A stretch of DNA of 47,453 bases, from the NCBI GenBank assembly GCA_944326725.1, contig CALVFA010000057.1, forward strand, positions 1-47,453. The letters are read 5' to 3'. Both the position numbers and the translations under genes were made by a program. Below, piece after piece: positions 1 to 47,453 of this stretch. The stretch comes from an uncultured Elusimicrobiales bacterium. GTDB lineage: Bacteria > Elusimicrobiota > Elusimicrobia > Elusimicrobiales > Elusimicrobiaceae. The notes beneath the pieces are model-generated. The model made no database searches. It saw nothing but the letters and a program-made list of their open reading frames with translations, and was not told the DNA's origin. Position 1 is the stretch's first letter, and every line of letters begins with the position of its first letter.

Positions 1-833
1 GCCACCGCGTCTGTGGCAGAGAGCAAAATATGCGCCCCTGCACGTAGCGCGTTTAAGGCCGTTTGGCACACGTCCCCGGCGGATTTCATATTCAGCGCGT
101 CGGTTAAAATCAGCCCGCCAAAACCCATTTTTTCTTTCAGAAGCCCGCTCAGTATGGCGCGGGACTGGGAAGCGGGATACTGCGGGTCCAGCGTCGGTAC
201 GAACAAGTGCCCCGCCATCACGCTGTCTGTATATGGAAGGGCGGCGGCAAAAGGGACCAGCTCTTCTTGCTCCAGCTCCGCCAAAGTGCGTGTTAAGAGC
301 GGCAAAGAGAGGTGGGAATCCGTTTTTGTACTGCCGTGCCCCGGGAAGTGCTTGATACTGCTGAGCACTCCTCCGTCGCGCAGGCCGCGGCACAAGGCCG
401 CCCCCAAACGCCCTACGGCTGCCGGGTCTTTGCCAAAAGAGCGGGTGTTTACAATAGGGTTTTGCGGCTCATTGCATAAATCCAACACCGGGGCAAACAC
501 CCAGTCCACCCCGACGCTGCGGGCTTCCCGCGCCAGCGTCAGGCCCTTTTGATAGGCGGCTTCTTCGGTGCCGTTGGCGCCGACGGCTAAGTTGGAAAGC
601 ACCCAGCTCTCCCCGTTTATCCAGCGGCCCAGGCCGTCTTCATAATCGGCACAGATAAGCACCCGCTCTAAGCAGGAGGCCTGTTTAATAGCGCGGATGA
701 ACTGTTGGATTTCCGCCCGCGTGCCGCCGTATATGCAAAAGCCGCCCGCGCCGCGCCGCGCCATTTCCAGCGCGTCTTCTATGCGGGATTTGCCAAACCA
801 AAAACCCGGATAAATCAGACGGTTTATATTCAT
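1..833 (-). CDS. nagZ: Beta-N-acetylglucosaminidase NagZ (GH3), C-terminus cut by window edge
   Basis: Glycoside hydrolase family 3 enzyme. In the peptidoglycan recycling pathway it removes GlcNAc from GlcNAc-anhydroMurNAc (peptides) in the cytoplasm. The translation has no signal peptide and carries the GH3/NagZ hallmark KHFPGHG at residues 161-167, followed by a histidine-containing loop and the LILTDALNM stretch that normally supplies the catalytic Asp. 277 codons are visible, so roughly the last 50-70 residues of a typical NagZ (about 340 aa) lie outside the window. The ATG at 833 overlaps the anmK stop by 4 nt (ATGA), which indicates translational coupling. It is the last visible gene of the recycling operon with murQ and anmK, which supports NagZ over other GH3 glycosidases. 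Confidence 0.93.
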   Translation of the reverse strand, partial: MNINRLIYPGFWFGKSRIEDALEMARRGAGGFCIYGGTRAEIQQFIRAIKQASCLERVLICADYEDGLGRWINGESWVLSNLAVGANGTEEAAYQKGLTLAREARSVGVDWVFAPVLDLCNEPQNPIVNTRSFGKDPAAVGRLGAALCRGLRDGGVLSSIKHFPGHGSTKTDSHLSLPLLTRTLAELEQEELVPFAAALPYTDSVMAGHLFVPTLDPQYPASQSRAILSGLLKEKMGFGGLILTDALNMKSAGDVCQTALNALRAGAHILLSATDAV

Positions 834-1960
834 AAAATCACTTGCCCCAGTATGGTGTTTTCCTTTGCGCCGGTGGCCCGGGCGCAATGGTTGCTTTTGC
901 CTTGCAGTGCCAAATAGGCCATCAGGCCAAAGGCGGCGGCTTCTTTGGCCTGCGGGTTGAGCCCGGCGGCTTCGGAAGTGATAACCGGCAGGGCGCTGAG
1001 GCGCTGTATATTTTGCAATAGCGTTTTATTGTATGCCCCGCCGCCGGACACGATGATTTGCCGCCGCGCGCGGGCCGGGACAAAGCGTTTAATAGCGTCT
1101 GCCACCGCGGCGGCGGTAAAGAGGTTTAAGCTAGCCAGCAAATCCGCCGCGCGCAGTGGGCCAAAGGCGTTAAAGTGGCGGCAGAGATAGTTCTCTGCAA
1201 AGTCATTTTTGTCCAAACTTTTAGGCGGTTTTTGGCGGAAAAAGGGCTGCGTAAGCAGTTTTTGTACTAATTTTACATCGGCTTTCCCTTGGGCCGCCAG
1301 GCGCCCGTCTTTATCATAGGGCTTGCCCAAAAAGCGCGCACAGGCCAGGTCCATTAATGTGTTGGCCGGGCCGCAGTCAAAACCCCGTGTTTTTATGCCT
1401 TTGCCCACCACAGACAAATTGGCAATGCCGCCTAAATTAAGCAAGATGTTGGGCTGGCCTTGTCCAAAAATATATTCATCAAAAAAAGGGATTAGCGGCG
1501 CGCCCTGACCGCCTAAGGCCATGTCTTTCTCCCGAAAGTGCGCCACCACCGGCACCCCAAAAGCAGCAGATAAAAAAGCCGGCTCCCCTATTTGCAGGGT
1601 GTTGGCTGTGGGGTCTGCGGGGCCGTGATACACCGTCTGCCCGTGGCTGCCAATACATAAAAGGCGGCTTTGGGGCAGGCGGGCCCATTTTAAAAAAGCG
1701 CGTGCTTTTTGTGCGTACAGTTGCCCCAGCTCAAAATTCAGCTCCGATAATTGCGCCGCGCGCAGGTCTTTGGCTTGCAGCAGATGCTTTTGCAGGGCCG
1801 GCAAGTAGCGGTAATTTTTAAAACAAAGCAGTTGAAAAGGCTGCGGCTGCAGGGCGCATATGGTCAGCCCGTCACAGCTGGTGCCGCTCATCAGCCCCAG
1901 CACAAAGCCGCGCGCCGGGGAATTTTTGGGCAGGCGGACGGCAGGTGTTTTATTCTTCAC
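830..1960 (-). CDS. anmK: Anhydro-N-acetylmuramic acid kinase AnmK
   Basis: Converts 1,6-anhydroMurNAc to MurNAc-6-phosphate with ATP, hydrolysing the anhydro ring in the process; cytoplasmic recycling step. The N-terminal ATPase motif GLMSGTSCDG is at residues 22-31, SHGQT at 105-109, GQGAPL at 151-156 and DCGPAN at 195-200. D195 corresponds to the catalytic Asp of the family's DxGPxN motif. The 376-aa length is normal. The start is a GTG at 1960 with an ideal GGAGG six bases upstream, inside the end of murQ (11-nt overlap). The product feeds the MurQ etherase encoded just upstream. Confidence 0.96.
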   Translation of the reverse strand: MKNKTPAVRLPKNSPARGFVLGLMSGTSCDGLTICALQPQPFQLLCFKNYRYLPALQKHLLQAKDLRAAQLSELNFELGQLYAQKARAFLKWARLPQSRLLCIGSHGQTVYHGPADPTANTLQIGEPAFLSAAFGVPVVAHFREKDMALGGQGAPLIPFFDEYIFGQGQPNILLNLGGIANLSVVGKGIKTRGFDCGPANTLMDLACARFLGKPYDKDGRLAAQGKADVKLVQKLLTQPFFRQKPPKSLDKNDFAENYLCRHFNAFGPLRAADLLASLNLFTAAAVADAIKRFVPARARRQIIVSGGGAYNKTLLQNIQRLSALPVITSEAAGLNPQAKEAAAFGLMAYLALQGKSNHCARATGAKENTILGQVIL

Positions 1961-2843
1961 GCAGAGCCTCCGCCAAAAAGCCGCGGTGTTTTTTAAGTAA
2001 AGCGCGCGCCTGCTTGCAGGTCAATTTTTTGCGGTGTATCAGGACGGCGGTTTTTACGTTTAGGCCGGAATCCTGCAATAAACGCCGGGCCGTTTTTTCG
2101 TCTGTGTTGGTCAGCAGACGTATAAGGCGCAGGGCGCGGGCTGTCAGTTTGGCATTGGTAGGCAAGACATCTACCATCAAATTTTCATATATTTTGCCGG
2201 CGCGGGCCATTGCCCCGGTGGTAATGGCATTTAAAGCCATTTTGGTGGCGCTGCCTGCTTTGAGCCGCGTAGAGCCGCTTAAGGCTTCCGGCCCAGAGTT
2301 TAAACAGATAAAAATATCGGCATAGCGGGTGTCGGCCCAGGGGTTGCAGGCAACCAACGCTGTGCGGCAGCCCGCTTTGCGCGCCGCTTGCAGCGCCCCT
2401 TGCACATAGGGAGTGTTGCCGCTGGCGGCCAGCCCCAGCACGAAATCTCCTTTGCGGGCTTTTTTGAGCAAATCTTTACCCCCTTGCGCGGCGTCATCTT
2501 CCGCCCCTTCTATAGAGCGGAAAACAGCGTCCCTTCCGCCCGCCATGATGCCGATAATTTGCGAGGCTTTTGTGCCAAAGGTGGGCACACATTCCACCGC
2601 TTCCAATACCCCCAACCGGCCGCTGGTGCCGGCTCCGGTAAAAATAATTTTATGCCCGGACACAAAAGTTTCTGCCGCACATTCTATGGCTTTGGCAATA
2701 GCGGGTGCGGCCTGGCGTGCGGCGCGGGCGGCGTTAAAATCCTCCGCATTCAGCATGCGGGCGATTTGGAGAGGGGAGGCTGTACCCAGTTTTTTGGTGC
2801 GAGAGTTGACAGATTCTGTAGGAATTAGGACGCTCTTTTTCAT
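1950..2843 (-). CDS. murQ: N-acetylmuramic acid-6-phosphate etherase MurQ
   Basis: SIS-domain etherase that cleaves the lactyl ether of MurNAc-6-phosphate to give GlcNAc-6-phosphate and D-lactate. The motif FTGAGTSGRLG followed by a conserved Glu-rich segment is the MurQ/GKRP signature, and LKAGSATKMALN with a helical C-terminus also matches. I place the start at the ATG at 2843 (297 aa). The in-frame ATG at 2855 directly abuts the AGGAG, leaving no spacer, whereas 2843 has a 12-nt spacer and sits one base after the stop of the permease gene. It acts between AnmK and the GlcNAc-6-P pathway and sits in the operon in that logical order. Confidence 0.95.
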   Translation of the reverse strand: MKKSVLIPTESVNSRTKKLGTASPLQIARMLNAEDFNAARAARQAAPAIAKAIECAAETFVSGHKIIFTGAGTSGRLGVLEAVECVPTFGTKASQIIGIMAGGRDAVFRSIEGAEDDAAQGGKDLLKKARKGDFVLGLAASGNTPYVQGALQAARKAGCRTALVACNPWADTRYADIFICLNSGPEALSGSTRLKAGSATKMALNAITTGAMARAGKIYENLMVDVLPTNAKLTARALRLIRLLTNTDEKTARRLLQDSGLNVKTAVLIHRKKLTCKQARALLKKHRGFLAEALREE

Positions 2844-2844
2844 A

Positions 2845-4191
2845 TTAATCAGCATCTCCTATGTGCATTGTATGGTTTTGAAAGGCTTTTTCCGTTTCTT
2901 CTATAGATTTGATCTTCCGCGTCAGCGGAATAACTGCCAGCGTGCATAAGCTGATAAAAGCCACCAAAATAAAGTAGGGGCCATACCCCAGCTGCATTTG
3001 CCATTTGCCCGAAAGCATGGAGGGTACCATCATTCCCAGCGCCATAATGCCAGTGGAAATAGCATAGTGTGAGGTTTTGTATTTGCCTTGGGATATGTAC
3101 ATAATAAAGACGGAAAAAGCCATCAGCGCCAGCCCATTGCCAAAATGCTCCAGCGTAATCAGCAGCGCCGTCAGCGCCACGCCGGGGCGTGCATAGGCCA
3201 TGAAAATATAGAAGAAATTGGGCAAAATTAAAATAATGGCAAAGGGCCAGATACATTTTTTAAATCCGTACCGCCCCAGCAGCCAGCCGCCGGCTAAATT
3301 ACCTGCTATAATGGCTCCCAGCCCCAGGGTGCCCTTAATTAAGCCGTAGCTTTGTACGGAAAGACCCATGGCCCCTTCTGCCGCTTTTCCTAACAAAAAT
3401 AGCGGCACAATTTTCTCAAGTAAGGCGTCCCCTAAGCGGTAAAAGAGAATAAAAATCAAAATATAAAGAATATTTTTTTGTGTGAAGTAAGTTCTAAAAG
3501 CGTCTGCCCAGGTATTTTGTCCTTGAACGGAGGCGGGTCCGTCTGCACTGGGTTTGGGCAAAATAAAACGGTGCCAAAACGCCCCGCCTGCAAACAATAC
3601 CGCCAAAAATAAGAACATCAGCGACCAATTGTGCGGCCAGGTGACCGCCGCAGTCCCTTCGGCCCCGTGTTTTGCCAAGGAGCCGGTGGCTGCTACCAAA
3701 ATTCCGCTGCCAAAAATCATGGCCAGCCTGTAAAAAATGGTGCGTATCCCTACAAAATACCCTTGCTGCGGGGCGGAAAGTGCCAGCAGGTAATAGCCGT
3801 CTGTGGCGATGTCTAAAGTAGCAGATACAAAAGCACCCGCCAAAAAACCAAATAAGGATAAAGAGAAAAAGGATAAATTATTGACGGCTTGTGCGTGGTC
3901 AAACACATTCCATGTATTCAGCCCTGCCAACACCAAAAACACCGCCGCCATAGCCAGCTGTGCGCCCAAAAGCCAGCGGCGTTTGGTGCTTTTGCCGTCT
4001 ACCAGCGGGCTCCAGAACATTTTTAGCGTCCAGGGCAGGTACAGCCAGCCGGTCCAAAAAGCAATTTGGTCATTGGGAAAGCCTAGGTCTGCATACAGCA
4101 CAACGGAAACGGTGTTGATGATGATATAAGGCAACCCTTCCAAAAAATATAGGGAAGGAATGTATGTCCAGGGAGAAGGGTTGGTGCGCAT
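2845..4191 (-). CDS. ampG: AmpG-like MFS permease, probable anhydro-muropeptide importer
   Basis: Major facilitator of 448 aa with about 12 hydrophobic segments. The N-terminus has the AmpG/acetyl-CoA transporter family look: YFLEGLPYIIINTVSVVLY, then a proline-rich WSPLVDG loop after the second helix. AmpG-family proteins import GlcNAc-anhydroMurNAc muropeptides across the inner membrane. That role is inferred here from family plus the murQ-anmK-nagZ genes directly downstream. A GGAG site lies six bases before the ATG, and the preceding gene ends only nine bases upstream. A different sugar substrate cannot be excluded from sequence. Confidence 0.8.
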   Translation of the reverse strand: MRTNPSPWTYIPSLYFLEGLPYIIINTVSVVLYADLGFPNDQIAFWTGWLYLPWTLKMFWSPLVDGKSTKRRWLLGAQLAMAAVFLVLAGLNTWNVFDHAQAVNNLSFFSLSLFGFLAGAFVSATLDIATDGYYLLALSAPQQGYFVGIRTIFYRLAMIFGSGILVAATGSLAKHGAEGTAAVTWPHNWSLMFLFLAVLFAGGAFWHRFILPKPSADGPASVQGQNTWADAFRTYFTQKNILYILIFILFYRLGDALLEKIVPLFLLGKAAEGAMGLSVQSYGLIKGTLGLGAIIAGNLAGGWLLGRYGFKKCIWPFAIILILPNFFYIFMAYARPGVALTALLITLEHFGNGLALMAFSVFIMYISQGKYKTSHYAISTGIMALGMMVPSMLSGKWQMQLGYGPYFILVAFISLCTLAVIPLTRKIKSIEETEKAFQNHTMHIGDAD

Positions 4192-4200
4192 ATGGGCTCC

Positions 4201-5220
4201 TTATTTAAAAGGCAAACGGCCGGCCAGCAAATCGGCAAAAGGCTTGGTGGGCTGGCTCATTTCTAAAATCATTTTGATAATAGAGGTCAGCGGTACCGCC
4301 AGAAGCGCGCCGATAACACCCCAAACCAATGCCCAAAAGATTAAAGAAGCAATCACTACCACCGGGTTTAAGTCCATGCCTTTGCCCAGCCATTTGGTTT
4401 CTAAAATGTTTCCCACCACAAAGTGAACGGCGGACAAGAGAAAAATTGTCAGTATCATGCGCCAATCAAACCCATATTGCAAAAATAATACCGGCATGGG
4501 TAAAAGCGTAGCGATGAACGGACCAATGTTGGGAATAAAATTCAGCACAAATGTAATGACGGCAAACATGATGGCCAGCTCGGTGCCTACCATGGCCAGT
4601 ACAAGCCATGTCAAAAAAGCCGCCAACAATGAAACGAAAATTTTAATCAGCAAATAGTAGGATATTTGTTTTTCAATATTGGTTACCAGCGCCGTTTTTT
4701 CATCTCCGGAGGCGCGCCCCATGAAAAGGAAAATCAAAAACAGCGAAATCAGCGTCAAGTTGGACACAAAAGACACCACCCCGCCGCCCATCGTGCGCAG
4801 CATATTAAACAAGGGCACCCGGTTCAAGGTCTCAGCCAACAGTTCGGAGTTGGTTTGTAGGCCCAGTTTTTGGGCCGTTTCCAACAGCCAGGCGACTGTA
4901 GCGTTCAGTTTTTCGGCATAAATATTGGCTCCGTTTACAAAAGAAGAAATGGAGTTGGAAACAAACACCACCGAAAGCGCCGCCAAACCCAAGAAGAGCA
5001 GAATCCCTAATAAAAAACCCAGCAAGTGGGGCACTTTCCATTTCTTTTTCATCCAGTCGGCAATGGTATTTAGAACGATAGAAAGAAATAAGGCAATTAC
5101 GAAAGGCATCAGCACGGCTTTGGCGTAAACTAAAATCCAAGTCATTGCGGTGCCGGCCAAAATCAGCAGGCAGGCATTGTTGATAGGGGCATAGACCGAA
5201 GAGGCGGTGGGTTTAAACAT
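4201..5220 (-). CDS. AI-2E family (PerM/YdiK-type) membrane protein
   Basis: Polytopic inner-membrane protein of 339 aa in the AI-2E/PF01594 family: two N-terminal helices, a long extracytoplasmic amphipathic segment (about residues 85-135), and the conserved C-terminal block FVLNFIPNIGPFIATLLPMP. The family name comes from TqsA (autoinducer-2 export), but members have various substrates, including Na+/H+ exchange, so no substrate is assigned. The start is supported by AAGGAG five bases upstream. It is the first gene of the recycling operon; whether it takes part in muropeptide or pentapeptide traffic is unknown. Its promoter must lie in the 190-bp divergent region before the 5412 gene. Confidence 0.85.
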   Translation of the reverse strand: MFKPTASSVYAPINNACLLILAGTAMTWILVYAKAVLMPFVIALFLSIVLNTIADWMKKKWKVPHLLGFLLGILLFLGLAALSVVFVSNSISSFVNGANIYAEKLNATVAWLLETAQKLGLQTNSELLAETLNRVPLFNMLRTMGGGVVSFVSNLTLISLFLIFLFMGRASGDEKTALVTNIEKQISYYLLIKIFVSLLAAFLTWLVLAMVGTELAIMFAVITFVLNFIPNIGPFIATLLPMPVLFLQYGFDWRMILTIFLLSAVHFVVGNILETKWLGKGMDLNPVVVIASLIFWALVWGVIGALLAVPLTSIIKMILEMSQPTKPFADLLAGRLPFK

Positions 5221-5332
5221 ACAAGCTCCTTATATAGAAAAGTCTTTTACTTATATTATCATAAAACAAGCCTCAGGATAGAAGGTTTTGCAAGACAGAG
5301 CAAAATCTAGTTAATTTTTTTTGACCGAAATA

Positions 5333-5361
5333 TTGTTTGCCTAGTACAAAAATGGTATGCT
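5333..5361 (+). promoter_or_regulatory. Sigma-70 promoter of the secreted protein / beta-barrel pair
   Basis: TTGTTT (5333-5338), 17-nt spacer, then TATGCT (5356-5361) preceded by TG one base upstream (extended -10). It is followed by a leader of about 45 nt with AAGGAG (5396-5401) ten bases before the ATG at 5412. Seen in sequence; activity inferred. The region 5221-5411 must also hold the promoter of the minus-strand recycling operon, for which TAATAT-like boxes near 5260 are candidates only. Confidence 0.55.
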
Positions 5362-5411
5362 ATTAGCAGCAGGAATTTTTTATAAAAAAACAACCAAGGA
5401 GTAGAGTGTAA

Positions 5412-5945
5412 ATGAAAAAAAGCATCGCATTAGTGTTTGGCGCTTTGTTTTTGTTCAGCGTAGCGAACGCTGCCGTAACCGTTACGCGCAACGGCAAAAC
5501 GTCTAAATACGAAAATGGCAGCACTGTCCGCGTAACCGGTCAGTCTGCCGCTACTGTAAACTACAACGGAGTGAAGATTTCCGTCCCGGCGGGTGTTGCT
5601 GTGACCATTGCTGAAAATGCAGATGGTTCCGTCAATGTCAGCGGTACGAACTTAGCCGGTGTAAAAGTGGAAAATAATACCGTCAGCTCCTCCGGCGCGG
5701 TTTCTTTTTCCGTTTCGCCTAAAACCAAAGACATTACCGTCAACAGAGGTGCGCTGATTGTGCAGGACGCTTCTGGCAAAACCACGACGGTAGCTGCGGG
5801 GTCCTCTTTCTCCGCTGCCGCCGCTGCAGGGGCTTCTTCCTTGCCGGCTTTTGTAAACGAAGCTGTTTTGGGCGAAAATACGGCGTCCCAACAGGCGACG
5901 CAAGATGTTGAGGAAATGCTCAGCCCTTCCTCTCCGAGAAACTAA
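5412..5945 (+). CDS. Secreted periplasmic beta-rich protein, weakly FecR-like
   Basis: Not a recognised family member. It has a clear Sec signal peptide (MKK, hydrophobic core, cleavage after SVANA, about residue 20), then a low-complexity, Ser/Thr/Val-rich body made of short beta-strand-like stretches that resemble the FecR fold (GALIVQD..GKTTTVAAGSSFSA near residues 115-140). The tail is alanine-rich and then acidic and Pro/Ser-rich. No cysteines, so it is unlikely to be a lipoprotein. A strong Shine-Dalgarno (AAGGAG) and extended -10 promoter suggest high expression. The next gene, an outer-membrane barrel, starts 16 nt downstream, so the two probably act together in the envelope. FecR-type domains in such positions often bind glycans or partner barrels; that is inference. 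Confidence 0.8.
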   Translation: MKKSIALVFGALFLFSVANAAVTVTRNGKTSKYENGSTVRVTGQSAATVNYNGVKISVPAGVAVTIAENADGSVNVSGTNLAGVKVENNTVSSSGAVSFSVSPKTKDITVNRGALIVQDASGKTTTVAAGSSFSAAAAAGASSLPAFVNEAVLGENTASQQATQDVEEMLSPSSPRN

Positions 5946-5961
5946 GGGAGATTAAGCAAGA

Positions 5962-7086
5962 ATGAAAAAACTGGCAATAGTATTTTTAACTGTAATGATG
6001 GCGTGGCCTGTGGCCGCTCAAACGCCGGTAAACTTTACGGTTTCTGAAGACATCAGCTACGATGACAACATCTATCTGACCAAAGATGATACGGAAGGCT
6101 CCATGATTAGCACCACCCGCGTAGGTGCTGATTATGCTTCCAATATTCCGGGCAGCGGTTTGGAACTGTCTGCCAAAGGTTTAGTGGGCTACAACGCCTA
6201 TACCAAAGACAGCTCTACCAATAACTATTGGGACGCTTTGGGTGCCGTGCAGCTCAAAAACGATTGGATGACCATTGGTGATCGCTTCGTCTACACCTCC
6301 GATCCGGCCAATAGCTCTTTGACTGAACGTGTGGAACGTATCCAGAACGTAGGTTATGCCTCTTTTAAAACCTCTTCTGAAAAGATGTTCGGTTTGGGTT
6401 TAAGCGTAGATGATATTTTTGACCGCTACATGAAAGCGGATTATGATTATCTGAACCGCAACCGCGTCAACTTGGGTGCGCAGGTTTACTATAACCTCTC
6501 TCCCAAAACGAACTTCTTCTTGGAATATGTCTATTCTGACATTGACTATCAGGAAGATAATATCAGCGATTCTACCGGTAGCAGCGTAGGTTTGGGTGTG
6601 AACGGACAGATTGCTTCTAAAGTAACCGGTACGGCCAAAATTACCTGGGATATGCGCGATTATGACCACAGCGTTGACGGTGCCCATAACTACAACGATC
6701 TGTTGGGTTATTATGTTGCCTTGGAATGGCAGCCTACCACACAGAACACCATTCGCCTCTCTGGTGAACGCAGAATGGAAGAAACCTTGTACGACGTCAA
6801 CCGCTATTTTGAGGATACCATTGTATCTCTGTATGGCTCTCAGAAAATCTATGACAAATGGACCGCTTCTTTGACCTTGTCTTGGGAAAATATGGCCTAT
6901 CCGTATAGCTCTGATGGCGATAAGAGAGATGACGACCTCTATAGCATTCGCCCGGCGGTGGACTACCAGTTCAAAGAATGGCTGTCTGCCGGAGTGTGGT
7001 ATCAGTGGCGCAACCGCAATTCCAACAAAGGGCTGTTTGATTACGACCGCAATCAGTTTGGCGTATATGCCAAAGCGATGTTCTAA
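5962..7086 (+). CDS. Outer-membrane beta-barrel protein
   Basis: 374 aa with a signal peptide ending ..WPVAAQ (about residue 20). Nearly the whole mature protein alternates aromatic and polar residues in 9-12-residue strands (for example YNLSPKTNFFLEYVYSDIDY, SAGVWYQWRNRN), and it ends in phenylalanine, the usual BAM recognition residue. The visible strands would support a barrel of about 16-18 strands. It resembles the EpsL/BBP2 type of exopolysaccharide-associated barrels, but I cannot name a family with certainty. It is co-transcribed with the preceding secreted protein and followed by a strong terminator. The neighbouring capsule locus has a Wza homologue too short to span the outer membrane, so this barrel is a candidate partner (see findings). 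Confidence 0.85.
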   Translation: MKKLAIVFLTVMMAWPVAAQTPVNFTVSEDISYDDNIYLTKDDTEGSMISTTRVGADYASNIPGSGLELSAKGLVGYNAYTKDSSTNNYWDALGAVQLKNDWMTIGDRFVYTSDPANSSLTERVERIQNVGYASFKTSSEKMFGLGLSVDDIFDRYMKADYDYLNRNRVNLGAQVYYNLSPKTNFFLEYVYSDIDYQEDNISDSTGSSVGLGVNGQIASKVTGTAKITWDMRDYDHSVDGAHNYNDLLGYYVALEWQPTTQNTIRLSGERRMEETLYDVNRYFEDTIVSLYGSQKIYDKWTASLTLSWENMAYPYSSDGDKRDDDLYSIRPAVDYQFKEWLSAGVWYQWRNRNSNKGLFDYDRNQFGVYAKAMF

Positions 7087-7108
7087 TTGTGGTTAAAGCG
7101 AACTTTAA

Positions 7109-7132
7109 CCCCGCCTTCGGGCGGGGTTTTTT
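7109..7132 (+). terminator. Intrinsic terminator after the barrel gene
   Basis: Stem CCCCGCC (7109-7115), UUCG tetraloop, GGCGGGG (7120-7126), then six T. It sits 22 nt after the barrel stop codon. Confidence 0.93.
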
Positions 7133-7433
7133 ATGCTCTTTTTAAAGACTGAAAGTAGAATTCCTCCATTGCTTTAATAGGGCTAGCTTTTTTGGAAGGA
7201 GAGCGTTTAACTAAATATCGCAAACGCACTATCTATGTACAGGTGTTATACCAAGATTTATTACAGAGAAAGCACCGCGTGTGCAGGGTGTATTGCTGGC
7301 CTTGACAGCAGGAAAGAGGAAAGGGTACGGGGCGGGAGACTCCGGCCCACGCTGCAGATAAAGGGGCACAAAAGCTATATTGTGTGGTAGGTGTTTCTGT
7401 ATTAAATAGCCATTGCGGGGCTGGGAGCCGGAG
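7133..7433. other. 301-bp gap downstream of two convergent units; possible decayed coding sequence
   Basis: No intact gene. On the minus strand, in the same frame as the 7434 gene, reading past its TAG gives 66 open codons, a second TAG at 7233-7235, 33 more codons (with an MEEFYFQSLKRA-like end) and TAA at 7131. The region also has an 8-bp inverted repeat TAAATAGC/GCTATTTA (7403-7410, 7433-7440) spanning the gene end, but no U-tract. It may be a pseudogene tail, a dispersed intergenic element or chance. Confidence 0.35.
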
Positions 7434-8456
7434 CTATTTACTGCGCAAAATCAATACTTGATAAGGGGCAAGCTGTGCCGTTTTCTGGCGCCCAAACAAG
7501 GATTTATATTTTTTTTGTAGAAATTGCGGCGGCAGCGGCTGCGACTGGTCGGAAGCATTGAGTAAAACCGTATATTTTTTGTTTTTGTACTGCCAAGTTC
7601 TAGCTAATAAAGGCAAAGAAACCTCAACTGGGTTTTTGGCGGGGGTACCTTTTTCCAACACAGGGAGGAATTTGGATAATTCTTTGCTAACAGAGCTGAG
7701 TCGTTGCCACCACTCTGGCTGAGCCTGGGGCAAGGGTTTCCCTTCCGTAGTGAAGATAAAATAGAATAAACCACTGACTCCGTTCACAATGCCATGATAA
7801 GACATGAAGCGGATTTCTTGTTCTGTAGGGAAACGCCCAATTCGGTCATCATCAGCCCGATATTGTTTGTATTCTTTCCAGTTAAAAGCTTGCACTACGC
7901 CCCAAAGAGGGGTTTCTGCAGTGCCGGATTCTAACAACCCCTGCCGGGCCAATAACAGTTGATCCCCAAAAGAGACCAGCGGCAAATGCGGCACAGGATA
8001 CCAATCCATCATTAAAATATCCGGCAAATCATAAAAAGGCGTAGCTGTTTTTCCCTGCCCGATAACCAAAGCCGTCTGATGTTGCGGAAAAGCGGTTTTG
8101 GCAGTGTTATACGCCTGCAATACGCGCTGGCGGGGCCAACGTACTACATCGGGTTCATCTACCAAATACCAGGCCAGCATGGGCCAGCTGTGGGCTTCTT
8201 TTTCATAGGGAGAGCCTATGACTTCGTTGGGATAGAAAACAACCTGCATATGCTGCTTTTGGGCTTCTTGGGCCAATTGGGAAAGCAAGGCGGGGTCTTT
8301 TCTGTACGTTTGTATGCAATTAAAACCGGCTTTTTTAACGGTTTTAATGTCAGAGGGAGTGTTCACCCCATACATACACAATGCAAAGGGAGAAGCCCCA
8401 AGAGAAGAGGCCAAGCCCGCTGTGCAGGCCGCCGCGAGAATATTACGAAGCCACAT
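7434..8456 (-). CDS. Secreted TIM-barrel glycoside-hydrolase-like protein
   Basis: 340 aa with a signal peptide (hydrophobic residues 5-20, cleavage likely after SLGA), so periplasmic or exported. The body looks like a (beta/alpha)8 hydrolase: GVNTPSDIKTVKKAGFNCIQTY near the start, AWYLVDEPDV around residue 105 (Asp-Glu-Pro as in GH42/GH5-like and DUF4434-like proteins), DILMMDWYPVP, PLWGVVQAFNW, and SYHGIVNGVSGLFYF. A small C-terminal beta domain (YTVLLNAS..) follows. I cannot assign a CAZy family. Its ATG at 8456 lies inside the end of the priming transferase gene (14-nt overlap) with AGGA five bases upstream, so it belongs to the exopolysaccharide operon. A plausible role is trimming, length control or release of the polymer. 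Confidence 0.75.
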   Translation of the reverse strand: MWLRNILAAACTAGLASSLGASPFALCMYGVNTPSDIKTVKKAGFNCIQTYRKDPALLSQLAQEAQKQHMQVVFYPNEVIGSPYEKEAHSWPMLAWYLVDEPDVVRWPRQRVLQAYNTAKTAFPQHQTALVIGQGKTATPFYDLPDILMMDWYPVPHLPLVSFGDQLLLARQGLLESGTAETPLWGVVQAFNWKEYKQYRADDDRIGRFPTEQEIRFMSYHGIVNGVSGLFYFIFTTEGKPLPQAQPEWWQRLSSVSKELSKFLPVLEKGTPAKNPVEVSLPLLARTWQYKNKKYTVLLNASDQSQPLPPQFLQKKYKSLFGRQKTAQLAPYQVLILRSK

Positions 8457-9780
8457 GGGAATCCTTTATAAACATACGCAGGCCGGTTTTGACCATAATT
8501 TCCAAATCCAGCCAAATGGAGCGGTTTTTTATATACCATACATCATAAGAAAACCGGGTAAAGGCGCTTTCAAAAGGTCTGTTTTGGGACCGGCCGGCTT
8601 TTTCAGAAGAGATTTTATAATTAGGAGGCGCTTTGAAATTAAGCTGCGCCCAGCCGGTAATGCCCGGTTTTACAATAGTGCGTATGGTGTGGTTAGGGAC
8701 TTGTTCGTTTAAGATATTCCATTCACCCACCCATAAGGGCCTGGGGCCAACTAAAGATAAGTCCCCTTTGAGCACATTGATAATTTGCGGAATCTCGTCT
8801 AATCTAAAGCGCCGCAACCAAGCCCCGGTGCGGGTGATTTCTTCTTTGTCAGATTCCTGGTTTTGTTGTTTGATGGTGCGGAATTTGTAAATAGTAATGA
8901 TTTTCCCCATATACCCCACGCGTTTTTGGGTGAAAATGGGTTTCTCTTGGTCCAAACATTTAATTGCCAGCCAAATGACTGCCCCTATAGGCACCAAGAA
9001 AGGAAGCATAATAACAGTCAAAGCCAAATCTAAAAAGCGTTTGAGCATATTGTAGGTGGTGCTTTCGCGGCGGTTGCCAATGCCGCGCAGCAGCCACATG
9101 CCGTCATTAATGCTTTCGCGGGAAACGCGGCGGAAAATTTGCTCAAAAATGTTAAAATCCGTATCTACGCAGGCCCCTTTGGAAATAAATTTCTCGGAAA
9201 TGATATTCCAGGCCTCCGGTTTGTCGGAGAATAATTTGCTTCCTACTACCACAAAATCCAAGTTGCGCAGAGAATAGTTTTTATCGGCTGAAGGCTCCTG
9301 TTCTTTGGCGCGGATAGAAAAGCCTTTGGAAGAGGCTGCTTCTGCCGCAATATCGTCCAATGTCTGACTTTGTCCAAACAGCAACAGATTGACTTTGGAA
9401 AAGTCCATTTGGAAATAGGTCTTGCGCACCCAATAGATATATATGAAGTACATCAATAGTACTGCCATCAGAATAGCTTTGGGTGTAAGCAGCGGTAAGC
9501 GGCCGGAAAGGAAATAAAAAAAACAGACGGAGAGAAATGTAGAGAGCAAAAAAGCCAATATCAGCGATTTATAGCTGAGAAATTGTTTGCGCAGCGCTTT
9601 GAAGTCGTAAAAAGAAAACAGCCACAAAGCAAATGTACAAAAGGCAAACACAAAGACAAAAACTTTGCAGTTGTTAATATAAGTAATCCAGTCAATATGA
9701 AGCTTGCGTATAGCAATAGCTATAAACAGAATGGTAAAAAATGCCAAAAAATCCAATAGAAGGAAAAACCGGCGTTTCAT
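8443..9780 (-). CDS. Polyprenyl glycosylphosphotransferase (priming sugar transferase, WbaP/WcaJ type)
   Basis: Starts repeat-unit synthesis by moving a sugar-1-phosphate from a UDP-sugar to undecaprenyl phosphate at the inner membrane. 445 aa: four N-terminal transmembrane helices (roughly residues 5-115), a soluble CoA-binding-like middle domain (FGQSQTLDDI..VVVGSKLF), another membrane segment near residue 240 (LALTVIMLPFLVPIGAVIW), and the PF02397 catalytic domain with KFRTI, RRFRLDEIPQIINVLKGDLSLVGPRP and KPGITGWAQ. The start chosen is the ATG at 9780, which overlaps the epimerase stop as ATGA; an ATG 21 nt upstream is also open. The sugar, hexose or N-acetylhexosamine, cannot be told from sequence. 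Confidence 0.92.
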   Translation of the reverse strand: MKRRFFLLLDFLAFFTILFIAIAIRKLHIDWITYINNCKVFVFVFAFCTFALWLFSFYDFKALRKQFLSYKSLILAFLLSTFLSVCFFYFLSGRLPLLTPKAILMAVLLMYFIYIYWVRKTYFQMDFSKVNLLLFGQSQTLDDIAAEAASSKGFSIRAKEQEPSADKNYSLRNLDFVVVGSKLFSDKPEAWNIISEKFISKGACVDTDFNIFEQIFRRVSRESINDGMWLLRGIGNRRESTTYNMLKRFLDLALTVIMLPFLVPIGAVIWLAIKCLDQEKPIFTQKRVGYMGKIITIYKFRTIKQQNQESDKEEITRTGAWLRRFRLDEIPQIINVLKGDLSLVGPRPLWVGEWNILNEQVPNHTIRTIVKPGITGWAQLNFKAPPNYKISSEKAGRSQNRPFESAFTRFSYDVWYIKNRSIWLDLEIMVKTGLRMFIKDSHVAS

Positions 9781-10706
9781 TGTTTTTCTTGGTGCTCCCA
9801 CATTTGTTTTAACCCCACTTCCAAAGAGACGGCCGGGGTATACCCTTGGCTGGCTAATTTGGAAATATCGGCTGATGAGAGTTTGACATCGCCGGCCCGT
9901 TTAGGGCGAAACACCCGCTCCAACGGCCGGCCGGCTATTTTTTCTATCGTATCAGCTAATTGCAAGAGGGAATATGTTTTGCCGCTGGCTACATTGTAAA
10001 TTTCCCCCGGCTGGGCTTTAAGCGCCGCTATCAGGTTGGCTTGCACCACATCGCTGACATGTACAAAATCGCGGCTTTGTTGTCCGTCCCAATCTATGCC
10101 TAAAGGGGCCCCTTGGCGGGCCAGCTGCATAAATTTAGCAATGACTGCCGCATAGGCGGAGTTGGGGTTCTGCCCGTCGCCAAACACATTAAAGTAGCGC
10201 AGCGCCACCGTTTCCAATCCATATAAACGGAAATACATTTGGCAGAGTTCTGCTCCCATTTGTTTAGACAAAGCGTAAGGGGATTGGCAGTCTACGGGGC
10301 TGGTTTCCCTATAGGGCAAATCTTCCCCATTGCCATATACCGCACTGGAAGAGGCAAAAACCACCCGTTTCACCCCTGCCCGGCGCGATTCTTCTAGAAT
10401 TAGAGCCGTCCCTTGCACATTAATTTGCATTGTTTCCAGGGGTTTTTCCATAGATTCTGCTACGGATACCAAAGCGGCGTGGTGCAATACATAGTCTGCG
10501 CCGATTATAGCTTGGCGTACGGCGGCCGTATCCTGGATATCTCCGGTGATGAGTTGAATCTGCTCTTCTACCCCGGCCAAGTTTTCCCGGCGTCCAGATG
10601 AGAAATTATCTAAAACGCGCACCCGCTGCCCTAGGCGGAGCAGTTCTTTGACCAAATGGGAACCGATAAAGCCGGCTCCTCCCGTGATAAGCCATGTTTG
10701 TGGCAT
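9777..10706 (-). CDS. NAD-dependent UDP-sugar epimerase (WbpP/GalE-like SDR)
   Basis: Extended short-chain dehydrogenase of 309 aa. It has the Rossmann motif TGGAGFIGSH near the N-terminus, the SSSAVYG catalytic Ser/Thr segment, and YALSK (YxxxK). The segment YFNVFGDGQNPNSAYAAVIAKFM resembles WbpP-type UDP-GlcNAc C4-epimerases, and RDFVHVSDVV is the usual nucleotide-sugar binding block. It most likely makes UDP-galactose or UDP-GalNAc. Galactose would also feed the UDP-galactopyranose mutase encoded at 21.5 kb. The ATG at 10706 (MPQTWLITGG) is preferred over the ATG at 10730 because AGGGA lies ten bases before it and the Rossmann fold starts directly after it. First gene of the minus-strand priming operon. 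Confidence 0.88.
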   Translation of the reverse strand: MPQTWLITGGAGFIGSHLVKELLRLGQRVRVLDNFSSGRRENLAGVEEQIQLITGDIQDTAAVRQAIIGADYVLHHAALVSVAESMEKPLETMQINVQGTALILEESRRAGVKRVVFASSSAVYGNGEDLPYRETSPVDCQSPYALSKQMGAELCQMYFRLYGLETVALRYFNVFGDGQNPNSAYAAVIAKFMQLARQGAPLGIDWDGQQSRDFVHVSDVVQANLIAALKAQPGEIYNVASGKTYSLLQLADTIEKIAGRPLERVFRPKRAGDVKLSSADISKLASQGYTPAVSLEVGLKQMWEHQEKQ

Positions 10707-10738
10707 AGAAAAGATTTCCCTTGTCATCATATAAACTA

Positions 10739-10819
10739 ATTATACTAAATACAGTAGACCACTGGGGCAAAAAGCAGAGCAGTATAAGTCTATTTCATAG
10801 TGGCCTAAAATGGTATAAT
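10739..10819. promoter_or_regulatory. Divergent promoter region of the polysaccharide locus
   Basis: Minus strand: TATAAT at 10744-10739, 32 nt before the epimerase ATG. Plus strand: TATAAT at 10814-10819, 18 nt before the ATG at 10838 of the 11.7-kb glycosyltransferase operon. Neither has a convincing -35 box; activator dependence is possible. The two boxes are about 70 bp apart, so both arms could be controlled together. Confidence 0.5.
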
Positions 10820-10837
10820 TTAAACTGGTTACTTATT

Positions 10838-11665
10838 ATGAATACGGTATACCCTTCTTTTTCTGTGTTGATGTCCGTATACGCCAAAGACAATCCGGAT
10901 TGGGTAGCTCAGGCTTTGGAAAGCGTGCTGAGCAATACGGTCTGCCCTGCGGAAGTAGTGGTAGTGCAGGACGGCCCTGTGCCGCAAACAATCAGCCGGG
11001 TGTTGGCAGAGTATATGGGGAAATACCCCCAGATTAAACGGGTGCCGCTGCCGCAAAATATGGGGCTGGGTATGGCACTGCAGAAAGGGCTGGAGGCGTG
11101 TTCCTGTGAGTGGGTGGCCCGTATGGACTCCGACGATATTTCTTTGCCGGACCGTTTTGAAAAACAATTGGCGCGCTTGGCCCAAGAGCCGGAACTGGCC
11201 GTTTTAGGCGGGGCGATAGAGGAAGTAGACGCAGAGAGCTTGCAGCCGGTGGCGCTTCGGCGGGTGCCTTGCGGGGACGCGGAATGTAAAAAGTTTTTAA
11301 AAACCCGCAGCCCCTTTAATCATGTAACAGTCATGTTTAAGAAAAGCGCAGTATGGCAGGCCGGCGGTTATCAGCCTTTTCACTTGATGGAAGACTATTA
11401 TTTGTGGGCCCGTTGTGCCGCGCAAGGGCTTGTTTTTGGGAATTTGGCGGATATTTTGGTTAGAGTGCGGGTCAATCCGTCCATGTACGGCCGGCGCGGC
11501 GGGTGGCAGTATTTTAAGAGCAATAAAGCCTTGTCTGCCCAATTGCGGCGGCTGGGTTTGATTGGCTGGGGAACCTATCTTTTTAACTTGAGCGTGCGCT
11601 TTTGCGTACAGGTGCTAATGCCGAATCAGCTGCGTAAAATTTTTTATAAAAAAGCCTTAAGATGA
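10838..11665 (+). CDS. Family 2 glycosyltransferase
   Basis: 275-aa GT-A fold transferase without membrane anchors. N-terminal FSVLMSVYAKDNPDWVAQALESVL and VVVVQDGPVP bind the nucleotide sugar. The metal-binding DxD is in ARMDSDDISLPDRFEKQ, and MEDYYLWARCAAQG supplies the acceptor-side acidic residues, as in WaaE/LgtA-like enzymes. The upstream in-frame ATG at 10721 would extend across the promoter and adds no conserved sequence, so the start is placed at 10838. First gene of the long plus-strand assembly operon; its stop overlaps the next start (ATGA). Confidence 0.9.
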   Translation: MNTVYPSFSVLMSVYAKDNPDWVAQALESVLSNTVCPAEVVVVQDGPVPQTISRVLAEYMGKYPQIKRVPLPQNMGLGMALQKGLEACSCEWVARMDSDDISLPDRFEKQLARLAQEPELAVLGGAIEEVDAESLQPVALRRVPCGDAECKKFLKTRSPFNHVTVMFKKSAVWQAGGYQPFHLMEDYYLWARCAAQGLVFGNLADILVRVRVNPSMYGRRGGWQYFKSNKALSAQLRRLGLIGWGTYLFNLSVRFCVQVLMPNQLRKIFYKKALR

Positions 11666-12753
11666 CTAAAAAAAACATTGGGATATTAACCCATTACCAA
11701 GTACACAATCATGGCGCGGTGCTGCAGCTCTATGGGCTGTACCATACGCTGCAAAACCTGGGCCTAGCCCCTTGTGTGCTGACATATCAGAAAAATTTTG
11801 ATTTTATAGACCCCGCCTTAAAAAATAAATATACCTTTTCTTTAAAATCGGTCCCGTTTTATGTGCGGTATTTGTTTCAGCAGGGGCTGGCTAAAACTTG
11901 GTTTAATTTCTACAAAAACCGCCGGCTGGGGCAGTTTAAGAAACGGCACTTTTTATTTACCGCATGGCAGACGCCGCTGGACTGCGCGGTGGTGGGAAGT
12001 GATGAAGTTTTTTCCCTGGAAGCAGGCATCAACCGTATGATGTATGGCTATGGCGTGCAGAGCGGGCGGATTTTCTCTTATGCGGCCAGCTTTGGGCAGA
12101 CGGGTATTAGAGACATAGAACAGAAAGGCTGCCGGGATATCCTGGCAGCCGGGCTGAAAAAATTTAGCCATATTTGCGTGCGGGATCAGGCTTCTGCTGA
12201 AACGGTTGAAAATTTAATCGGGCAAAAACCCGTCATTCATTTTGATCCGGTTTTGCTGTACGGATTTGAAAAGGAACTTGCAAACAGTTCTTTTTGCCCG
12301 CCCCGAGCGCCGTATTTGGTGGTGTACGCTTATGACAACCATCTAAATACGCCGCAAGAAGTGGCGGCGGTGCGCAGCTATGCCCGCGCGCATCATTTGA
12401 AAATAATTTCTCCCGGATTTTATCACGCTTGGGCGGACCGTAACTTAAATGTGGACCCCTTGGAGTTGTTGCAAGTATTTAAGCACGCGGCCTGTGTGGT
12501 GACGGATACCTTCCATGGCAGCGTATTGTCTATTTTAACCAATCGGCCTTTTGCCGCTTGTGTGCGGGAAATGAACCAAAACAAATTAGGCTTTTTGTTG
12601 GACTCTTTAGGGGTGGGGCAAGCCCGCATGAGCTCATGGGAGGCCGTGCCGGAGATTTTATCCCGGCAGTGGGACTGGCGCACTGTGAATGAAAATATAC
12701 AGCGCGAGCGGGCCGGGGCGCTTTCGTACGTAAAAGAGGCTTTGTATGACTAA
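11662..12753 (+). CDS. Polysaccharide pyruvyl transferase family protein (PF04230)
   Basis: 363 aa. N-terminal NIGILTHYQVHNHGAVLQLYGLYHTL is the family's typical start; VVGSDEVF and FSYAASFG follow near residues 110-140. The C-terminal half contains VVTDTFHGSVLSILTNRPF, the conserved DxFHG motif. Characterised members (CsaB, WcaK, ExoV) put a pyruvate ketal on a sugar; many EPS-locus relatives are untested. In many gut bacteria this gene sits directly before an F420-dehydrogenase-beta-like gene, exactly as here (8-nt overlap). Substrate unknown. Confidence 0.88.
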   Translation: MTKKNIGILTHYQVHNHGAVLQLYGLYHTLQNLGLAPCVLTYQKNFDFIDPALKNKYTFSLKSVPFYVRYLFQQGLAKTWFNFYKNRRLGQFKKRHFLFTAWQTPLDCAVVGSDEVFSLEAGINRMMYGYGVQSGRIFSYAASFGQTGIRDIEQKGCRDILAAGLKKFSHICVRDQASAETVENLIGQKPVIHFDPVLLYGFEKELANSSFCPPRAPYLVVYAYDNHLNTPQEVAAVRSYARAHHLKIISPGFYHAWADRNLNVDPLELLQVFKHAACVVTDTFHGSVLSILTNRPFAACVREMNQNKLGFLLDSLGVGQARMSSWEAVPEILSRQWDWRTVNENIQRERAGALSYVKEALYD

Positions 12754-13918
12754 CTGTGTGGAATATCCAGCCCCATGCACAGGTTGCGGCGTATGCCGGG
12801 CCGTTTGCCCGGCGGAGGCCATTAGTTTAAAGGTAGATGCAGAAGGTTTTTGGACGGCGGTGTTAAATAAAGCCCAATGTATTGGCTGCCGCAAGTGCCT
12901 TTGCGTATGTCCTAAAATTGAGCAAAACTTCCCCGCTTCTGCCTCGTTTGACAGTTTGCCTCTCTATGCTCTGCATAGCCAGGACCCGGCGGAGCAGGCC
13001 AGTTCTTCCAGCGGGGCAATCGCAGCTGAAATTACAAAATGGGCTTTTGCAAACGGTTATAAAGCGGCCGGAGTCATTTATAATTATCAACGGCAATGCG
13101 CCGAAACGGTAATAGCGGAAACCCCGGCAGAAGCGGTGGCTTTTAAAGGTTCTAAGTATTTACAAAGCGACAGTGCCGCCGCTTTTGAACAAATTTTAAA
13201 ACGGAAAGACAAACTGGTGGTTTTTGGTACCCCTTGCCAAATAGCGGCACTGCATTTGGCGGCGCAGGCTGCCGGGCGGCGCAACGAATTGGTATTGGTG
13301 GATTTTTTCTGTCATGGGGTGCCGTCATATGGGTTATGGAAGGCTTTTTTGGAGCAACAGCCCGCGCCGGTTAAACAGATACATTTTCGGAGCAAGCGGC
13401 GCGGCTGGCATAGTTATACTATGGAAATTAACGGGCAAACAATACCCCAAGCCCAAAATCCGTTTTATGCTTTGTTTTTTAGTGACTTGCTGTTAGGGCG
13501 TGCATGCTATGCGTGTGCCAGCAGGAAGAGCTTCGCTTTTGCCGATATCCGCTTGGGGGATTTTTGGGGCAGTCCGTTTGACTTGCGCGAGGACGGCATC
13601 AGCGCCGTATGCGCCATAAGCGCCAAGGGGCGGGAAATTATTTCTGCTTTAATGGCTCAAAAACAACTGGTGGCTTTGCCGGCCAATCATACCGTCTGTC
13701 AACGGGCGCAAGCGGCTTTTAGAGATACCCCGCTGCGCAGCGACAGAAGAGATTTTTATTTACGGCGTCTAGCTCAAAAGACGCCGCTGACGCAGCTGTG
13801 GGCCCAATACCAGCGGGGCGGTGGTTTCTTTAAGAAATATGCCAAACGCTTTTTATTTTCGTGCCCGCGTATAGCCGGCTTGGTCAGGTATTTTTTTCAC
13901 AGGAGTCAAGGATATTAA
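12746..13918 (+). CDS. F420 hydrogenase/dehydrogenase beta-subunit-like Fe-S protein of the polysaccharide locus
   Basis: 390 aa. The N-terminus holds a 2[4Fe-4S] ferredoxin: CxxCxxCxxxCP at C11/C14/C17/C21 and again at C45/C48/C51/C55. The rest matches the FrhB/FdhB N and C domains: SSSSGAIAAEITKWA, FKGSKYLQSD, VVFGTPCQIAAL, FFCHGVPSYGLWKAFL, and RLGDFWG. It is a flavin/Fe-S redox protein. Homologues paired with pyruvyl-transferase-like genes recur in exopolysaccharide loci of anaerobes, where the reaction is not established; use of true F420 is not implied. Overlap with the preceding gene suggests the two products work on the same sugar. Confidence 0.88.
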   Translation: MTNCVEYPAPCTGCGVCRAVCPAEAISLKVDAEGFWTAVLNKAQCIGCRKCLCVCPKIEQNFPASASFDSLPLYALHSQDPAEQASSSSGAIAAEITKWAFANGYKAAGVIYNYQRQCAETVIAETPAEAVAFKGSKYLQSDSAAAFEQILKRKDKLVVFGTPCQIAALHLAAQAAGRRNELVLVDFFCHGVPSYGLWKAFLEQQPAPVKQIHFRSKRRGWHSYTMEINGQTIPQAQNPFYALFFSDLLLGRACYACASRKSFAFADIRLGDFWGSPFDLREDGISAVCAISAKGREIISALMAQKQLVALPANHTVCQRAQAAFRDTPLRSDRRDFYLRRLAQKTPLTQLWAQYQRGGGFFKKYAKRFLFSCPRIAGLVRYFFHRSQGY

Positions 13919-13919
13919 G

Positions 13920-15011
13920 ATGTCTTCTCCCGTCCGTATTTTACAGATTTTATCCAGTGTAGGCAAAAACAGCGGTATTGCCAGCGTGGTGCTTAATTGG
14001 CACCGCCGGCTGGACCGTTCCCGTTTTCAGTTTGATTATTTGCTGTTTTTGCGTTACCCGGAAAACGAAAGTTTTGAATCAGAAATAAAACAACTGGGCG
14101 GGCGGATACATTATCTGCCGTTAAAAGGGCGTGTGCCCGGAATATCTTTTTTCCGGGATAGCTATCGTTTTTTTAAAGAGCATAATTATCCGGTTGTGCA
14201 CTCCCATGTTGTCCACTTAAGCTTGTTTTTTTATCCGCTGGCTAAGTATTTGGGCAAGCCTAAAATTATCCAACATGCGCATAGCACCCGGTGGAGTGAT
14301 AAAAAATTAAATGCTGTGCGCAATTATTTGTGCCTGCACAGCGTGTGGCCGTTGATTGACTGTCGGCTCGCTTGCTCGGACATGACAGGCAAGGATTTTT
14401 ATAAAAAAAATTATACGGTCATTAATAATGGCATTGATTTAGCCGCCTTTCGTTTTAACCCTCAGATTCGGGAACAAAAACGGGCCGAACTGCAGCTGCA
14501 GGGCAAATTGGTCGTGGGACACATCGGGCGGTTTGAAATACCCAAAAACCATTTTTTCCTTATAGACATTTTTGAGCAAATCCACCGCCGGCAGCCCAAT
14601 GCCGTTTTGTTGCTGCTTGGGAAAGGGAGCCGTTTTGAAGCGGTGCAAAAATACGTCCGCGGCAAAAACCTGCAAAAAGAAGTATTCTTTTTGGGGGTGC
14701 GCAACGATGTGAGCGATTGGTTGCAGGCGATGGACATTTTTTTGCTTCCTTCTTTATTTGAAGGGTTGCCTGTGGTGGGGGTGGAAGCCCAAGCAGCGGG
14801 CTTGCCCTGCGTGTTTGCAGACACCATTACTCCGGAAGTGTTGTTGGGCAACGCCCGGCAGGTATCTTTGGCCCAAACTGCTGCACATTGGGCGGACATT
14901 GCGCTGGAAATGGCGTCGCAAGGGCGGAAAACCACGGACGCTTTAACAAATTTTGATATTGGCAAAACAACGGAAAAATTAAGCCATATATATGAAAAAT
15001 TCTGCGGATAA
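13920..15011 (+). CDS. Family 4 glycosyltransferase (EpsF-like)
   Basis: 363-aa retaining GT-B transferase. The N-terminal acceptor domain begins RILQILSSVGKNSGIASVVLNWHRRLD. The C-terminal donor domain has VGHIGRFEIPKNHFFLIDIF, LLLLGKGSRFE and the conserved E-x7-E element within SLFEGLPVVGVEAQAAGLP. It starts 1 nt after the previous stop with an AAGGA upstream. It is close in layout to the next gene (a second GT4), so the two may be old duplicates with different acceptors. Cytoplasmic-face repeat-unit assembly is inferred from context. Confidence 0.9.
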   Translation: MSSPVRILQILSSVGKNSGIASVVLNWHRRLDRSRFQFDYLLFLRYPENESFESEIKQLGGRIHYLPLKGRVPGISFFRDSYRFFKEHNYPVVHSHVVHLSLFFYPLAKYLGKPKIIQHAHSTRWSDKKLNAVRNYLCLHSVWPLIDCRLACSDMTGKDFYKKNYTVINNGIDLAAFRFNPQIREQKRAELQLQGKLVVGHIGRFEIPKNHFFLIDIFEQIHRRQPNAVLLLLGKGSRFEAVQKYVRGKNLQKEVFFLGVRNDVSDWLQAMDIFLLPSLFEGLPVVGVEAQAAGLPCVFADTITPEVLLGNARQVSLAQTAAHWADIALEMASQGRKTTDALTNFDIGKTTEKLSHIYEKFCG

Positions 15012-16104
15012 ACCTATTAGGGTATTGCATATTTTAGAGACCTTAGACCGCGCGGGAATAGAAACCTTTTTAATGAACATCTACCGCAGCATAGACCGGG
15101 ACAAGGTTCAATTTGATTTTTTAACCCTGCGTACAGACCCACATTTTGATTATGAAGATGAAATCAAAGCGTTGGGGGGGCGGGTGTTACGCTATAAAAG
15201 AATAGGCTCTAAATTCATAGATCATACGTATAACATTTGCTCCACACTGAAAAAGCAGGGGCCGTACCAGGCAGTGCACGTGCATTATGGCAATTTTAAT
15301 GGCTGGGCCTGCTTTTTGGCGTGGTGCTGCCGGGTGCCGGTGCGTGTTTCCCATTGCCATATTATGGTGGCCCCTTTGCAGAAGGATAAATTAAAGTGGG
15401 GCTATCATTGGCTGTTTCGGAAAATGATTGGCTGGTTTTCTACCCACCGGCTGGCGTGCTCCAGCCCATGCGGGGAAACTTTATATCCCCCATTTGATTT
15501 TCGCGTGATAGAAAACGGGACAGATTTAGCGCGTTTTCGCTATCGCCCGGAAATAAGGGAAAAAGTGCGCCGCCAATGGCAGCTGCAAGAGGAAATTCTT
15601 ATTTTGCATACGGGGCGGTTGGAAGAAGAAAAAAATCAGCTTTTTCTAATAGATATCGCCAAATGTCTGCAGCAGCGTGGCGTGCGCTTTCGGATGTTTT
15701 TTTTAGGGAAAGGCAGCATGCAGAACGCCTTAAAACAAAAGGCCGCCGAAGCCGCCGTAACAGCAGAAGTTTCTTTGCTAGGGGTGCGTGCGGATTTGCC
15801 GGAGCTATTGCAAGCGGCCGACATTTATGTAATGCCCTCCACGCGGGAAGCATTGGGCCTTTCGGCCATAGAGGCGCAGGCGGCGGGATTGCCCTGTTTG
15901 CTTTCGGAAGCGTTCCCTCCAAAAGCTTGTGTATGTAATACGCGTGTTTTGTCTTTGCAGCATGGGCCTGCCGTATGGGCGGAAACTTTATTGCAAATGC
16001 TTGCAGGTTTTGAACGGAAAGATGAAACCGCTGCTTTGGCTGAGGCAGGGTTTTCCTGCGAACAGTCAGCCAAACAATTGCAACAAATATATGAGGAAAA
16101 GTAA
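14992..16104 (+). CDS. Family 4 glycosyltransferase (EpsF-like), second copy
   Basis: 370-aa GT-B enzyme related to the preceding gene: IRVLHILETLDRAGIETFLMNIYRSID at the N-terminus, HTGRLEEEKNQLFLIDIAKCL and LGKGSMQNALK in the donor domain, and the E-x7-E motif in STREALGLSAIEAQAAGLP. Its ATG lies 20 nt inside the end of the upstream GT4 gene. The conserved HVHYGNFNG..SHCHIM segment is typical of EpsF-type transferases. Linkage and donor cannot be predicted. Confidence 0.9.
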   Translation: MKNSADKPIRVLHILETLDRAGIETFLMNIYRSIDRDKVQFDFLTLRTDPHFDYEDEIKALGGRVLRYKRIGSKFIDHTYNICSTLKKQGPYQAVHVHYGNFNGWACFLAWCCRVPVRVSHCHIMVAPLQKDKLKWGYHWLFRKMIGWFSTHRLACSSPCGETLYPPFDFRVIENGTDLARFRYRPEIREKVRRQWQLQEEILILHTGRLEEEKNQLFLIDIAKCLQQRGVRFRMFFLGKGSMQNALKQKAAEAAVTAEVSLLGVRADLPELLQAADIYVMPSTREALGLSAIEAQAAGLPCLLSEAFPPKACVCNTRVLSLQHGPAVWAETLLQMLAGFERKDETAALAEAGFSCEQSAKQLQQIYEEK

Positions 16105-16107
16105 TTT

Positions 16108-17223
16108 ATGTGGAATGCTTCTTCTTTAACCTCCTTAAACTTATTTCTCTGTTTTTTTATAGGGATTGTTACGCTGCTGCTTTGTATGCTGCGCAGCAAA
16201 GCCGATGCGGCCCGGATTTCTGCCGGTGTATTTTTTCTGTTGCTCTTCTTGTTTATGGGGTTGCGCAGCAGCAACGTGGGAACGGACGCGTTAAACTATG
16301 CCAATATGTATTTTAGTATTTCCCAAACTTCTCTGACTCAGATTTTAGCTATACCGCTGGAGAGAGGGTTCTTTGTTTGGTGTTATTTGCTGGGATTTAT
16401 TTCATCTTATTATCCGGTTTTATTTATTGCCAGCGGGCTGGTGTTTTGCTTGGTGCTCATTGCCTTTTTATACAAAGAGAACCAAAACTATTTAGGGGTG
16501 GCCTTGTTCGTTTTTGTGGCGTTAAACGGATTTGGGATTTATCTGTCGGCCTTGCGTCAATCCCTGGCGTTTAGTTTGCTGATTTTGAGCGTGCCTTTTG
16601 TGGTGCAAAAACGTTGGGTGATTTTTACCTTATTGGTGCTGCTGGCAGGACTTTTTCATACTTCGGCTTATATTTTCTTCTTAATAGTTCCTCTTTCTTT
16701 TGTTCCTTTTACTAAGAAAATAGGGTTTTTGCTGATTTTTCTTATATTACTTTCCCTTCCGTTTAGACATGTTATATTGGATTTTGCCACCTCTCTTCTA
16801 CCCCAGTATCAACATTATACGGACTATTTGTCTTCGTCTTATTTGGGGCAAATACAAGGCTTTAACCTGGGGTATCTGCTCGTTATTCTGCTAAAAGCTA
16901 TGGTGGTGGCCGCTCCATGGGCAATGGGCTTTTTAAAAGAAATTCAGAAATCGCGCCACTTGACGGTTTTGGTATGGCTGTCTGTCTTGTCTTTGGCCTT
17001 TATGGCGCTCTCTTTAGAAACCCGCATTTTTAACCGATTGGAGATGTATTTCTTCTTGTTTGCCTGCGTGTTGTACGCCAAAGCGCTAGCCTGGCTGAGA
17101 GAAAACCGTTTAAACCAAAAGTTTTTATTTTATCTTTTGGCTGTGACCGGCCCGCTGCTTATGTACCGGGTGTTTTTGTTTTGGAAAGAGCCTATTTGGG
17201 ATTATTTCTTCTTTTGGCAATAG
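16108..17223 (+). CDS. EpsG-family polysaccharide polymerase (Wzy-like)
   Basis: 371 aa, about ten to twelve membrane helices. The EpsG family markers are present: LFMGLRSSNVGTDALNYANMYF early, FVWCYLLGFIS, and GFGIYLSALRQSLAFSLLI in the middle, the conserved region around the Arg-Gln pair. EpsG-type proteins polymerise flipped repeat units in the periplasm. It lies in the middle of the assembly operon, between the GT4 pair and DUF1919, and starts 3 nt after the preceding stop. The locus has a second candidate polymerase or ligase at 26.1-27.7 kb. Confidence 0.87.
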   Translation: MWNASSLTSLNLFLCFFIGIVTLLLCMLRSKADAARISAGVFFLLLFLFMGLRSSNVGTDALNYANMYFSISQTSLTQILAIPLERGFFVWCYLLGFISSYYPVLFIASGLVFCLVLIAFLYKENQNYLGVALFVFVALNGFGIYLSALRQSLAFSLLILSVPFVVQKRWVIFTLLVLLAGLFHTSAYIFFLIVPLSFVPFTKKIGFLLIFLILLSLPFRHVILDFATSLLPQYQHYTDYLSSSYLGQIQGFNLGYLLVILLKAMVVAAPWAMGFLKEIQKSRHLTVLVWLSVLSLAFMALSLETRIFNRLEMYFFLFACVLYAKALAWLRENRLNQKFLFYLLAVTGPLLMYRVFLFWKEPIWDYFFFWQ

Positions 17224-17225
17224 AT

Positions 17226-17906
17226 ATGAATATAAAACATTTTTTAAAAAATACGCTGAAATTATCTGCACTTAAGAGCCGTCTGCAACGTTTAGGGCGC
17301 AGAATAGCTTCTGTTTATTATAAACGCGAGCTGAGCAACCGCACTTTTACATTAATTTTCAATAATTGTTGGGCGGGGTTTATTTATCAGCGCTATGGGT
17401 TGCCTTATTATACGCCATTTATTGGCCTGTTTGTGCCGGCCCCTTGCTATATTGAGCTGTTGGAACATTTTGACGATTATATGGCCCGGCCGTTAGAGTT
17501 TATTGCCCGGGAAGAATCGGTATATTATCCTAAAATTAAAGGCGTACAAGGAAAAGAATACCCCATAGCCCGTTTAGGCGAAAAGGTGGAAATTCACTTT
17601 TTGCATGAGAAAAACGCGGCCGAGGCGGCTGCCCATTGGAACCGGCGCAAAGAACGTATTCACCGGCATAATATGTTGGTTAAATTTTCAGAGATTGATT
17701 GTTGTACGCCTGAGTTGGTGGCCCGGTTTGACGCGCTTCCTTTTCCACATAAAATTTGCTTTGTTGTACACTCCTACCCACAGCTTTCCAGTGTGCTAAT
17801 GTATCCCGATAAACGGGGGTTGGGCGAAACTTTTGAAGAGTGGAAATATCCCTTGCCGGATTTAACACAGCGTTTAAACGGCCTGCAGAGAGAGGAAACA
17901 AAATGA
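17226..17906 (+). CDS. DUF1919 family exopolysaccharide-locus protein
   Basis: 226 aa, soluble. FTLIFNNCWAGFIYQRYGLPYYTPFIGLFV followed by YIELLEHFDDYM is diagnostic of DUF1919, a family found almost only in capsule and EPS clusters and thought, without biochemical proof, to be a transferase. The middle has KVEIHFLHEKNAAEAAAHWNRRKERI. The start is the ATG at 17226, two bases after the EpsG stop; the open frame upstream runs through the EpsG gene. It ends in an ATGA overlap with the next GT2. Confidence 0.85.
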   Translation: MNIKHFLKNTLKLSALKSRLQRLGRRIASVYYKRELSNRTFTLIFNNCWAGFIYQRYGLPYYTPFIGLFVPAPCYIELLEHFDDYMARPLEFIAREESVYYPKIKGVQGKEYPIARLGEKVEIHFLHEKNAAEAAAHWNRRKERIHRHNMLVKFSEIDCCTPELVARFDALPFPHKICFVVHSYPQLSSVLMYPDKRGLGETFEEWKYPLPDLTQRLNGLQREETK

Positions 17907-18874
17907 CCCAACCGCTTTTATCTGTGGTGGTGGCAGTCTATAATACATCGGATTATTTGGACCGGTGCGTGCAGAGTCTGTTGGCTCAAACATATAAAAA
18001 TTTGGAAATCATTTTGGTAGATGACGGCTCCACCGACCAAAGCCCCGCGATATGCGACCGTTATGCCAGCCAATACAGCCACATACACGTTATTCATCAG
18101 CAGAACCTTGGGCCGTCTGCGGCACGCAACCGGGGCATACAAAAAGCCCAGGGGGAATTTGTCGGATTTGTAGACAGCGATGACTATTGCGCCCCGCAGA
18201 TGTATGAAACATTATATGGCTTAATTGAACGCTATGGCACCCAAGTTGCGGCGGCGAACTATTATGTAGAAACAAATGCCGGCTGTCAGTTTTCGTCATT
18301 GGGTTTTCAGCAACGGGTTCTAAGCGGGGAGGCGGCTATCATTTCCTGTGTGCAAAAGCTGGCTTCTTTGGCTTGGAATAAACTTTTTGCACGTTCTCTA
18401 TTTGATGATATACAATTTCCGTCTGGCAAAGTGTTTGAAGACTTGTTTATTTGTTACCGTTTATATGACAAAGCCGGCGGCGTAGCCGCCACCGATACGC
18501 CCGTTTATTATTATAACCGGCGCAACCTTTCCAGTATTACACAGAAGAAGTTTTCGGTTACAAAACTAGATTATTTGCAGGCGTCATCGGAACTGCTGGC
18601 ATTTTGCCGGAGCAAGAAATACTATCGCGCTGAAAAAATAGTCTTGCAAAAGCGTATCTGGCATATAACTGGTTTCTTGCGCCAAATAGCCGCGTGCGGT
18701 TTTAATGACAGGGAGGTTATTCGGCCGCTGCTGGAAGAGCTGAAAAAATACCTGGGACTTTACTTGACCAGTTCCCATAAGCTTACCAGCAAGGCGTTCG
18801 CGGTGGCTTGTTGCATAAATTTTAACTGGACGGCCAGGTTGTATCGGTTGCTGTTTCAAAGAGGGAAAAAATGA
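17903..18874 (+). CDS. Family 2 glycosyltransferase
   Basis: 323-aa GT-A transferase with the textbook N-terminus LSVVVAVYNTSDYLDRCVQSLLAQTY, ILVDDGSTD, GPSAARNRGI and GFVDSDD (DxD metal site). It is similar in sequence and length to the next gene; the two share the VDDGS..D..ICxxYA and GFVDSDD blocks almost unchanged, suggesting tandem duplication. The start at 17903 overlaps the DUF1919 stop (ATGA). The body after residue 120 lacks membrane helices. Confidence 0.9.
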   Translation: MTQPLLSVVVAVYNTSDYLDRCVQSLLAQTYKNLEIILVDDGSTDQSPAICDRYASQYSHIHVIHQQNLGPSAARNRGIQKAQGEFVGFVDSDDYCAPQMYETLYGLIERYGTQVAAANYYVETNAGCQFSSLGFQQRVLSGEAAIISCVQKLASLAWNKLFARSLFDDIQFPSGKVFEDLFICYRLYDKAGGVAATDTPVYYYNRRNLSSITQKKFSVTKLDYLQASSELLAFCRSKKYYRAEKIVLQKRIWHITGFLRQIAACGFNDREVIRPLLEELKKYLGLYLTSSHKLTSKAFAVACCINFNWTARLYRLLFQRGKK

Positions 18875-19914
18875 ATACTATGCCTTTAATATCCGTTGTG
18901 GTACCTGTGTTTAAAGCGGAAAAGTATCTGCCGGCTTGTATTGAGAGCTTGCTGGCGCAGACCTATCCCAATATGGAATTTATTTTGGTAGATGACGGTT
19001 CGCCGGACAGTTCATTAAAAATTTGCCAAGAATACGCAGCTAAAGACAGCCGCATACGGGTTATCCACCAGGAAAATGCCGGCTGTGCTACGGCCCGCAA
19101 TACGGGGCTGGCGGCCGCCCAAGGGGAATATATCGGTTTTGTAGACAGCGATGACACTATTAAACCGCAAACCTACCAAACGGCTTGGCAGACGCTGACC
19201 CAATACCAGGCTGACTGGGTCATGTGGAATAATCTGACCCCGGTTGCTCATTTGCCTAATGGATTGATACAAGGGGAAACATACTACCAGATGTTAGGGG
19301 AGAGTATCTTGACCCGCGGGTACGGCCCGTCCGTTTGTTTAGAACTGTTTAAAGCAGATATTATCCGCGCACATCGTATTGCTTTTCGGCCGGAGATTAA
19401 ACGGGGAGATGACCTGTTTTTTGTGTTACATTATGGGCGTTATGCCACTAACATTTATTATTTAAAAGATAAATTTTTTTACAATTATCTCTATAATCCT
19501 GTTTCCCTTTCGCACTCGTTCCATTCGGACGCTTTTGATTATCCAGTAAAATACTATCAAGCGCTGAAAGATATTTTTGCTCCGTTGGAAAATTCCCCTT
19601 ATTTGCCTTATGTGCAGGCGCGTTTTGCGCGGGATATTTGCGATGCGTTTATGGTATTTATGCGCCCGGCCAATCCGCTTCCTCTGCGCAAAAGATTGCA
19701 AAAAGTGCGTGCTTTTATGGAGCAGGAGAGCACACAAAAATTTTTGCAGACAAACTATAGCCGCTATTTGCGCAAGCAGCAAGCTTTGCTGGTGTGGCTG
19801 CTGAGCAAGAAGTGCTATTGGACTGCCTGGCTGGTTTCGCGCCTAGTGATTGGTATGATGCGTCTTAAAAATTTAACCAAAGAGAAGTGGCTGACAGCCA
19901 AACATTATAAATAG
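18871..19914 (+). CDS. Family 2 glycosyltransferase
   Basis: 347-aa GT-A enzyme: ISVVVPVFKAEKYLPACIESLLAQTY, ILVDDGSPD, CATARNTGLAAAQGEYIGFVDSDD, and a later RGDDLFFVLHYGRY acidic segment likely to contain the catalytic base. The C-terminal 60 residues are basic and amphipathic, which may help peripheral membrane binding. ATGA overlap with the preceding GT2. The flippase gene follows after 1 nt. Confidence 0.9.
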   Translation: MNTMPLISVVVPVFKAEKYLPACIESLLAQTYPNMEFILVDDGSPDSSLKICQEYAAKDSRIRVIHQENAGCATARNTGLAAAQGEYIGFVDSDDTIKPQTYQTAWQTLTQYQADWVMWNNLTPVAHLPNGLIQGETYYQMLGESILTRGYGPSVCLELFKADIIRAHRIAFRPEIKRGDDLFFVLHYGRYATNIYYLKDKFFYNYLYNPVSLSHSFHSDAFDYPVKYYQALKDIFAPLENSPYLPYVQARFARDICDAFMVFMRPANPLPLRKRLQKVRAFMEQESTQKFLQTNYSRYLRKQQALLVWLLSKKCYWTAWLVSRLVIGMMRLKNLTKEKWLTAKHYK

Positions 19915-19915
19915 T

Positions 19916-21454
19916 ATGAATCAACGCAAGGCAGGGGTTATTCTCTCTTACATCAAAATGTTTTTAAGCGGGGCCGTTAATTTAATATACGTGCCGCTGC
20001 TATTGTTTTTTTTGACAAAAGAGGAATATGGTCTTTATCAGTTGGTGGGCTCTGTAATAGCGTATTTGACATTGATGGATTTCGGCTTAGCCGATACGGT
20101 CACCCGTTATTACGCTAATTACATGGCACGCAACGACTCCGATGGCCTGCGCCGCCTGCTTTCCACCGTTTCGGCGGTATATGGGTTTATAGCGGCGATG
20201 GTTATTCTTGTGGGAATTGTCTTGCTTCAGTTATGCTTACCCTTGTACACCCATACTCTTTCTGCGCAGGAATTGCATACAGCACAGTTGGTTTATTGGA
20301 TTTTGCTGATTAATGTGGCCCTGGCCATCCCGTCCAACATTTTCAAAGCGGTTATCAATGCGCACCAGCGTTTTGTCTTTGCGCAATTATTGATTATTAT
20401 CAATACTGTTTTGCAGCCGGTTTTAGTCTGTGCGGTATTAATGGCGCATCCTTCGGTAGTGGCGCTGGCAATTGTGCAAACGGTGTGCAATATAGCTATG
20501 ATTGCCTGTAACGTTTATTATTGCCGGCGGCATTTACAGGTATCTTTGCAGTGGTGCGGAGCGGACCGGAAAATTTTAAAAGAAACACTGTTGTTTTCTA
20601 CTTTGTGGTTTACGGTAGCCCTGGTCGATCAAATTTTTTGGCGTTCCGGACAGTTGGTGCTGGGGGCTGTGGTGGGCACCGCAGCAGTGGCGGTTTACTC
20701 TGTGACCATACAGCTGCAGGTGCTTTATGGTTGGTTTTCGGTTATTATCAGCAAAGTGTTTTTGCCTCGTCTGTCTGCCATAGCTGCCACCGGAGAACAG
20801 GAAGAAGAAATGAATGCCATCTTCTTAAAGACATCCCGTTTGCAAACGCTTATTTCCGCTTTGTTGGTTTCTGGATTTATTATGGTAGGCAAAGAATTTA
20901 TTTTTCTATGGTTGGGGGATGGTTTTTCCCAAGCGTATATTTACGGGGTGGTTCTGATGGTATGCTTTTTTATTCCTTCGGTGCAAAATACGGGTCTTGT
21001 TATTTTACAGGCCAGAAATAAGCTGGGGTTTTATGCGGGATTTTATGTAGTTTTGGCATTTGTAAGTCTGTTGGTTTCCATTGGCCTGGCCAAACAATAT
21101 GGCGGGCTCGGCTGCGCGTGGGGGACAGGCGGCGCTCTTTTTGTAGGCGGATTGGTGATGAACCGGTATTATGCTAATATGGGGTTAAGTATGCGGGTGT
21201 TTTGGAAAGACATAGCCCAGGTGCTTGTGGTGACCCTGCTGGCGATGGCTATATTTTATATGATAAAAAAGCTGTGGCCGCTGGCCGGCGGCTGGATGAG
21301 TTTTATAGGCCAAGGCGGTCTTTACTCCGTTTTGTGGGGAGGGCTGATGTGGGGTATAGTCTTAAACAAATATGAAAAAAATCTGGCCCTAGAAATGGGT
21401 GGACAGCTATTACGTTTCGCAAGATTACGCAAAAGGGAGCATCCTTCAATATGA
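19916..21454 (+). CDS. Oligosaccharide flippase Wzx (MOP superfamily)
   Basis: 512 aa, about 14 membrane helices arranged as two halves: AGVILSYIKMFLSGAVNLIYVPLLLFFLTKEEYGLYQLVGSVIAYL, then FGLADTVTRYYANYMARND, the typical Wzx/RfbX opening. It carries lipid-linked repeat units across the inner membrane. It is placed directly after the last glycosyltransferase and before glf (ATGA overlap), so the order follows the pathway. It retains the positively charged residues inside helices (for example the WRSGQLVLG segment) expected for an anionic lipid-phosphate cargo. Confidence 0.92.
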   Translation: MNQRKAGVILSYIKMFLSGAVNLIYVPLLLFFLTKEEYGLYQLVGSVIAYLTLMDFGLADTVTRYYANYMARNDSDGLRRLLSTVSAVYGFIAAMVILVGIVLLQLCLPLYTHTLSAQELHTAQLVYWILLINVALAIPSNIFKAVINAHQRFVFAQLLIIINTVLQPVLVCAVLMAHPSVVALAIVQTVCNIAMIACNVYYCRRHLQVSLQWCGADRKILKETLLFSTLWFTVALVDQIFWRSGQLVLGAVVGTAAVAVYSVTIQLQVLYGWFSVIISKVFLPRLSAIAATGEQEEEMNAIFLKTSRLQTLISALLVSGFIMVGKEFIFLWLGDGFSQAYIYGVVLMVCFFIPSVQNTGLVILQARNKLGFYAGFYVVLAFVSLLVSIGLAKQYGGLGCAWGTGGALFVGGLVMNRYYANMGLSMRVFWKDIAQVLVVTLLAMAIFYMIKKLWPLAGGWMSFIGQGGLYSVLWGGLMWGIVLNKYEKNLALEMGGQLLRFARLRKREHPSI

Positions 21455-22566
21455 TAGAAAAAGTGCAGAATTTAATTGTAGGGGCCGGTATTTCCGGCGC
21501 GGTATTGGCGCGTTTGTTGGCGGAGGCCGGGCAGAGCTGTGTGGTATTAGACCGCAGGGCCTATGTGGGGGGCAACTGCTATGATTACAAAGACCCATGC
21601 GGGGTCATTGTGCATAAATACGGGCCGCATATTTTCCGCACAGATAACAAAGAAATTTGGGATTTTTTGAGCCGTTTTACGCTGTGGCACCCTTATATGC
21701 ATAAGGTAAAAGGATATGTGGACGGACAGGAAGTTCCTATTCCGTTTAATCTCAATTCTTTGTATCAGCTTTTCCCGCAACAATATGCCGCCAGATTGGA
21801 AAATAAATTGGTGGAAAATTTCGGATTTAACAAAAAAGTTCCCATTTTAACCCTGCGCAAGACGCAAGATAAGGACCTTTCTTTCCTAGCGGAATATATT
21901 TACGAAAAAGTATTTTTCCATTATACGCTCAAACAATGGGGGCTTAAACCGCAGGAACTGGATCCCTCCGTTATGGAACGGGTGCCGGTATTTATCAGCC
22001 GCGATGACCGGTATTTTCAGGAAAAATACCAAGCCATCGCCGCAAACGGATATACGGCGCTGTTTGAAAACATGCTGAATCACCCGAACATCAAGGTGCG
22101 TTTGAATGCGGAATTTTCGGCTGTCAGCAAAGAGTATGAATATGAACGCCTTTTCTACAGCGGGCCGATTGACGAGTATTTTGATTATTCTTTTGGGGCT
22201 TTGCCCTATCGCAGTTTGCGTTTTGATTTGCGTAAAATGGATTTGACGCAGTATCAAAGCGCCGCTGTTATTAATTATCCCAATAACTATGATTATACCC
22301 GGGTAACAGAATATAAACACTTTTTGCCGCTTAGCAGCAATAAAACCGTGGTGGCTTTTGAGTATCCCTCTGATTTTAAGCTGGGAGAAAACGAGCGCTA
22401 TTATCCCGTCCCGGGGGAGAAAAGCGCCGCGCTGTATAAACAATATCTGGAGGCCGCCCGGAAGGAAAAAAATGTTTTTTTCTTTGGAAGGTTAGGCGGA
22501 TATAAGTATTACGATATGCAAACGGCAGTAAAGGACGCATTTGCTTTGGCCCTCCGTATGCTTTAG
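21451..22566 (+). CDS. glf: UDP-galactopyranose mutase
   Basis: Flavoenzyme that converts UDP-galactopyranose to UDP-galactofuranose; cytoplasmic. 371 aa. FAD-binding NLIVGAGISGAVLARLLAEAG is at the N-terminus, VGGNCYDYKDPCGVIVHKYGPHIFRT follows (the His-Gly-His region of Glf), and conserved aromatic/Arg substrate-site blocks appear as PFNLNSL, YSGPIDEYFDY and VTEYKHFLP. It shows that the polymer contains Galf, and implies that one of the glycosyltransferases here uses UDP-Galf. UDP-Galp could come from the epimerase at 9.8-10.7 kb. Last gene of the plus-strand operon; it ends 6 nt from the convergent acyltransferase. Confidence 0.96.
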   Translation: MIEKVQNLIVGAGISGAVLARLLAEAGQSCVVLDRRAYVGGNCYDYKDPCGVIVHKYGPHIFRTDNKEIWDFLSRFTLWHPYMHKVKGYVDGQEVPIPFNLNSLYQLFPQQYAARLENKLVENFGFNKKVPILTLRKTQDKDLSFLAEYIYEKVFFHYTLKQWGLKPQELDPSVMERVPVFISRDDRYFQEKYQAIAANGYTALFENMLNHPNIKVRLNAEFSAVSKEYEYERLFYSGPIDEYFDYSFGALPYRSLRFDLRKMDLTQYQSAAVINYPNNYDYTRVTEYKHFLPLSSNKTVVAFEYPSDFKLGENERYYPVPGEKSAALYKQYLEAARKEKNVFFFGRLGGYKYYDMQTAVKDAFALALRML

Positions 22567-22572
22567 AACCTT

Positions 22573-23610
22573 CTATAGTAGGTATTTGCGTAAGAGCGGG
22601 ACTGCGTGTAAAAGCGCAGTAAGGGCAAAACTCAGCCCCGCAATAAGGCCGGTTTGTAGAGGGATCCAAAAGACCGCTTCTGCCCCTAAATAGCGGCCGG
22701 AAAACCATCCTAAGTGTTCAAAAACAGTAAGAATTAACGGGTGTATCAAGTAGACACCCAGCGTTAATCTGCCTGTATAAATAATGCTTTTTCGTAAGCG
22801 GACGCCCCAATTCAAAGACTCTAAATTGTTTTTTAAAAATAAAAAAACAGCGGCGGATATAAAAAACGTAGGTAAAGCCAAAGGCGGCAGTACCACTGCA
22901 AAGCGGTTTTCCAGCGCCAGCTTACAAGAGACAAAAACAGCTCCTAAAAAGCTTAGTATTCCAGCTCCATACACCGTCCATTTTATTTTAGCAGAAAGTG
23001 AAAAAGAAGCAAAAAAATGCCCTGCCAAAAAATAAACCAAGTAACCGCACGTAAAAGGGAACAGACGTTTCCACTGCCAATCTGCTTGCGTAAATCCCAA
23101 CCAAACTACCGCTGTTAATAAACAAGTGCCTAAAACAGCGGCATATTGTTTAGCAGAAAGTATAAAAATCCATTTGCGCAGCAATGGCGTCAATGCATAT
23201 AAAACCGCCAATACAGAAAAGAACCACAAGTGATAATGTCCTTGTAAAAAATGCGCCAAATACCAATCCCAAGGTTTTAAAGCATGCTGTATGTAATTCA
23301 AACTCCACAATAAGAGCGTATAGAAAAAAGACCAAGCCAAATAGATAAAGAGAATGTGGGGCAAGTAGTGGGTATATGTTTTTTTGCTACTGATGTCTTT
23401 TTGCGGATGGAGAAAAAAAGTACCGCTGATCATTAAAAAAACAGGCACAGCCCAACGGGGAAATAATTGATAAAAGTCAATGATTCCCCAAGCGGTGCTA
23501 AAAGGCTGGACGGTGTATGAACGCAAGGTTACGTGAATAAGCACAACCGCTATGGCCGCGAAAATGCGGGTCAAGTCCAGCCAAACTATTCTGTTATTTT
23601 CCTTTTGCAT
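22573..23610 (-). CDS. Acyltransferase 3 family membrane protein
   Basis: 345 aa, about ten membrane helices. The N-terminal motif IVWLDLTRIFAAIAVVLIHVTLRS contains the conserved arginine and histidine of acyltransferase-3 (OatA/WecH/Oac) proteins; RWAVPVFLMISGTFF is the second conserved block. It probably O-acetylates the polymer or its lipid-linked repeat. The start is placed at the ATG at 23610 (MQKENNRIVWLDL): longer in-frame starts would translate the hairpin at 23621-23653. No Shine-Dalgarno sequence is evident. The gene is downstream of wza-wzc on the same strand, separated by that hairpin. Confidence 0.85.
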   Translation of the reverse strand: MQKENNRIVWLDLTRIFAAIAVVLIHVTLRSYTVQPFSTAWGIIDFYQLFPRWAVPVFLMISGTFFLHPQKDISSKKTYTHYLPHILFIYLAWSFFYTLLLWSLNYIQHALKPWDWYLAHFLQGHYHLWFFSVLAVLYALTPLLRKWIFILSAKQYAAVLGTCLLTAVVWLGFTQADWQWKRLFPFTCGYLVYFLAGHFFASFSLSAKIKWTVYGAGILSFLGAVFVSCKLALENRFAVVLPPLALPTFFISAAVFLFLKNNLESLNWGVRLRKSIIYTGRLTLGVYLIHPLILTVFEHLGWFSGRYLGAEAVFWIPLQTGLIAGLSFALTALLHAVPLLRKYLL

Positions 23611-23620
23611 TGTATTAAAT

Positions 23621-23653
23621 AACCCCGGGCGTTGTTGGATACGGCCCGGGGTT
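23621..23653 (-). terminator. Hairpin between wzc and the acyltransferase gene (possible attenuating terminator)
   Basis: Perfect 10-bp stem AACCCCGGGC / GCCCGGGGTT with a 13-nt loop, starting 16 nt after the wzc stop. On the minus strand the stem is followed only by TATTTAAT, so termination is probably partial. On the plus strand it is followed by TTTT, but no plus gene needs it apart from read-through of glf. Confidence 0.5.
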
Positions 23654-23669
23654 TTGAAAGGCAAAATGC

Positions 23670-25385
23670 TTATTTTTTATCTTCGCTGTAATAGCTGTAG
23701 CTTTTGTAATAGCCGTATTTGCCGTAAGAAAGCCCTTCCGGCTTGTAATGGCCAATTACTGCGCCTAGTATTTTGATCCCGGCCTTTTGCAGTTTATCCA
23801 GCGCTACTTGGGCCAGTTTGGCGTTGGTCTGTCCGTATTTAATTACGAATACTGCGCGCGGTATGTATTTACCCCAAAGCAGCGTATCGGATACGGGCAA
23901 AATAGCCGGGCAGTCAATGACTACTTGGTCATAATTTTTCTTGGCCCATTCAATAAAGTCTGCCAGTTTGGGCGTATTTAAAAGCTCTGCCGGGTTGGGC
24001 GGGCGCTGACCGGACGTCATCACATACAAATTCGGTACGTCTTTTACGGCCTGAACGTTATAGGCGTAATCTGCTTTTTTGGGGTCGGCGTCCCAAATAT
24101 TGCTCAGGCCCTTTTCGGTAGAGAGTTTAAATACGCGGTGCACGCGGGAGCGGCGCAAATCCCCGTCTACCAAGAGCACTTTCTTTCCGGCTTGCGCCAT
24201 AGCGACCAGCAAGTTGGAAGAGAGATGGCTTTTGCCTTCCCCCTGCAAAGAGCTGGAAATCAAAATAGGAGCGTTGTGGTCGTCTGCCAAAGCAAAATCC
24301 AACATGGTGCGTACATTGCGCACGTTTTCCGCCAGCAGGAAGTTGCCTTCTTTGAGCATCGTGGCATATTCGCTTTCTTTCTTCTTGCTTTTTTCATACG
24401 GCACAAAACCTAAGAAAGGCAGTTTTAATTTCTCTTCCAAATCTTCGGAAGATTTGACACTTTGATCCAAAAATTCCAGCACAAATATCAACAACAGCCC
24501 TAGTAACCCGCCGGCCAGCAGGCCAACCGCCAAATTAAGCATTTTGCGCGGGCGCACTGGTTTTTCCGGGGTAACGGCCGGGTCAATAATGCGGATATTA
24601 TTGCCAGAGAACTGACCGGAAAGCTCTATTTTAATACTTTGCACCAGGCGGCGCGTTTCCGTATTAATTTGCTTATTGATGGCGTTTAATTGGTTTTGTA
24701 CCGATTGTAAATCAGGGTGTTGTTCGGTATATTTTGCCGCCAGTTTGGCCCGTTCAGCGGAGAGTTGGGCGGCCTGCTGTTTGAGGGTTTTGATAAAATC
24801 GCTGTTGACCACTTGCGGCATAGAATTAAGCAGCTCTTGCTCTTCCGGGCTGCGTTCGGTGTTTTCCAAGGCGGCGATGACGTCCTGCCCCATAAAAATA
24901 CGGTTGCTTACGTTGTCTGCCACAAAGGTTTTGGCCAGCGTGTTGGCAATTTCAGCCGAAAGCTTAGGGTCATATGTCGTGACAGATACATTGACCAAAC
25001 GACTGCGGGTAATGGGGGCTATATCTATGGCTCTTTTAAATTTATTGATTCCCCCGGGATTGGCGAATTGTTCATAACGTCCCAAATCCATTTCCCGGTA
25101 TACTTTTTCCAGCAGGGAGCGGCTTTCTAAGAGCTGGTACTGGGTGCGGTAATAATCTTCCTCGCTGGTAAAAGAGCCATACGGTGTGGCATCAATTTTG
25201 CCGGCGTCTTCTTGGTTAATCATCATCAGCACTGTAGCTTTGTAAGCCGGACGCATAAAAATGTTGACTAGCACTGCAGCAATTAGACCCAAAGCGGCAA
25301 TGCCCACCATTAGCCAAAAGCGCTTAAAAATGATGTTGATATAATAACTGAAATCTATTTCTTCATTATTTTTTACGTTATCCAT
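23670..25385 (-). CDS. Wzc-type chain-length determinant / bacterial tyrosine kinase
   Basis: 571 aa. Wzz domain first: YYINIIFKRFWLMVGIAALGLIAAVLV (TM1, about residues 14-42), a periplasmic segment with coiled-coil potential (residues 195-260) and TM2 near 285-305 after the PEKPVRPRK proline motif. Then a BY-kinase domain: Walker A in SSSLQGEGKSHLSSNL (about 377-392), Walker A' in VLLVDGDLRR (about 403-412), and Walker B in QVVIDCPAILPVSD, where Cys replaces the usual Thr of IDTPP. The C-terminus carries a tyrosine cluster (YGKYGYYKSYSYYSED) for autophosphorylation. It controls polymer length and couples to the Wza exporter; the divergent low-molecular-weight phosphatase at 27.7 kb would reverse the phosphorylation. 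Confidence 0.93.
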   Translation of the reverse strand: MDNVKNNEEIDFSYYINIIFKRFWLMVGIAALGLIAAVLVNIFMRPAYKATVLMMINQEDAGKIDATPYGSFTSEEDYYRTQYQLLESRSLLEKVYREMDLGRYEQFANPGGINKFKRAIDIAPITRSRLVNVSVTTYDPKLSAEIANTLAKTFVADNVSNRIFMGQDVIAALENTERSPEEQELLNSMPQVVNSDFIKTLKQQAAQLSAERAKLAAKYTEQHPDLQSVQNQLNAINKQINTETRRLVQSIKIELSGQFSGNNIRIIDPAVTPEKPVRPRKMLNLAVGLLAGGLLGLLLIFVLEFLDQSVKSSEDLEEKLKLPFLGFVPYEKSKKKESEYATMLKEGNFLLAENVRNVRTMLDFALADDHNAPILISSSLQGEGKSHLSSNLLVAMAQAGKKVLLVDGDLRRSRVHRVFKLSTEKGLSNIWDADPKKADYAYNVQAVKDVPNLYVMTSGQRPPNPAELLNTPKLADFIEWAKKNYDQVVIDCPAILPVSDTLLWGKYIPRAVFVIKYGQTNAKLAQVALDKLQKAGIKILGAVIGHYKPEGLSYGKYGYYKSYSYYSEDKK

Positions 25386-25393
25386 AACACCCT

Positions 25394-26032
25394 CTAAAAC
25401 ATACTTTGCGGTACAAATACCACATCACCCGGCAGCAGAGGAATGTCCATCATTTTGTTGCCTTGTTTGGTGATTTGCGTAATATCTACGTCTATCGCTT
25501 TTTGACGACCGTTTTCCATGCGCAATACACGCACTTTGCCGGTGGCGGCAATGTCGGTAAAGCCGCCTACGGAGGTGATGGCCTCTAAGACGGTCAGCGG
25601 TTTCTCTGGCGGGATTTCAATGGCGGCTGGTTTTTGTACCTGGCCCAAAACATAAACCGTTTTGTTTCCGTATTCTTTAATGAGCATGGAAACTTGCGGA
25701 TTTTTTAAATAAGTTTTCAAAGCGTCGGAGAGGCGGGTTTCGGCTTCTGCTACCGTATAGCCGGAAATATGAATATGCCCTACCAGCGGAAAAGTAATGT
25801 TGCCGCTGCCGCTGATGCGCTGGGTGCGGTCCATTTCTTCTTCCATAAATACTTTGATTTCCAGCAAGTCGCCAGGTTGCAAAATATAGGCATTGGATTG
25901 GCGAATTTGCTCAATGCCCTGGGCAATTTCCTGGGGCACGTTGGTTTGTGGCGCCTCTACGTATACAGGCGCCTCAGCGCAAGCTGCCAGCAGACAGCAA
26001 ACGCTTAGAATAGATAAAGCGGTATTTTTCAT
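25394..26032 (-). CDS. Short Wza-type polysaccharide export lipoprotein (PES + SLBB)
   Basis: 212 aa. A lipoprotein signal peptide ends in the lipobox LAAC with C18 as the lipid-modified residue. A polysaccharide export (PES) domain follows (ILQPGDLLEIKVFMEEEMDRTQRISGSG...), then one SLBB domain (VYVLGQVQKPAAIEIP..LTVLEAITSVGGF). E. coli Wza (about 380 aa) has further SLBB-type domain D3 and a C-terminal helix that forms the outer-membrane pore; both are absent here, so another protein must span the membrane. It starts 8 nt upstream of wzc. It has no Shine-Dalgarno, but an extended -10 box lies 7 nt before the ATG (leaderless mRNA predicted). Confidence 0.92.
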   Translation of the reverse strand: MKNTALSILSVCCLLAACAEAPVYVEAPQTNVPQEIAQGIEQIRQSNAYILQPGDLLEIKVFMEEEMDRTQRISGSGNITFPLVGHIHISGYTVAEAETRLSDALKTYLKNPQVSMLIKEYGNKTVYVLGQVQKPAAIEIPPEKPLTVLEAITSVGGFTDIAATGKVRVLRMENGRQKAIDVDITQITKQGNKMMDIPLLPGDVVFVPQSMF

Positions 26033-26039
26033 TATCTAT

Positions 26040-26048
26040 ATTTTATCA
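26040..26048 (-). promoter_or_regulatory. Extended -10 box of the wza-wzc operon, leaderless type
   Basis: Minus strand TGA-TAAAAT, ending 7 nt before the ATG at 26032. Transcription would begin at or next to the start codon. Confidence 0.55.
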
Positions 26049-26069
26049 AATATAATCTGATTTGAGTAT

Positions 26070-27707
26070 TTATTCCAACGGGAAAGAGCGCATATACAAG
26101 CGGGAGAGTTCTTTCTCTTTGGGATATTTTTGTAAGTATTGATAGGCCAGCTCATGCGCTTGGGCGCGCAGCATGTCTTTTTGGGCTTTATCTGAAGTAT
26201 AAACGCTTTGGTTCAGATAGGTAGTGCCCAAATATAATGCGTAGCGCGGAGAAGGATAGTGCTCAAGGGCTTGTTCATAGGCGGCTATTTGACTTTCGGC
26301 CTTAAAACCGCGTCCGAACTGGTGCAGCCGCCAGGCACTTGTCCGTTGCCAGGGCAAATAGCAAATAGCCACACATGTTGCCAGCACCGCTATACGCAAC
26401 GGCCAAGAAGAAGCCAGCCCGCGGATATGGCCTTTATTGTAAGAGGGGCTGCACAGCATGCCTAACACCAAAAAGAATAAAAAGGCAACGGCTGGAATAA
26501 AAAAGTCAAAATCTACCAAACTTCCTATACTCATGACCAAAAGAGCCGACAGCAAGGAGGCAAAAAGATACTTTTTCCGGCTTTCCAGCCGGCGCATGCG
26601 TTTAAAAGCTATCCATATAAACCATAAAACTCCGGCCAAAACCGGCAGAAAGCCTATATATCCCATGCCCAGCACCATTTCCAGCCAATCGCTATGCAGG
26701 CGTTCCACATACTGATTGAGCTGCCACTCCATATGCGGGCTGATAGCTACGGGCAGCGCGCCAATGCCAATGCCCCAAACGGGGCGTTCTTGCAGTATAT
26801 CAAAGGCGGCCCGGTATAGCATTTTTCGGGTTTCTTCAGAGGTGCCGGTAGCGCGGCGGGCAAAAGCGTTAATTTCTTCCAGGTGGGTAACTACCCATCC
26901 GGAGAAAACAAAGAGTATCACAGCCACCAGCGTCAGCCCTTTTATACGGGTACGGGTGTGGCTCGGAATAAAGCCGGTGCATAAGAAAGCGTAACAAAAA
27001 ACACCTGTAGACAAAGCCAACATACCCCCGCGGGAACGCGTATAAATAACGCCTGCGCACAGTCCGATAAATATCAGGGCAAAAAATCCTTGCCGCAAGT
27101 AAAATTGGCTTTTGCGTCCATGTGCGGCAAAATGAGCGTAATCTGAAAAAGAAACACTTAAATATCCCAGCGTTAAAATGGCGCTCATACCCATAAAGGC
27201 TCCGGCATGGTTGCGGTTTAAAAAGGGGCCTATTCCGCCGCGGCGCCCGGCCAGCAGGCGGATATATTCCCCGTCTGGAAAACATAAAGCGCATAAGGCC
27301 ACCGTCAGCCCGCACAGCGCAATCAGCATGGCAAAAAGTCTTAGTGAGCGGGAAGATTGCAGCAGCTGCGGTACCCATAGCACTAGTATCAGATATGTCA
27401 AAAACAAAGAAACGTGTTCCAGCGTAAACAGCCGCATGAAAGTAACGGGGTGCCAGGCCGGTTTGTCCAGCAACGTTTGTGGAAAACAAGCCTGCACCAA
27501 GGCAAATAAAGTCAGAAAACCTAGTGTATATAAAACGGGTTTGAGCGGCGGAGTGAGCAATAGTTCCCGGCGGGAAAAAAGCAACATTACAAACCCGGCG
27601 ATAATGCCGGTTTGCATAATGCTAAAGGCCCACGGCTCCGTTCCGGCAAAAGCAAAGGTAATAAAGAAAAGCAACAGCGATAAAATAATTTTTAAGAATA
27701 CGTCCAT
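26070..27707 (-). CDS. O-antigen ligase / Wzy-like polymerase (Wzy_C family)
   Basis: 545 aa, 12 or so membrane helices followed by a soluble C-terminal region of about 90 residues with TPR-like spacing (AAYEQALEHYPSPRYALYLGTTYLNQ). The signature block of PF04932 is present: GPFLNRNHAGAFMGMSAILTLG, then YTRSRGGMLALSTGVF, and the periplasmic GIGIGALPVAISPHMEWQLNQYVERLHSDWLEMVLGMGYIG with the conserved His-Asn/Asp pair. It may polymerise repeat units or attach the polymer to another carrier. The open frame extends 96 codons further upstream, but that part is antisense to the phosphatase gene and not conserved, so the start is put at 27707. A TACAAT box lies 7 nt upstream. Confidence 0.85.
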   Translation of the reverse strand: MDVFLKIILSLLLFFITFAFAGTEPWAFSIMQTGIIAGFVMLLFSRRELLLTPPLKPVLYTLGFLTLFALVQACFPQTLLDKPAWHPVTFMRLFTLEHVSLFLTYLILVLWVPQLLQSSRSLRLFAMLIALCGLTVALCALCFPDGEYIRLLAGRRGGIGPFLNRNHAGAFMGMSAILTLGYLSVSFSDYAHFAAHGRKSQFYLRQGFFALIFIGLCAGVIYTRSRGGMLALSTGVFCYAFLCTGFIPSHTRTRIKGLTLVAVILFVFSGWVVTHLEEINAFARRATGTSEETRKMLYRAAFDILQERPVWGIGIGALPVAISPHMEWQLNQYVERLHSDWLEMVLGMGYIGFLPVLAGVLWFIWIAFKRMRRLESRKKYLFASLLSALLVMSIGSLVDFDFFIPAVAFLFFLVLGMLCSPSYNKGHIRGLASSWPLRIAVLATCVAICYLPWQRTSAWRLHQFGRGFKAESQIAAYEQALEHYPSPRYALYLGTTYLNQSVYTSDKAQKDMLRAQAHELAYQYLQKYPKEKELSRLYMRSFPLE

Positions 27708-27743
27708 AGAGGCTATTGTATAAAATTTGCTATAGTGATAACG
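27708..27743. promoter_or_regulatory. 36-bp bidirectional promoter between ligase and phosphatase genes
   Basis: Plus strand: TGC-TATAGT (27728-27736), 7 nt before the phosphatase ATG at 27744. Minus strand: TACAAT (27720-27715), 7 nt before the ligase ATG at 27707. No Shine-Dalgarno on either side, so both transcripts are predicted to be leaderless and any -35 element would lie inside the opposite gene. Confidence 0.55.
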
Positions 27744-28184
27744 ATGAAAATTCTGTTTATTTGCCATGCTAATGTCTGCCGCAGTTTTATGGCGCAGCGG
27801 TGGCTTGAGAAGCTGCTGCCGCAGGCGCAAGTGCGTTCGCGCGGGCTGTATGCGGACCCGGCGTTCCCGGTGCCGCAGAAGATATGGCATTTTTTGGAAG
27901 AAAACGGCATTTCCCGTTCGCCGCATACCCCCCATATGCTGTGTGCGGAGGATTTGGCTTGGGCGGATATTATCTTTTTTATGGAACAGCGGCACCTGGA
28001 TACATTGTTAGACCGCTATGCCCAATACAGCGATAAAATGTGGCTGCTGCGAGATTTTGCCTTTGAAGAAGAAGAAGATGTGCCAGACCCAATAGGCCTA
28101 AGCGGCCGCGCTTTTGAAAAAAATGCCCGCCTGCTGTTAGATGCCGTTTCCGCCGCCGCCCAAAAGTTATCTGCCAAACAATAA
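27744..28184 (+). CDS. Low-molecular-weight protein-tyrosine phosphatase (Wzb/Etp-like)
   Basis: 146 aa. Active-site loop ICHANVCRS gives the CX5R(S) signature (C7, R13); the G of the usual CxGNxCRS is Ala here. The general-acid aspartate is in VPDPIGLS (DP at 115-116). It dephosphorylates the tyrosine tail of Wzc-type kinases and so sets polymer production. It is divergent from the ligase and about 2 kb from wzc. The start is the ATG at 27744; the GTG 9 nt upstream lies within the -10 element. Other LMW-PTP roles, such as arsenate reductase-like activity, are less likely in this context. Confidence 0.93.
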   Translation: MKILFICHANVCRSFMAQRWLEKLLPQAQVRSRGLYADPAFPVPQKIWHFLEENGISRSPHTPHMLCAEDLAWADIIFFMEQRHLDTLLDRYAQYSDKMWLLRDFAFEEEEDVPDPIGLSGRAFEKNARLLLDAVSAAAQKLSAKQ

Positions 28185-28215
28185 ACATATTCTGTTTGCA
28201 CTTGCCGAGAATCCT

Positions 28216-29265
28216 ATGGAGCAAAATAAAAAAGCCGTTTTTTATGCTGTTTTGGCGGCGCTGTGCTATGGGGTGAGTATTCCCTTTTCCACCCTATTGC
28301 TGCGCCGGTTAACGCCTGCTTTTTTGGCGGCGCTTCTTTATTTGGGCGCGGCGGGGGCGATGGGGGTTATCCGTCTGCTCCGGCGGCAAGATACAGAGCG
28401 GGAGGCTTCTTTATCGCGCGGGGACGGCGGGTATGTAACTGCTATGATTTTGCTGGATATAGCCGCCCCGGTTTTGCTGATGTGGGGGCTTTCTTTAAGT
28501 ACGCCGGCCACGGTGTCTTTGTTAAATAATTTTGAAATTGTGGCCACAGCCTTAATTGCCTGGCTGGTGTTTAAAGAGGCAGTAGGAAAGCGCATATGGC
28601 TGGCGCTTGCGCTGATTACGGCGGCTAGTTTGGTGCTTAGTGTGGCGGATTGGAGCGATTTTTCTTTTTCTGCGGGGGCGCTGCTGGCGCTAGCGGCGTG
28701 TATTTGTTGGGGAATGGAAAATAATTGCACGCGTATGCTGTCACTTAAAAATCCGCTGCAAATTGTATGGGTAAAAGGGTTAGGTTCCGGTGGCGGGGCC
28801 TTGTTGTTGGCGGCGGTGTGCAGGGGGATTAGCTGGCAGGCGGGGGCCATTGTAGGGGCGTTGCTGCTAGGGGCAGTGGCGTATGGGGGCAGCGTGTATT
28901 TTTATATTTTGGCCCAGCGCAATTTGGGGGCTGCTCGTACGGGCGCTTATTATGCGCTGGCTCCGTTTGTAGGAGTATTTCTCTCTTTTGTGTTGGTGGG
29001 GCAGGAGCTGACAAGGTCTTTTGTTATCGCTTTAATACTGATGGCGGCGGGGACCTATTTGGCTGTTTGCGAAAAACATAATCACCAGCATACGCATGAG
29101 CGGCTAGCTCATTGCCACCGGCATAATCACCAGGACGGACACCACACCCATACCCATTCCTATCCGGTGGTAGGGGAACACAGCCATTACCATGTGCATG
29201 AACCGCTGACACACAGCCACGAACACCGCCCGGACCTGCACCATACCCATACGCATGTGCAGTAA
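28216..29265 (+). CDS. EamA (DMT) family permease with histidine-rich tail
   Basis: 349 aa. Ten membrane helices as two EamA repeats: AVFYAVLAALCYGVSIPFSTLLL at the start of repeat 1, and ALLALAACICWGMENNCTRMLSLKNP at the start of repeat 2. The C-terminus is a cytoplasmic or periplasmic tail of about 62 residues containing 23 histidines in HxH steps. Such tails probably bind metal (zinc, nickel or cobalt); I recall similar tails in other EamA proteins, so this may be a subfamily trait. The exported substrate is unknown. The start ATG at 28216 is 31 nt after the phosphatase stop; longer in-frame starts overlap that gene. Confidence 0.87.
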   Translation: MEQNKKAVFYAVLAALCYGVSIPFSTLLLRRLTPAFLAALLYLGAAGAMGVIRLLRRQDTEREASLSRGDGGYVTAMILLDIAAPVLLMWGLSLSTPATVSLLNNFEIVATALIAWLVFKEAVGKRIWLALALITAASLVLSVADWSDFSFSAGALLALAACICWGMENNCTRMLSLKNPLQIVWVKGLGSGGGALLLAAVCRGISWQAGAIVGALLLGAVAYGGSVYFYILAQRNLGAARTGAYYALAPFVGVFLSFVLVGQELTRSFVIALILMAAGTYLAVCEKHNHQHTHERLAHCHRHNHQDGHHTHTHSYPVVGEHSHYHVHEPLTHSHEHRPDLHHTHTHVQ

Positions 29266-29601
29266 GGGGCGGGCGGAGTTGCTGTCTGTTTTGGGAAAAA
29301 GGTTAGACGAAAAAATTTGTTTTTCTGCGCGTTTGAAATTTTGTGGTGCTTTTAGGGAAGAGGCTGATGAAGTTTGATTATTTGCGCAAGCGTTCTGCTG
29401 GTGTTTTGCGCGCTTACTGTCATAAAAACACTGTACCAAAGCGGGGATAAGGGTGGACAGCCGCGGATTTGGCCAGTCACCTCGTTGACCTTCGGCGCGG
29501 TCGGCCCCGCCTCTCGGTGCTCGCCTTGCCTGAGGGCAAACTCGCAGAACGCTGCGGCTTTCAAATCCTGCCGCGCGCAAAGCAGTTTGCTCTTACTGCC
29601 A
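29266..29601. other. Gap of about 335 bp with repeats and an unusually GC-rich core
   Basis: No supported gene. A GC-rich core (about 29440-29575) differs from the AT-richer flanks. A 16-nt direct repeat with one mismatch (CTTACTGTCATAAAAA at 29413-29428; CTTACTGCCATAAAAA at 29592-29607) brackets it, and a 9-bp inverted repeat GCGTTCTGC/GCAGAACGC (29390-29398, 29544-29552) lies inside. Minus-strand frames are open for 70-158 codons but look compositional. Candidate structured RNA, inserted element or remnant. Confidence 0.4.
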
Positions 29602-29627
29602 TAAAAAACCCCGCGCTAAGGCGGGGT
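29602..29627 (-). terminator. Intrinsic terminator of tRNA-Val
   Basis: On the minus strand ACCCCGC, six-nt loop, GCGGGGT, then a T-tract (complement of 29603-29608). It begins 6 nt after the tRNA 3' end. Confidence 0.9.
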
Positions 29628-29632
29628 ATAAA

Positions 29633-29707
29633 TGGTGGGCAGTACAGGATTTGAACCTGTGACCTTCCGCGTGTGAGGCGGACGCGCTACCACTGCGCCA
29701 ACTGCCC
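29633..29707 (-). tRNA. tRNA-Val (CAC anticodon), CCA encoded
   Basis: Cloverleaf folds on the minus strand. Acceptor GGGCAGT (29707-29701) pairs with ACTGCCC. D-arm GGCGCAGTGGTAGCGC; anticodon stem TCCGC/GCGGA around the loop CTCACAC, giving anticodon CAC. T-arm contains GGTTCAAATCC. Discriminator A, and the CCA end is genomically encoded (29635-29633). It has its own promoter and terminator. Confidence 0.96.
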
Positions 29708-29725
29708 AAAATCTGAAGATAATTT

Positions 29726-29755
29726 ATTATAACAATTTTTGCTTGCCTGCTTCAA
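29726..29755 (-). promoter_or_regulatory. Promoter of tRNA-Val
   Basis: Minus strand TTGAAG (29755-29750), 18-nt spacer, perfect TATAAT (29731-29726), 18 nt before the mature tRNA 5' end. Confidence 0.75.
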
Positions 29756-29890
29756 ACCCTTTGCGCTTAAATTTCTATCTCCCCGTCGGTAAACATGCAG
29801 GTTGCTTATGCGGCAAATTCTTGAAAAAAGTCTTTTGGCTTTGTCAGGTTTACGCGCTGTCGGCGAGAAGCGTTTTTAAGATGGCTTATT

Positions 29891-29899
29891 TGCTATACT
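29891..29899 (+). promoter_or_regulatory. Extended -10 promoter of marC
   Basis: TGC-TATACT, nearly the same as the TGC-TATAGT before the phosphatase gene. Here the ATG is 40 nt downstream and a GGAG lies about ten bases before it, so this transcript has a normal leader. No good -35 box. Confidence 0.5.
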
Positions 29900-29939
29900 A
29901 CTAATAAGAGTGTAAATTTTATTTCGGAGTTTAGCCCTT

Positions 29940-30617
29940 ATGGAATGGAGTTTGCTGTTCAACGCATTTATCGGTATCGTAGCTATTTTAAACCCTATCG
30001 GCAACGTGCCCATATTCTTGGAACATGTGGAAAATGACGAGCCCAAAGTGCAGCGCGCGGTGGCGGTGCTGATGGCGCTGTCTATTTTTATCATGCTGAC
30101 GGTTTTCTTTGTTTTTGGTACACATATTTTGAGCTTGTTTGGTATTACTTTGCCGGCGTTTCGGTTGGCGGGGTCTGTGATTATTTTAATTGTGGGGCTT
30201 CGTATGTTACAGGGGAAAAGCAAATTTGACCCTGCCGGCATTGAAACCGCTTCCGCCCAGGGCGGCACCTTTACGCAGGCGCGCAACCGCTTAAGTCATA
30301 TTTTGGTGCCGGTGGCTATGCCGCTTTTTATGGGGCCGGGCTCTATTACGACGGTGGTGCTGTACGCTGAAAAAGTGAAAACATTTCCGATGTTTGTCAT
30401 GATGATTTTGGTGCTGCTGGCGGCTACGGCTGTGGTGGGGGTGTGTTTGGTAGTGTCGCGCAGTATTTTTAATTTATTGGGCACCAACGGCACGCAGATT
30501 GTCATTCGTTTTATGGGTATGATTTTGTGCGCCATTGCCATGCAGTTTATGATAGATGGCGTGGCCCAGCTGCTGCCCGGCGTGCTCAACGCCAACTTTA
30601 TCCACGGGGCGGTATAA
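29940..30617 (+). CDS. MarC family membrane protein (UPF0056)
   Basis: 225 aa, six membrane helices. The family hallmark NPIGNVPIFL is near residues 18-27, and the second half contains the matching MPLFMGPGSITTVVLY. The family name comes from the mar region, but a role in antibiotic resistance was not upheld; function is unknown and an export role is only suggested by distant similarity to transporters. Single-gene transcription unit with its own extended -10 promoter and terminator. Confidence 0.92.
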   Translation: MEWSLLFNAFIGIVAILNPIGNVPIFLEHVENDEPKVQRAVAVLMALSIFIMLTVFFVFGTHILSLFGITLPAFRLAGSVIILIVGLRMLQGKSKFDPAGIETASAQGGTFTQARNRLSHILVPVAMPLFMGPGSITTVVLYAEKVKTFPMFVMMILVLLAATAVVGVCLVVSRSIFNLLGTNGTQIVIRFMGMILCAIAMQFMIDGVAQLLPGVLNANFIHGAV

Positions 30618-30632
30618 AATTTTTTTCTTAGG

Positions 30633-30662
30633 AAAAGGGGCGCCGAAAGCGCCCCTTTTTTG
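30633..30662 (+). terminator. Intrinsic terminator after marC
   Basis: AAAAGGGGCGC (30633-30643), loop CGAAA, GCGCCCCTTTT (30649-30659) with the T-run continuing to 30661. It ends only about 18 nt before the uvrB start codon, so the uvrB promoter overlaps or abuts it. Confidence 0.93.
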
Positions 30663-30679
30663 ATATACAATATACACAT

Positions 30680-32668
30680 ATGGATCATTTTGAACTGGTA
30701 TCTTCTTTTAAGCCGTCTGGCGACCAGCCCAAAGCCATCGCCGCGCTGGAACGCGGCGTGCGCGAAGGGCAAAAGCGCCAAACCTTGCTGGGGGTGACGG
30801 GCTCGGGCAAAACCTTTACCATCGCCAATGTGATTGCGGATTTAAATTTGCCCGCGCTTATTTTGTCGCCCAACAAAGTATTGGCGGCGCAATTGTATGC
30901 GGAGTTTAAACACTTTTTCCCACACAATGCGGTGGAGTATTTTATTTCCTATTACGACTATTACCAGCCCGAAGCCTATATTCCGCAGACCGACACCTAT
31001 ATTGAAAAAGACTCCGCCGTCAATGACCATATAGACAAACTGCGCCTGAAAGCCACCACCTCTTTGCTGACGCGGCGCGATACCATTGTGGTGGCGTCTG
31101 TGTCATGCATTTACAATATCGGCTCGCCGGACAGCTACAGCGAACTGTGCGTGTATCTCAAAAAAGGGTTGGAGATGACGCGCGCGCAGCTGGGCGGGCT
31201 GCTCATTAAAATTCAATATGCGCGCAATGAAATGGAGTTTGTGGCGGGCATGTTTCGCATGCGCGGGCCGTATGTGGATATTTTCCCGCCGTATGGGCTC
31301 AATGCCGTGCGCGTGGAAATCAAAGGCAAAACGATTGCCGGCGTGTATGAAATCCACCCTATTACCGGCCATGTGGTGGCGGAGCTGAATGAAGCGTGGG
31401 TGTATCCTGCCAAACACTTTGTGGTCAAAGACGAAGACCGCGAACGCGCGCTGGACCAAATCCGCCTGGATCTGGCCAAACGACATGCTGAGCTGCAGGC
31501 GCAGGGCAAAGAGCTGGAAGCCTACCGCTTAAAACAGCGCACCGAATATGATTTGGAAATGCTGCAGCAGGCGGGCTTTTGCCCGGGTATAGAAAACTAT
31601 TCCCGTTATATGGACGGGCGCTCTCCGGGCCAGCGGCCTAACTGTCTGATAGATTATTTCCGCAAGTATGAGCAGTTTTTAATGGTGGTGGACGAAAGCC
31701 ATGTGGCCCTGCCGCAGGTGCGCGGCATGTTTAATGGGGACCGCTCCCGCAAGCAAATGCTGGTAGATTTTGGCTTCCGCCTGCCTTCGGCTTTGGACAA
31801 CCGCCCGCTGAAATTTGACGAGTTTGAAAGTTTGCTTCCCTCCACCATTTTCGTTTCCGCCACGCCGGGGCCGTATGAGTTGCAGGCCAGCGGCGGCGAG
31901 GTGGTGGAGCAGGTCATTCGCCCCACGGGGCTGGTGGACCCCAAAGTAACCGTGCACCCCAGTGCCGGGCAGATAGACCATTTGCTGGAGAAAATTCAAG
32001 AGCATATTGGCAAAAAACAGCGCACGCTGGTGCTGTCTATGACCAAAAAAACGGCGGAAGATTTAAGCGCGTTTTTGATAGAAAAAGGCGTCAAAACCCG
32101 CTACTTGCATTCCGATATTGACGCGCTGGAGCGGGTGGAAATTTTAAAACAGTTCCGCCAAGGCGTCTTTGATGTGCTGGTGGGCATTAACCTGCTGCGC
32201 GAAGGGATAGATATTCCGCAGGTGGGGTTGGTGGCTATTTTGGGAGCCGACAACGAAGGCTTCCTACGCAACGCTACTACGCTGATTCAAATTTCCGGCC
32301 GCGCCGCGCGCAACGTAGGCGGCGAGGTGGTGCTCTATGCCGACCGCGAAACGGAAAGCATGAAATATGCCTTGGGGGAAATGAACCGCCGCCGCGCTAT
32401 CCAAGAAGCCTACAATAAAGAGCACCACATCACCCCGCGTACCATTGAAAAAGCCGAAGTGGAGCTGAAAGAGTTTGAAGACAGCACCAAAAACGAAGGT
32501 TTAGGCATTCTGCATTCCGCTTTGCCGGTACCTACGGCGAAAAATATACATAAAATCGCCCAGGAGCTGGAGCGGCAAATGCGTGAAGCCGCCGATAATT
32601 TAAACTTTGAGCTGGCGGCGGACTTGCGCGACCGTTTGTTTGAAATCAAACAAATGAAATTAAAATAA
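30680..32668 (+). CDS. uvrB: UvrABC system protein B
   Basis: Damage-recognition helicase of nucleotide excision repair; loads from UvrA and recruits UvrC. 662 aa, usual length. Walker A GVTGSGKT at residues 38-45, the beta-hairpin region YYDYYQPEAYIPQTDTYIEKD, the Walker B-like VVDESHVALPQ, motif V/VI region GINLLREGIDIPQVGLVAILGADNEGFLR and ISGRAARN, and the C-terminal UVR motif (LERQMREAADNLNFELAADLRDRL) that contacts UvrC. No Shine-Dalgarno: TACAAT (30666-30671) ends 8 nt before the ATG, so a leaderless transcript is likely. Stands alone between two terminators or hairpins. Confidence 0.98.
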   Translation: MDHFELVSSFKPSGDQPKAIAALERGVREGQKRQTLLGVTGSGKTFTIANVIADLNLPALILSPNKVLAAQLYAEFKHFFPHNAVEYFISYYDYYQPEAYIPQTDTYIEKDSAVNDHIDKLRLKATTSLLTRRDTIVVASVSCIYNIGSPDSYSELCVYLKKGLEMTRAQLGGLLIKIQYARNEMEFVAGMFRMRGPYVDIFPPYGLNAVRVEIKGKTIAGVYEIHPITGHVVAELNEAWVYPAKHFVVKDEDRERALDQIRLDLAKRHAELQAQGKELEAYRLKQRTEYDLEMLQQAGFCPGIENYSRYMDGRSPGQRPNCLIDYFRKYEQFLMVVDESHVALPQVRGMFNGDRSRKQMLVDFGFRLPSALDNRPLKFDEFESLLPSTIFVSATPGPYELQASGGEVVEQVIRPTGLVDPKVTVHPSAGQIDHLLEKIQEHIGKKQRTLVLSMTKKTAEDLSAFLIEKGVKTRYLHSDIDALERVEILKQFRQGVFDVLVGINLLREGIDIPQVGLVAILGADNEGFLRNATTLIQISGRAARNVGGEVVLYADRETESMKYALGEMNRRRAIQEAYNKEHHITPRTIEKAEVELKEFEDSTKNEGLGILHSALPVPTAKNIHKIAQELERQMREAADNLNFELAADLRDRLFEIKQMKLK

Positions 32669-33020
32669 ACCGCGCGTCTTTTTGACGCGGGCTTTGCTGT
32701 TTTGGGGAGGCCCTGTCCCGGTGCCAGGCTTTCTCTTCTGCCGGCGGCTTTGGCGTAAGTCCCCGTGCAGAGGCCGTCTTAAGCCGGAGTGTTTGACCTG
32801 GTGTGTGCATGGGGCGTTTTAGCCGAAGGTTTGGAGTGTTTCTGCGCAAAATCCCTGCCTATTTTACCGGCCCAGCCATTGAGGCGGCTGTTTGGGCGCG
32901 TTCATGCTATCAAAAACAAATAGGTGCGGCGTACAGCGTATGATTTCTGGAGTAACGTTTTCTCATCATATCCCGGTGCGGTATTTTGCCCCACACAGGC
33001 TTAATTGTTAAAATATATTT
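32669..33020. other. 352-bp gap between uvrB and the biotin ligase gene
   Basis: No supported gene. A short hairpin CGCGTC-TTTTT-GACGCG (32673-32689) directly after uvrB may act as a weak terminator; only GCTTTGCTGTTTT follows. A 44-codon plus-strand frame (32809-32943) has no ribosome site. The 3' end holds the biotin ligase promoter. Confidence 0.5.
33006..33014 (+). promoter_or_regulatory. Extended -10 box of the biotin ligase gene, leaderless type
   Basis: TGT-TAAAAT ending 6 nt before the ATG at 33021, with no Shine-Dalgarno in the A/T-rich spacer. Confidence 0.55.
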
Positions 33021-33599
33021 ATGCAAGAAATTACCCTTTCTTTGCCATGCGTCAGCCGCATGGTAAGCGTAGACGTGCTAGACAGCACACAGGATTTGGC
33101 CCAAGAGCTGGCTCTGCAGGGCTGTGAAGCCAACACGCTGGTGCTGGCCTATGAACAGACCCAAGGCCGCACCCGCGAAGGCAAAGCTTGGCCCGCCGCG
33201 CGCGGCGGCGTATATTTTACATTGGTATTACACCCCGCCCAAACGGAACAGGCAGAACAAACCGCTTCCCGGGCAGCTGCCTGCGCTGTAGCGCAAGCTT
33301 TAAAAGATTTGTTTGATTTTAAAACCAGAACAACCTCTGCTGGTGATGTGAAGGTGTGGAACGCCAAGACGAAAAACTGGCAGAAAATAGCGGGTGTGCT
33401 GTGCCAAAGCATGCTGTCTTTGGACGGACGCATTTGCTTGCTTTTGGGCGTGGGAGTACATGTCAATAACAAGCTGCCGCCTGCCGCCGGCGCCGCCAGC
33501 GTCAAAAAACTGTTAGGCCGGGAGATAGACCCGGAATGGGTACTGCAGGAAACGCTGGAGAATTTTTGGCAGCAGTACGCGCCCGGGCAACAGCTATAA
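33021..33599 (+). CDS. birA: Biotin--[acetyl-CoA-carboxylase] ligase, short form without DNA-binding domain
   Basis: Attaches biotin to the carboxylase carrier protein through biotinyl-AMP. 192 aa: only the catalytic core, without the N-terminal winged helix of repressor-type BirA and with little or no C-terminal SH3-like domain. Recognisable blocks: DSTQDLAQELA, EQTQGRTREGKAWPAARGGVYFTLVL (the biotin/AMP loop, normally QTxGRGRxGRxW), KIAGVLCQSM and LLLGVGVHVN. The usual KWPND motif reads KVWNAKTKNW here. Because of these changes another BPL/LplA-like substrate is possible. Followed by an intrinsic terminator. Confidence 0.82.
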   Translation: MQEITLSLPCVSRMVSVDVLDSTQDLAQELALQGCEANTLVLAYEQTQGRTREGKAWPAARGGVYFTLVLHPAQTEQAEQTASRAAACAVAQALKDLFDFKTRTTSAGDVKVWNAKTKNWQKIAGVLCQSMLSLDGRICLLLGVGVHVNNKLPPAAGAASVKKLLGREIDPEWVLQETLENFWQQYAPGQQL

Positions 33600-33608
33600 A
33601 TAATAAAC

Positions 33609-33635
33609 AAAACCCCCGCTTTTCGGCGGGGTTTT
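33609..33635 (+). terminator. Intrinsic terminator after birA
   Basis: AAAACCCC-GC (one bulged C) pairs with GCGGGGTTTT (33626-33635); the T-run is part of the stem. 10 nt after the stop codon. Confidence 0.85.
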
Positions 33636-33649
33636 ATTCGGTTTCAAAT

Positions 33650-33711
33650 CCCGGCGCGGCCGGGGTGTTTTATAAATACTTTTCATAATAAACCCCGGGA
33701 CAAGCCCGGGG
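33650..33711 (-). terminator. Two further hairpins, probable terminators of the response regulator gene
   Basis: CCCGGC-GCG-GCCGGG (33650-33664, followed on the plus strand by TGTTTT after one G) and CCCCGGG-ACAAG-CCCGGGG (33693-33711). The latter is followed by TTTATTAT on the minus strand and by AATTTTTAT on the plus strand, so it can act in both directions between these convergent genes. Confidence 0.65.
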
Positions 33712-33751
33712 AATTTTTATAAATAAATACAATTTTCGGCTGGGGCGGGTT

Positions 33752-34120
33752 TTATGCATCGCCCAAGCATTGTTTGACTTTAATCACCAGTTCTTTCAAA
33801 ACAAATGGCTTGGCGCAAAACGCTTTAACCTGCGGGAAAGGCTGGAACATGTGTTCCGACTCCACCAAAGCAGAGGTAACAATCACGGGAATGCCGCTCA
33901 GTTCGTCGTCTTGCTCCATGATAGAAGCCACGGCGCGCCCGTCCAGCCCCGGCAGCATTACGTCTAAGAGCACCAAATGGGGGCGGATTTCTTTCATGCG
34001 CGCAATAGCGTCTCTGCCTGTTTGGCAGGTGTGCACTTCATACCCTTCTTTTGCTAGGACCATCGTCAACAACTGTAAAATGGTCAATTCATCTTCTACG
34101 ATTAAAATTCTTTTTTTCAT
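33752..34120 (-). CDS. Stand-alone response regulator receiver (CheY-like)
   Basis: 122 aa, a receiver domain only. Acidic pair E9-D10 after RILIVED, phospho-acceptor D53 in VLLDVMLPG, T82 in VIVTSA and K104 in FCAKPF: all five key residues are present, so it should be phosphorylated. There is no output domain and no histidine kinase next to it, so the partner and output are unknown. AGGGTGA about six bases before the ATG gives a normal ribosome site, unlike the divergent tilS gene. Its TATAAT overlaps the tilS -10 box. Confidence 0.92.
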   Translation of the reverse strand: MKKRILIVEDELTILQLLTMVLAKEGYEVHTCQTGRDAIARMKEIRPHLVLLDVMLPGLDGRAVASIMEQDDELSGIPVIVTSALVESEHMFQPFPQVKAFCAKPFVLKELVIKVKQCLGDA

Positions 34121-34143
34121 TTTGTATCACCCTAGGTTATTTT

Positions 34144-34151
34144 ATTATACT
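34144..34151. promoter_or_regulatory. Overlapping divergent -10 boxes (response regulator / tilS)
   Basis: Minus strand TATAAT (34149-34144) for the response regulator, 23 nt before its ATG; plus strand TATACT (34146-34151) for tilS, 7 nt before its ATG. They share four base pairs, so only one can be occupied at a time. Confidence 0.55.
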
Positions 34152-34158
34152 TTTTTAT

Positions 34159-34884
34159 ATGACAAAAAAAACCTTTGGCGCGCGAACTTGGAAAAATATG
34201 CTCGCATTTTCAGAGCCGTTTTTTAAACGTGGCGAAACGGTGTTGACGGGGTTTTCCGGAGGACCGGACTCGGTATGTCTGCTTCATTTTCTGCATTATT
34301 TGTCTGAAAAAAAACATTTTGAATTGGTGGCGGTGCATGTCAATCACGGCCTGCGCGGTGCAGCAGCAGAGGCAGACGCGCGTTTCTGCCGCACGCTGTG
34401 CCGGCAAATGGGCATTACGCTTTTAACTTATAAAAAGGCGGTGCGCGCTTTGGCAAAAAAACTGGATTTAAGCATAGAGCACGCCGCGCGCAAAGCCCGC
34501 TACGAAGCCTTTGTACAGGCCGCCAAAAAAACGGGTGCAACCAAAATTGCACTGGGGCACCACTTAGACGACCAGGCCGAAACCGTACTGCTTAATTTGC
34601 TGCGCGGTACGCGCGCGGAAGGGTTGTGCGGCATTCCGGTGCGCCGCGCGCTTACTAAAAATACGGAAATTGTGCGCCCGCTTCTGTGTATCACACGCTC
34701 AGAGGTGGAAGAGTATTTGCAAGTAAACGACCTGCCCTTTGTGACGGACCAAACCAATTTGGACGACGCTTATACCCGCAATTGGATACGTCATCAGCTG
34801 CTGCCGCTTTTGGAGCAGAAACAGCCCAAAATCCGCCAGCATTTGGCCGGTATGGCGGCGCAATTGGCGGACAAACTGCTATGA
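34159..34884 (+). CDS. tilS: tRNA(Ile)-lysidine synthase, short form
   Basis: Adds lysine to C34 of the CAU-anticodon tRNA-Ile so that it reads AUA. PP-loop ATPase motif SGGPDS at residues 33-38, then HVNHGLRG, ALGHHLDDQAETVLLNLLRGT and RPLL..TRSEVEEY, which are typical of TilS. 241 aa against about 430 in E. coli: the N-terminal catalytic domain and part of the linker remain, but the C-terminal substrate-binding domains are absent. Short TilS forms exist in other bacteria. The start at 34159 (MTKKTFG) follows a TATACT box by 7 nt without a Shine-Dalgarno; longer in-frame starts would cross the promoter. ATGA overlap with the next gene. Confidence 0.92.
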   Translation: MTKKTFGARTWKNMLAFSEPFFKRGETVLTGFSGGPDSVCLLHFLHYLSEKKHFELVAVHVNHGLRGAAAEADARFCRTLCRQMGITLLTYKKAVRALAKKLDLSIEHAARKARYEAFVQAAKKTGATKIALGHHLDDQAETVLLNLLRGTRAEGLCGIPVRRALTKNTEIVRPLLCITRSEVEEYLQVNDLPFVTDQTNLDDAYTRNWIRHQLLPLLEQKQPKIRQHLAGMAAQLADKLL

Positions 34885-35435
34885 ATTCTCCCACGCATAA
34901 AGTAGAAAAACTGCGCGTATGCCCGCCGCAAGAGAGCTTTGAGAACACCTTGTTTTCCGCCTGTGATTTTGCCGGGGCGGATTTGGCGGGCCTTCGCTTT
35001 GAGGACTGTGTGTTTGAGGACTGCCGCCTTAGTAATGCGCGCATTTGCGGCACGGTGTTTAACGGCGTGCGTTTTGTGCGCTGCCCCATGGAGGGGCTTA
35101 ACTTTTTTGAGGCGTATGGCCTGGTGATGGCGGTGTCTTTTGAAGCGTGCGCGCTGGATTTTTGCTCTTTTCACGGCCTGTCTTTAAAGAAAACCATGTT
35201 TAAAAACTGCAGTCTGCGCGCGGCGGTGTTTACGCAGACAGATTTGACGGGGGCCACTTTGGAGCGGTGTGATTTGTCCCGCGCGGTGTTTCACAAAACC
35301 CGGCTGGACAAGGCGGATTTGTCCACTTCCTATCATTTTGTCATAGACCCGGATGACAACTCCCTTAAGAAAACGCGTTTTTCAGCTCTTAATCTGGCCG
35401 GTCTGTTGGAAAAATACGATTTGGAAATAGAGTAA
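34881..35435 (+). CDS. Pentapeptide repeat protein (Qnr/McbG-like)
   Basis: 184 aa of A(D/N)LxF-type pentapeptide repeats, for example FSACDFAGADLAGLRFEDCVFEDCRLSNARI and TGATLERCDLSRAVFHKTRLDKADLS. It forms a right-handed quadrilateral beta-helix. A break in the repeats near residues 85-100 and the ending NLAGLLEKYDLEIE match the QnrB/McbG group, in which some members protect DNA gyrase. Whether this chromosomal copy does so cannot be told. Translation is coupled to tilS by ATGA. It ends 3 nt from the convergent hydrolase stop, with no terminator in between. Confidence 0.88.
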   Translation: MNSPTHKVEKLRVCPPQESFENTLFSACDFAGADLAGLRFEDCVFEDCRLSNARICGTVFNGVRFVRCPMEGLNFFEAYGLVMAVSFEACALDFCSFHGLSLKKTMFKNCSLRAAVFTQTDLTGATLERCDLSRAVFHKTRLDKADLSTSYHFVIDPDDNSLKKTRFSALNLAGLLEKYDLEIE

Positions 35436-35438
35436 ACG

Positions 35439-36218
35439 CTATTTATTGAGTACCGCGCGTAGCGGACGGAAAAAATCGGCCCGCGCGTATTTTTCTATCC
35501 ATGGCGTGTGCCCACAGCGCGGCAAAATAATTTCCGTAAACGGCACCTGCAGACGCGTCAGCGGCGCGCTGACACCTTGGGGCGGGTGTGGGTCTTGCTC
35601 CCCGTGAATAAGGGTGATGGGGAAGCTGAGCATTTGCACGGCCTTTAAAAGCGTGCCTTGGGCGCGCAGAGCCGCGGCCTGTGGCCACACCGAGGTAAAA
35701 ATTTGCTCATCTGCGGGCGGGATTTCCAGTTCTTCTTCCAGCGGGCACACATTGTCTGCTTTTTGGGCCAGCAGGTCCAGGGTATGCAACGCTTGGCTGT
35801 GGCCTGGGGCGGAGGGGTCTTGCAAAGTGTCCAGCGCCAGGCGGAAAGCGGAGCGCTCTTTTTCAGACAAATTAGCCAGCCGTCTTTGATTGATTATTCC
35901 GGCGTAGCTTTCTTCCAGCGGCGGGCAGCCTATCCAGATAAGGGATTGAATTTGCTGCGGGTGCTGCGCCGCATATAATAAAGACAGCCACGCCCCCCAC
36001 GAATGCCCAATCAGCGTCAGCGGCGTTTGGGCAAAATCCCGTATTTGCTCTTCCAGCTCTTCTATTAGCGCAGAGATAGACTTTTTGCTCTGCCACGGCT
36101 CCAGCACCCCAATATATTGGCCCAGCTCTTGGCAGGCGCCTGCCACGGAGCCCGCCGCCCCCGGCCCCCCATGCAAGAAAAGAACATGAAAAGGCGCTTT
36201 GCCATAGCGGCGTATCAT
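35439..36218 (-). CDS. Alpha/beta hydrolase (proline iminopeptidase-like)
   Basis: 259 aa. Oxyanion motif HGGPG near residues 16-20, nucleophile elbow GHSWG (Ser about residue 68), acid in HGEQDPHP and catalytic His in CGHTPW complete the triad. HGGPG plus GHSWG is the pattern of proline iminopeptidase-like members of family S33. The cap domain is helical and shorter than usual. No signal peptide, so cytoplasmic. Its ATG overlaps the stop of the TIGR02757 gene (ATGA), so the two are co-expressed. Confidence 0.85.
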   Translation of the reverse strand: MIRRYGKAPFHVLFLHGGPGAAGSVAGACQELGQYIGVLEPWQSKKSISALIEELEEQIRDFAQTPLTLIGHSWGAWLSLLYAAQHPQQIQSLIWIGCPPLEESYAGIINQRRLANLSEKERSAFRLALDTLQDPSAPGHSQALHTLDLLAQKADNVCPLEEELEIPPADEQIFTSVWPQAAALRAQGTLLKAVQMLSFPITLIHGEQDPHPPQGVSAPLTRLQVPFTEIILPRCGHTPWIEKYARADFFRPLRAVLNK

Positions 36219-37210
36219 CGTTTGCTCCTAGGGTTTTTGCCCGGGGCGGTGCCGGCTTTTGTGCGCGGCAACAGGGTGCGTTTTTTTGCGGCGTGTGTTT
36301 GACCGGTTTGCGGGTTGGCTGTGCCCCGACTTTTATGTGCGGCGCGTTGAACGGGCTTTGGGTGTAAAAGCGTTTGCTTTTTGGCGACATGACGCCGGCC
36401 TGTTTGCTTGGGGGGGTGGCTTTGTTTTGCGCGGGAAGCGTTTGCGGACAATGTTTCTTCCTGCAAAGCCGGGTGAATGCCAAAACGGGTGATGCAAAAA
36501 TCATATTTGACGGGGTCCTGTGGGCAGAAGCGGGCTAAAGAGCGGGTAATCTCCAGCGCGGTTTTCATGTCTGCGCTGTTTCTTTTTGTCAGGCCCAGCC
36601 AGCGCGCACAGCGGTGCATATGCACGTCCAGCGGCACGATTAACAGGCGCGGCGGCACCTGCCAGCCGCCGGGGTCCACCTCGTCTTGGCGCACCATCCA
36701 GCGCAAAAATAAATTGAGCCTTTTAAGCGCGCTGCCTTTTTGGGGGTCCGGCACCAAACTGCCGCCGGCGCCGGCCTGGCGCAGTTGGGCGGCAAAGTTT
36801 TTTAAAGCGGAGCAGGCGGTGCGGTCCGTGTCTTTAAGTCCGCTTGTAAAACACGTCTCCAACGTGCCATAGCGGCGCAGGATTTTTTGTATAGAGAGCA
36901 AAAAGTCCGCCAGTTCCTGCGCGGTAGTAAAGCGGTATTTAAAATGCTTAAAATCCCGCCGCAGCTTTTGCGGGGTGGCGGCTAGTATATATGTGCGTGG
37001 AAGGGGCATGATGGCAAAAAGCTTTTGCAGATTTTTTAAAATAGCTTGGACGTTGCCATAGGCAAAGCAGGCGGCTAATAGGGCCCCCACTTCCCGCTCG
37101 CGCACATCGGCGGGCCATTGGCGCAGAAATTCCAGCGGGTCGGGGTGGAGCAGGCCGCGGCGGTTGTATTGATTATAAAGGGCGTCAAAAAAAGCTTTAT
37201 TTTTACGCAT
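36215..37210 (-). CDS. TIGR02757 (DUF2400) family protein with basic repeat tail
   Basis: 331 aa. The first 246 residues match the TIGR02757 family: ALLAACFAYGNVQAILKNL, LNLFLRWMVRQDEVDPGGW, IVPLDVHMHRCARWLGLT and DPVKYDFCITRFGIHP, which suggest a helix-hairpin-helix/endonuclease III-like fold; function unproven. Residues 247-331 are an added Lys/Arg/His/Pro/Thr-rich tail containing a 32-residue-period duplication (residues 269-282 and 301-314 share 10 of 14 positions, QTG..HxAKKxTLL). The tail may bind nucleic acid. An extended -10 box (TGA-TACAAT) ends 6 nt before the ATG. Divergent from murE. Confidence 0.87.
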   Translation of the reverse strand: MRKNKAFFDALYNQYNRRGLLHPDPLEFLRQWPADVREREVGALLAACFAYGNVQAILKNLQKLFAIMPLPRTYILAATPQKLRRDFKHFKYRFTTAQELADFLLSIQKILRRYGTLETCFTSGLKDTDRTACSALKNFAAQLRQAGAGGSLVPDPQKGSALKRLNLFLRWMVRQDEVDPGGWQVPPRLLIVPLDVHMHRCARWLGLTKRNSADMKTALEITRSLARFCPQDPVKYDFCITRFGIHPALQEETLSANASRAKQSHPPKQTGRRHVAKKQTLLHPKPVQRAAHKSRGTANPQTGQTHAAKKRTLLPRTKAGTAPGKNPRSKR

Positions 37211-37244
37211 ACGCCTATTGTATCAATTTGATAATATATACATA
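37211..37244. promoter_or_regulatory. 34-bp bidirectional promoter (TIGR02757 gene / murE)
   Basis: Minus: TGA-TACAAT (37225-37217), 6 nt before the TIGR02757 ATG. Plus: TGA-TAATAT (37229-37237), 7 nt before the murE ATG. The centre is a 13-bp palindrome TATCAATTTGATA (37221-37233). There is no room for ribosome-binding sites. Confidence 0.6.
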
Positions 37245-38696
37245 ATGATTTCACGCGTGCTTGCTTTTGCCGCTTCCCGCGGCATAAAACCAACGGAGCT
37301 GACGTATAATTCCGCCGAAGTAAAAGCGGGATATGTCTTTTTTGCGCTCAAAGGCGTGCACCACGACGGCAATTTGTTTATAGATGACGCTGTGAAAAAG
37401 GGTGCGGCGCTGATTGTGTCGGCCCAGGCGCCAAGCCGGGAATATGGGGCGGCTTATTTTCATTCCGACGATATGGACCGGGATATGGCAGACGCCGCCT
37501 ATGAATTTTATAAGCGGCCTTCGGACGCGCTGTGCATTACCGGCGTGACGGGCACCAAAGGCAAGACCAGCATTTCCTACTTGGCTGAAGCGGCCCTGCA
37601 GCGCGCCGGGAAAAAAGTGTCCGTGCTGGGCACGGTCAATTACCGCATTAACGGCAAGGCAGTGCAAGAGGCACCAAATACCACGCCGCTGGCGCTGCCG
37701 CTGTTTAAACTGCTGCGCCAAATGCAGGACGCACACACAGAGGCGCTGGTGATGGAAGTGTCTTCCCACTCCTTAGAGCAGCAGCGGGTGCGGCATATCC
37801 ATTTTGATACGGCGGTATTTACCAATTTACAGCGGGACCATTTGGATTTTCACCACACATTTGAAAACTATTTTGCCGCTAAGAAAAAACTGTTTGAAGA
37901 GCTGCTTTCTGCTGATAATACCAAGCCGCACAAAACCGCCATCATCAATGCAGACGACCCCTACGGGCAGCGTCTGATAGAAATGCTGCGGGGCCATGTG
38001 CGCCTTATTACATACGCTTTAGACAGCCCGGCGGATTACCGCGCGGCGGATATTGCAGAGAGTCTGAGCGGCACCGCATTTACCGTAAACGGCCTGCCAG
38101 GCAAAATCCATTTATTGGGCCGGCATAATGTGTATAATGCTTTAGCGGCTTTGTGTATTGCCATAGCCAATGGGGCCGATGAAAAAACCGCGCTTTTGGG
38201 GCTGGCGGATTTGCCGGGTGTGCCGGGCCGTATGGAGCGTATAGACGAAGGGCAAGATTTTTTTGTATTTGTAGATTTTGCCTATACTGATGAGTCTTTG
38301 CAGCGGGCGTATCAAACGGTGAAACATTTTAAATCCGGGCGCATTATTACCGTATTTGGCTGCGGGGGCGACAGGGACCGCACCAAACGCCCGTTGATGG
38401 GCCATACCGCTTGCGCCAATAGCGACTGGGTGTTTTTGACCAATGACAACCCGCGCACCGAGGACCCACGGCAAATTTTTGCCGATATAGAGAAAGGAAT
38501 GGACGGATTTTCTAATTATGAAGTGGAGCCGGACCGCCGCGCCGCTATTTATAAAGCCATAGCCAAAGCGCAGGCCGGAGATATAGTTATTATTGCCGGG
38601 AAAGGCCACGAGCAAACCCAAAAGATAGGCCACGAGGTGTTGCCTTTTTCGGACCAGCAAACCGCGCGTGAAGCAATAAGGGGGAGAGGTGTTTAA
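37245..38696 (+). CDS. murE: UDP-MurNAc-L-Ala-D-Glu--meso-diaminopimelate ligase
   Basis: Adds the third residue of the peptidoglycan stem peptide. 483 aa. Mur ligase ATP loop GTKGKTS at residues 103-109, central-domain EVSSHSLEQQRV, HLDFHHTFENYFAAK with a lysine expected to be carbamylated, and the C-terminal DNPRTEDP. DNPR marks meso-diaminopimelate specificity (L-lysine enzymes differ here). The start is the ATG at 37245; a TTG 27 nt upstream would overlap the promoter. murD follows with an 8-nt overlap, whereas murF and mraY, usually between them, are absent. Confidence 0.96.
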   Translation: MISRVLAFAASRGIKPTELTYNSAEVKAGYVFFALKGVHHDGNLFIDDAVKKGAALIVSAQAPSREYGAAYFHSDDMDRDMADAAYEFYKRPSDALCITGVTGTKGKTSISYLAEAALQRAGKKVSVLGTVNYRINGKAVQEAPNTTPLALPLFKLLRQMQDAHTEALVMEVSSHSLEQQRVRHIHFDTAVFTNLQRDHLDFHHTFENYFAAKKKLFEELLSADNTKPHKTAIINADDPYGQRLIEMLRGHVRLITYALDSPADYRAADIAESLSGTAFTVNGLPGKIHLLGRHNVYNALAALCIAIANGADEKTALLGLADLPGVPGRMERIDEGQDFFVFVDFAYTDESLQRAYQTVKHFKSGRIITVFGCGGDRDRTKRPLMGHTACANSDWVFLTNDNPRTEDPRQIFADIEKGMDGFSNYEVEPDRRAAIYKAIAKAQAGDIVIIAGKGHEQTQKIGHEVLPFSDQQTAREAIRGRGV

Positions 38697-40077
38697 ACCA
38701 GAAAAGTTTTTAGGCCAAAAAGCTTGTGTATTGGGTTTTGGACGCAGCGGCCGGCAGGCGGCTGCGCTATTGGCGCGGCACGGGTTTGAAGTGTTGATTA
38801 GCGAAGAGCACACCCTGCCCCAGGCGGCGGAGGCAGATTTGCCTGCTCAGGTGGAAGTGGAAACCGGCGGGCACAGCGCGCGGGTGTTTGAGTGCGGATT
38901 TATTATCAAAAGCCCGGGCATATTCCCTAAAAGTGCGGTACTCAAAGAAGCGCGCAGGCGCAAAATTCCGGTGTTTTCCGAGTTGGAAGTGGCCTTGGCT
39001 TTTGCCCCCAAAGATATTTGCGTGCTGGCGGTCAGCGGCACCAACGGCAAAACGACGACCACCACTTTGCTGGGGGAAATTTTAAAAGAATATTGCGCCC
39101 GCCAGGCGCCCAAACGCCGCGTATTTGTGACGGGTAACATCGGCGCGCCCGTATCTGCGGCGGCTGATGAGCTAAAGCCCAGAGATTTTTTAGTGATAGA
39201 AGTGTCCAGCTACCAGCTGGAAGACAGCTCTTTTTTCCGCCCCAAGGTGGCGTGTTTGTTAAATATCACGCCGGACCATTTGGACCACCACGGCGGCATG
39301 GAAAATTACATTAAAGCCAAAGCGCGGCTGTTTAAAAACCAGCGCAGCAATGATTTTGCCGTACTCAACGGCGGTGATGAATATTGCGCGCGGCTGGTAC
39401 CTGCTATAAAAGGGGAGTTGAGCGCTTTTTCGGCTCAGCCCAACCATGTGTTAAAGACAGATGTTTTTTTTGACGGAGATGAAATTATCTTCAGCGAAGG
39501 ACACCACCTGCGCCCGCCTAAACTAAAAGGCATTCATAATATAGAAAATGCGATGGCCGCGGCATTGTGTGCGCTGGCGGTGCGGGTGCCGGCGGATATT
39601 ATCCAGGCGGTGTTTGACCGCTTTGAGCCCATGGAGCACCGCATAGAGCCGTTTGCTTATCACCGCGGGGTAGTGTATGTGAATGATTCCAAAGCCACCA
39701 ATTTAGATTCCACAGTGATTGCGCTGAAGTCTTTTGACAAAACGCCGCATATTTGGCTGATTTTGGGCGGGCGCGACAAAGGGGCTTCCTATGAAGTGCT
39801 GCTGCCGTATTTGAAAGCCTACTGCAAAGAAGTGCTTAGCGTGGGGGAATGTATGGACAAAATAGAGCGTGAACTAAAAGGGCAGTTCCCCATTACGCGC
39901 TGCGGCACGTTGGACAAAGCGGTGGATTTTGCCATGGCCCGCGCCAAAAAAGGAGATGTGGTGCTCTTGTCTCCGGCGTGTTCATCTTTTGACCAGTTTA
40001 AAGATTATGAAGAGCGCGGGCGCGTGTTTAAACGCATCGTCAATGAGCGTGTAAAACAAGAGCGCATCGGTTTATAA
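38689..40077 (+). CDS. murD: UDP-N-acetylmuramoyl-L-alanine--D-glutamate ligase
   Basis: Adds D-glutamate to UDP-MurNAc-L-Ala. 462 aa. Rossmann-like N-terminal ACVLGFGRSGRQAAALLA, ATP loop SGTNGKTTTTT at about residues 116-126, GNIG, EVSSYQLED, NITPDHLDHHGGMENYIKAK, MEHRIEP and NDSKATN, LLSPACSSFDQF near the end: all landmarks of MurD. It starts with GTG at 38689 inside the end of murE. Followed directly by a strong terminator, so murE-murD is a two-gene unit. Confidence 0.97.
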   Translation: MFKPEKFLGQKACVLGFGRSGRQAAALLARHGFEVLISEEHTLPQAAEADLPAQVEVETGGHSARVFECGFIIKSPGIFPKSAVLKEARRRKIPVFSELEVALAFAPKDICVLAVSGTNGKTTTTTLLGEILKEYCARQAPKRRVFVTGNIGAPVSAAADELKPRDFLVIEVSSYQLEDSSFFRPKVACLLNITPDHLDHHGGMENYIKAKARLFKNQRSNDFAVLNGGDEYCARLVPAIKGELSAFSAQPNHVLKTDVFFDGDEIIFSEGHHLRPPKLKGIHNIENAMAAALCALAVRVPADIIQAVFDRFEPMEHRIEPFAYHRGVVYVNDSKATNLDSTVIALKSFDKTPHIWLILGGRDKGASYEVLLPYLKAYCKEVLSVGECMDKIERELKGQFPITRCGTLDKAVDFAMARAKKGDVVLLSPACSSFDQFKDYEERGRVFKRIVNERVKQERIGL

Positions 40078-40087
40078 TGGTATACAT

Positions 40088-40117
40088 AAAATCCCCGGGG
40101 TGTGACCCGGGGATTTT
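40088..40117 (+). terminator. Intrinsic terminator after murD
   Basis: AAAATCCCCGGG (40088-40099), six-nt loop, CCCGGGGATTTT (40106-40117); 10 nt after the stop. Confidence 0.92.
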
Positions 40118-40162
40118 GTTTTAAAGGGGCCGGAGCTTGCCTCAAATCAGATATTAAACACA

Positions 40163-40189
40163 AAAAACCGCCTTTTAGAGGCGGTTTTT
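40163..40189 (-). terminator. Intrinsic terminator of tatD (works in both directions)
   Basis: AAAAACCGCC-TTTTAGA-GGCGGTTTTT; on the minus strand it ends in six T, 20 nt after the tatD stop. Confidence 0.9.
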
Positions 40190-40208
40190 GCGTTTGCACA
40201 CTCAAATT

Positions 40209-41012
40209 TTATTTTAACCCGTATAAATCCAATGCGTTTTGGGTGGTAATCTCGGCCAGTTTTTCCACCGGGATATTGAGATAATCCGCCACCCATTGCG
40301 CAATGAGCGGGATATTGGAAGGGTCGTTTCGGGTGCCGCGCTTTCCCTGCGGGGAGAGATACGGGCAGTCCGTTTCCAGCACCAGTTTATCGGCGCCGGC
40401 TTTTTTGACCGCTTCGCGGATATATTCATTTTTCTTGTAGGTAAAACAGCCGTTTATGCCCAAAAGAAGCCCATAGTCTAATGCTTTTTTTGCCTCTTCA
40501 TACCGGGCGGAAAAACAATGCAGCACGCCCGGGTATTTGCCGGGAGCGGGCTGCCAGCTGTGTTTTAATAAATCAAAAGTCTGCTCATAGGGGGTATAAT
40601 CTTCCCCTTCGCGCCGCACATGCAGAACAATCGGCTTTTGCACCTGGGAGGCAAAGGCCAGCATTTCTTCAAACACGCGCAGCTGTATGTCCTGCGGGCA
40701 GGCGTGTAAATAGGCGTAATCTAGGCCGATTTCCCCTACCGCCGCCGCGTGCGGATTTTTAAACAGCTCTAAAAGCTGCTGGCGCGCTTGCGGCGTATAG
40801 GTTTGCGCCACTTGGGGGTGCACGCCTAAGACGGCCGCGGTGTGAAGCGGATATTGGGCGCACAAATCCAGCGCAGGCTGCCACTCGGCGGTTTCACAGC
40901 CAATTTCTATAAATTTATATACGCCGCTTTCAAAGACGCGCCGGATAACTTCGGCGCGGTCTGCGTCAAACGCTTCGTCGTTTATATGGGCGTGGGAATC
41001 TATAAATTGCAT
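40209..41012 (-). CDS. tatD: TatD family metal-dependent hydrolase (DNase)
   Basis: 267 aa TIM-barrel metallo-hydrolase. FIDSHAHIND provides the HxH metal pair, GEIGLDYAY the conserved Glu, PIVLHVR and VLHCFSARYEEAKKAL two further His ligands, and ETDCPYLSP the catalytic Asp. The family includes TatD and YcfH/YabD-like enzymes that act as 3'-5' exonucleases or D-aminoacyl-tRNA-related hydrolases; I cannot separate the subfamilies. An A/T-rich upstream with TAAAAT 6 nt before the ATG and no Shine-Dalgarno suggests a leaderless transcript. Confidence 0.92.
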   Translation of the reverse strand: MQFIDSHAHINDEAFDADRAEVIRRVFESGVYKFIEIGCETAEWQPALDLCAQYPLHTAAVLGVHPQVAQTYTPQARQQLLELFKNPHAAAVGEIGLDYAYLHACPQDIQLRVFEEMLAFASQVQKPIVLHVRREGEDYTPYEQTFDLLKHSWQPAPGKYPGVLHCFSARYEEAKKALDYGLLLGINGCFTYKKNEYIREAVKKAGADKLVLETDCPYLSPQGKRGTRNDPSNIPLIAQWVADYLNIPVEKLAEITTQNALDLYGLK

Positions 41013-41018
41013 ATATCT

Positions 41019-41024
41019 ATTTTA
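41019..41024 (-). promoter_or_regulatory. -10 box of tatD, leaderless type
   Basis: TAAAAT on the minus strand, ending 6 nt before the ATG at 41012. Not preceded by TGn, unlike most of its kind in this window. Confidence 0.45.
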
Positions 41025-41067
41025 GCTTTTTTGGCAGGCTTTTTTAGAGGGGCTTGTATTGTTTTTT

Positions 41068-41105
41068 TTTTGATAAATTTTGCTTATGAGCAAAATTTAT
41101 CAAAA
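41068..41105. repeat. Perfect 16-bp inverted repeat around the prepilin start codon
   Basis: Left arm TTTTGATAAATTTTGC (41068-41083), loop TTATGA holding the ATG at 41086-41088, right arm GCAAAATTTATCAAAA (41090-41105). Each arm contains TGA-TAAATT, a plausible extended -10 box: on the plus strand it ends 6 nt before the ATG. Operator, mRNA hairpin or invertible-element site are all possible. It is not a terminator, as neither side is followed by a T-tract in the right direction. Confidence 0.8.
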
Positions 41106-41625
41106 CACAATTCCTACTATAAAAACACCAATAAAGCATGATTTTGGCGGTTTTACACTCATAGAGCTTTTGGTGGTAGTGCTGATTATTGGTATTTTGG
41201 CTGCCATTGCGTGGCCGCAGTATCAAGTGGCAGTGGCAAAGGCGCGTTATGTCCGGGTGATGCCCATGTTAACCCATTATAAACAAGAACAGGAAGTATT
41301 TTTTATGAATAATGGGCGCTATGCGGAAACTTGGGAAGAAATTATTGCGTTGCCAGAAGGGGCAGAAAAGCGAGGAGATAATTCTTTTTATTGGAATAAG
41401 ATATATTGGTATCTTTCCTCTGCTATCGTGATTGCTGCATTGGGAGATTATGCCAAATTGGAATATCGTGTGGATTTTGATAATGTCCCTGGTTCAAAGG
41501 GGAGAACTTGTGTGGCTTATGATATTAATAAGATTGCGGGACGTGTTTGCAGAAGCTTAGGCGGAATTGAAATCAATACTGGCAGTGCTACAAATGGCAC
41601 ATATGTTGTGTATCGGTTACCATAA
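41086..41625 (+). CDS. Type IV prepilin (PilE-like major or minor pilin)
   Basis: 179 aa. Class III signal peptide of 22 residues ending G22, cleavage before F23, with E27 at the +5 position of mature pilin (GG|FTLIELLVVVLIIGILAAIAWPQYQVAVAKARY). The hydrophobic helix is followed by an amphipathic helix, a globular domain with two cysteines (CVAYDIN.., RVCRSLGG) that may form the D-loop disulfide, and a GTYVVYRLP end. No other pilus assembly gene is nearby; such orphan pilin genes are, from memory, frequent in Elusimicrobiota. The only plausible start lies in the loop of the inverted repeat; an in-frame TAA at 41074 excludes upstream ones except a TTG at 41080. Confidence 0.93.
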   Translation: MSKIYQNTIPTIKTPIKHDFGGFTLIELLVVVLIIGILAAIAWPQYQVAVAKARYVRVMPMLTHYKQEQEVFFMNNGRYAETWEEIIALPEGAEKRGDNSFYWNKIYWYLSSAIVIAALGDYAKLEYRVDFDNVPGSKGRTCVAYDINKIAGRVCRSLGGIEINTGSATNGTYVVYRLP

Positions 41626-41659
41626 GTCTAATCCAAAACAATACTTGCTCTTTTGTGAG

Positions 41660-41691
41660 ACCCTTTCTATACTCAGTAGAAAGGGTTTTTT
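41660..41691 (+). terminator. Intrinsic terminator after the prepilin gene
   Basis: ACCCTTTCTA, seven-nt loop, TAGAAAGGGT (41677-41686) and a T-run to 41691. Confidence 0.93.
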
Positions 41692-41744
41692 GTTGGTCTT
41701 TGACTAGGGAATTTGTTTTTAAAATTAGCAATCTAAAAAAGGGG

Positions 41745-41773
41745 TTGACAAAAATAAAATAATAGGCTACAAT
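41745..41773 (+). promoter_or_regulatory. Sigma-70 promoter of hrcA-grpE-dnaK
   Basis: Consensus TTGACA (41745-41750), 17-nt spacer, TACAAT (41768-41773). It is the best consensus promoter in the window; the expected start point near 41780 falls inside the CIRCE element. Confidence 0.88.
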
Positions 41774-41774
41774 A

Positions 41775-41801
41775 TTAGCAGGCCAAAATAAAGAGTGCTA
41801 A
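41775..41801 (+). promoter_or_regulatory. CIRCE operator (HrcA binding site), left arm imperfect
   Basis: Left arm TTAGCAGGC (41775-41783), 9-nt spacer, right arm GAGTGCTAA (41793-41801). The consensus is TTAGCACTC-N9-GAGTGCTAA, so the right arm is perfect and the left arm differs at its last three bases. Spacing, position just after the -10 box and the hrcA gene downstream make the call firm. Confidence 0.9.
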
Positions 41802-41839
41802 AATAAAACCATTCTTTTAGATGGAAACGGACGAAAAAT

Positions 41840-42937
41840 ATGCGAATATTAAAGCCGGAAATAGCCAAAGAAAGAAAAGAAAAAATCCTGCGCTGGGTAG
41901 TGCAGCAGTTTGTAGAAAACCGCCGCCCGGTGGGGTCGCAGCTGATTGCGTCCAGTGCGCTGAAAGATATTTCCAGCGCCACCATTCGCAACATTATGAA
42001 AGATTTGGAAGAGGAAGGATACCTCTACCAGCCGCATACGTCCGGCGGCCGTATCCCGACCGACAAAGCCTACCGCTATTATGTGGATTATTTGACCGGT
42101 GTGCAGCGTATGGCGGCCCAAGAGCGTGAACGCATTGAAAAACAATACGATGAGCGCGTTAGCGAGCTGGACAATGTCATGGTGCACACTTCGCGCCTGC
42201 TAGCGCGTCTGTCGGGGGCGGCTGGGTTTGTATACGCCGCCAGCGTAGAGGACCAGGTGGTCAAGCGGTTGGATTTTTTGCCCATTGGCCCGGGGCTGAT
42301 TTTGGCGGTATTGGTAACCGAATCCGGCTTGGTGCGCCATTGGCCGGTGCGCTTGGGGTATGATTTGGCCCCCGCCAAATTGCGCCTGCTGAGCAACTTT
42401 ATTAATAGTGAAATAGAGGGTATGACGCTCAAAGACGCACAGCGTTTCCTGTGGCAATATATAGAATCGGGCCACCGCGAAATTGCCGACGTGGCAGACC
42501 TGGCGGTGCAGGTGCTTAAAGATATGCAAAAGCCGCAGGCTTCCGCCGAAGAGCTGTATGTGGAAGGCATTGGCCGCATGCTGGCTAACACTGAAGAGAC
42601 CGACTATGAGGACCTCAAACAAATGATGAGCGTGGTGGAAGAGCGCCAGCGGCTGTCCGGTTTATTGGCGGAGAAAATGGAAGATTTGCGCCGCAGCGGC
42701 AAGCAGGTGGCGGTCAGCATTGGCAGTGAAAATGAACTGAAGGAATTGCAAAATGTCAGTATTGTGTCTTCCGCTTACCGCGTGGGGGACAAAACCGTAG
42801 GCATGCTGGGCATTATCGGCCCCAAGCATATGCAATATACCAAAGTGATGTCTTTGGTCAAATTTATGGGGGACCTATTGGAAGGCAGCATCAACGCGTG
42901 GAACGCGCTGCCGGACAAGGAAGAAGATTATGAGTAA
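41840..42937 (+). CDS. hrcA: Heat-inducible transcription repressor HrcA
   Basis: Repressor of class I heat-shock genes; binds CIRCE and is kept active by GroEL. 365 aa. N-terminal winged helix EKILRWVVQQFVENRRPVGSQLI..SSATIRNIMKDLEEEGYL with the wing HTSGGRIPTDKAYRYYVD, followed by a GAF-like dimerisation domain and C-terminal VGMLGIIGPKHMQYTKVMSLVKFMGDLL. It represses its own operon through the CIRCE element at 41775. No strong Shine-Dalgarno before the ATG at 41840, although the leader is about 60 nt. It overlaps grpE by 8 nt. Confidence 0.97.
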   Translation: MRILKPEIAKERKEKILRWVVQQFVENRRPVGSQLIASSALKDISSATIRNIMKDLEEEGYLYQPHTSGGRIPTDKAYRYYVDYLTGVQRMAAQERERIEKQYDERVSELDNVMVHTSRLLARLSGAAGFVYAASVEDQVVKRLDFLPIGPGLILAVLVTESGLVRHWPVRLGYDLAPAKLRLLSNFINSEIEGMTLKDAQRFLWQYIESGHREIADVADLAVQVLKDMQKPQASAEELYVEGIGRMLANTEETDYEDLKQMMSVVEERQRLSGLLAEKMEDLRRSGKQVAVSIGSENELKELQNVSIVSSAYRVGDKTVGMLGIIGPKHMQYTKVMSLVKFMGDLLEGSINAWNALPDKEEDYE

Positions 42938-43517
42938 GAAACACCACAAACACACCGACGGACTCACCGAACAGGAAGAGCAAGATTTGCCGGCTGATTA
43001 CGAACCGGAAATAGAGGCGCAGGAAGAACAAGACGCCGCGCCCGCCCCGCAGCAGCCGGACTATTACGAAAAATATGTGCGCTTAAGCGCGGATTTTGAA
43101 AATTTCCGCAAACGCACCGAACGCGAAAAAGCGGCCCTGCTCGCATACGGCAAAAAGGATTTTGTAGAGAAGTTATTGCCCGCCTACGAAGTGCTTTTGC
43201 GCCAACAGCAGAATATGCAAAAGCAAGCCGCAGACAAAAAAACCTCAGAAGAGCTGAAGAATTTATTGGGGGGCTTAAACATGGTGCTGGGGGAGATGGA
43301 CAAAGCCTTTAAGTCCGAGGGTATAGAGCGTATGGACGTGATGGGCAAGCCCTATGACCCGCAGACCTCGGAAGCGATAGCGGTTATCCCCGCTAAGGCA
43401 GAGCAAGACGGCGTTGTGCTGGAAGTGGTGCAAATGGGATTTATGATGGACGGAAAGGTATTGCGTCCGGCCCGGGTAGTGGTCGGAAAAGCGGAGGAAG
43501 AAAACAAAAAAGAGTAA
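42930..43517 (+). CDS. grpE: Nucleotide exchange factor GrpE
   Basis: Releases ADP from DnaK. 195 aa: an acidic, Glu/Gln-rich disordered N-terminus (residues 10-48), a long helix with YVRLSADFENFRKRTEREK, and the C-terminal beta-wing domain with MDVMGKPYDPQTSEAIAVIPAKAEQDGVVLEVVQMGFMMDGKVLRPARVVV, the GrpE signature. The start lies inside the hrcA end. 70 nt separate it from dnaK. Confidence 0.96.
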   Translation: MSKKHHKHTDGLTEQEEQDLPADYEPEIEAQEEQDAAPAPQQPDYYEKYVRLSADFENFRKRTEREKAALLAYGKKDFVEKLLPAYEVLLRQQQNMQKQAADKKTSEELKNLLGGLNMVLGEMDKAFKSEGIERMDVMGKPYDPQTSEAIAVIPAKAEQDGVVLEVVQMGFMMDGKVLRPARVVVGKAEEENKKE

Positions 43518-43520
43518 GCA

Positions 43521-43549
43521 TAAGCAGTAAAACAGTATAAGCAGTAAAA
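43521..43549 (+). repeat. Short direct repeat in the grpE-dnaK spacer
   Basis: TAAGCAGTAAAA occurs at 43521-43532 and 43538-43549 (period 17), with a related AACAGTA at 43568. No promoter-like or operator-like role is evident; possibly a slippage product. Confidence 0.5.
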
Positions 43550-43587
43550 ACAATTTAACTATTTTCAAACAGTAAGGAGAAAAACAT

Positions 43588-45468
43588 ATGGCTAAAATTA
43601 TTGGTATTGACTTGGGTACTTCCAACACCGCCGCGGCGGTTATGGAAGGGGGCAGAGGGACCATTATCCCTTCCGCTGAAGGCAGCTCCATCGGCGGCAA
43701 AGCGTTCCCGTCTTATGTAGCGTTTACCAAAGACGGTCAGCGTTTGGTGGGTGAGCCGGCCCGCCGGCAGGCTATTGCCAACCCGGAAGGTACGGTCACT
43801 GCGTTCAAACGCAAAATGGGGGAAAATTACAAATATAATCTGCGCGGTCAGGAATTTACGCCGCAGCAACTCTCTGCTTTTGTCTTGCAGAAAGTGAAAA
43901 AAGACGCAGAGGCTTTTTTAGGCGAACCGGTGGAAAAGGCCGTCATCACCGTGCCCGCGTATTTTAACGATAACCAGCGCCAAGCCACCAAAGACGCCGG
44001 CCGCATTGCCGGGTTGGAAGTGGTGCGCCTCGTCAATGAGCCGACCGCTGCTGCTTTGGCTTTTGGTATTGATAAAGCCGGCAAAGAGCAAAAGATTTTG
44101 GTCTTTGACTTGGGCGGCGGTACACTGGATGTAACCATTATGGAAATGGGCAAAGAAGGCACCTTTGATGTGCTGTCCACCTCCGGCGATACACAGCTGG
44201 GCGGTACGGATATGGACAATGCCATTATTGCCTGGATGGTAGATGAATTTAAAAAGAGCACCGGCATTGATTTGTCCGCTGACAAACAGGCCCAACAGCG
44301 CCTCAAAGAAGCGGCCGAAAAAGCCAAGATTGAGCTGTCCACCACCATGGAAACGGACATCAATCTGCCCTTCATCAGCGCCGACAGCACCGGCCCCAAA
44401 CACCTGGAGCTCAAACTATCCCGCGCCAAACTGGAAAGCTTGGTGGACGGCATTGTTAAACGCTGCGGCAAGTCTATTGACCAGGCTTTGTCTGACGCCA
44501 AGCTGTCTGCTTCCGGCGTGGACCGCATTATCTTGGTCGGCGGCCCGACCCGTATGCCGATTGTGCAGAAATATGTGGAAGACCACGTGGGCAAGAAAAT
44601 TGAACGCGGCATTGACCCGATGGAATGCGTGGCTATCGGTGCCTCTGTGCAGGCCGGTATTTTGACCGGGGAAGTGAAAGACGTGCTCTTGTTGGACGTG
44701 ACCCCGCTGTCTTTGGGCTTGGAAACCTTGGGCGGCGTGTGCACGCGCCTCATTGAGCGCAACACCACGATTCCGGTGCGCAAGACGCAGATTTTCTCTA
44801 CGGCTTCGGACAACCAGCCTGCCGTGACCATTAACGTCTTGCAGGGTGAACGCCCGATGGCAAAAGACAATGTGCCCCTGGGCAAATTTGACCTTGACGG
44901 CATTCCGCCCGCTCCGCGCGGCGTACCGCAGATTGAAGTGACGTTTGATATTGACGCCAACGGTATTTTGAACGTGTCTGCTAAAGACCTCGGTACCAAT
45001 AAAGAACAGCACATTACCATCAGCTCGCCCAACAAACTCAGCGATGCGGAAGTAGAAAAATTCGTCAAAGACGCAGAGAAATTTGCCGAAGAAGACAAAA
45101 AGCACAAAGAGTTTGTGGAAGCCAAAAACGAGGGCGACAGCGTACTCTACCAGACCGAAAAGGCCTTGAAAGACTACGGTGACAAAGTGTCTCAAGACGA
45201 CCGCCTGGCCATTGACCGCGCGCTCAATGATTTGCGTGACGCGCTCAAGACCGAAGACGCCGCCAAAATCCGCTCTGCTAAAGACGCGGCCTTGCAGGCC
45301 AGCCAAAAGCTGGGTGAAGCGATGTATAAATCCCAGCAGCAGGCCCAAGCCGGCGCAGCCGGCGCCCAAGCGGGCGCCCAGCCCGGCCCGGACGCGGCCC
45401 AGCAGGCAGCCGGCGCTAGCAACGGCGGCAAAGACGACGTGGTAGAAGCCGAAGTGGTAGATAAATAA
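43588..45468 (+). CDS. dnaK: Chaperone DnaK (Hsp70)
   Basis: ATP-dependent chaperone, 626 aa. ATPase domain opens with [57 protein letters not shown] and [10 protein letters not shown] follow. The interdomain linker is [13 protein letters not shown], then the substrate-binding domain with [10 protein letters not shown] and the helical lid. The tail is a Gln/Ala/Gly-rich stretch ending [11 protein letters not shown], close to the usual EEVD-type end. GTSN replaces the more common GTTN at the phosphate loop. Strong AAGGAG eight bases before the ATG fits high expression. Terminator downstream closes the hrcA operon. Confidence 0.98.
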
Positions 45469-45485
45469 GCTTGCTAAGCATACCA

Positions 45486-45518
45486 AAACCCGCCTGCAAA
45501 AATGCAGGCGGGTTTTTT
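45486..45518 (+). terminator. Intrinsic terminator after dnaK
   Basis: 13-bp stem AAACCCGCCTGCA / TGCAGGCGGGTTT around an AAAA loop, T-run to 45518; 17 nt after the stop. Confidence 0.95.
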
Positions 45519-45677
45519 GTGGCTGGATGAGGGAGATTTTGCTTTTTGGCAAAAAGTAAATTTAAAAAGGATCGTCAGGGTAAAGGCGCCTAGTCAGCCT
45601 GTACTGTTTTATGTGCCAATAGGGCTGTTTGATGTTGTTCTTTGCCGCTTTTATCTGTGGAGAAGAATACAGAGACT

Positions 45678-46247
45678 TTAGTAAATCTGCGGATTGTCTT
45701 TAAACGGGCCGTAGCGTTTGCCGGCGAGCGTTTGCCTGATAAAATGCGCCAGCGTTTTTTGGTACAGGATTGGGCGGTTCATACGGCGGATAATATAGTC
45801 TAGGCGTATGCGCTGATAATGGGCTGGCAAGGAGCAAAACTTTTCCCAAAAAGGTTTGTTTTGTTGTAAATCACGCAGCAAAGCGGGAGGAATGACAAAA
45901 AGAGCGGGGTCTAAATCCGGCAGTACGGCTTGCCCGGCGGGGGTCATCAGCTCACGGGCTATAGCCAAGCGGGCCTGGTGTTTATTTAACTCACTCCAGC
46001 GGCTGTTTGGCCGGCGCGGCGTCCAGCGTTGGCAGGAGAAAGTGGAGTCGTATTTCTTTTTTTGTCCGTCTATCCAACCAAAACAAATGGCTTGCTGCAC
46101 CGCGTCGCAATAAGCCAGAGAGGGCAAGCCGGAAGATTTGAGCGGATACAAAAGCCAAATTTCTTTTTGGCTTTTATGATTTGCGGTTAACCAATTACGC
46201 CACTCGGATCTGGTTTTAGGATAAAAGGTTTGTGTAATGGGCGGCAT
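45678..46247 (-). CDS. YdeI/OmpD-associated family protein
   Basis: 189 aa. N-terminal FYPKTRSEWRNWLTANHKSQKEIWLLYPLKSSG, then the family signature YCDAVQQAICFGWIDGQKKKYD followed by QRWTPRRPNSRWSELN, typical of the YdeI/OmdA group; the C-terminal helical part matches PF13376-like segments. Members are linked to polymyxin or bacteriocin protection in some bacteria, but the mechanism is unknown. The gene lies between dnaK and dnaJ on the other strand, breaking up the usual dnaK-dnaJ pair. Extended -10 TGT-TAAAAT ends 6 nt before the ATG. Confidence 0.85.
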   Translation of the reverse strand: MPPITQTFYPKTRSEWRNWLTANHKSQKEIWLLYPLKSSGLPSLAYCDAVQQAICFGWIDGQKKKYDSTFSCQRWTPRRPNSRWSELNKHQARLAIARELMTPAGQAVLPDLDPALFVIPPALLRDLQQNKPFWEKFCSLPAHYQRIRLDYIIRRMNRPILYQKTLAHFIRQTLAGKRYGPFKDNPQIY

Positions 46248-46253
46248 AAATTT

Positions 46254-46262
46254 ATTTTAACA
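46254..46262 (-). promoter_or_regulatory. Extended -10 box of the YdeI-like gene, leaderless type
   Basis: Minus-strand TGT-TAAAAT, the same nine bases as the birA promoter, ending 6 nt before the ATG at 46247. Confidence 0.55.
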
Positions 46263-46350
46263 AAAGAAGCGCCTGAGTATTTGTGGCACCGTGCGCGCAA
46301 GGCTGCTAAATTTAATAAAATATATATAAATACGAAACAGAACTATTATT

Positions 46351-47453
46351 ATGCCTACAGCTATGAAAGAAGATTATTATGAGATTTTAGGTATTTCCCG
46401 CACGGCCAGCGAAACGGAAATTAAATCCGCCTTCCGCCGCCAAGCCATGAAATACCACCCGGACCGCAACCCCGGCGATAAACAGGCCGAAGAGCAATTT
46501 AAAAAAATCAATGAGGCCTTTTCCGTTTTGTCGGACCCTTCCAAAAAACAAATGTATGACCAGTACGGCCACGCCGGCGTAAATACCGGAGCGGGCGGCT
46601 TTAACGGATTTAATGCTTCCGGCTTTGCCGATGTGGGCGATATTTTTGGCTCTATGTTTGGCGATATTTTCGGCGGAGGTTTTGGCTCTGCGCGCGGCGG
46701 CAAGCCCCGGGCCCAGCGCGGGGAAGATTTAAAAGTAGATGTGGATTTGACTTTAGAGCAAGCCTACAGCGGGCTGGAAAAAGAAGTATCTTACACCCGC
46801 GTGGACCACTGCGCCGTGTGCGGCGGCAGCGGGGCCGAAGAGGGCAGCTCGGTCAAAACGTGCCGCTCCTGTAACGGCAGCGGCAGCGTAGTGTACCGCC
46901 AGGGTTTTTTTAGTATGCGCCAGACCTGCCCGGACTGCGGCGGCAAAGGCACCGTGGTGGAAAAGCCGTGCAAAAAATGCCGCGGCAGCGGGGTGGAGCA
47001 CGTCAAAGAAAATATTACCGTCAAAATCCCTTCCGGTGTGCGCACCGGCATTACGCTGCGCGTCAATAACGGCGGCGATATCGGCACCAACGGCGGTGGA
47101 TATGGGGATTTGTATGTAGAAATCCACGTCAAAGAACACAAAATTTTTAAGCGCGACGGGGACAATTTAGTCATAGACGCACAAATTACCTATCCGCAGG
47201 CGGTTTTGGGCGGCAGTATCAAAGTGCCTACTATTGAAGGTAAAGAGGTGGAAGTGGATATCCCCAAAGGCACCCAATTTGGCGAGGTGCTTAAAATGCA
47301 GGGCTGCGGGATGCCCAAGCTGGGCAAAAAGGGCTTTGGCGATTTGCTGATTAACGTCAAAATAGAAGTGCCCAAACGTCCTACCTCCCGGCAGAAAGAA
47401 CTGCTGGAAGAGCTGGCCAAAGAAACCGGCGGCAAGAAAAGTTTCTTTGAAAA
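46351..47453 (+). CDS. dnaJ: Chaperone DnaJ (Hsp40), C-terminus cut by window edge
   Basis: Co-chaperone that delivers substrates to DnaK. 367 codons are visible. J domain DYYEILGISRTASETEIKSAFRRQAMKYHPDRN with HPD at residues 36-38, Gly/Phe-rich region (about residues 75-115), four CxxCxGxG zinc repeats (CAVCGGSG, CRSCNGSG, CPDCGGKG, CKKCRGSG, residues 154-214), then the substrate-binding C-terminal domains. Only a few residues should be missing. Two ATGs are possible, 46351 and 46363 (MKEDYYEIL); the second gives the more usual N-terminus. Separate transcription unit; no CIRCE element was found in the 103-bp upstream region. Confidence 0.97.
   Translation, partial: MPTAMKEDYYEILGISRTASETEIKSAFRRQAMKYHPDRNPGDKQAEEQFKKINEAFSVLSDPSKKQMYDQYGHAGVNTGAGGFNGFNASGFADVGDIFGSMFGDIFGGGFGSARGGKPRAQRGEDLKVDVDLTLEQAYSGLEKEVSYTRVDHCAVCGGSGAEEGSSVKTCRSCNGSGSVVYRQGFFSMRQTCPDCGGKGTVVEKPCKKCRGSGVEHVKENITVKIPSGVRTGITLRVNNGGDIGTNGGGYGDLYVEIHVKEHKIFKRDGDNLVIDAQITYPQAVLGGSIKVPTIEGKEVEVDIPKGTQFGEVLKMQGCGMPKLGKKGFGDLLINVKIEVPKRPTSRQKELLEELAKETGGKKSFFE

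Follow-up and report, generated by a model that had tools for sequence, protein, structure and literature searches.

Only in 2022 was it convincingly explained how polymers of the Wzx/Wzy pathway cross the outer membrane when their OPX protein is pore-less, and the experiments behind that explanation cover few organisms. Class 1 OPX proteins, the E. coli Wza type, are defined by a C-terminal membrane helix (Wza_C); in composite translocons, the OPX protein is no longer than 280 aa, consists of the D1 (PES) and D2 (SLBB) domains alone and is partnered by an outer-membrane beta-barrel of 16-18 strands. The published precedent for such a gate is EpsX/EpsY, with pull-down and mutual stabilisation, and VpsM/VpsN of Vibrio are a related pair (PMC9601211). 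The screen reported in that paper sought a barrel within five genes of the OPX gene, and its main text does not name the phylum Elusimicrobia.

In the window, by which we mean the whole 47,453-nucleotide stretch of DNA analysed from an uncultured Elusimicrobiales gut bacterium, a short OPX protein and a predicted outer-membrane barrel both lie inside one polysaccharide cluster. We propose, with a probability of about 85%, that they constitute a composite two-protein outer-membrane gate, a ring of the short OPX protein and the pore of the barrel, for an exopolysaccharide or capsule of the Wzx/Wzy type. Such a gate would probably be a split version of the composite OPX/beta-barrel translocon that was described in 2022 for Myxococcus and for VpsM/VpsN.

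A short OPX protein and a barrel in one polysaccharide cluster

The open reading frames that an earlier note on this DNA had assigned to an OPX protein, a barrel and a FecR-like protein are all present at the positions it gives. The OPX protein (25394-26032, minus strand) was described there as a 212-aa lipoprotein with only PES and one SLBB domain and no outer-membrane segment, and the domain positions agree: in the Pfam scan, Poly_export (PF02563, 78.7 bits) covers residues 45-116 and SLBB_2 residues 124-207 of 212. Reading of the sequence places the C-terminus (...VFVPQSMF) 5 residues past the single SLBB domain, with no match to Wza_C and no residues left for a C-terminal membrane helix; relatives with comparable domains that do carry the helix exceed it in length by about 30 residues. 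The N-terminus, MKNTALSILSVCCLLAACAEAP, contains a lipobox-like LLAAC, as judged by eye. The protein thus falls within the size and domain limits of the composite-translocon OPX proteins and outside class 1. It is the sole PF02563 match in the source genome (85% complete), and its NCBIfam matches include TIGR03027 (121.8 bits), EpsE (TIGR03028, 102.3 bits) and M. xanthus EpsY (79.6 bits), all below the model cut-offs.

The barrel (5962-7086, plus strand), a BBP2_2 protein resembling EpsL and VpsM, matches PF10082 over residues 27-370 with 48.1 bits against a gathering cut-off of 23.7. Its AlphaFold model has 18 strands (mean pLDDT 91.4, pTM 0.82), within the range of the composite-translocon partners, and together with the Pfam match this bears out the 374-aa outer-membrane barrel of the earlier note; fold and N-terminus suggest that it sits in the outer membrane. 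Among NCBIfam models, EpsL (TIGR03014) scores best, with 55.8 bits over the full length and an equivalog cut-off of 275 that is not reached, and the profile of the barrel had no match among PDB sequences up to E 1. In the structural ranking of the model, the alginate exporter AlgE came top (Z 20.2, 4.9 Å over 317 residues, 12% identity), tied with Occ-type uptake porins at most 1 Z unit away and with other 18-stranded porins; Occ/OprD uptake porins and maltoporin lie about 2 Z or less from AlgE. Given this tie, the fold alone is no proof of sugar export. Such a fold and ranking would also suit a Wzi-like surface anchor or receptor for finished polysaccharide, or an uptake porin linked to the cluster, with the short OPX protein using another pore; indeed, Wzi of E. 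coli and Klebsiella is likewise an 18-stranded barrel, with an anchoring function (PMC9601211). We regard this alternative as improbable, and the single PF10082 match in the source genome, from a search that covered PF10082, speaks against it, as does the evidence from relatives set out below.

Sixteen genes separate the barrel from the OPX gene. The two mark the ends of a block of about 18 kb, with a variable sugar cassette between them, and this distance also favours an anchor or porin. Next to the barrel are a conserved, secreted-looking protein of 340 aa (7434-8456, minus strand), glycoside-hydrolase-like by eye only, and the priming enzyme, a polyprenyl-phosphate sugar transferase (Bac_transf; 8443-9801, minus strand; Pfam and NCBIfam). 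The 340-aa protein adjoins either the barrel or the priming transferase in relatives, and had no match in Pfam or NCBIfam, nor among PDB sequences up to E 10. The cassette (10721-22566, plus strand) comprises glycosyltransferases, a pyruvyl transferase, an FrhB-like protein, an EpsG-type Wzy, a DUF1919 protein, a Wzx flippase and Glf. Beyond it lie a PCP of the Wzc type that includes a tyrosine kinase (Wzz, GNVR and AAA; 23670-25385, minus strand; Pfam and NCBIfam), the OPX gene, a Wzy_C/O-antigen-ligase-like membrane protein that is a conserved wza neighbour (26070-27995, minus strand; Pfam and relatives) and a Wzb-type low-molecular-weight tyrosine phosphatase (27735-28184, plus strand; Pfam and NCBIfam). 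The frame of the membrane protein overlaps that of the phosphatase, and its true start is probably internal. In a near relative the cassette is partly different and the flanks are conserved; a gate split around a swappable cassette within one lineage would therefore have to serve different polymers. In the window, the 16 intervening genes put the pair beyond the five-gene limit applied in the published search; pairs in relatives fall within it. Since that rule is a search criterion of the paper and not a mechanism (PMC9601211), we treat the locus as a variant arrangement.

Coupling of barrel and OPX protein across the phylum

In a draw of 294 genomes from the phylum Elusimicrobia, both barrel and OPX are present in 101, the barrel only in 5, OPX only in 50 and neither in 138 (Fisher's test, p 1e-33, a statistic that ignores relatedness). 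The barrel is therefore not widespread apart from export genes, being accompanied by OPX in 101 of 106 genomes. The 5 barrel-only genomes, which count against the pairing, also have no good match to the Wzc/PCP of the window, so that the whole export arm is missing there, be it only from the assemblies or from the genomes themselves; in one of them (G141, 92% complete) the barrel is internal to a contig of 163 kb, and the parts of this contig that were read contain neither OPX nor PCP. Barrel and OPX share a contig in at least 66 of the 106 barrel genomes, and among those listed the spacing is at most 700 bp in 16, within 5 kb in 42 and within 36 kb in all 66. For the 22 barrel genomes that belong to other families of this class, the gap between the pair is below 700 bp in at least 14. 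Thirteen outgroup loci, chosen for closeness, all show the barrel followed directly by OPX on the same strand (PCP downstream in 12), and a contig from Verrucomicrobia has the order small protein, barrel, OPX, PCP. A search of 72,556 plasmid records with a limit of E 0.01 gave a single barrel match, which directly precedes a short OPX gene in a vps-like cluster. Such direct adjacency in other families would be expected of a pore partner and not of an anchor. The same barrel family thus stands beside or near wza in sister lineages, where the earlier note had considered that a different barrel might always be found. We also looked for a different barrel beside the helix-type OPX of a sister family; the neighbours scanned (two proteins of 1600-1900 aa, one membrane protein of about 190 aa and one coiled coil of about 240 aa) show no Pfam barrel family.

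Co-inheritance of one polysaccharide cluster could yield co-occurrence without contact, and any gene of the cluster would then show the same pattern. Indeed, Wzc, Wzy_C, the phosphatase and the 340-aa protein travel with the pair as well, and Fisher's test takes no account of descent. Shared inheritance does not, however, predict the state of the OPX C-terminus, and it is here that the genomes of one order provide a natural experiment, some combining a truncated OPX with the barrel, others having a helix OPX and lacking this barrel. In a mixed set of 29 OPX proteins, all 18 short-ended proteins come from barrel genomes and all 9 proteins from barrel-less genomes have the helix. A further 20 from barrel-less genomes include 15 with the C-terminal helix, which brings the barrel-less total to 24 of 29 examined. 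The 5 short-ended proteins in genomes with no barrel match count against the exchange; 4 are encoded on contigs cut where the barrel could be, and the remaining one (G277) has other genes directly upstream of OPX. In two genomes with a barrel and two OPX genes each (G044, G054), the helix is present in the OPX protein that was read at a distance from the barrel. Neither the helix of most barrel-less OPX proteins, set against an end at the SLBB domain at barrel loci, nor the helix-type OPX away from the barrel follows from shared inheritance, which we consider very improbable. This exchange is likewise expected of a pore partner rather than an anchor. It strengthens the logic of a missing channel and, with the coupling to OPX, supports the suggestion of the earlier note that the barrel may be the missing outer-membrane channel.

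In our model of the composite gate, the cassette enzymes together with Wzx/Wzy would make the repeat units and polymerise them, and the Wzc-type co-polymerase would hand on the chain. The recipient would be a ring formed by the short OPX protein, with its two periplasmic domains only. The barrel would dock on this ring in a physical complex, taking the place of the bundle that the C-terminal helices form in E. coli Wza, and the sugar chain would exit through its 18-stranded pore.

The tail-bearing protein upstream of the barrel

The gene that precedes the barrel encodes a small secreted protein (5412-5945, plus strand) with a signal-peptide-like start and no further membrane segment (both by eye), a beta domain (residues 21-134), a flexible linker and a conserved C-terminal tail, LSPSSPRN (residues 170-177; 5919-5942). 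Across 30 aligned members, S171 is invariant and S173 and P175 are nearly so. The earlier note called the protein FecR-like and suggested a part for it in the exporter. Its association with the barrel holds; the FecR resemblance is weaker. At E 0.1 neither Pfam, FecR (PF04773) included, nor NCBIfam gave a match to the protein, its profile found nothing convincing among PDB sequences (best E 0.07) and its model found nothing in Foldseek at E 0.001 or better. In structure, the beta domain model comes nearest to the FecR-type regulator PupR (Z 6.0, 3.6 Å, 90 residues), a weak match with which LptA (Z 5.9) is tied. In relatives, two proteins encoded at or near the corresponding position were scanned, and PF04773 matched one of them clearly (L105 10973-11746, 60.9 bits) and the other weakly (L104 6209-6895, 17.8 bits against a cut-off of 24).

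What recurs is the SPS-x-P-like tail, while the body diverges. We defined the strict tail as SP[ST]xP at most 3 residues from the end, with the regular expressions written after the first tails had been seen. Among 78 distinct barrels, 71 have an upstream ORF; of these ORFs, 39 have the strict tail, 50 the strict or relaxed tail and 21 neither. The strict tail occurs in 35 of 1355 distinct ORFs, 28 of them placed directly upstream of a barrel by script; of the other 7, 6 are likewise upstream of a barrel and 1 (L090) is relocated beside wzc. The relaxed tail occurs in 45 of 1349 ORFs, one of which (L172 11225) looks spurious. These ORFs all come from retrieved, mostly polysaccharide, loci and not whole genomes, and so form a narrow background for the counts. 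The tail is kept on low-complexity bodies (L094, L095), where the gene is relocated beside wzc or wza (L090, L105 10973, L153 13445), and outside the phylum on one Verrucomicrobia contig. The upstream ORFs without it include altered tails (L096, L147, L148, L150, L156, L159, L165, L171, L174, L177, L178), different proteins (L088, L129, L131, L152), other or spurious ORFs (L089, L164, L169, L183) and two with an SPSxP stretch about 15-25 residues ahead of the end (L172, L173). A ribosome-binding-site constraint was considered as the cause of tail conservation and rejected: in 14 loci compared, the purine-rich site lies past the stop codon (for 5412-5945, a Shine-Dalgarno-like GGGAG) and the tail codons vary synonymously, and the relocated genes that keep the tail do not precede a barrel.

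The small protein probably belongs to the same machine, and we propose it as a third, tail-docking component, its beta domain held on the flexible linker and its tail a part that may dock on the barrel or the ring. The fuller version, a secreted adaptor with a FecR/LptA-like or low-complexity body whose tail plugs or clamps the barrel or the OPX ring, we put forward tentatively, as rather doubtful in its detail; if true, polysaccharide release would be tail-gated or tail-assembled. FecR-family proteins are anti-sigma regulators. This role, together with the PupR match, would fit a regulator or independent envelope protein whose tail is conserved for sorting or processing, a reading to which we give only slightly less than an even chance; it concerns the third component only and is compatible with the composite gate. 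The tail is missing by rule in 21 of the 71 upstream ORFs (some of them other or spurious, some with altered tails), one clade keeps the barrel with an altered tail (L147, L148, L150, L165), and in a vps-like cluster of Pseudoalteromonas the barrel is not directly preceded by such a gene, all of which would suit this reading. The signal-peptide-like start with no further membrane segment argues the other way, as does the persistence of the tail on low-complexity bodies and beside wzc or wza. Within the collection of papers searched, none unites FecR with polysaccharide export, the outer membrane, a beta-barrel and Wza, and the word FecR is absent from the main text of PMC9601211 and PMC9603273.

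Comparison with described export systems

Compared with E. coli Wza (PDB 2J58), the window OPX protein aligns over the PES and SLBB regions and lacks the second SLBB domain as well as the C-terminal membrane helix. AlgE is 18-stranded like the window barrel, but belongs to a synthase-dependent pathway (PMC9601211), unlike the Wzx/Wzy locus of the window. In the vps-like cluster of Pseudoalteromonas sp. THAF3, the barrel, which aligns to 90% of the window barrel at 20.7% identity, is followed directly by a short OPX gene and a Wzc-type kinase, much like the proposed pairing; that cluster differs in having the priming transferase directly upstream of the barrel and no FecR-like or tail-bearing gene there. 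The EpsL and EpsE models of XrtB/PEP-CTERM clusters are the best NCBIfam match of the barrel and the second of the OPX protein after TIGR03027, with equivalog cut-offs far from reached (55.8 against 275 and 102.3 against 262.65 bits). EpsL and EpsE share one cluster. Because barrel and OPX protein both resemble one known pair, we count this likeness in favour of the composite gate.

Also among the closest systems are the M. xanthus translocons EpsY/EpsX, ExoA/ExoB and WzaB/WzpB, which, as described in PMC9601211 and PMC9603273, likewise combine a short two-domain OPX protein without C-terminal helix, an 18-stranded barrel with AlgE among its nearest structures, and a Wzx/Wzy pathway with a Wzc-type co-polymerase. 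The window departs from them in having barrel and OPX gene at opposite ends of the block, and in the tail-bearing secreted protein linked to the barrel. The latter would be the new element relative to the published translocon, and makes a definite candidate, open to test, for a third component that may have been overlooked.

OPX, barrel and their coupling across the phylum

The three open reading frames singled out in the earlier note were all confirmed: the Wza-type (OPX) protein at 25394-26032 (minus strand), the BBP2_2 outer-membrane beta-barrel at 5962-7086 (plus strand) and the small protein at 5412-5945 (plus strand). As described there, the OPX protein has PES and a single SLBB domain; they occupy residues 45-116 and 124-207 of its 212. 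Its closest solved sequence relative is 9n9a, a 186-residue short export protein (E 9.4e-36), and the alignment reaches the very end of OPX. The BBP2_2 match spans the length of the barrel, and the small protein matched no family in Pfam or NCBIfam. The genome of the window (1.44 Mb, 85% complete) holds a single OPX match and a single BBP2_2 match.

Modeled from a 39-sequence alignment, the barrel has 18 strands (mean pLDDT 91.4, pTM 0.82), and its top structural matches (Foldseek, VIA-align) are AlgE (Z 20.2, 4.9 A, 317 residues) and the Occ/OprD porins (OccK2, Z 19.6), with maltoporin at 18.8. Conservation is higher in loop 1 (35-46; 0.56) and loop 3 (114-124; 0.64), which would be extracellular if the N-terminus is periplasmic, than in the strands (0.46), and loops 4, 5, 6 and 9 are variable (0.24-0.29). 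Loops 1 and 3 may thus form part of the pore lining.

The idea that this barrel may be the missing outer-membrane channel of a two-part exporter holds in its main point. Within the genus (37 genomes), the barrel occurs in 18 genomes and OPX in 17, and all 17 OPX genomes also encode the barrel; the barrel of the sole barrel-only genome (G013) is cut by a contig end. The small protein is found in 16 of the 37, each time with the barrel. Of 294 genomes drawn evenly from the phylum, 101 encode both genes, 5 the barrel only, 50 OPX only and 138 neither (p 1e-33 by a test that ignores relatedness), such that 101 of 106 barrel genomes also carry OPX. One of the five barrel-only genomes, G187, has a weak barrel match (E 1e-4), and a search of all five for Wzc returned no good match and a single weak one (E 7.6e-6), in G141. 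The barrel of G141 sits inside a 163-kb contig, making this genome the least easily explained of the five.

Of 50 barrel loci in named genomes, one distant match is from Verrucomicrobia, five are labeled only "bacterium," and the remainder are labeled Elusimicrobia, Elusimicrobiales, Elusimicrobiaceae or Elusimicrobium. Rumen or rectum appears in six of the titles, and groundwater or lake in some titles from the sister family; from such relatives we infer a gut origin for the window. Barrels of f15, a family outside the window's class, score about as high as those of the sister family against a window-led profile (loci L179, L180, L182), and lateral transfer may have occurred between lineages.

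OPX proteins with a C-terminal membrane helix or with a barrel in the genome

The C-termini of 29 OPX proteins (loci L030-L058, from 46 matches listed outside the window) fall into two kinds. Eighteen end in VPQSxF, all of them from barrel genomes; the other 11 are longer by about 30 residues and run into a hydrophobic segment, and nine of these come from barrel-less genomes, the remaining two (G044, G054) being the second OPX of a barrel genome. In 20 further proteins, one per other OPX-only genome, the helix is present in 15 and absent in five (G235, G224, G277, G289, G205), bringing the OPX-only genomes sampled to 29 of 50, with a single OPX each. For four of these five, the contig stops where a barrel could be; in G277, unrelated genes lie upstream and the genome yielded no barrel match. 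PMC9601211 reports the same helix/barrel dichotomy in other phyla.

The short-ended OPX proteins that were read (the window; L030-L041, L167-L186) finish in [IV]P[QE]xxF or something very similar, closed by phenylalanine, a possible docking end toward the barrel. The sister family has a second kind of OPX locus (L111, L112, L115), in which the neighbors of a helix-type OPX are a membrane protein of ~190 aa, a coiled coil of ~240 aa and a very long protein of 1600-1900 aa; those neighbors that were scanned gave no convincing match to Pfam.

The small protein and its conserved tail

The gene 5' of the barrel encodes a secreted-looking product whose body diverges strongly across relatives. Among 30 aligned small proteins, S171 is the only invariant residue; M1, G113, S173 and P175 come close. 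The C-terminal tail reads LSPS[AS]PR within the window's family; in other families it takes the form SPSTP, SPSSP, ISPSAP or VSGSNP, and on the Verrucomicrobia contig SSPSSP. By the strict rule (SP[ST]xP at most three residues from the end) or its relaxed form, 50 of 71 ORFs upstream of a barrel bear it and 21 do not. Bodies in L094 and L095 are of low complexity, yet the tail is kept; tail-bearing genes are relocated beside wzc in L090 and beside wza in L105 (10973, with a clear FecR domain) and L153 (13445). One clade that retains the barrel (L147, L148, L150, L165) has an altered tail. At L088, L129, L131 and L152 the barrel is preceded instead by a ~190-aa protein, perhaps VanZ-like, with NNTLGT..GY near its end.

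In the model of the small protein, the beta domain (21-134) is well predicted and the linker and tail are disordered, an architecture that would fit a tethered docking peptide; the best structural matches, PupR and LptA, are both weak.

Locus organization and comparison with known exporters

In window order, the small protein and barrel (plus strand) are followed by a 340-aa protein, a priming sugar transferase and an epimerase (minus); a cassette of glycosyltransferases, pyruvyl transferase, EpsG-type Wzy, Wzx and Glf (plus); an acyltransferase, Wzc, OPX and Wzy_C (minus); and a Wzb-type phosphatase (plus). Identity to the nearest relative, G015, from the same genus, is 90% for the small protein, 94% for the barrel, 95% for Wzc and 86% for OPX, whereas five cassette ORFs find best matches of just 28-47%; others are kept (Glf 93%, Wzx 74%, two glycosyltransferases 68%). 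Barrel and OPX thus lie on either side of a partly exchanged sugar block. In families f1, f2 and f15 the 340-aa protein (7434-8456, minus), which by eye looks secreted from its N-terminus, stays next to the barrel or the priming transferase; it has no Pfam, NCBIfam or PDB match and may be a glycosidase that serves this pathway in the periplasm. An EamA-type transporter (28141-29265, plus) has a long, histidine-rich C-terminal tail, whose HxH repeats suggest metal binding.

Barrel and OPX share a contig in at least 66 of 106 barrel genomes. A gap of at most 700 bp separates them in at least 14 of 22 genomes of other families in the class and at least two of four other phylum genomes, and, among the matches listed, in none of 31 from the genus, 15 from the rest of the family, 20 from the sister family or 14 from f15. 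The sister family has gaps of 2-5 kb in at least 13 of 20; in the genus, both genes share a contig in at least 24 of 31, with gaps, among the matches listed, of 2-4 kb in 10 and 6-22 kb in 14. In 13 outgroup loci, selected for barrel-OPX closeness, OPX directly follows the barrel on one strand in all 13; 12 have a PCP downstream, and nine show, directly before the barrel, a small protein that bears the tail or a form of it. On the Verrucomicrobia contig (L166) the order is small protein, barrel, OPX, PCP; barrel and OPX are ~1.1 kb apart. Adjacency in the outgroups and near-adjacency in L166 thus argue that the direct-neighbor order is probably ancestral and the split arrangement of the window, also seen in the f15 loci L179 and L180, derived.

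The export mechanism itself is already published, for EpsX/EpsY and VpsM/VpsN. To this our analysis adds the coupling of barrel and OPX across a phylum, the exchange of helix for barrel inside one order, the separation of the two genes by a sugar cassette and a companion protein bearing the tail.
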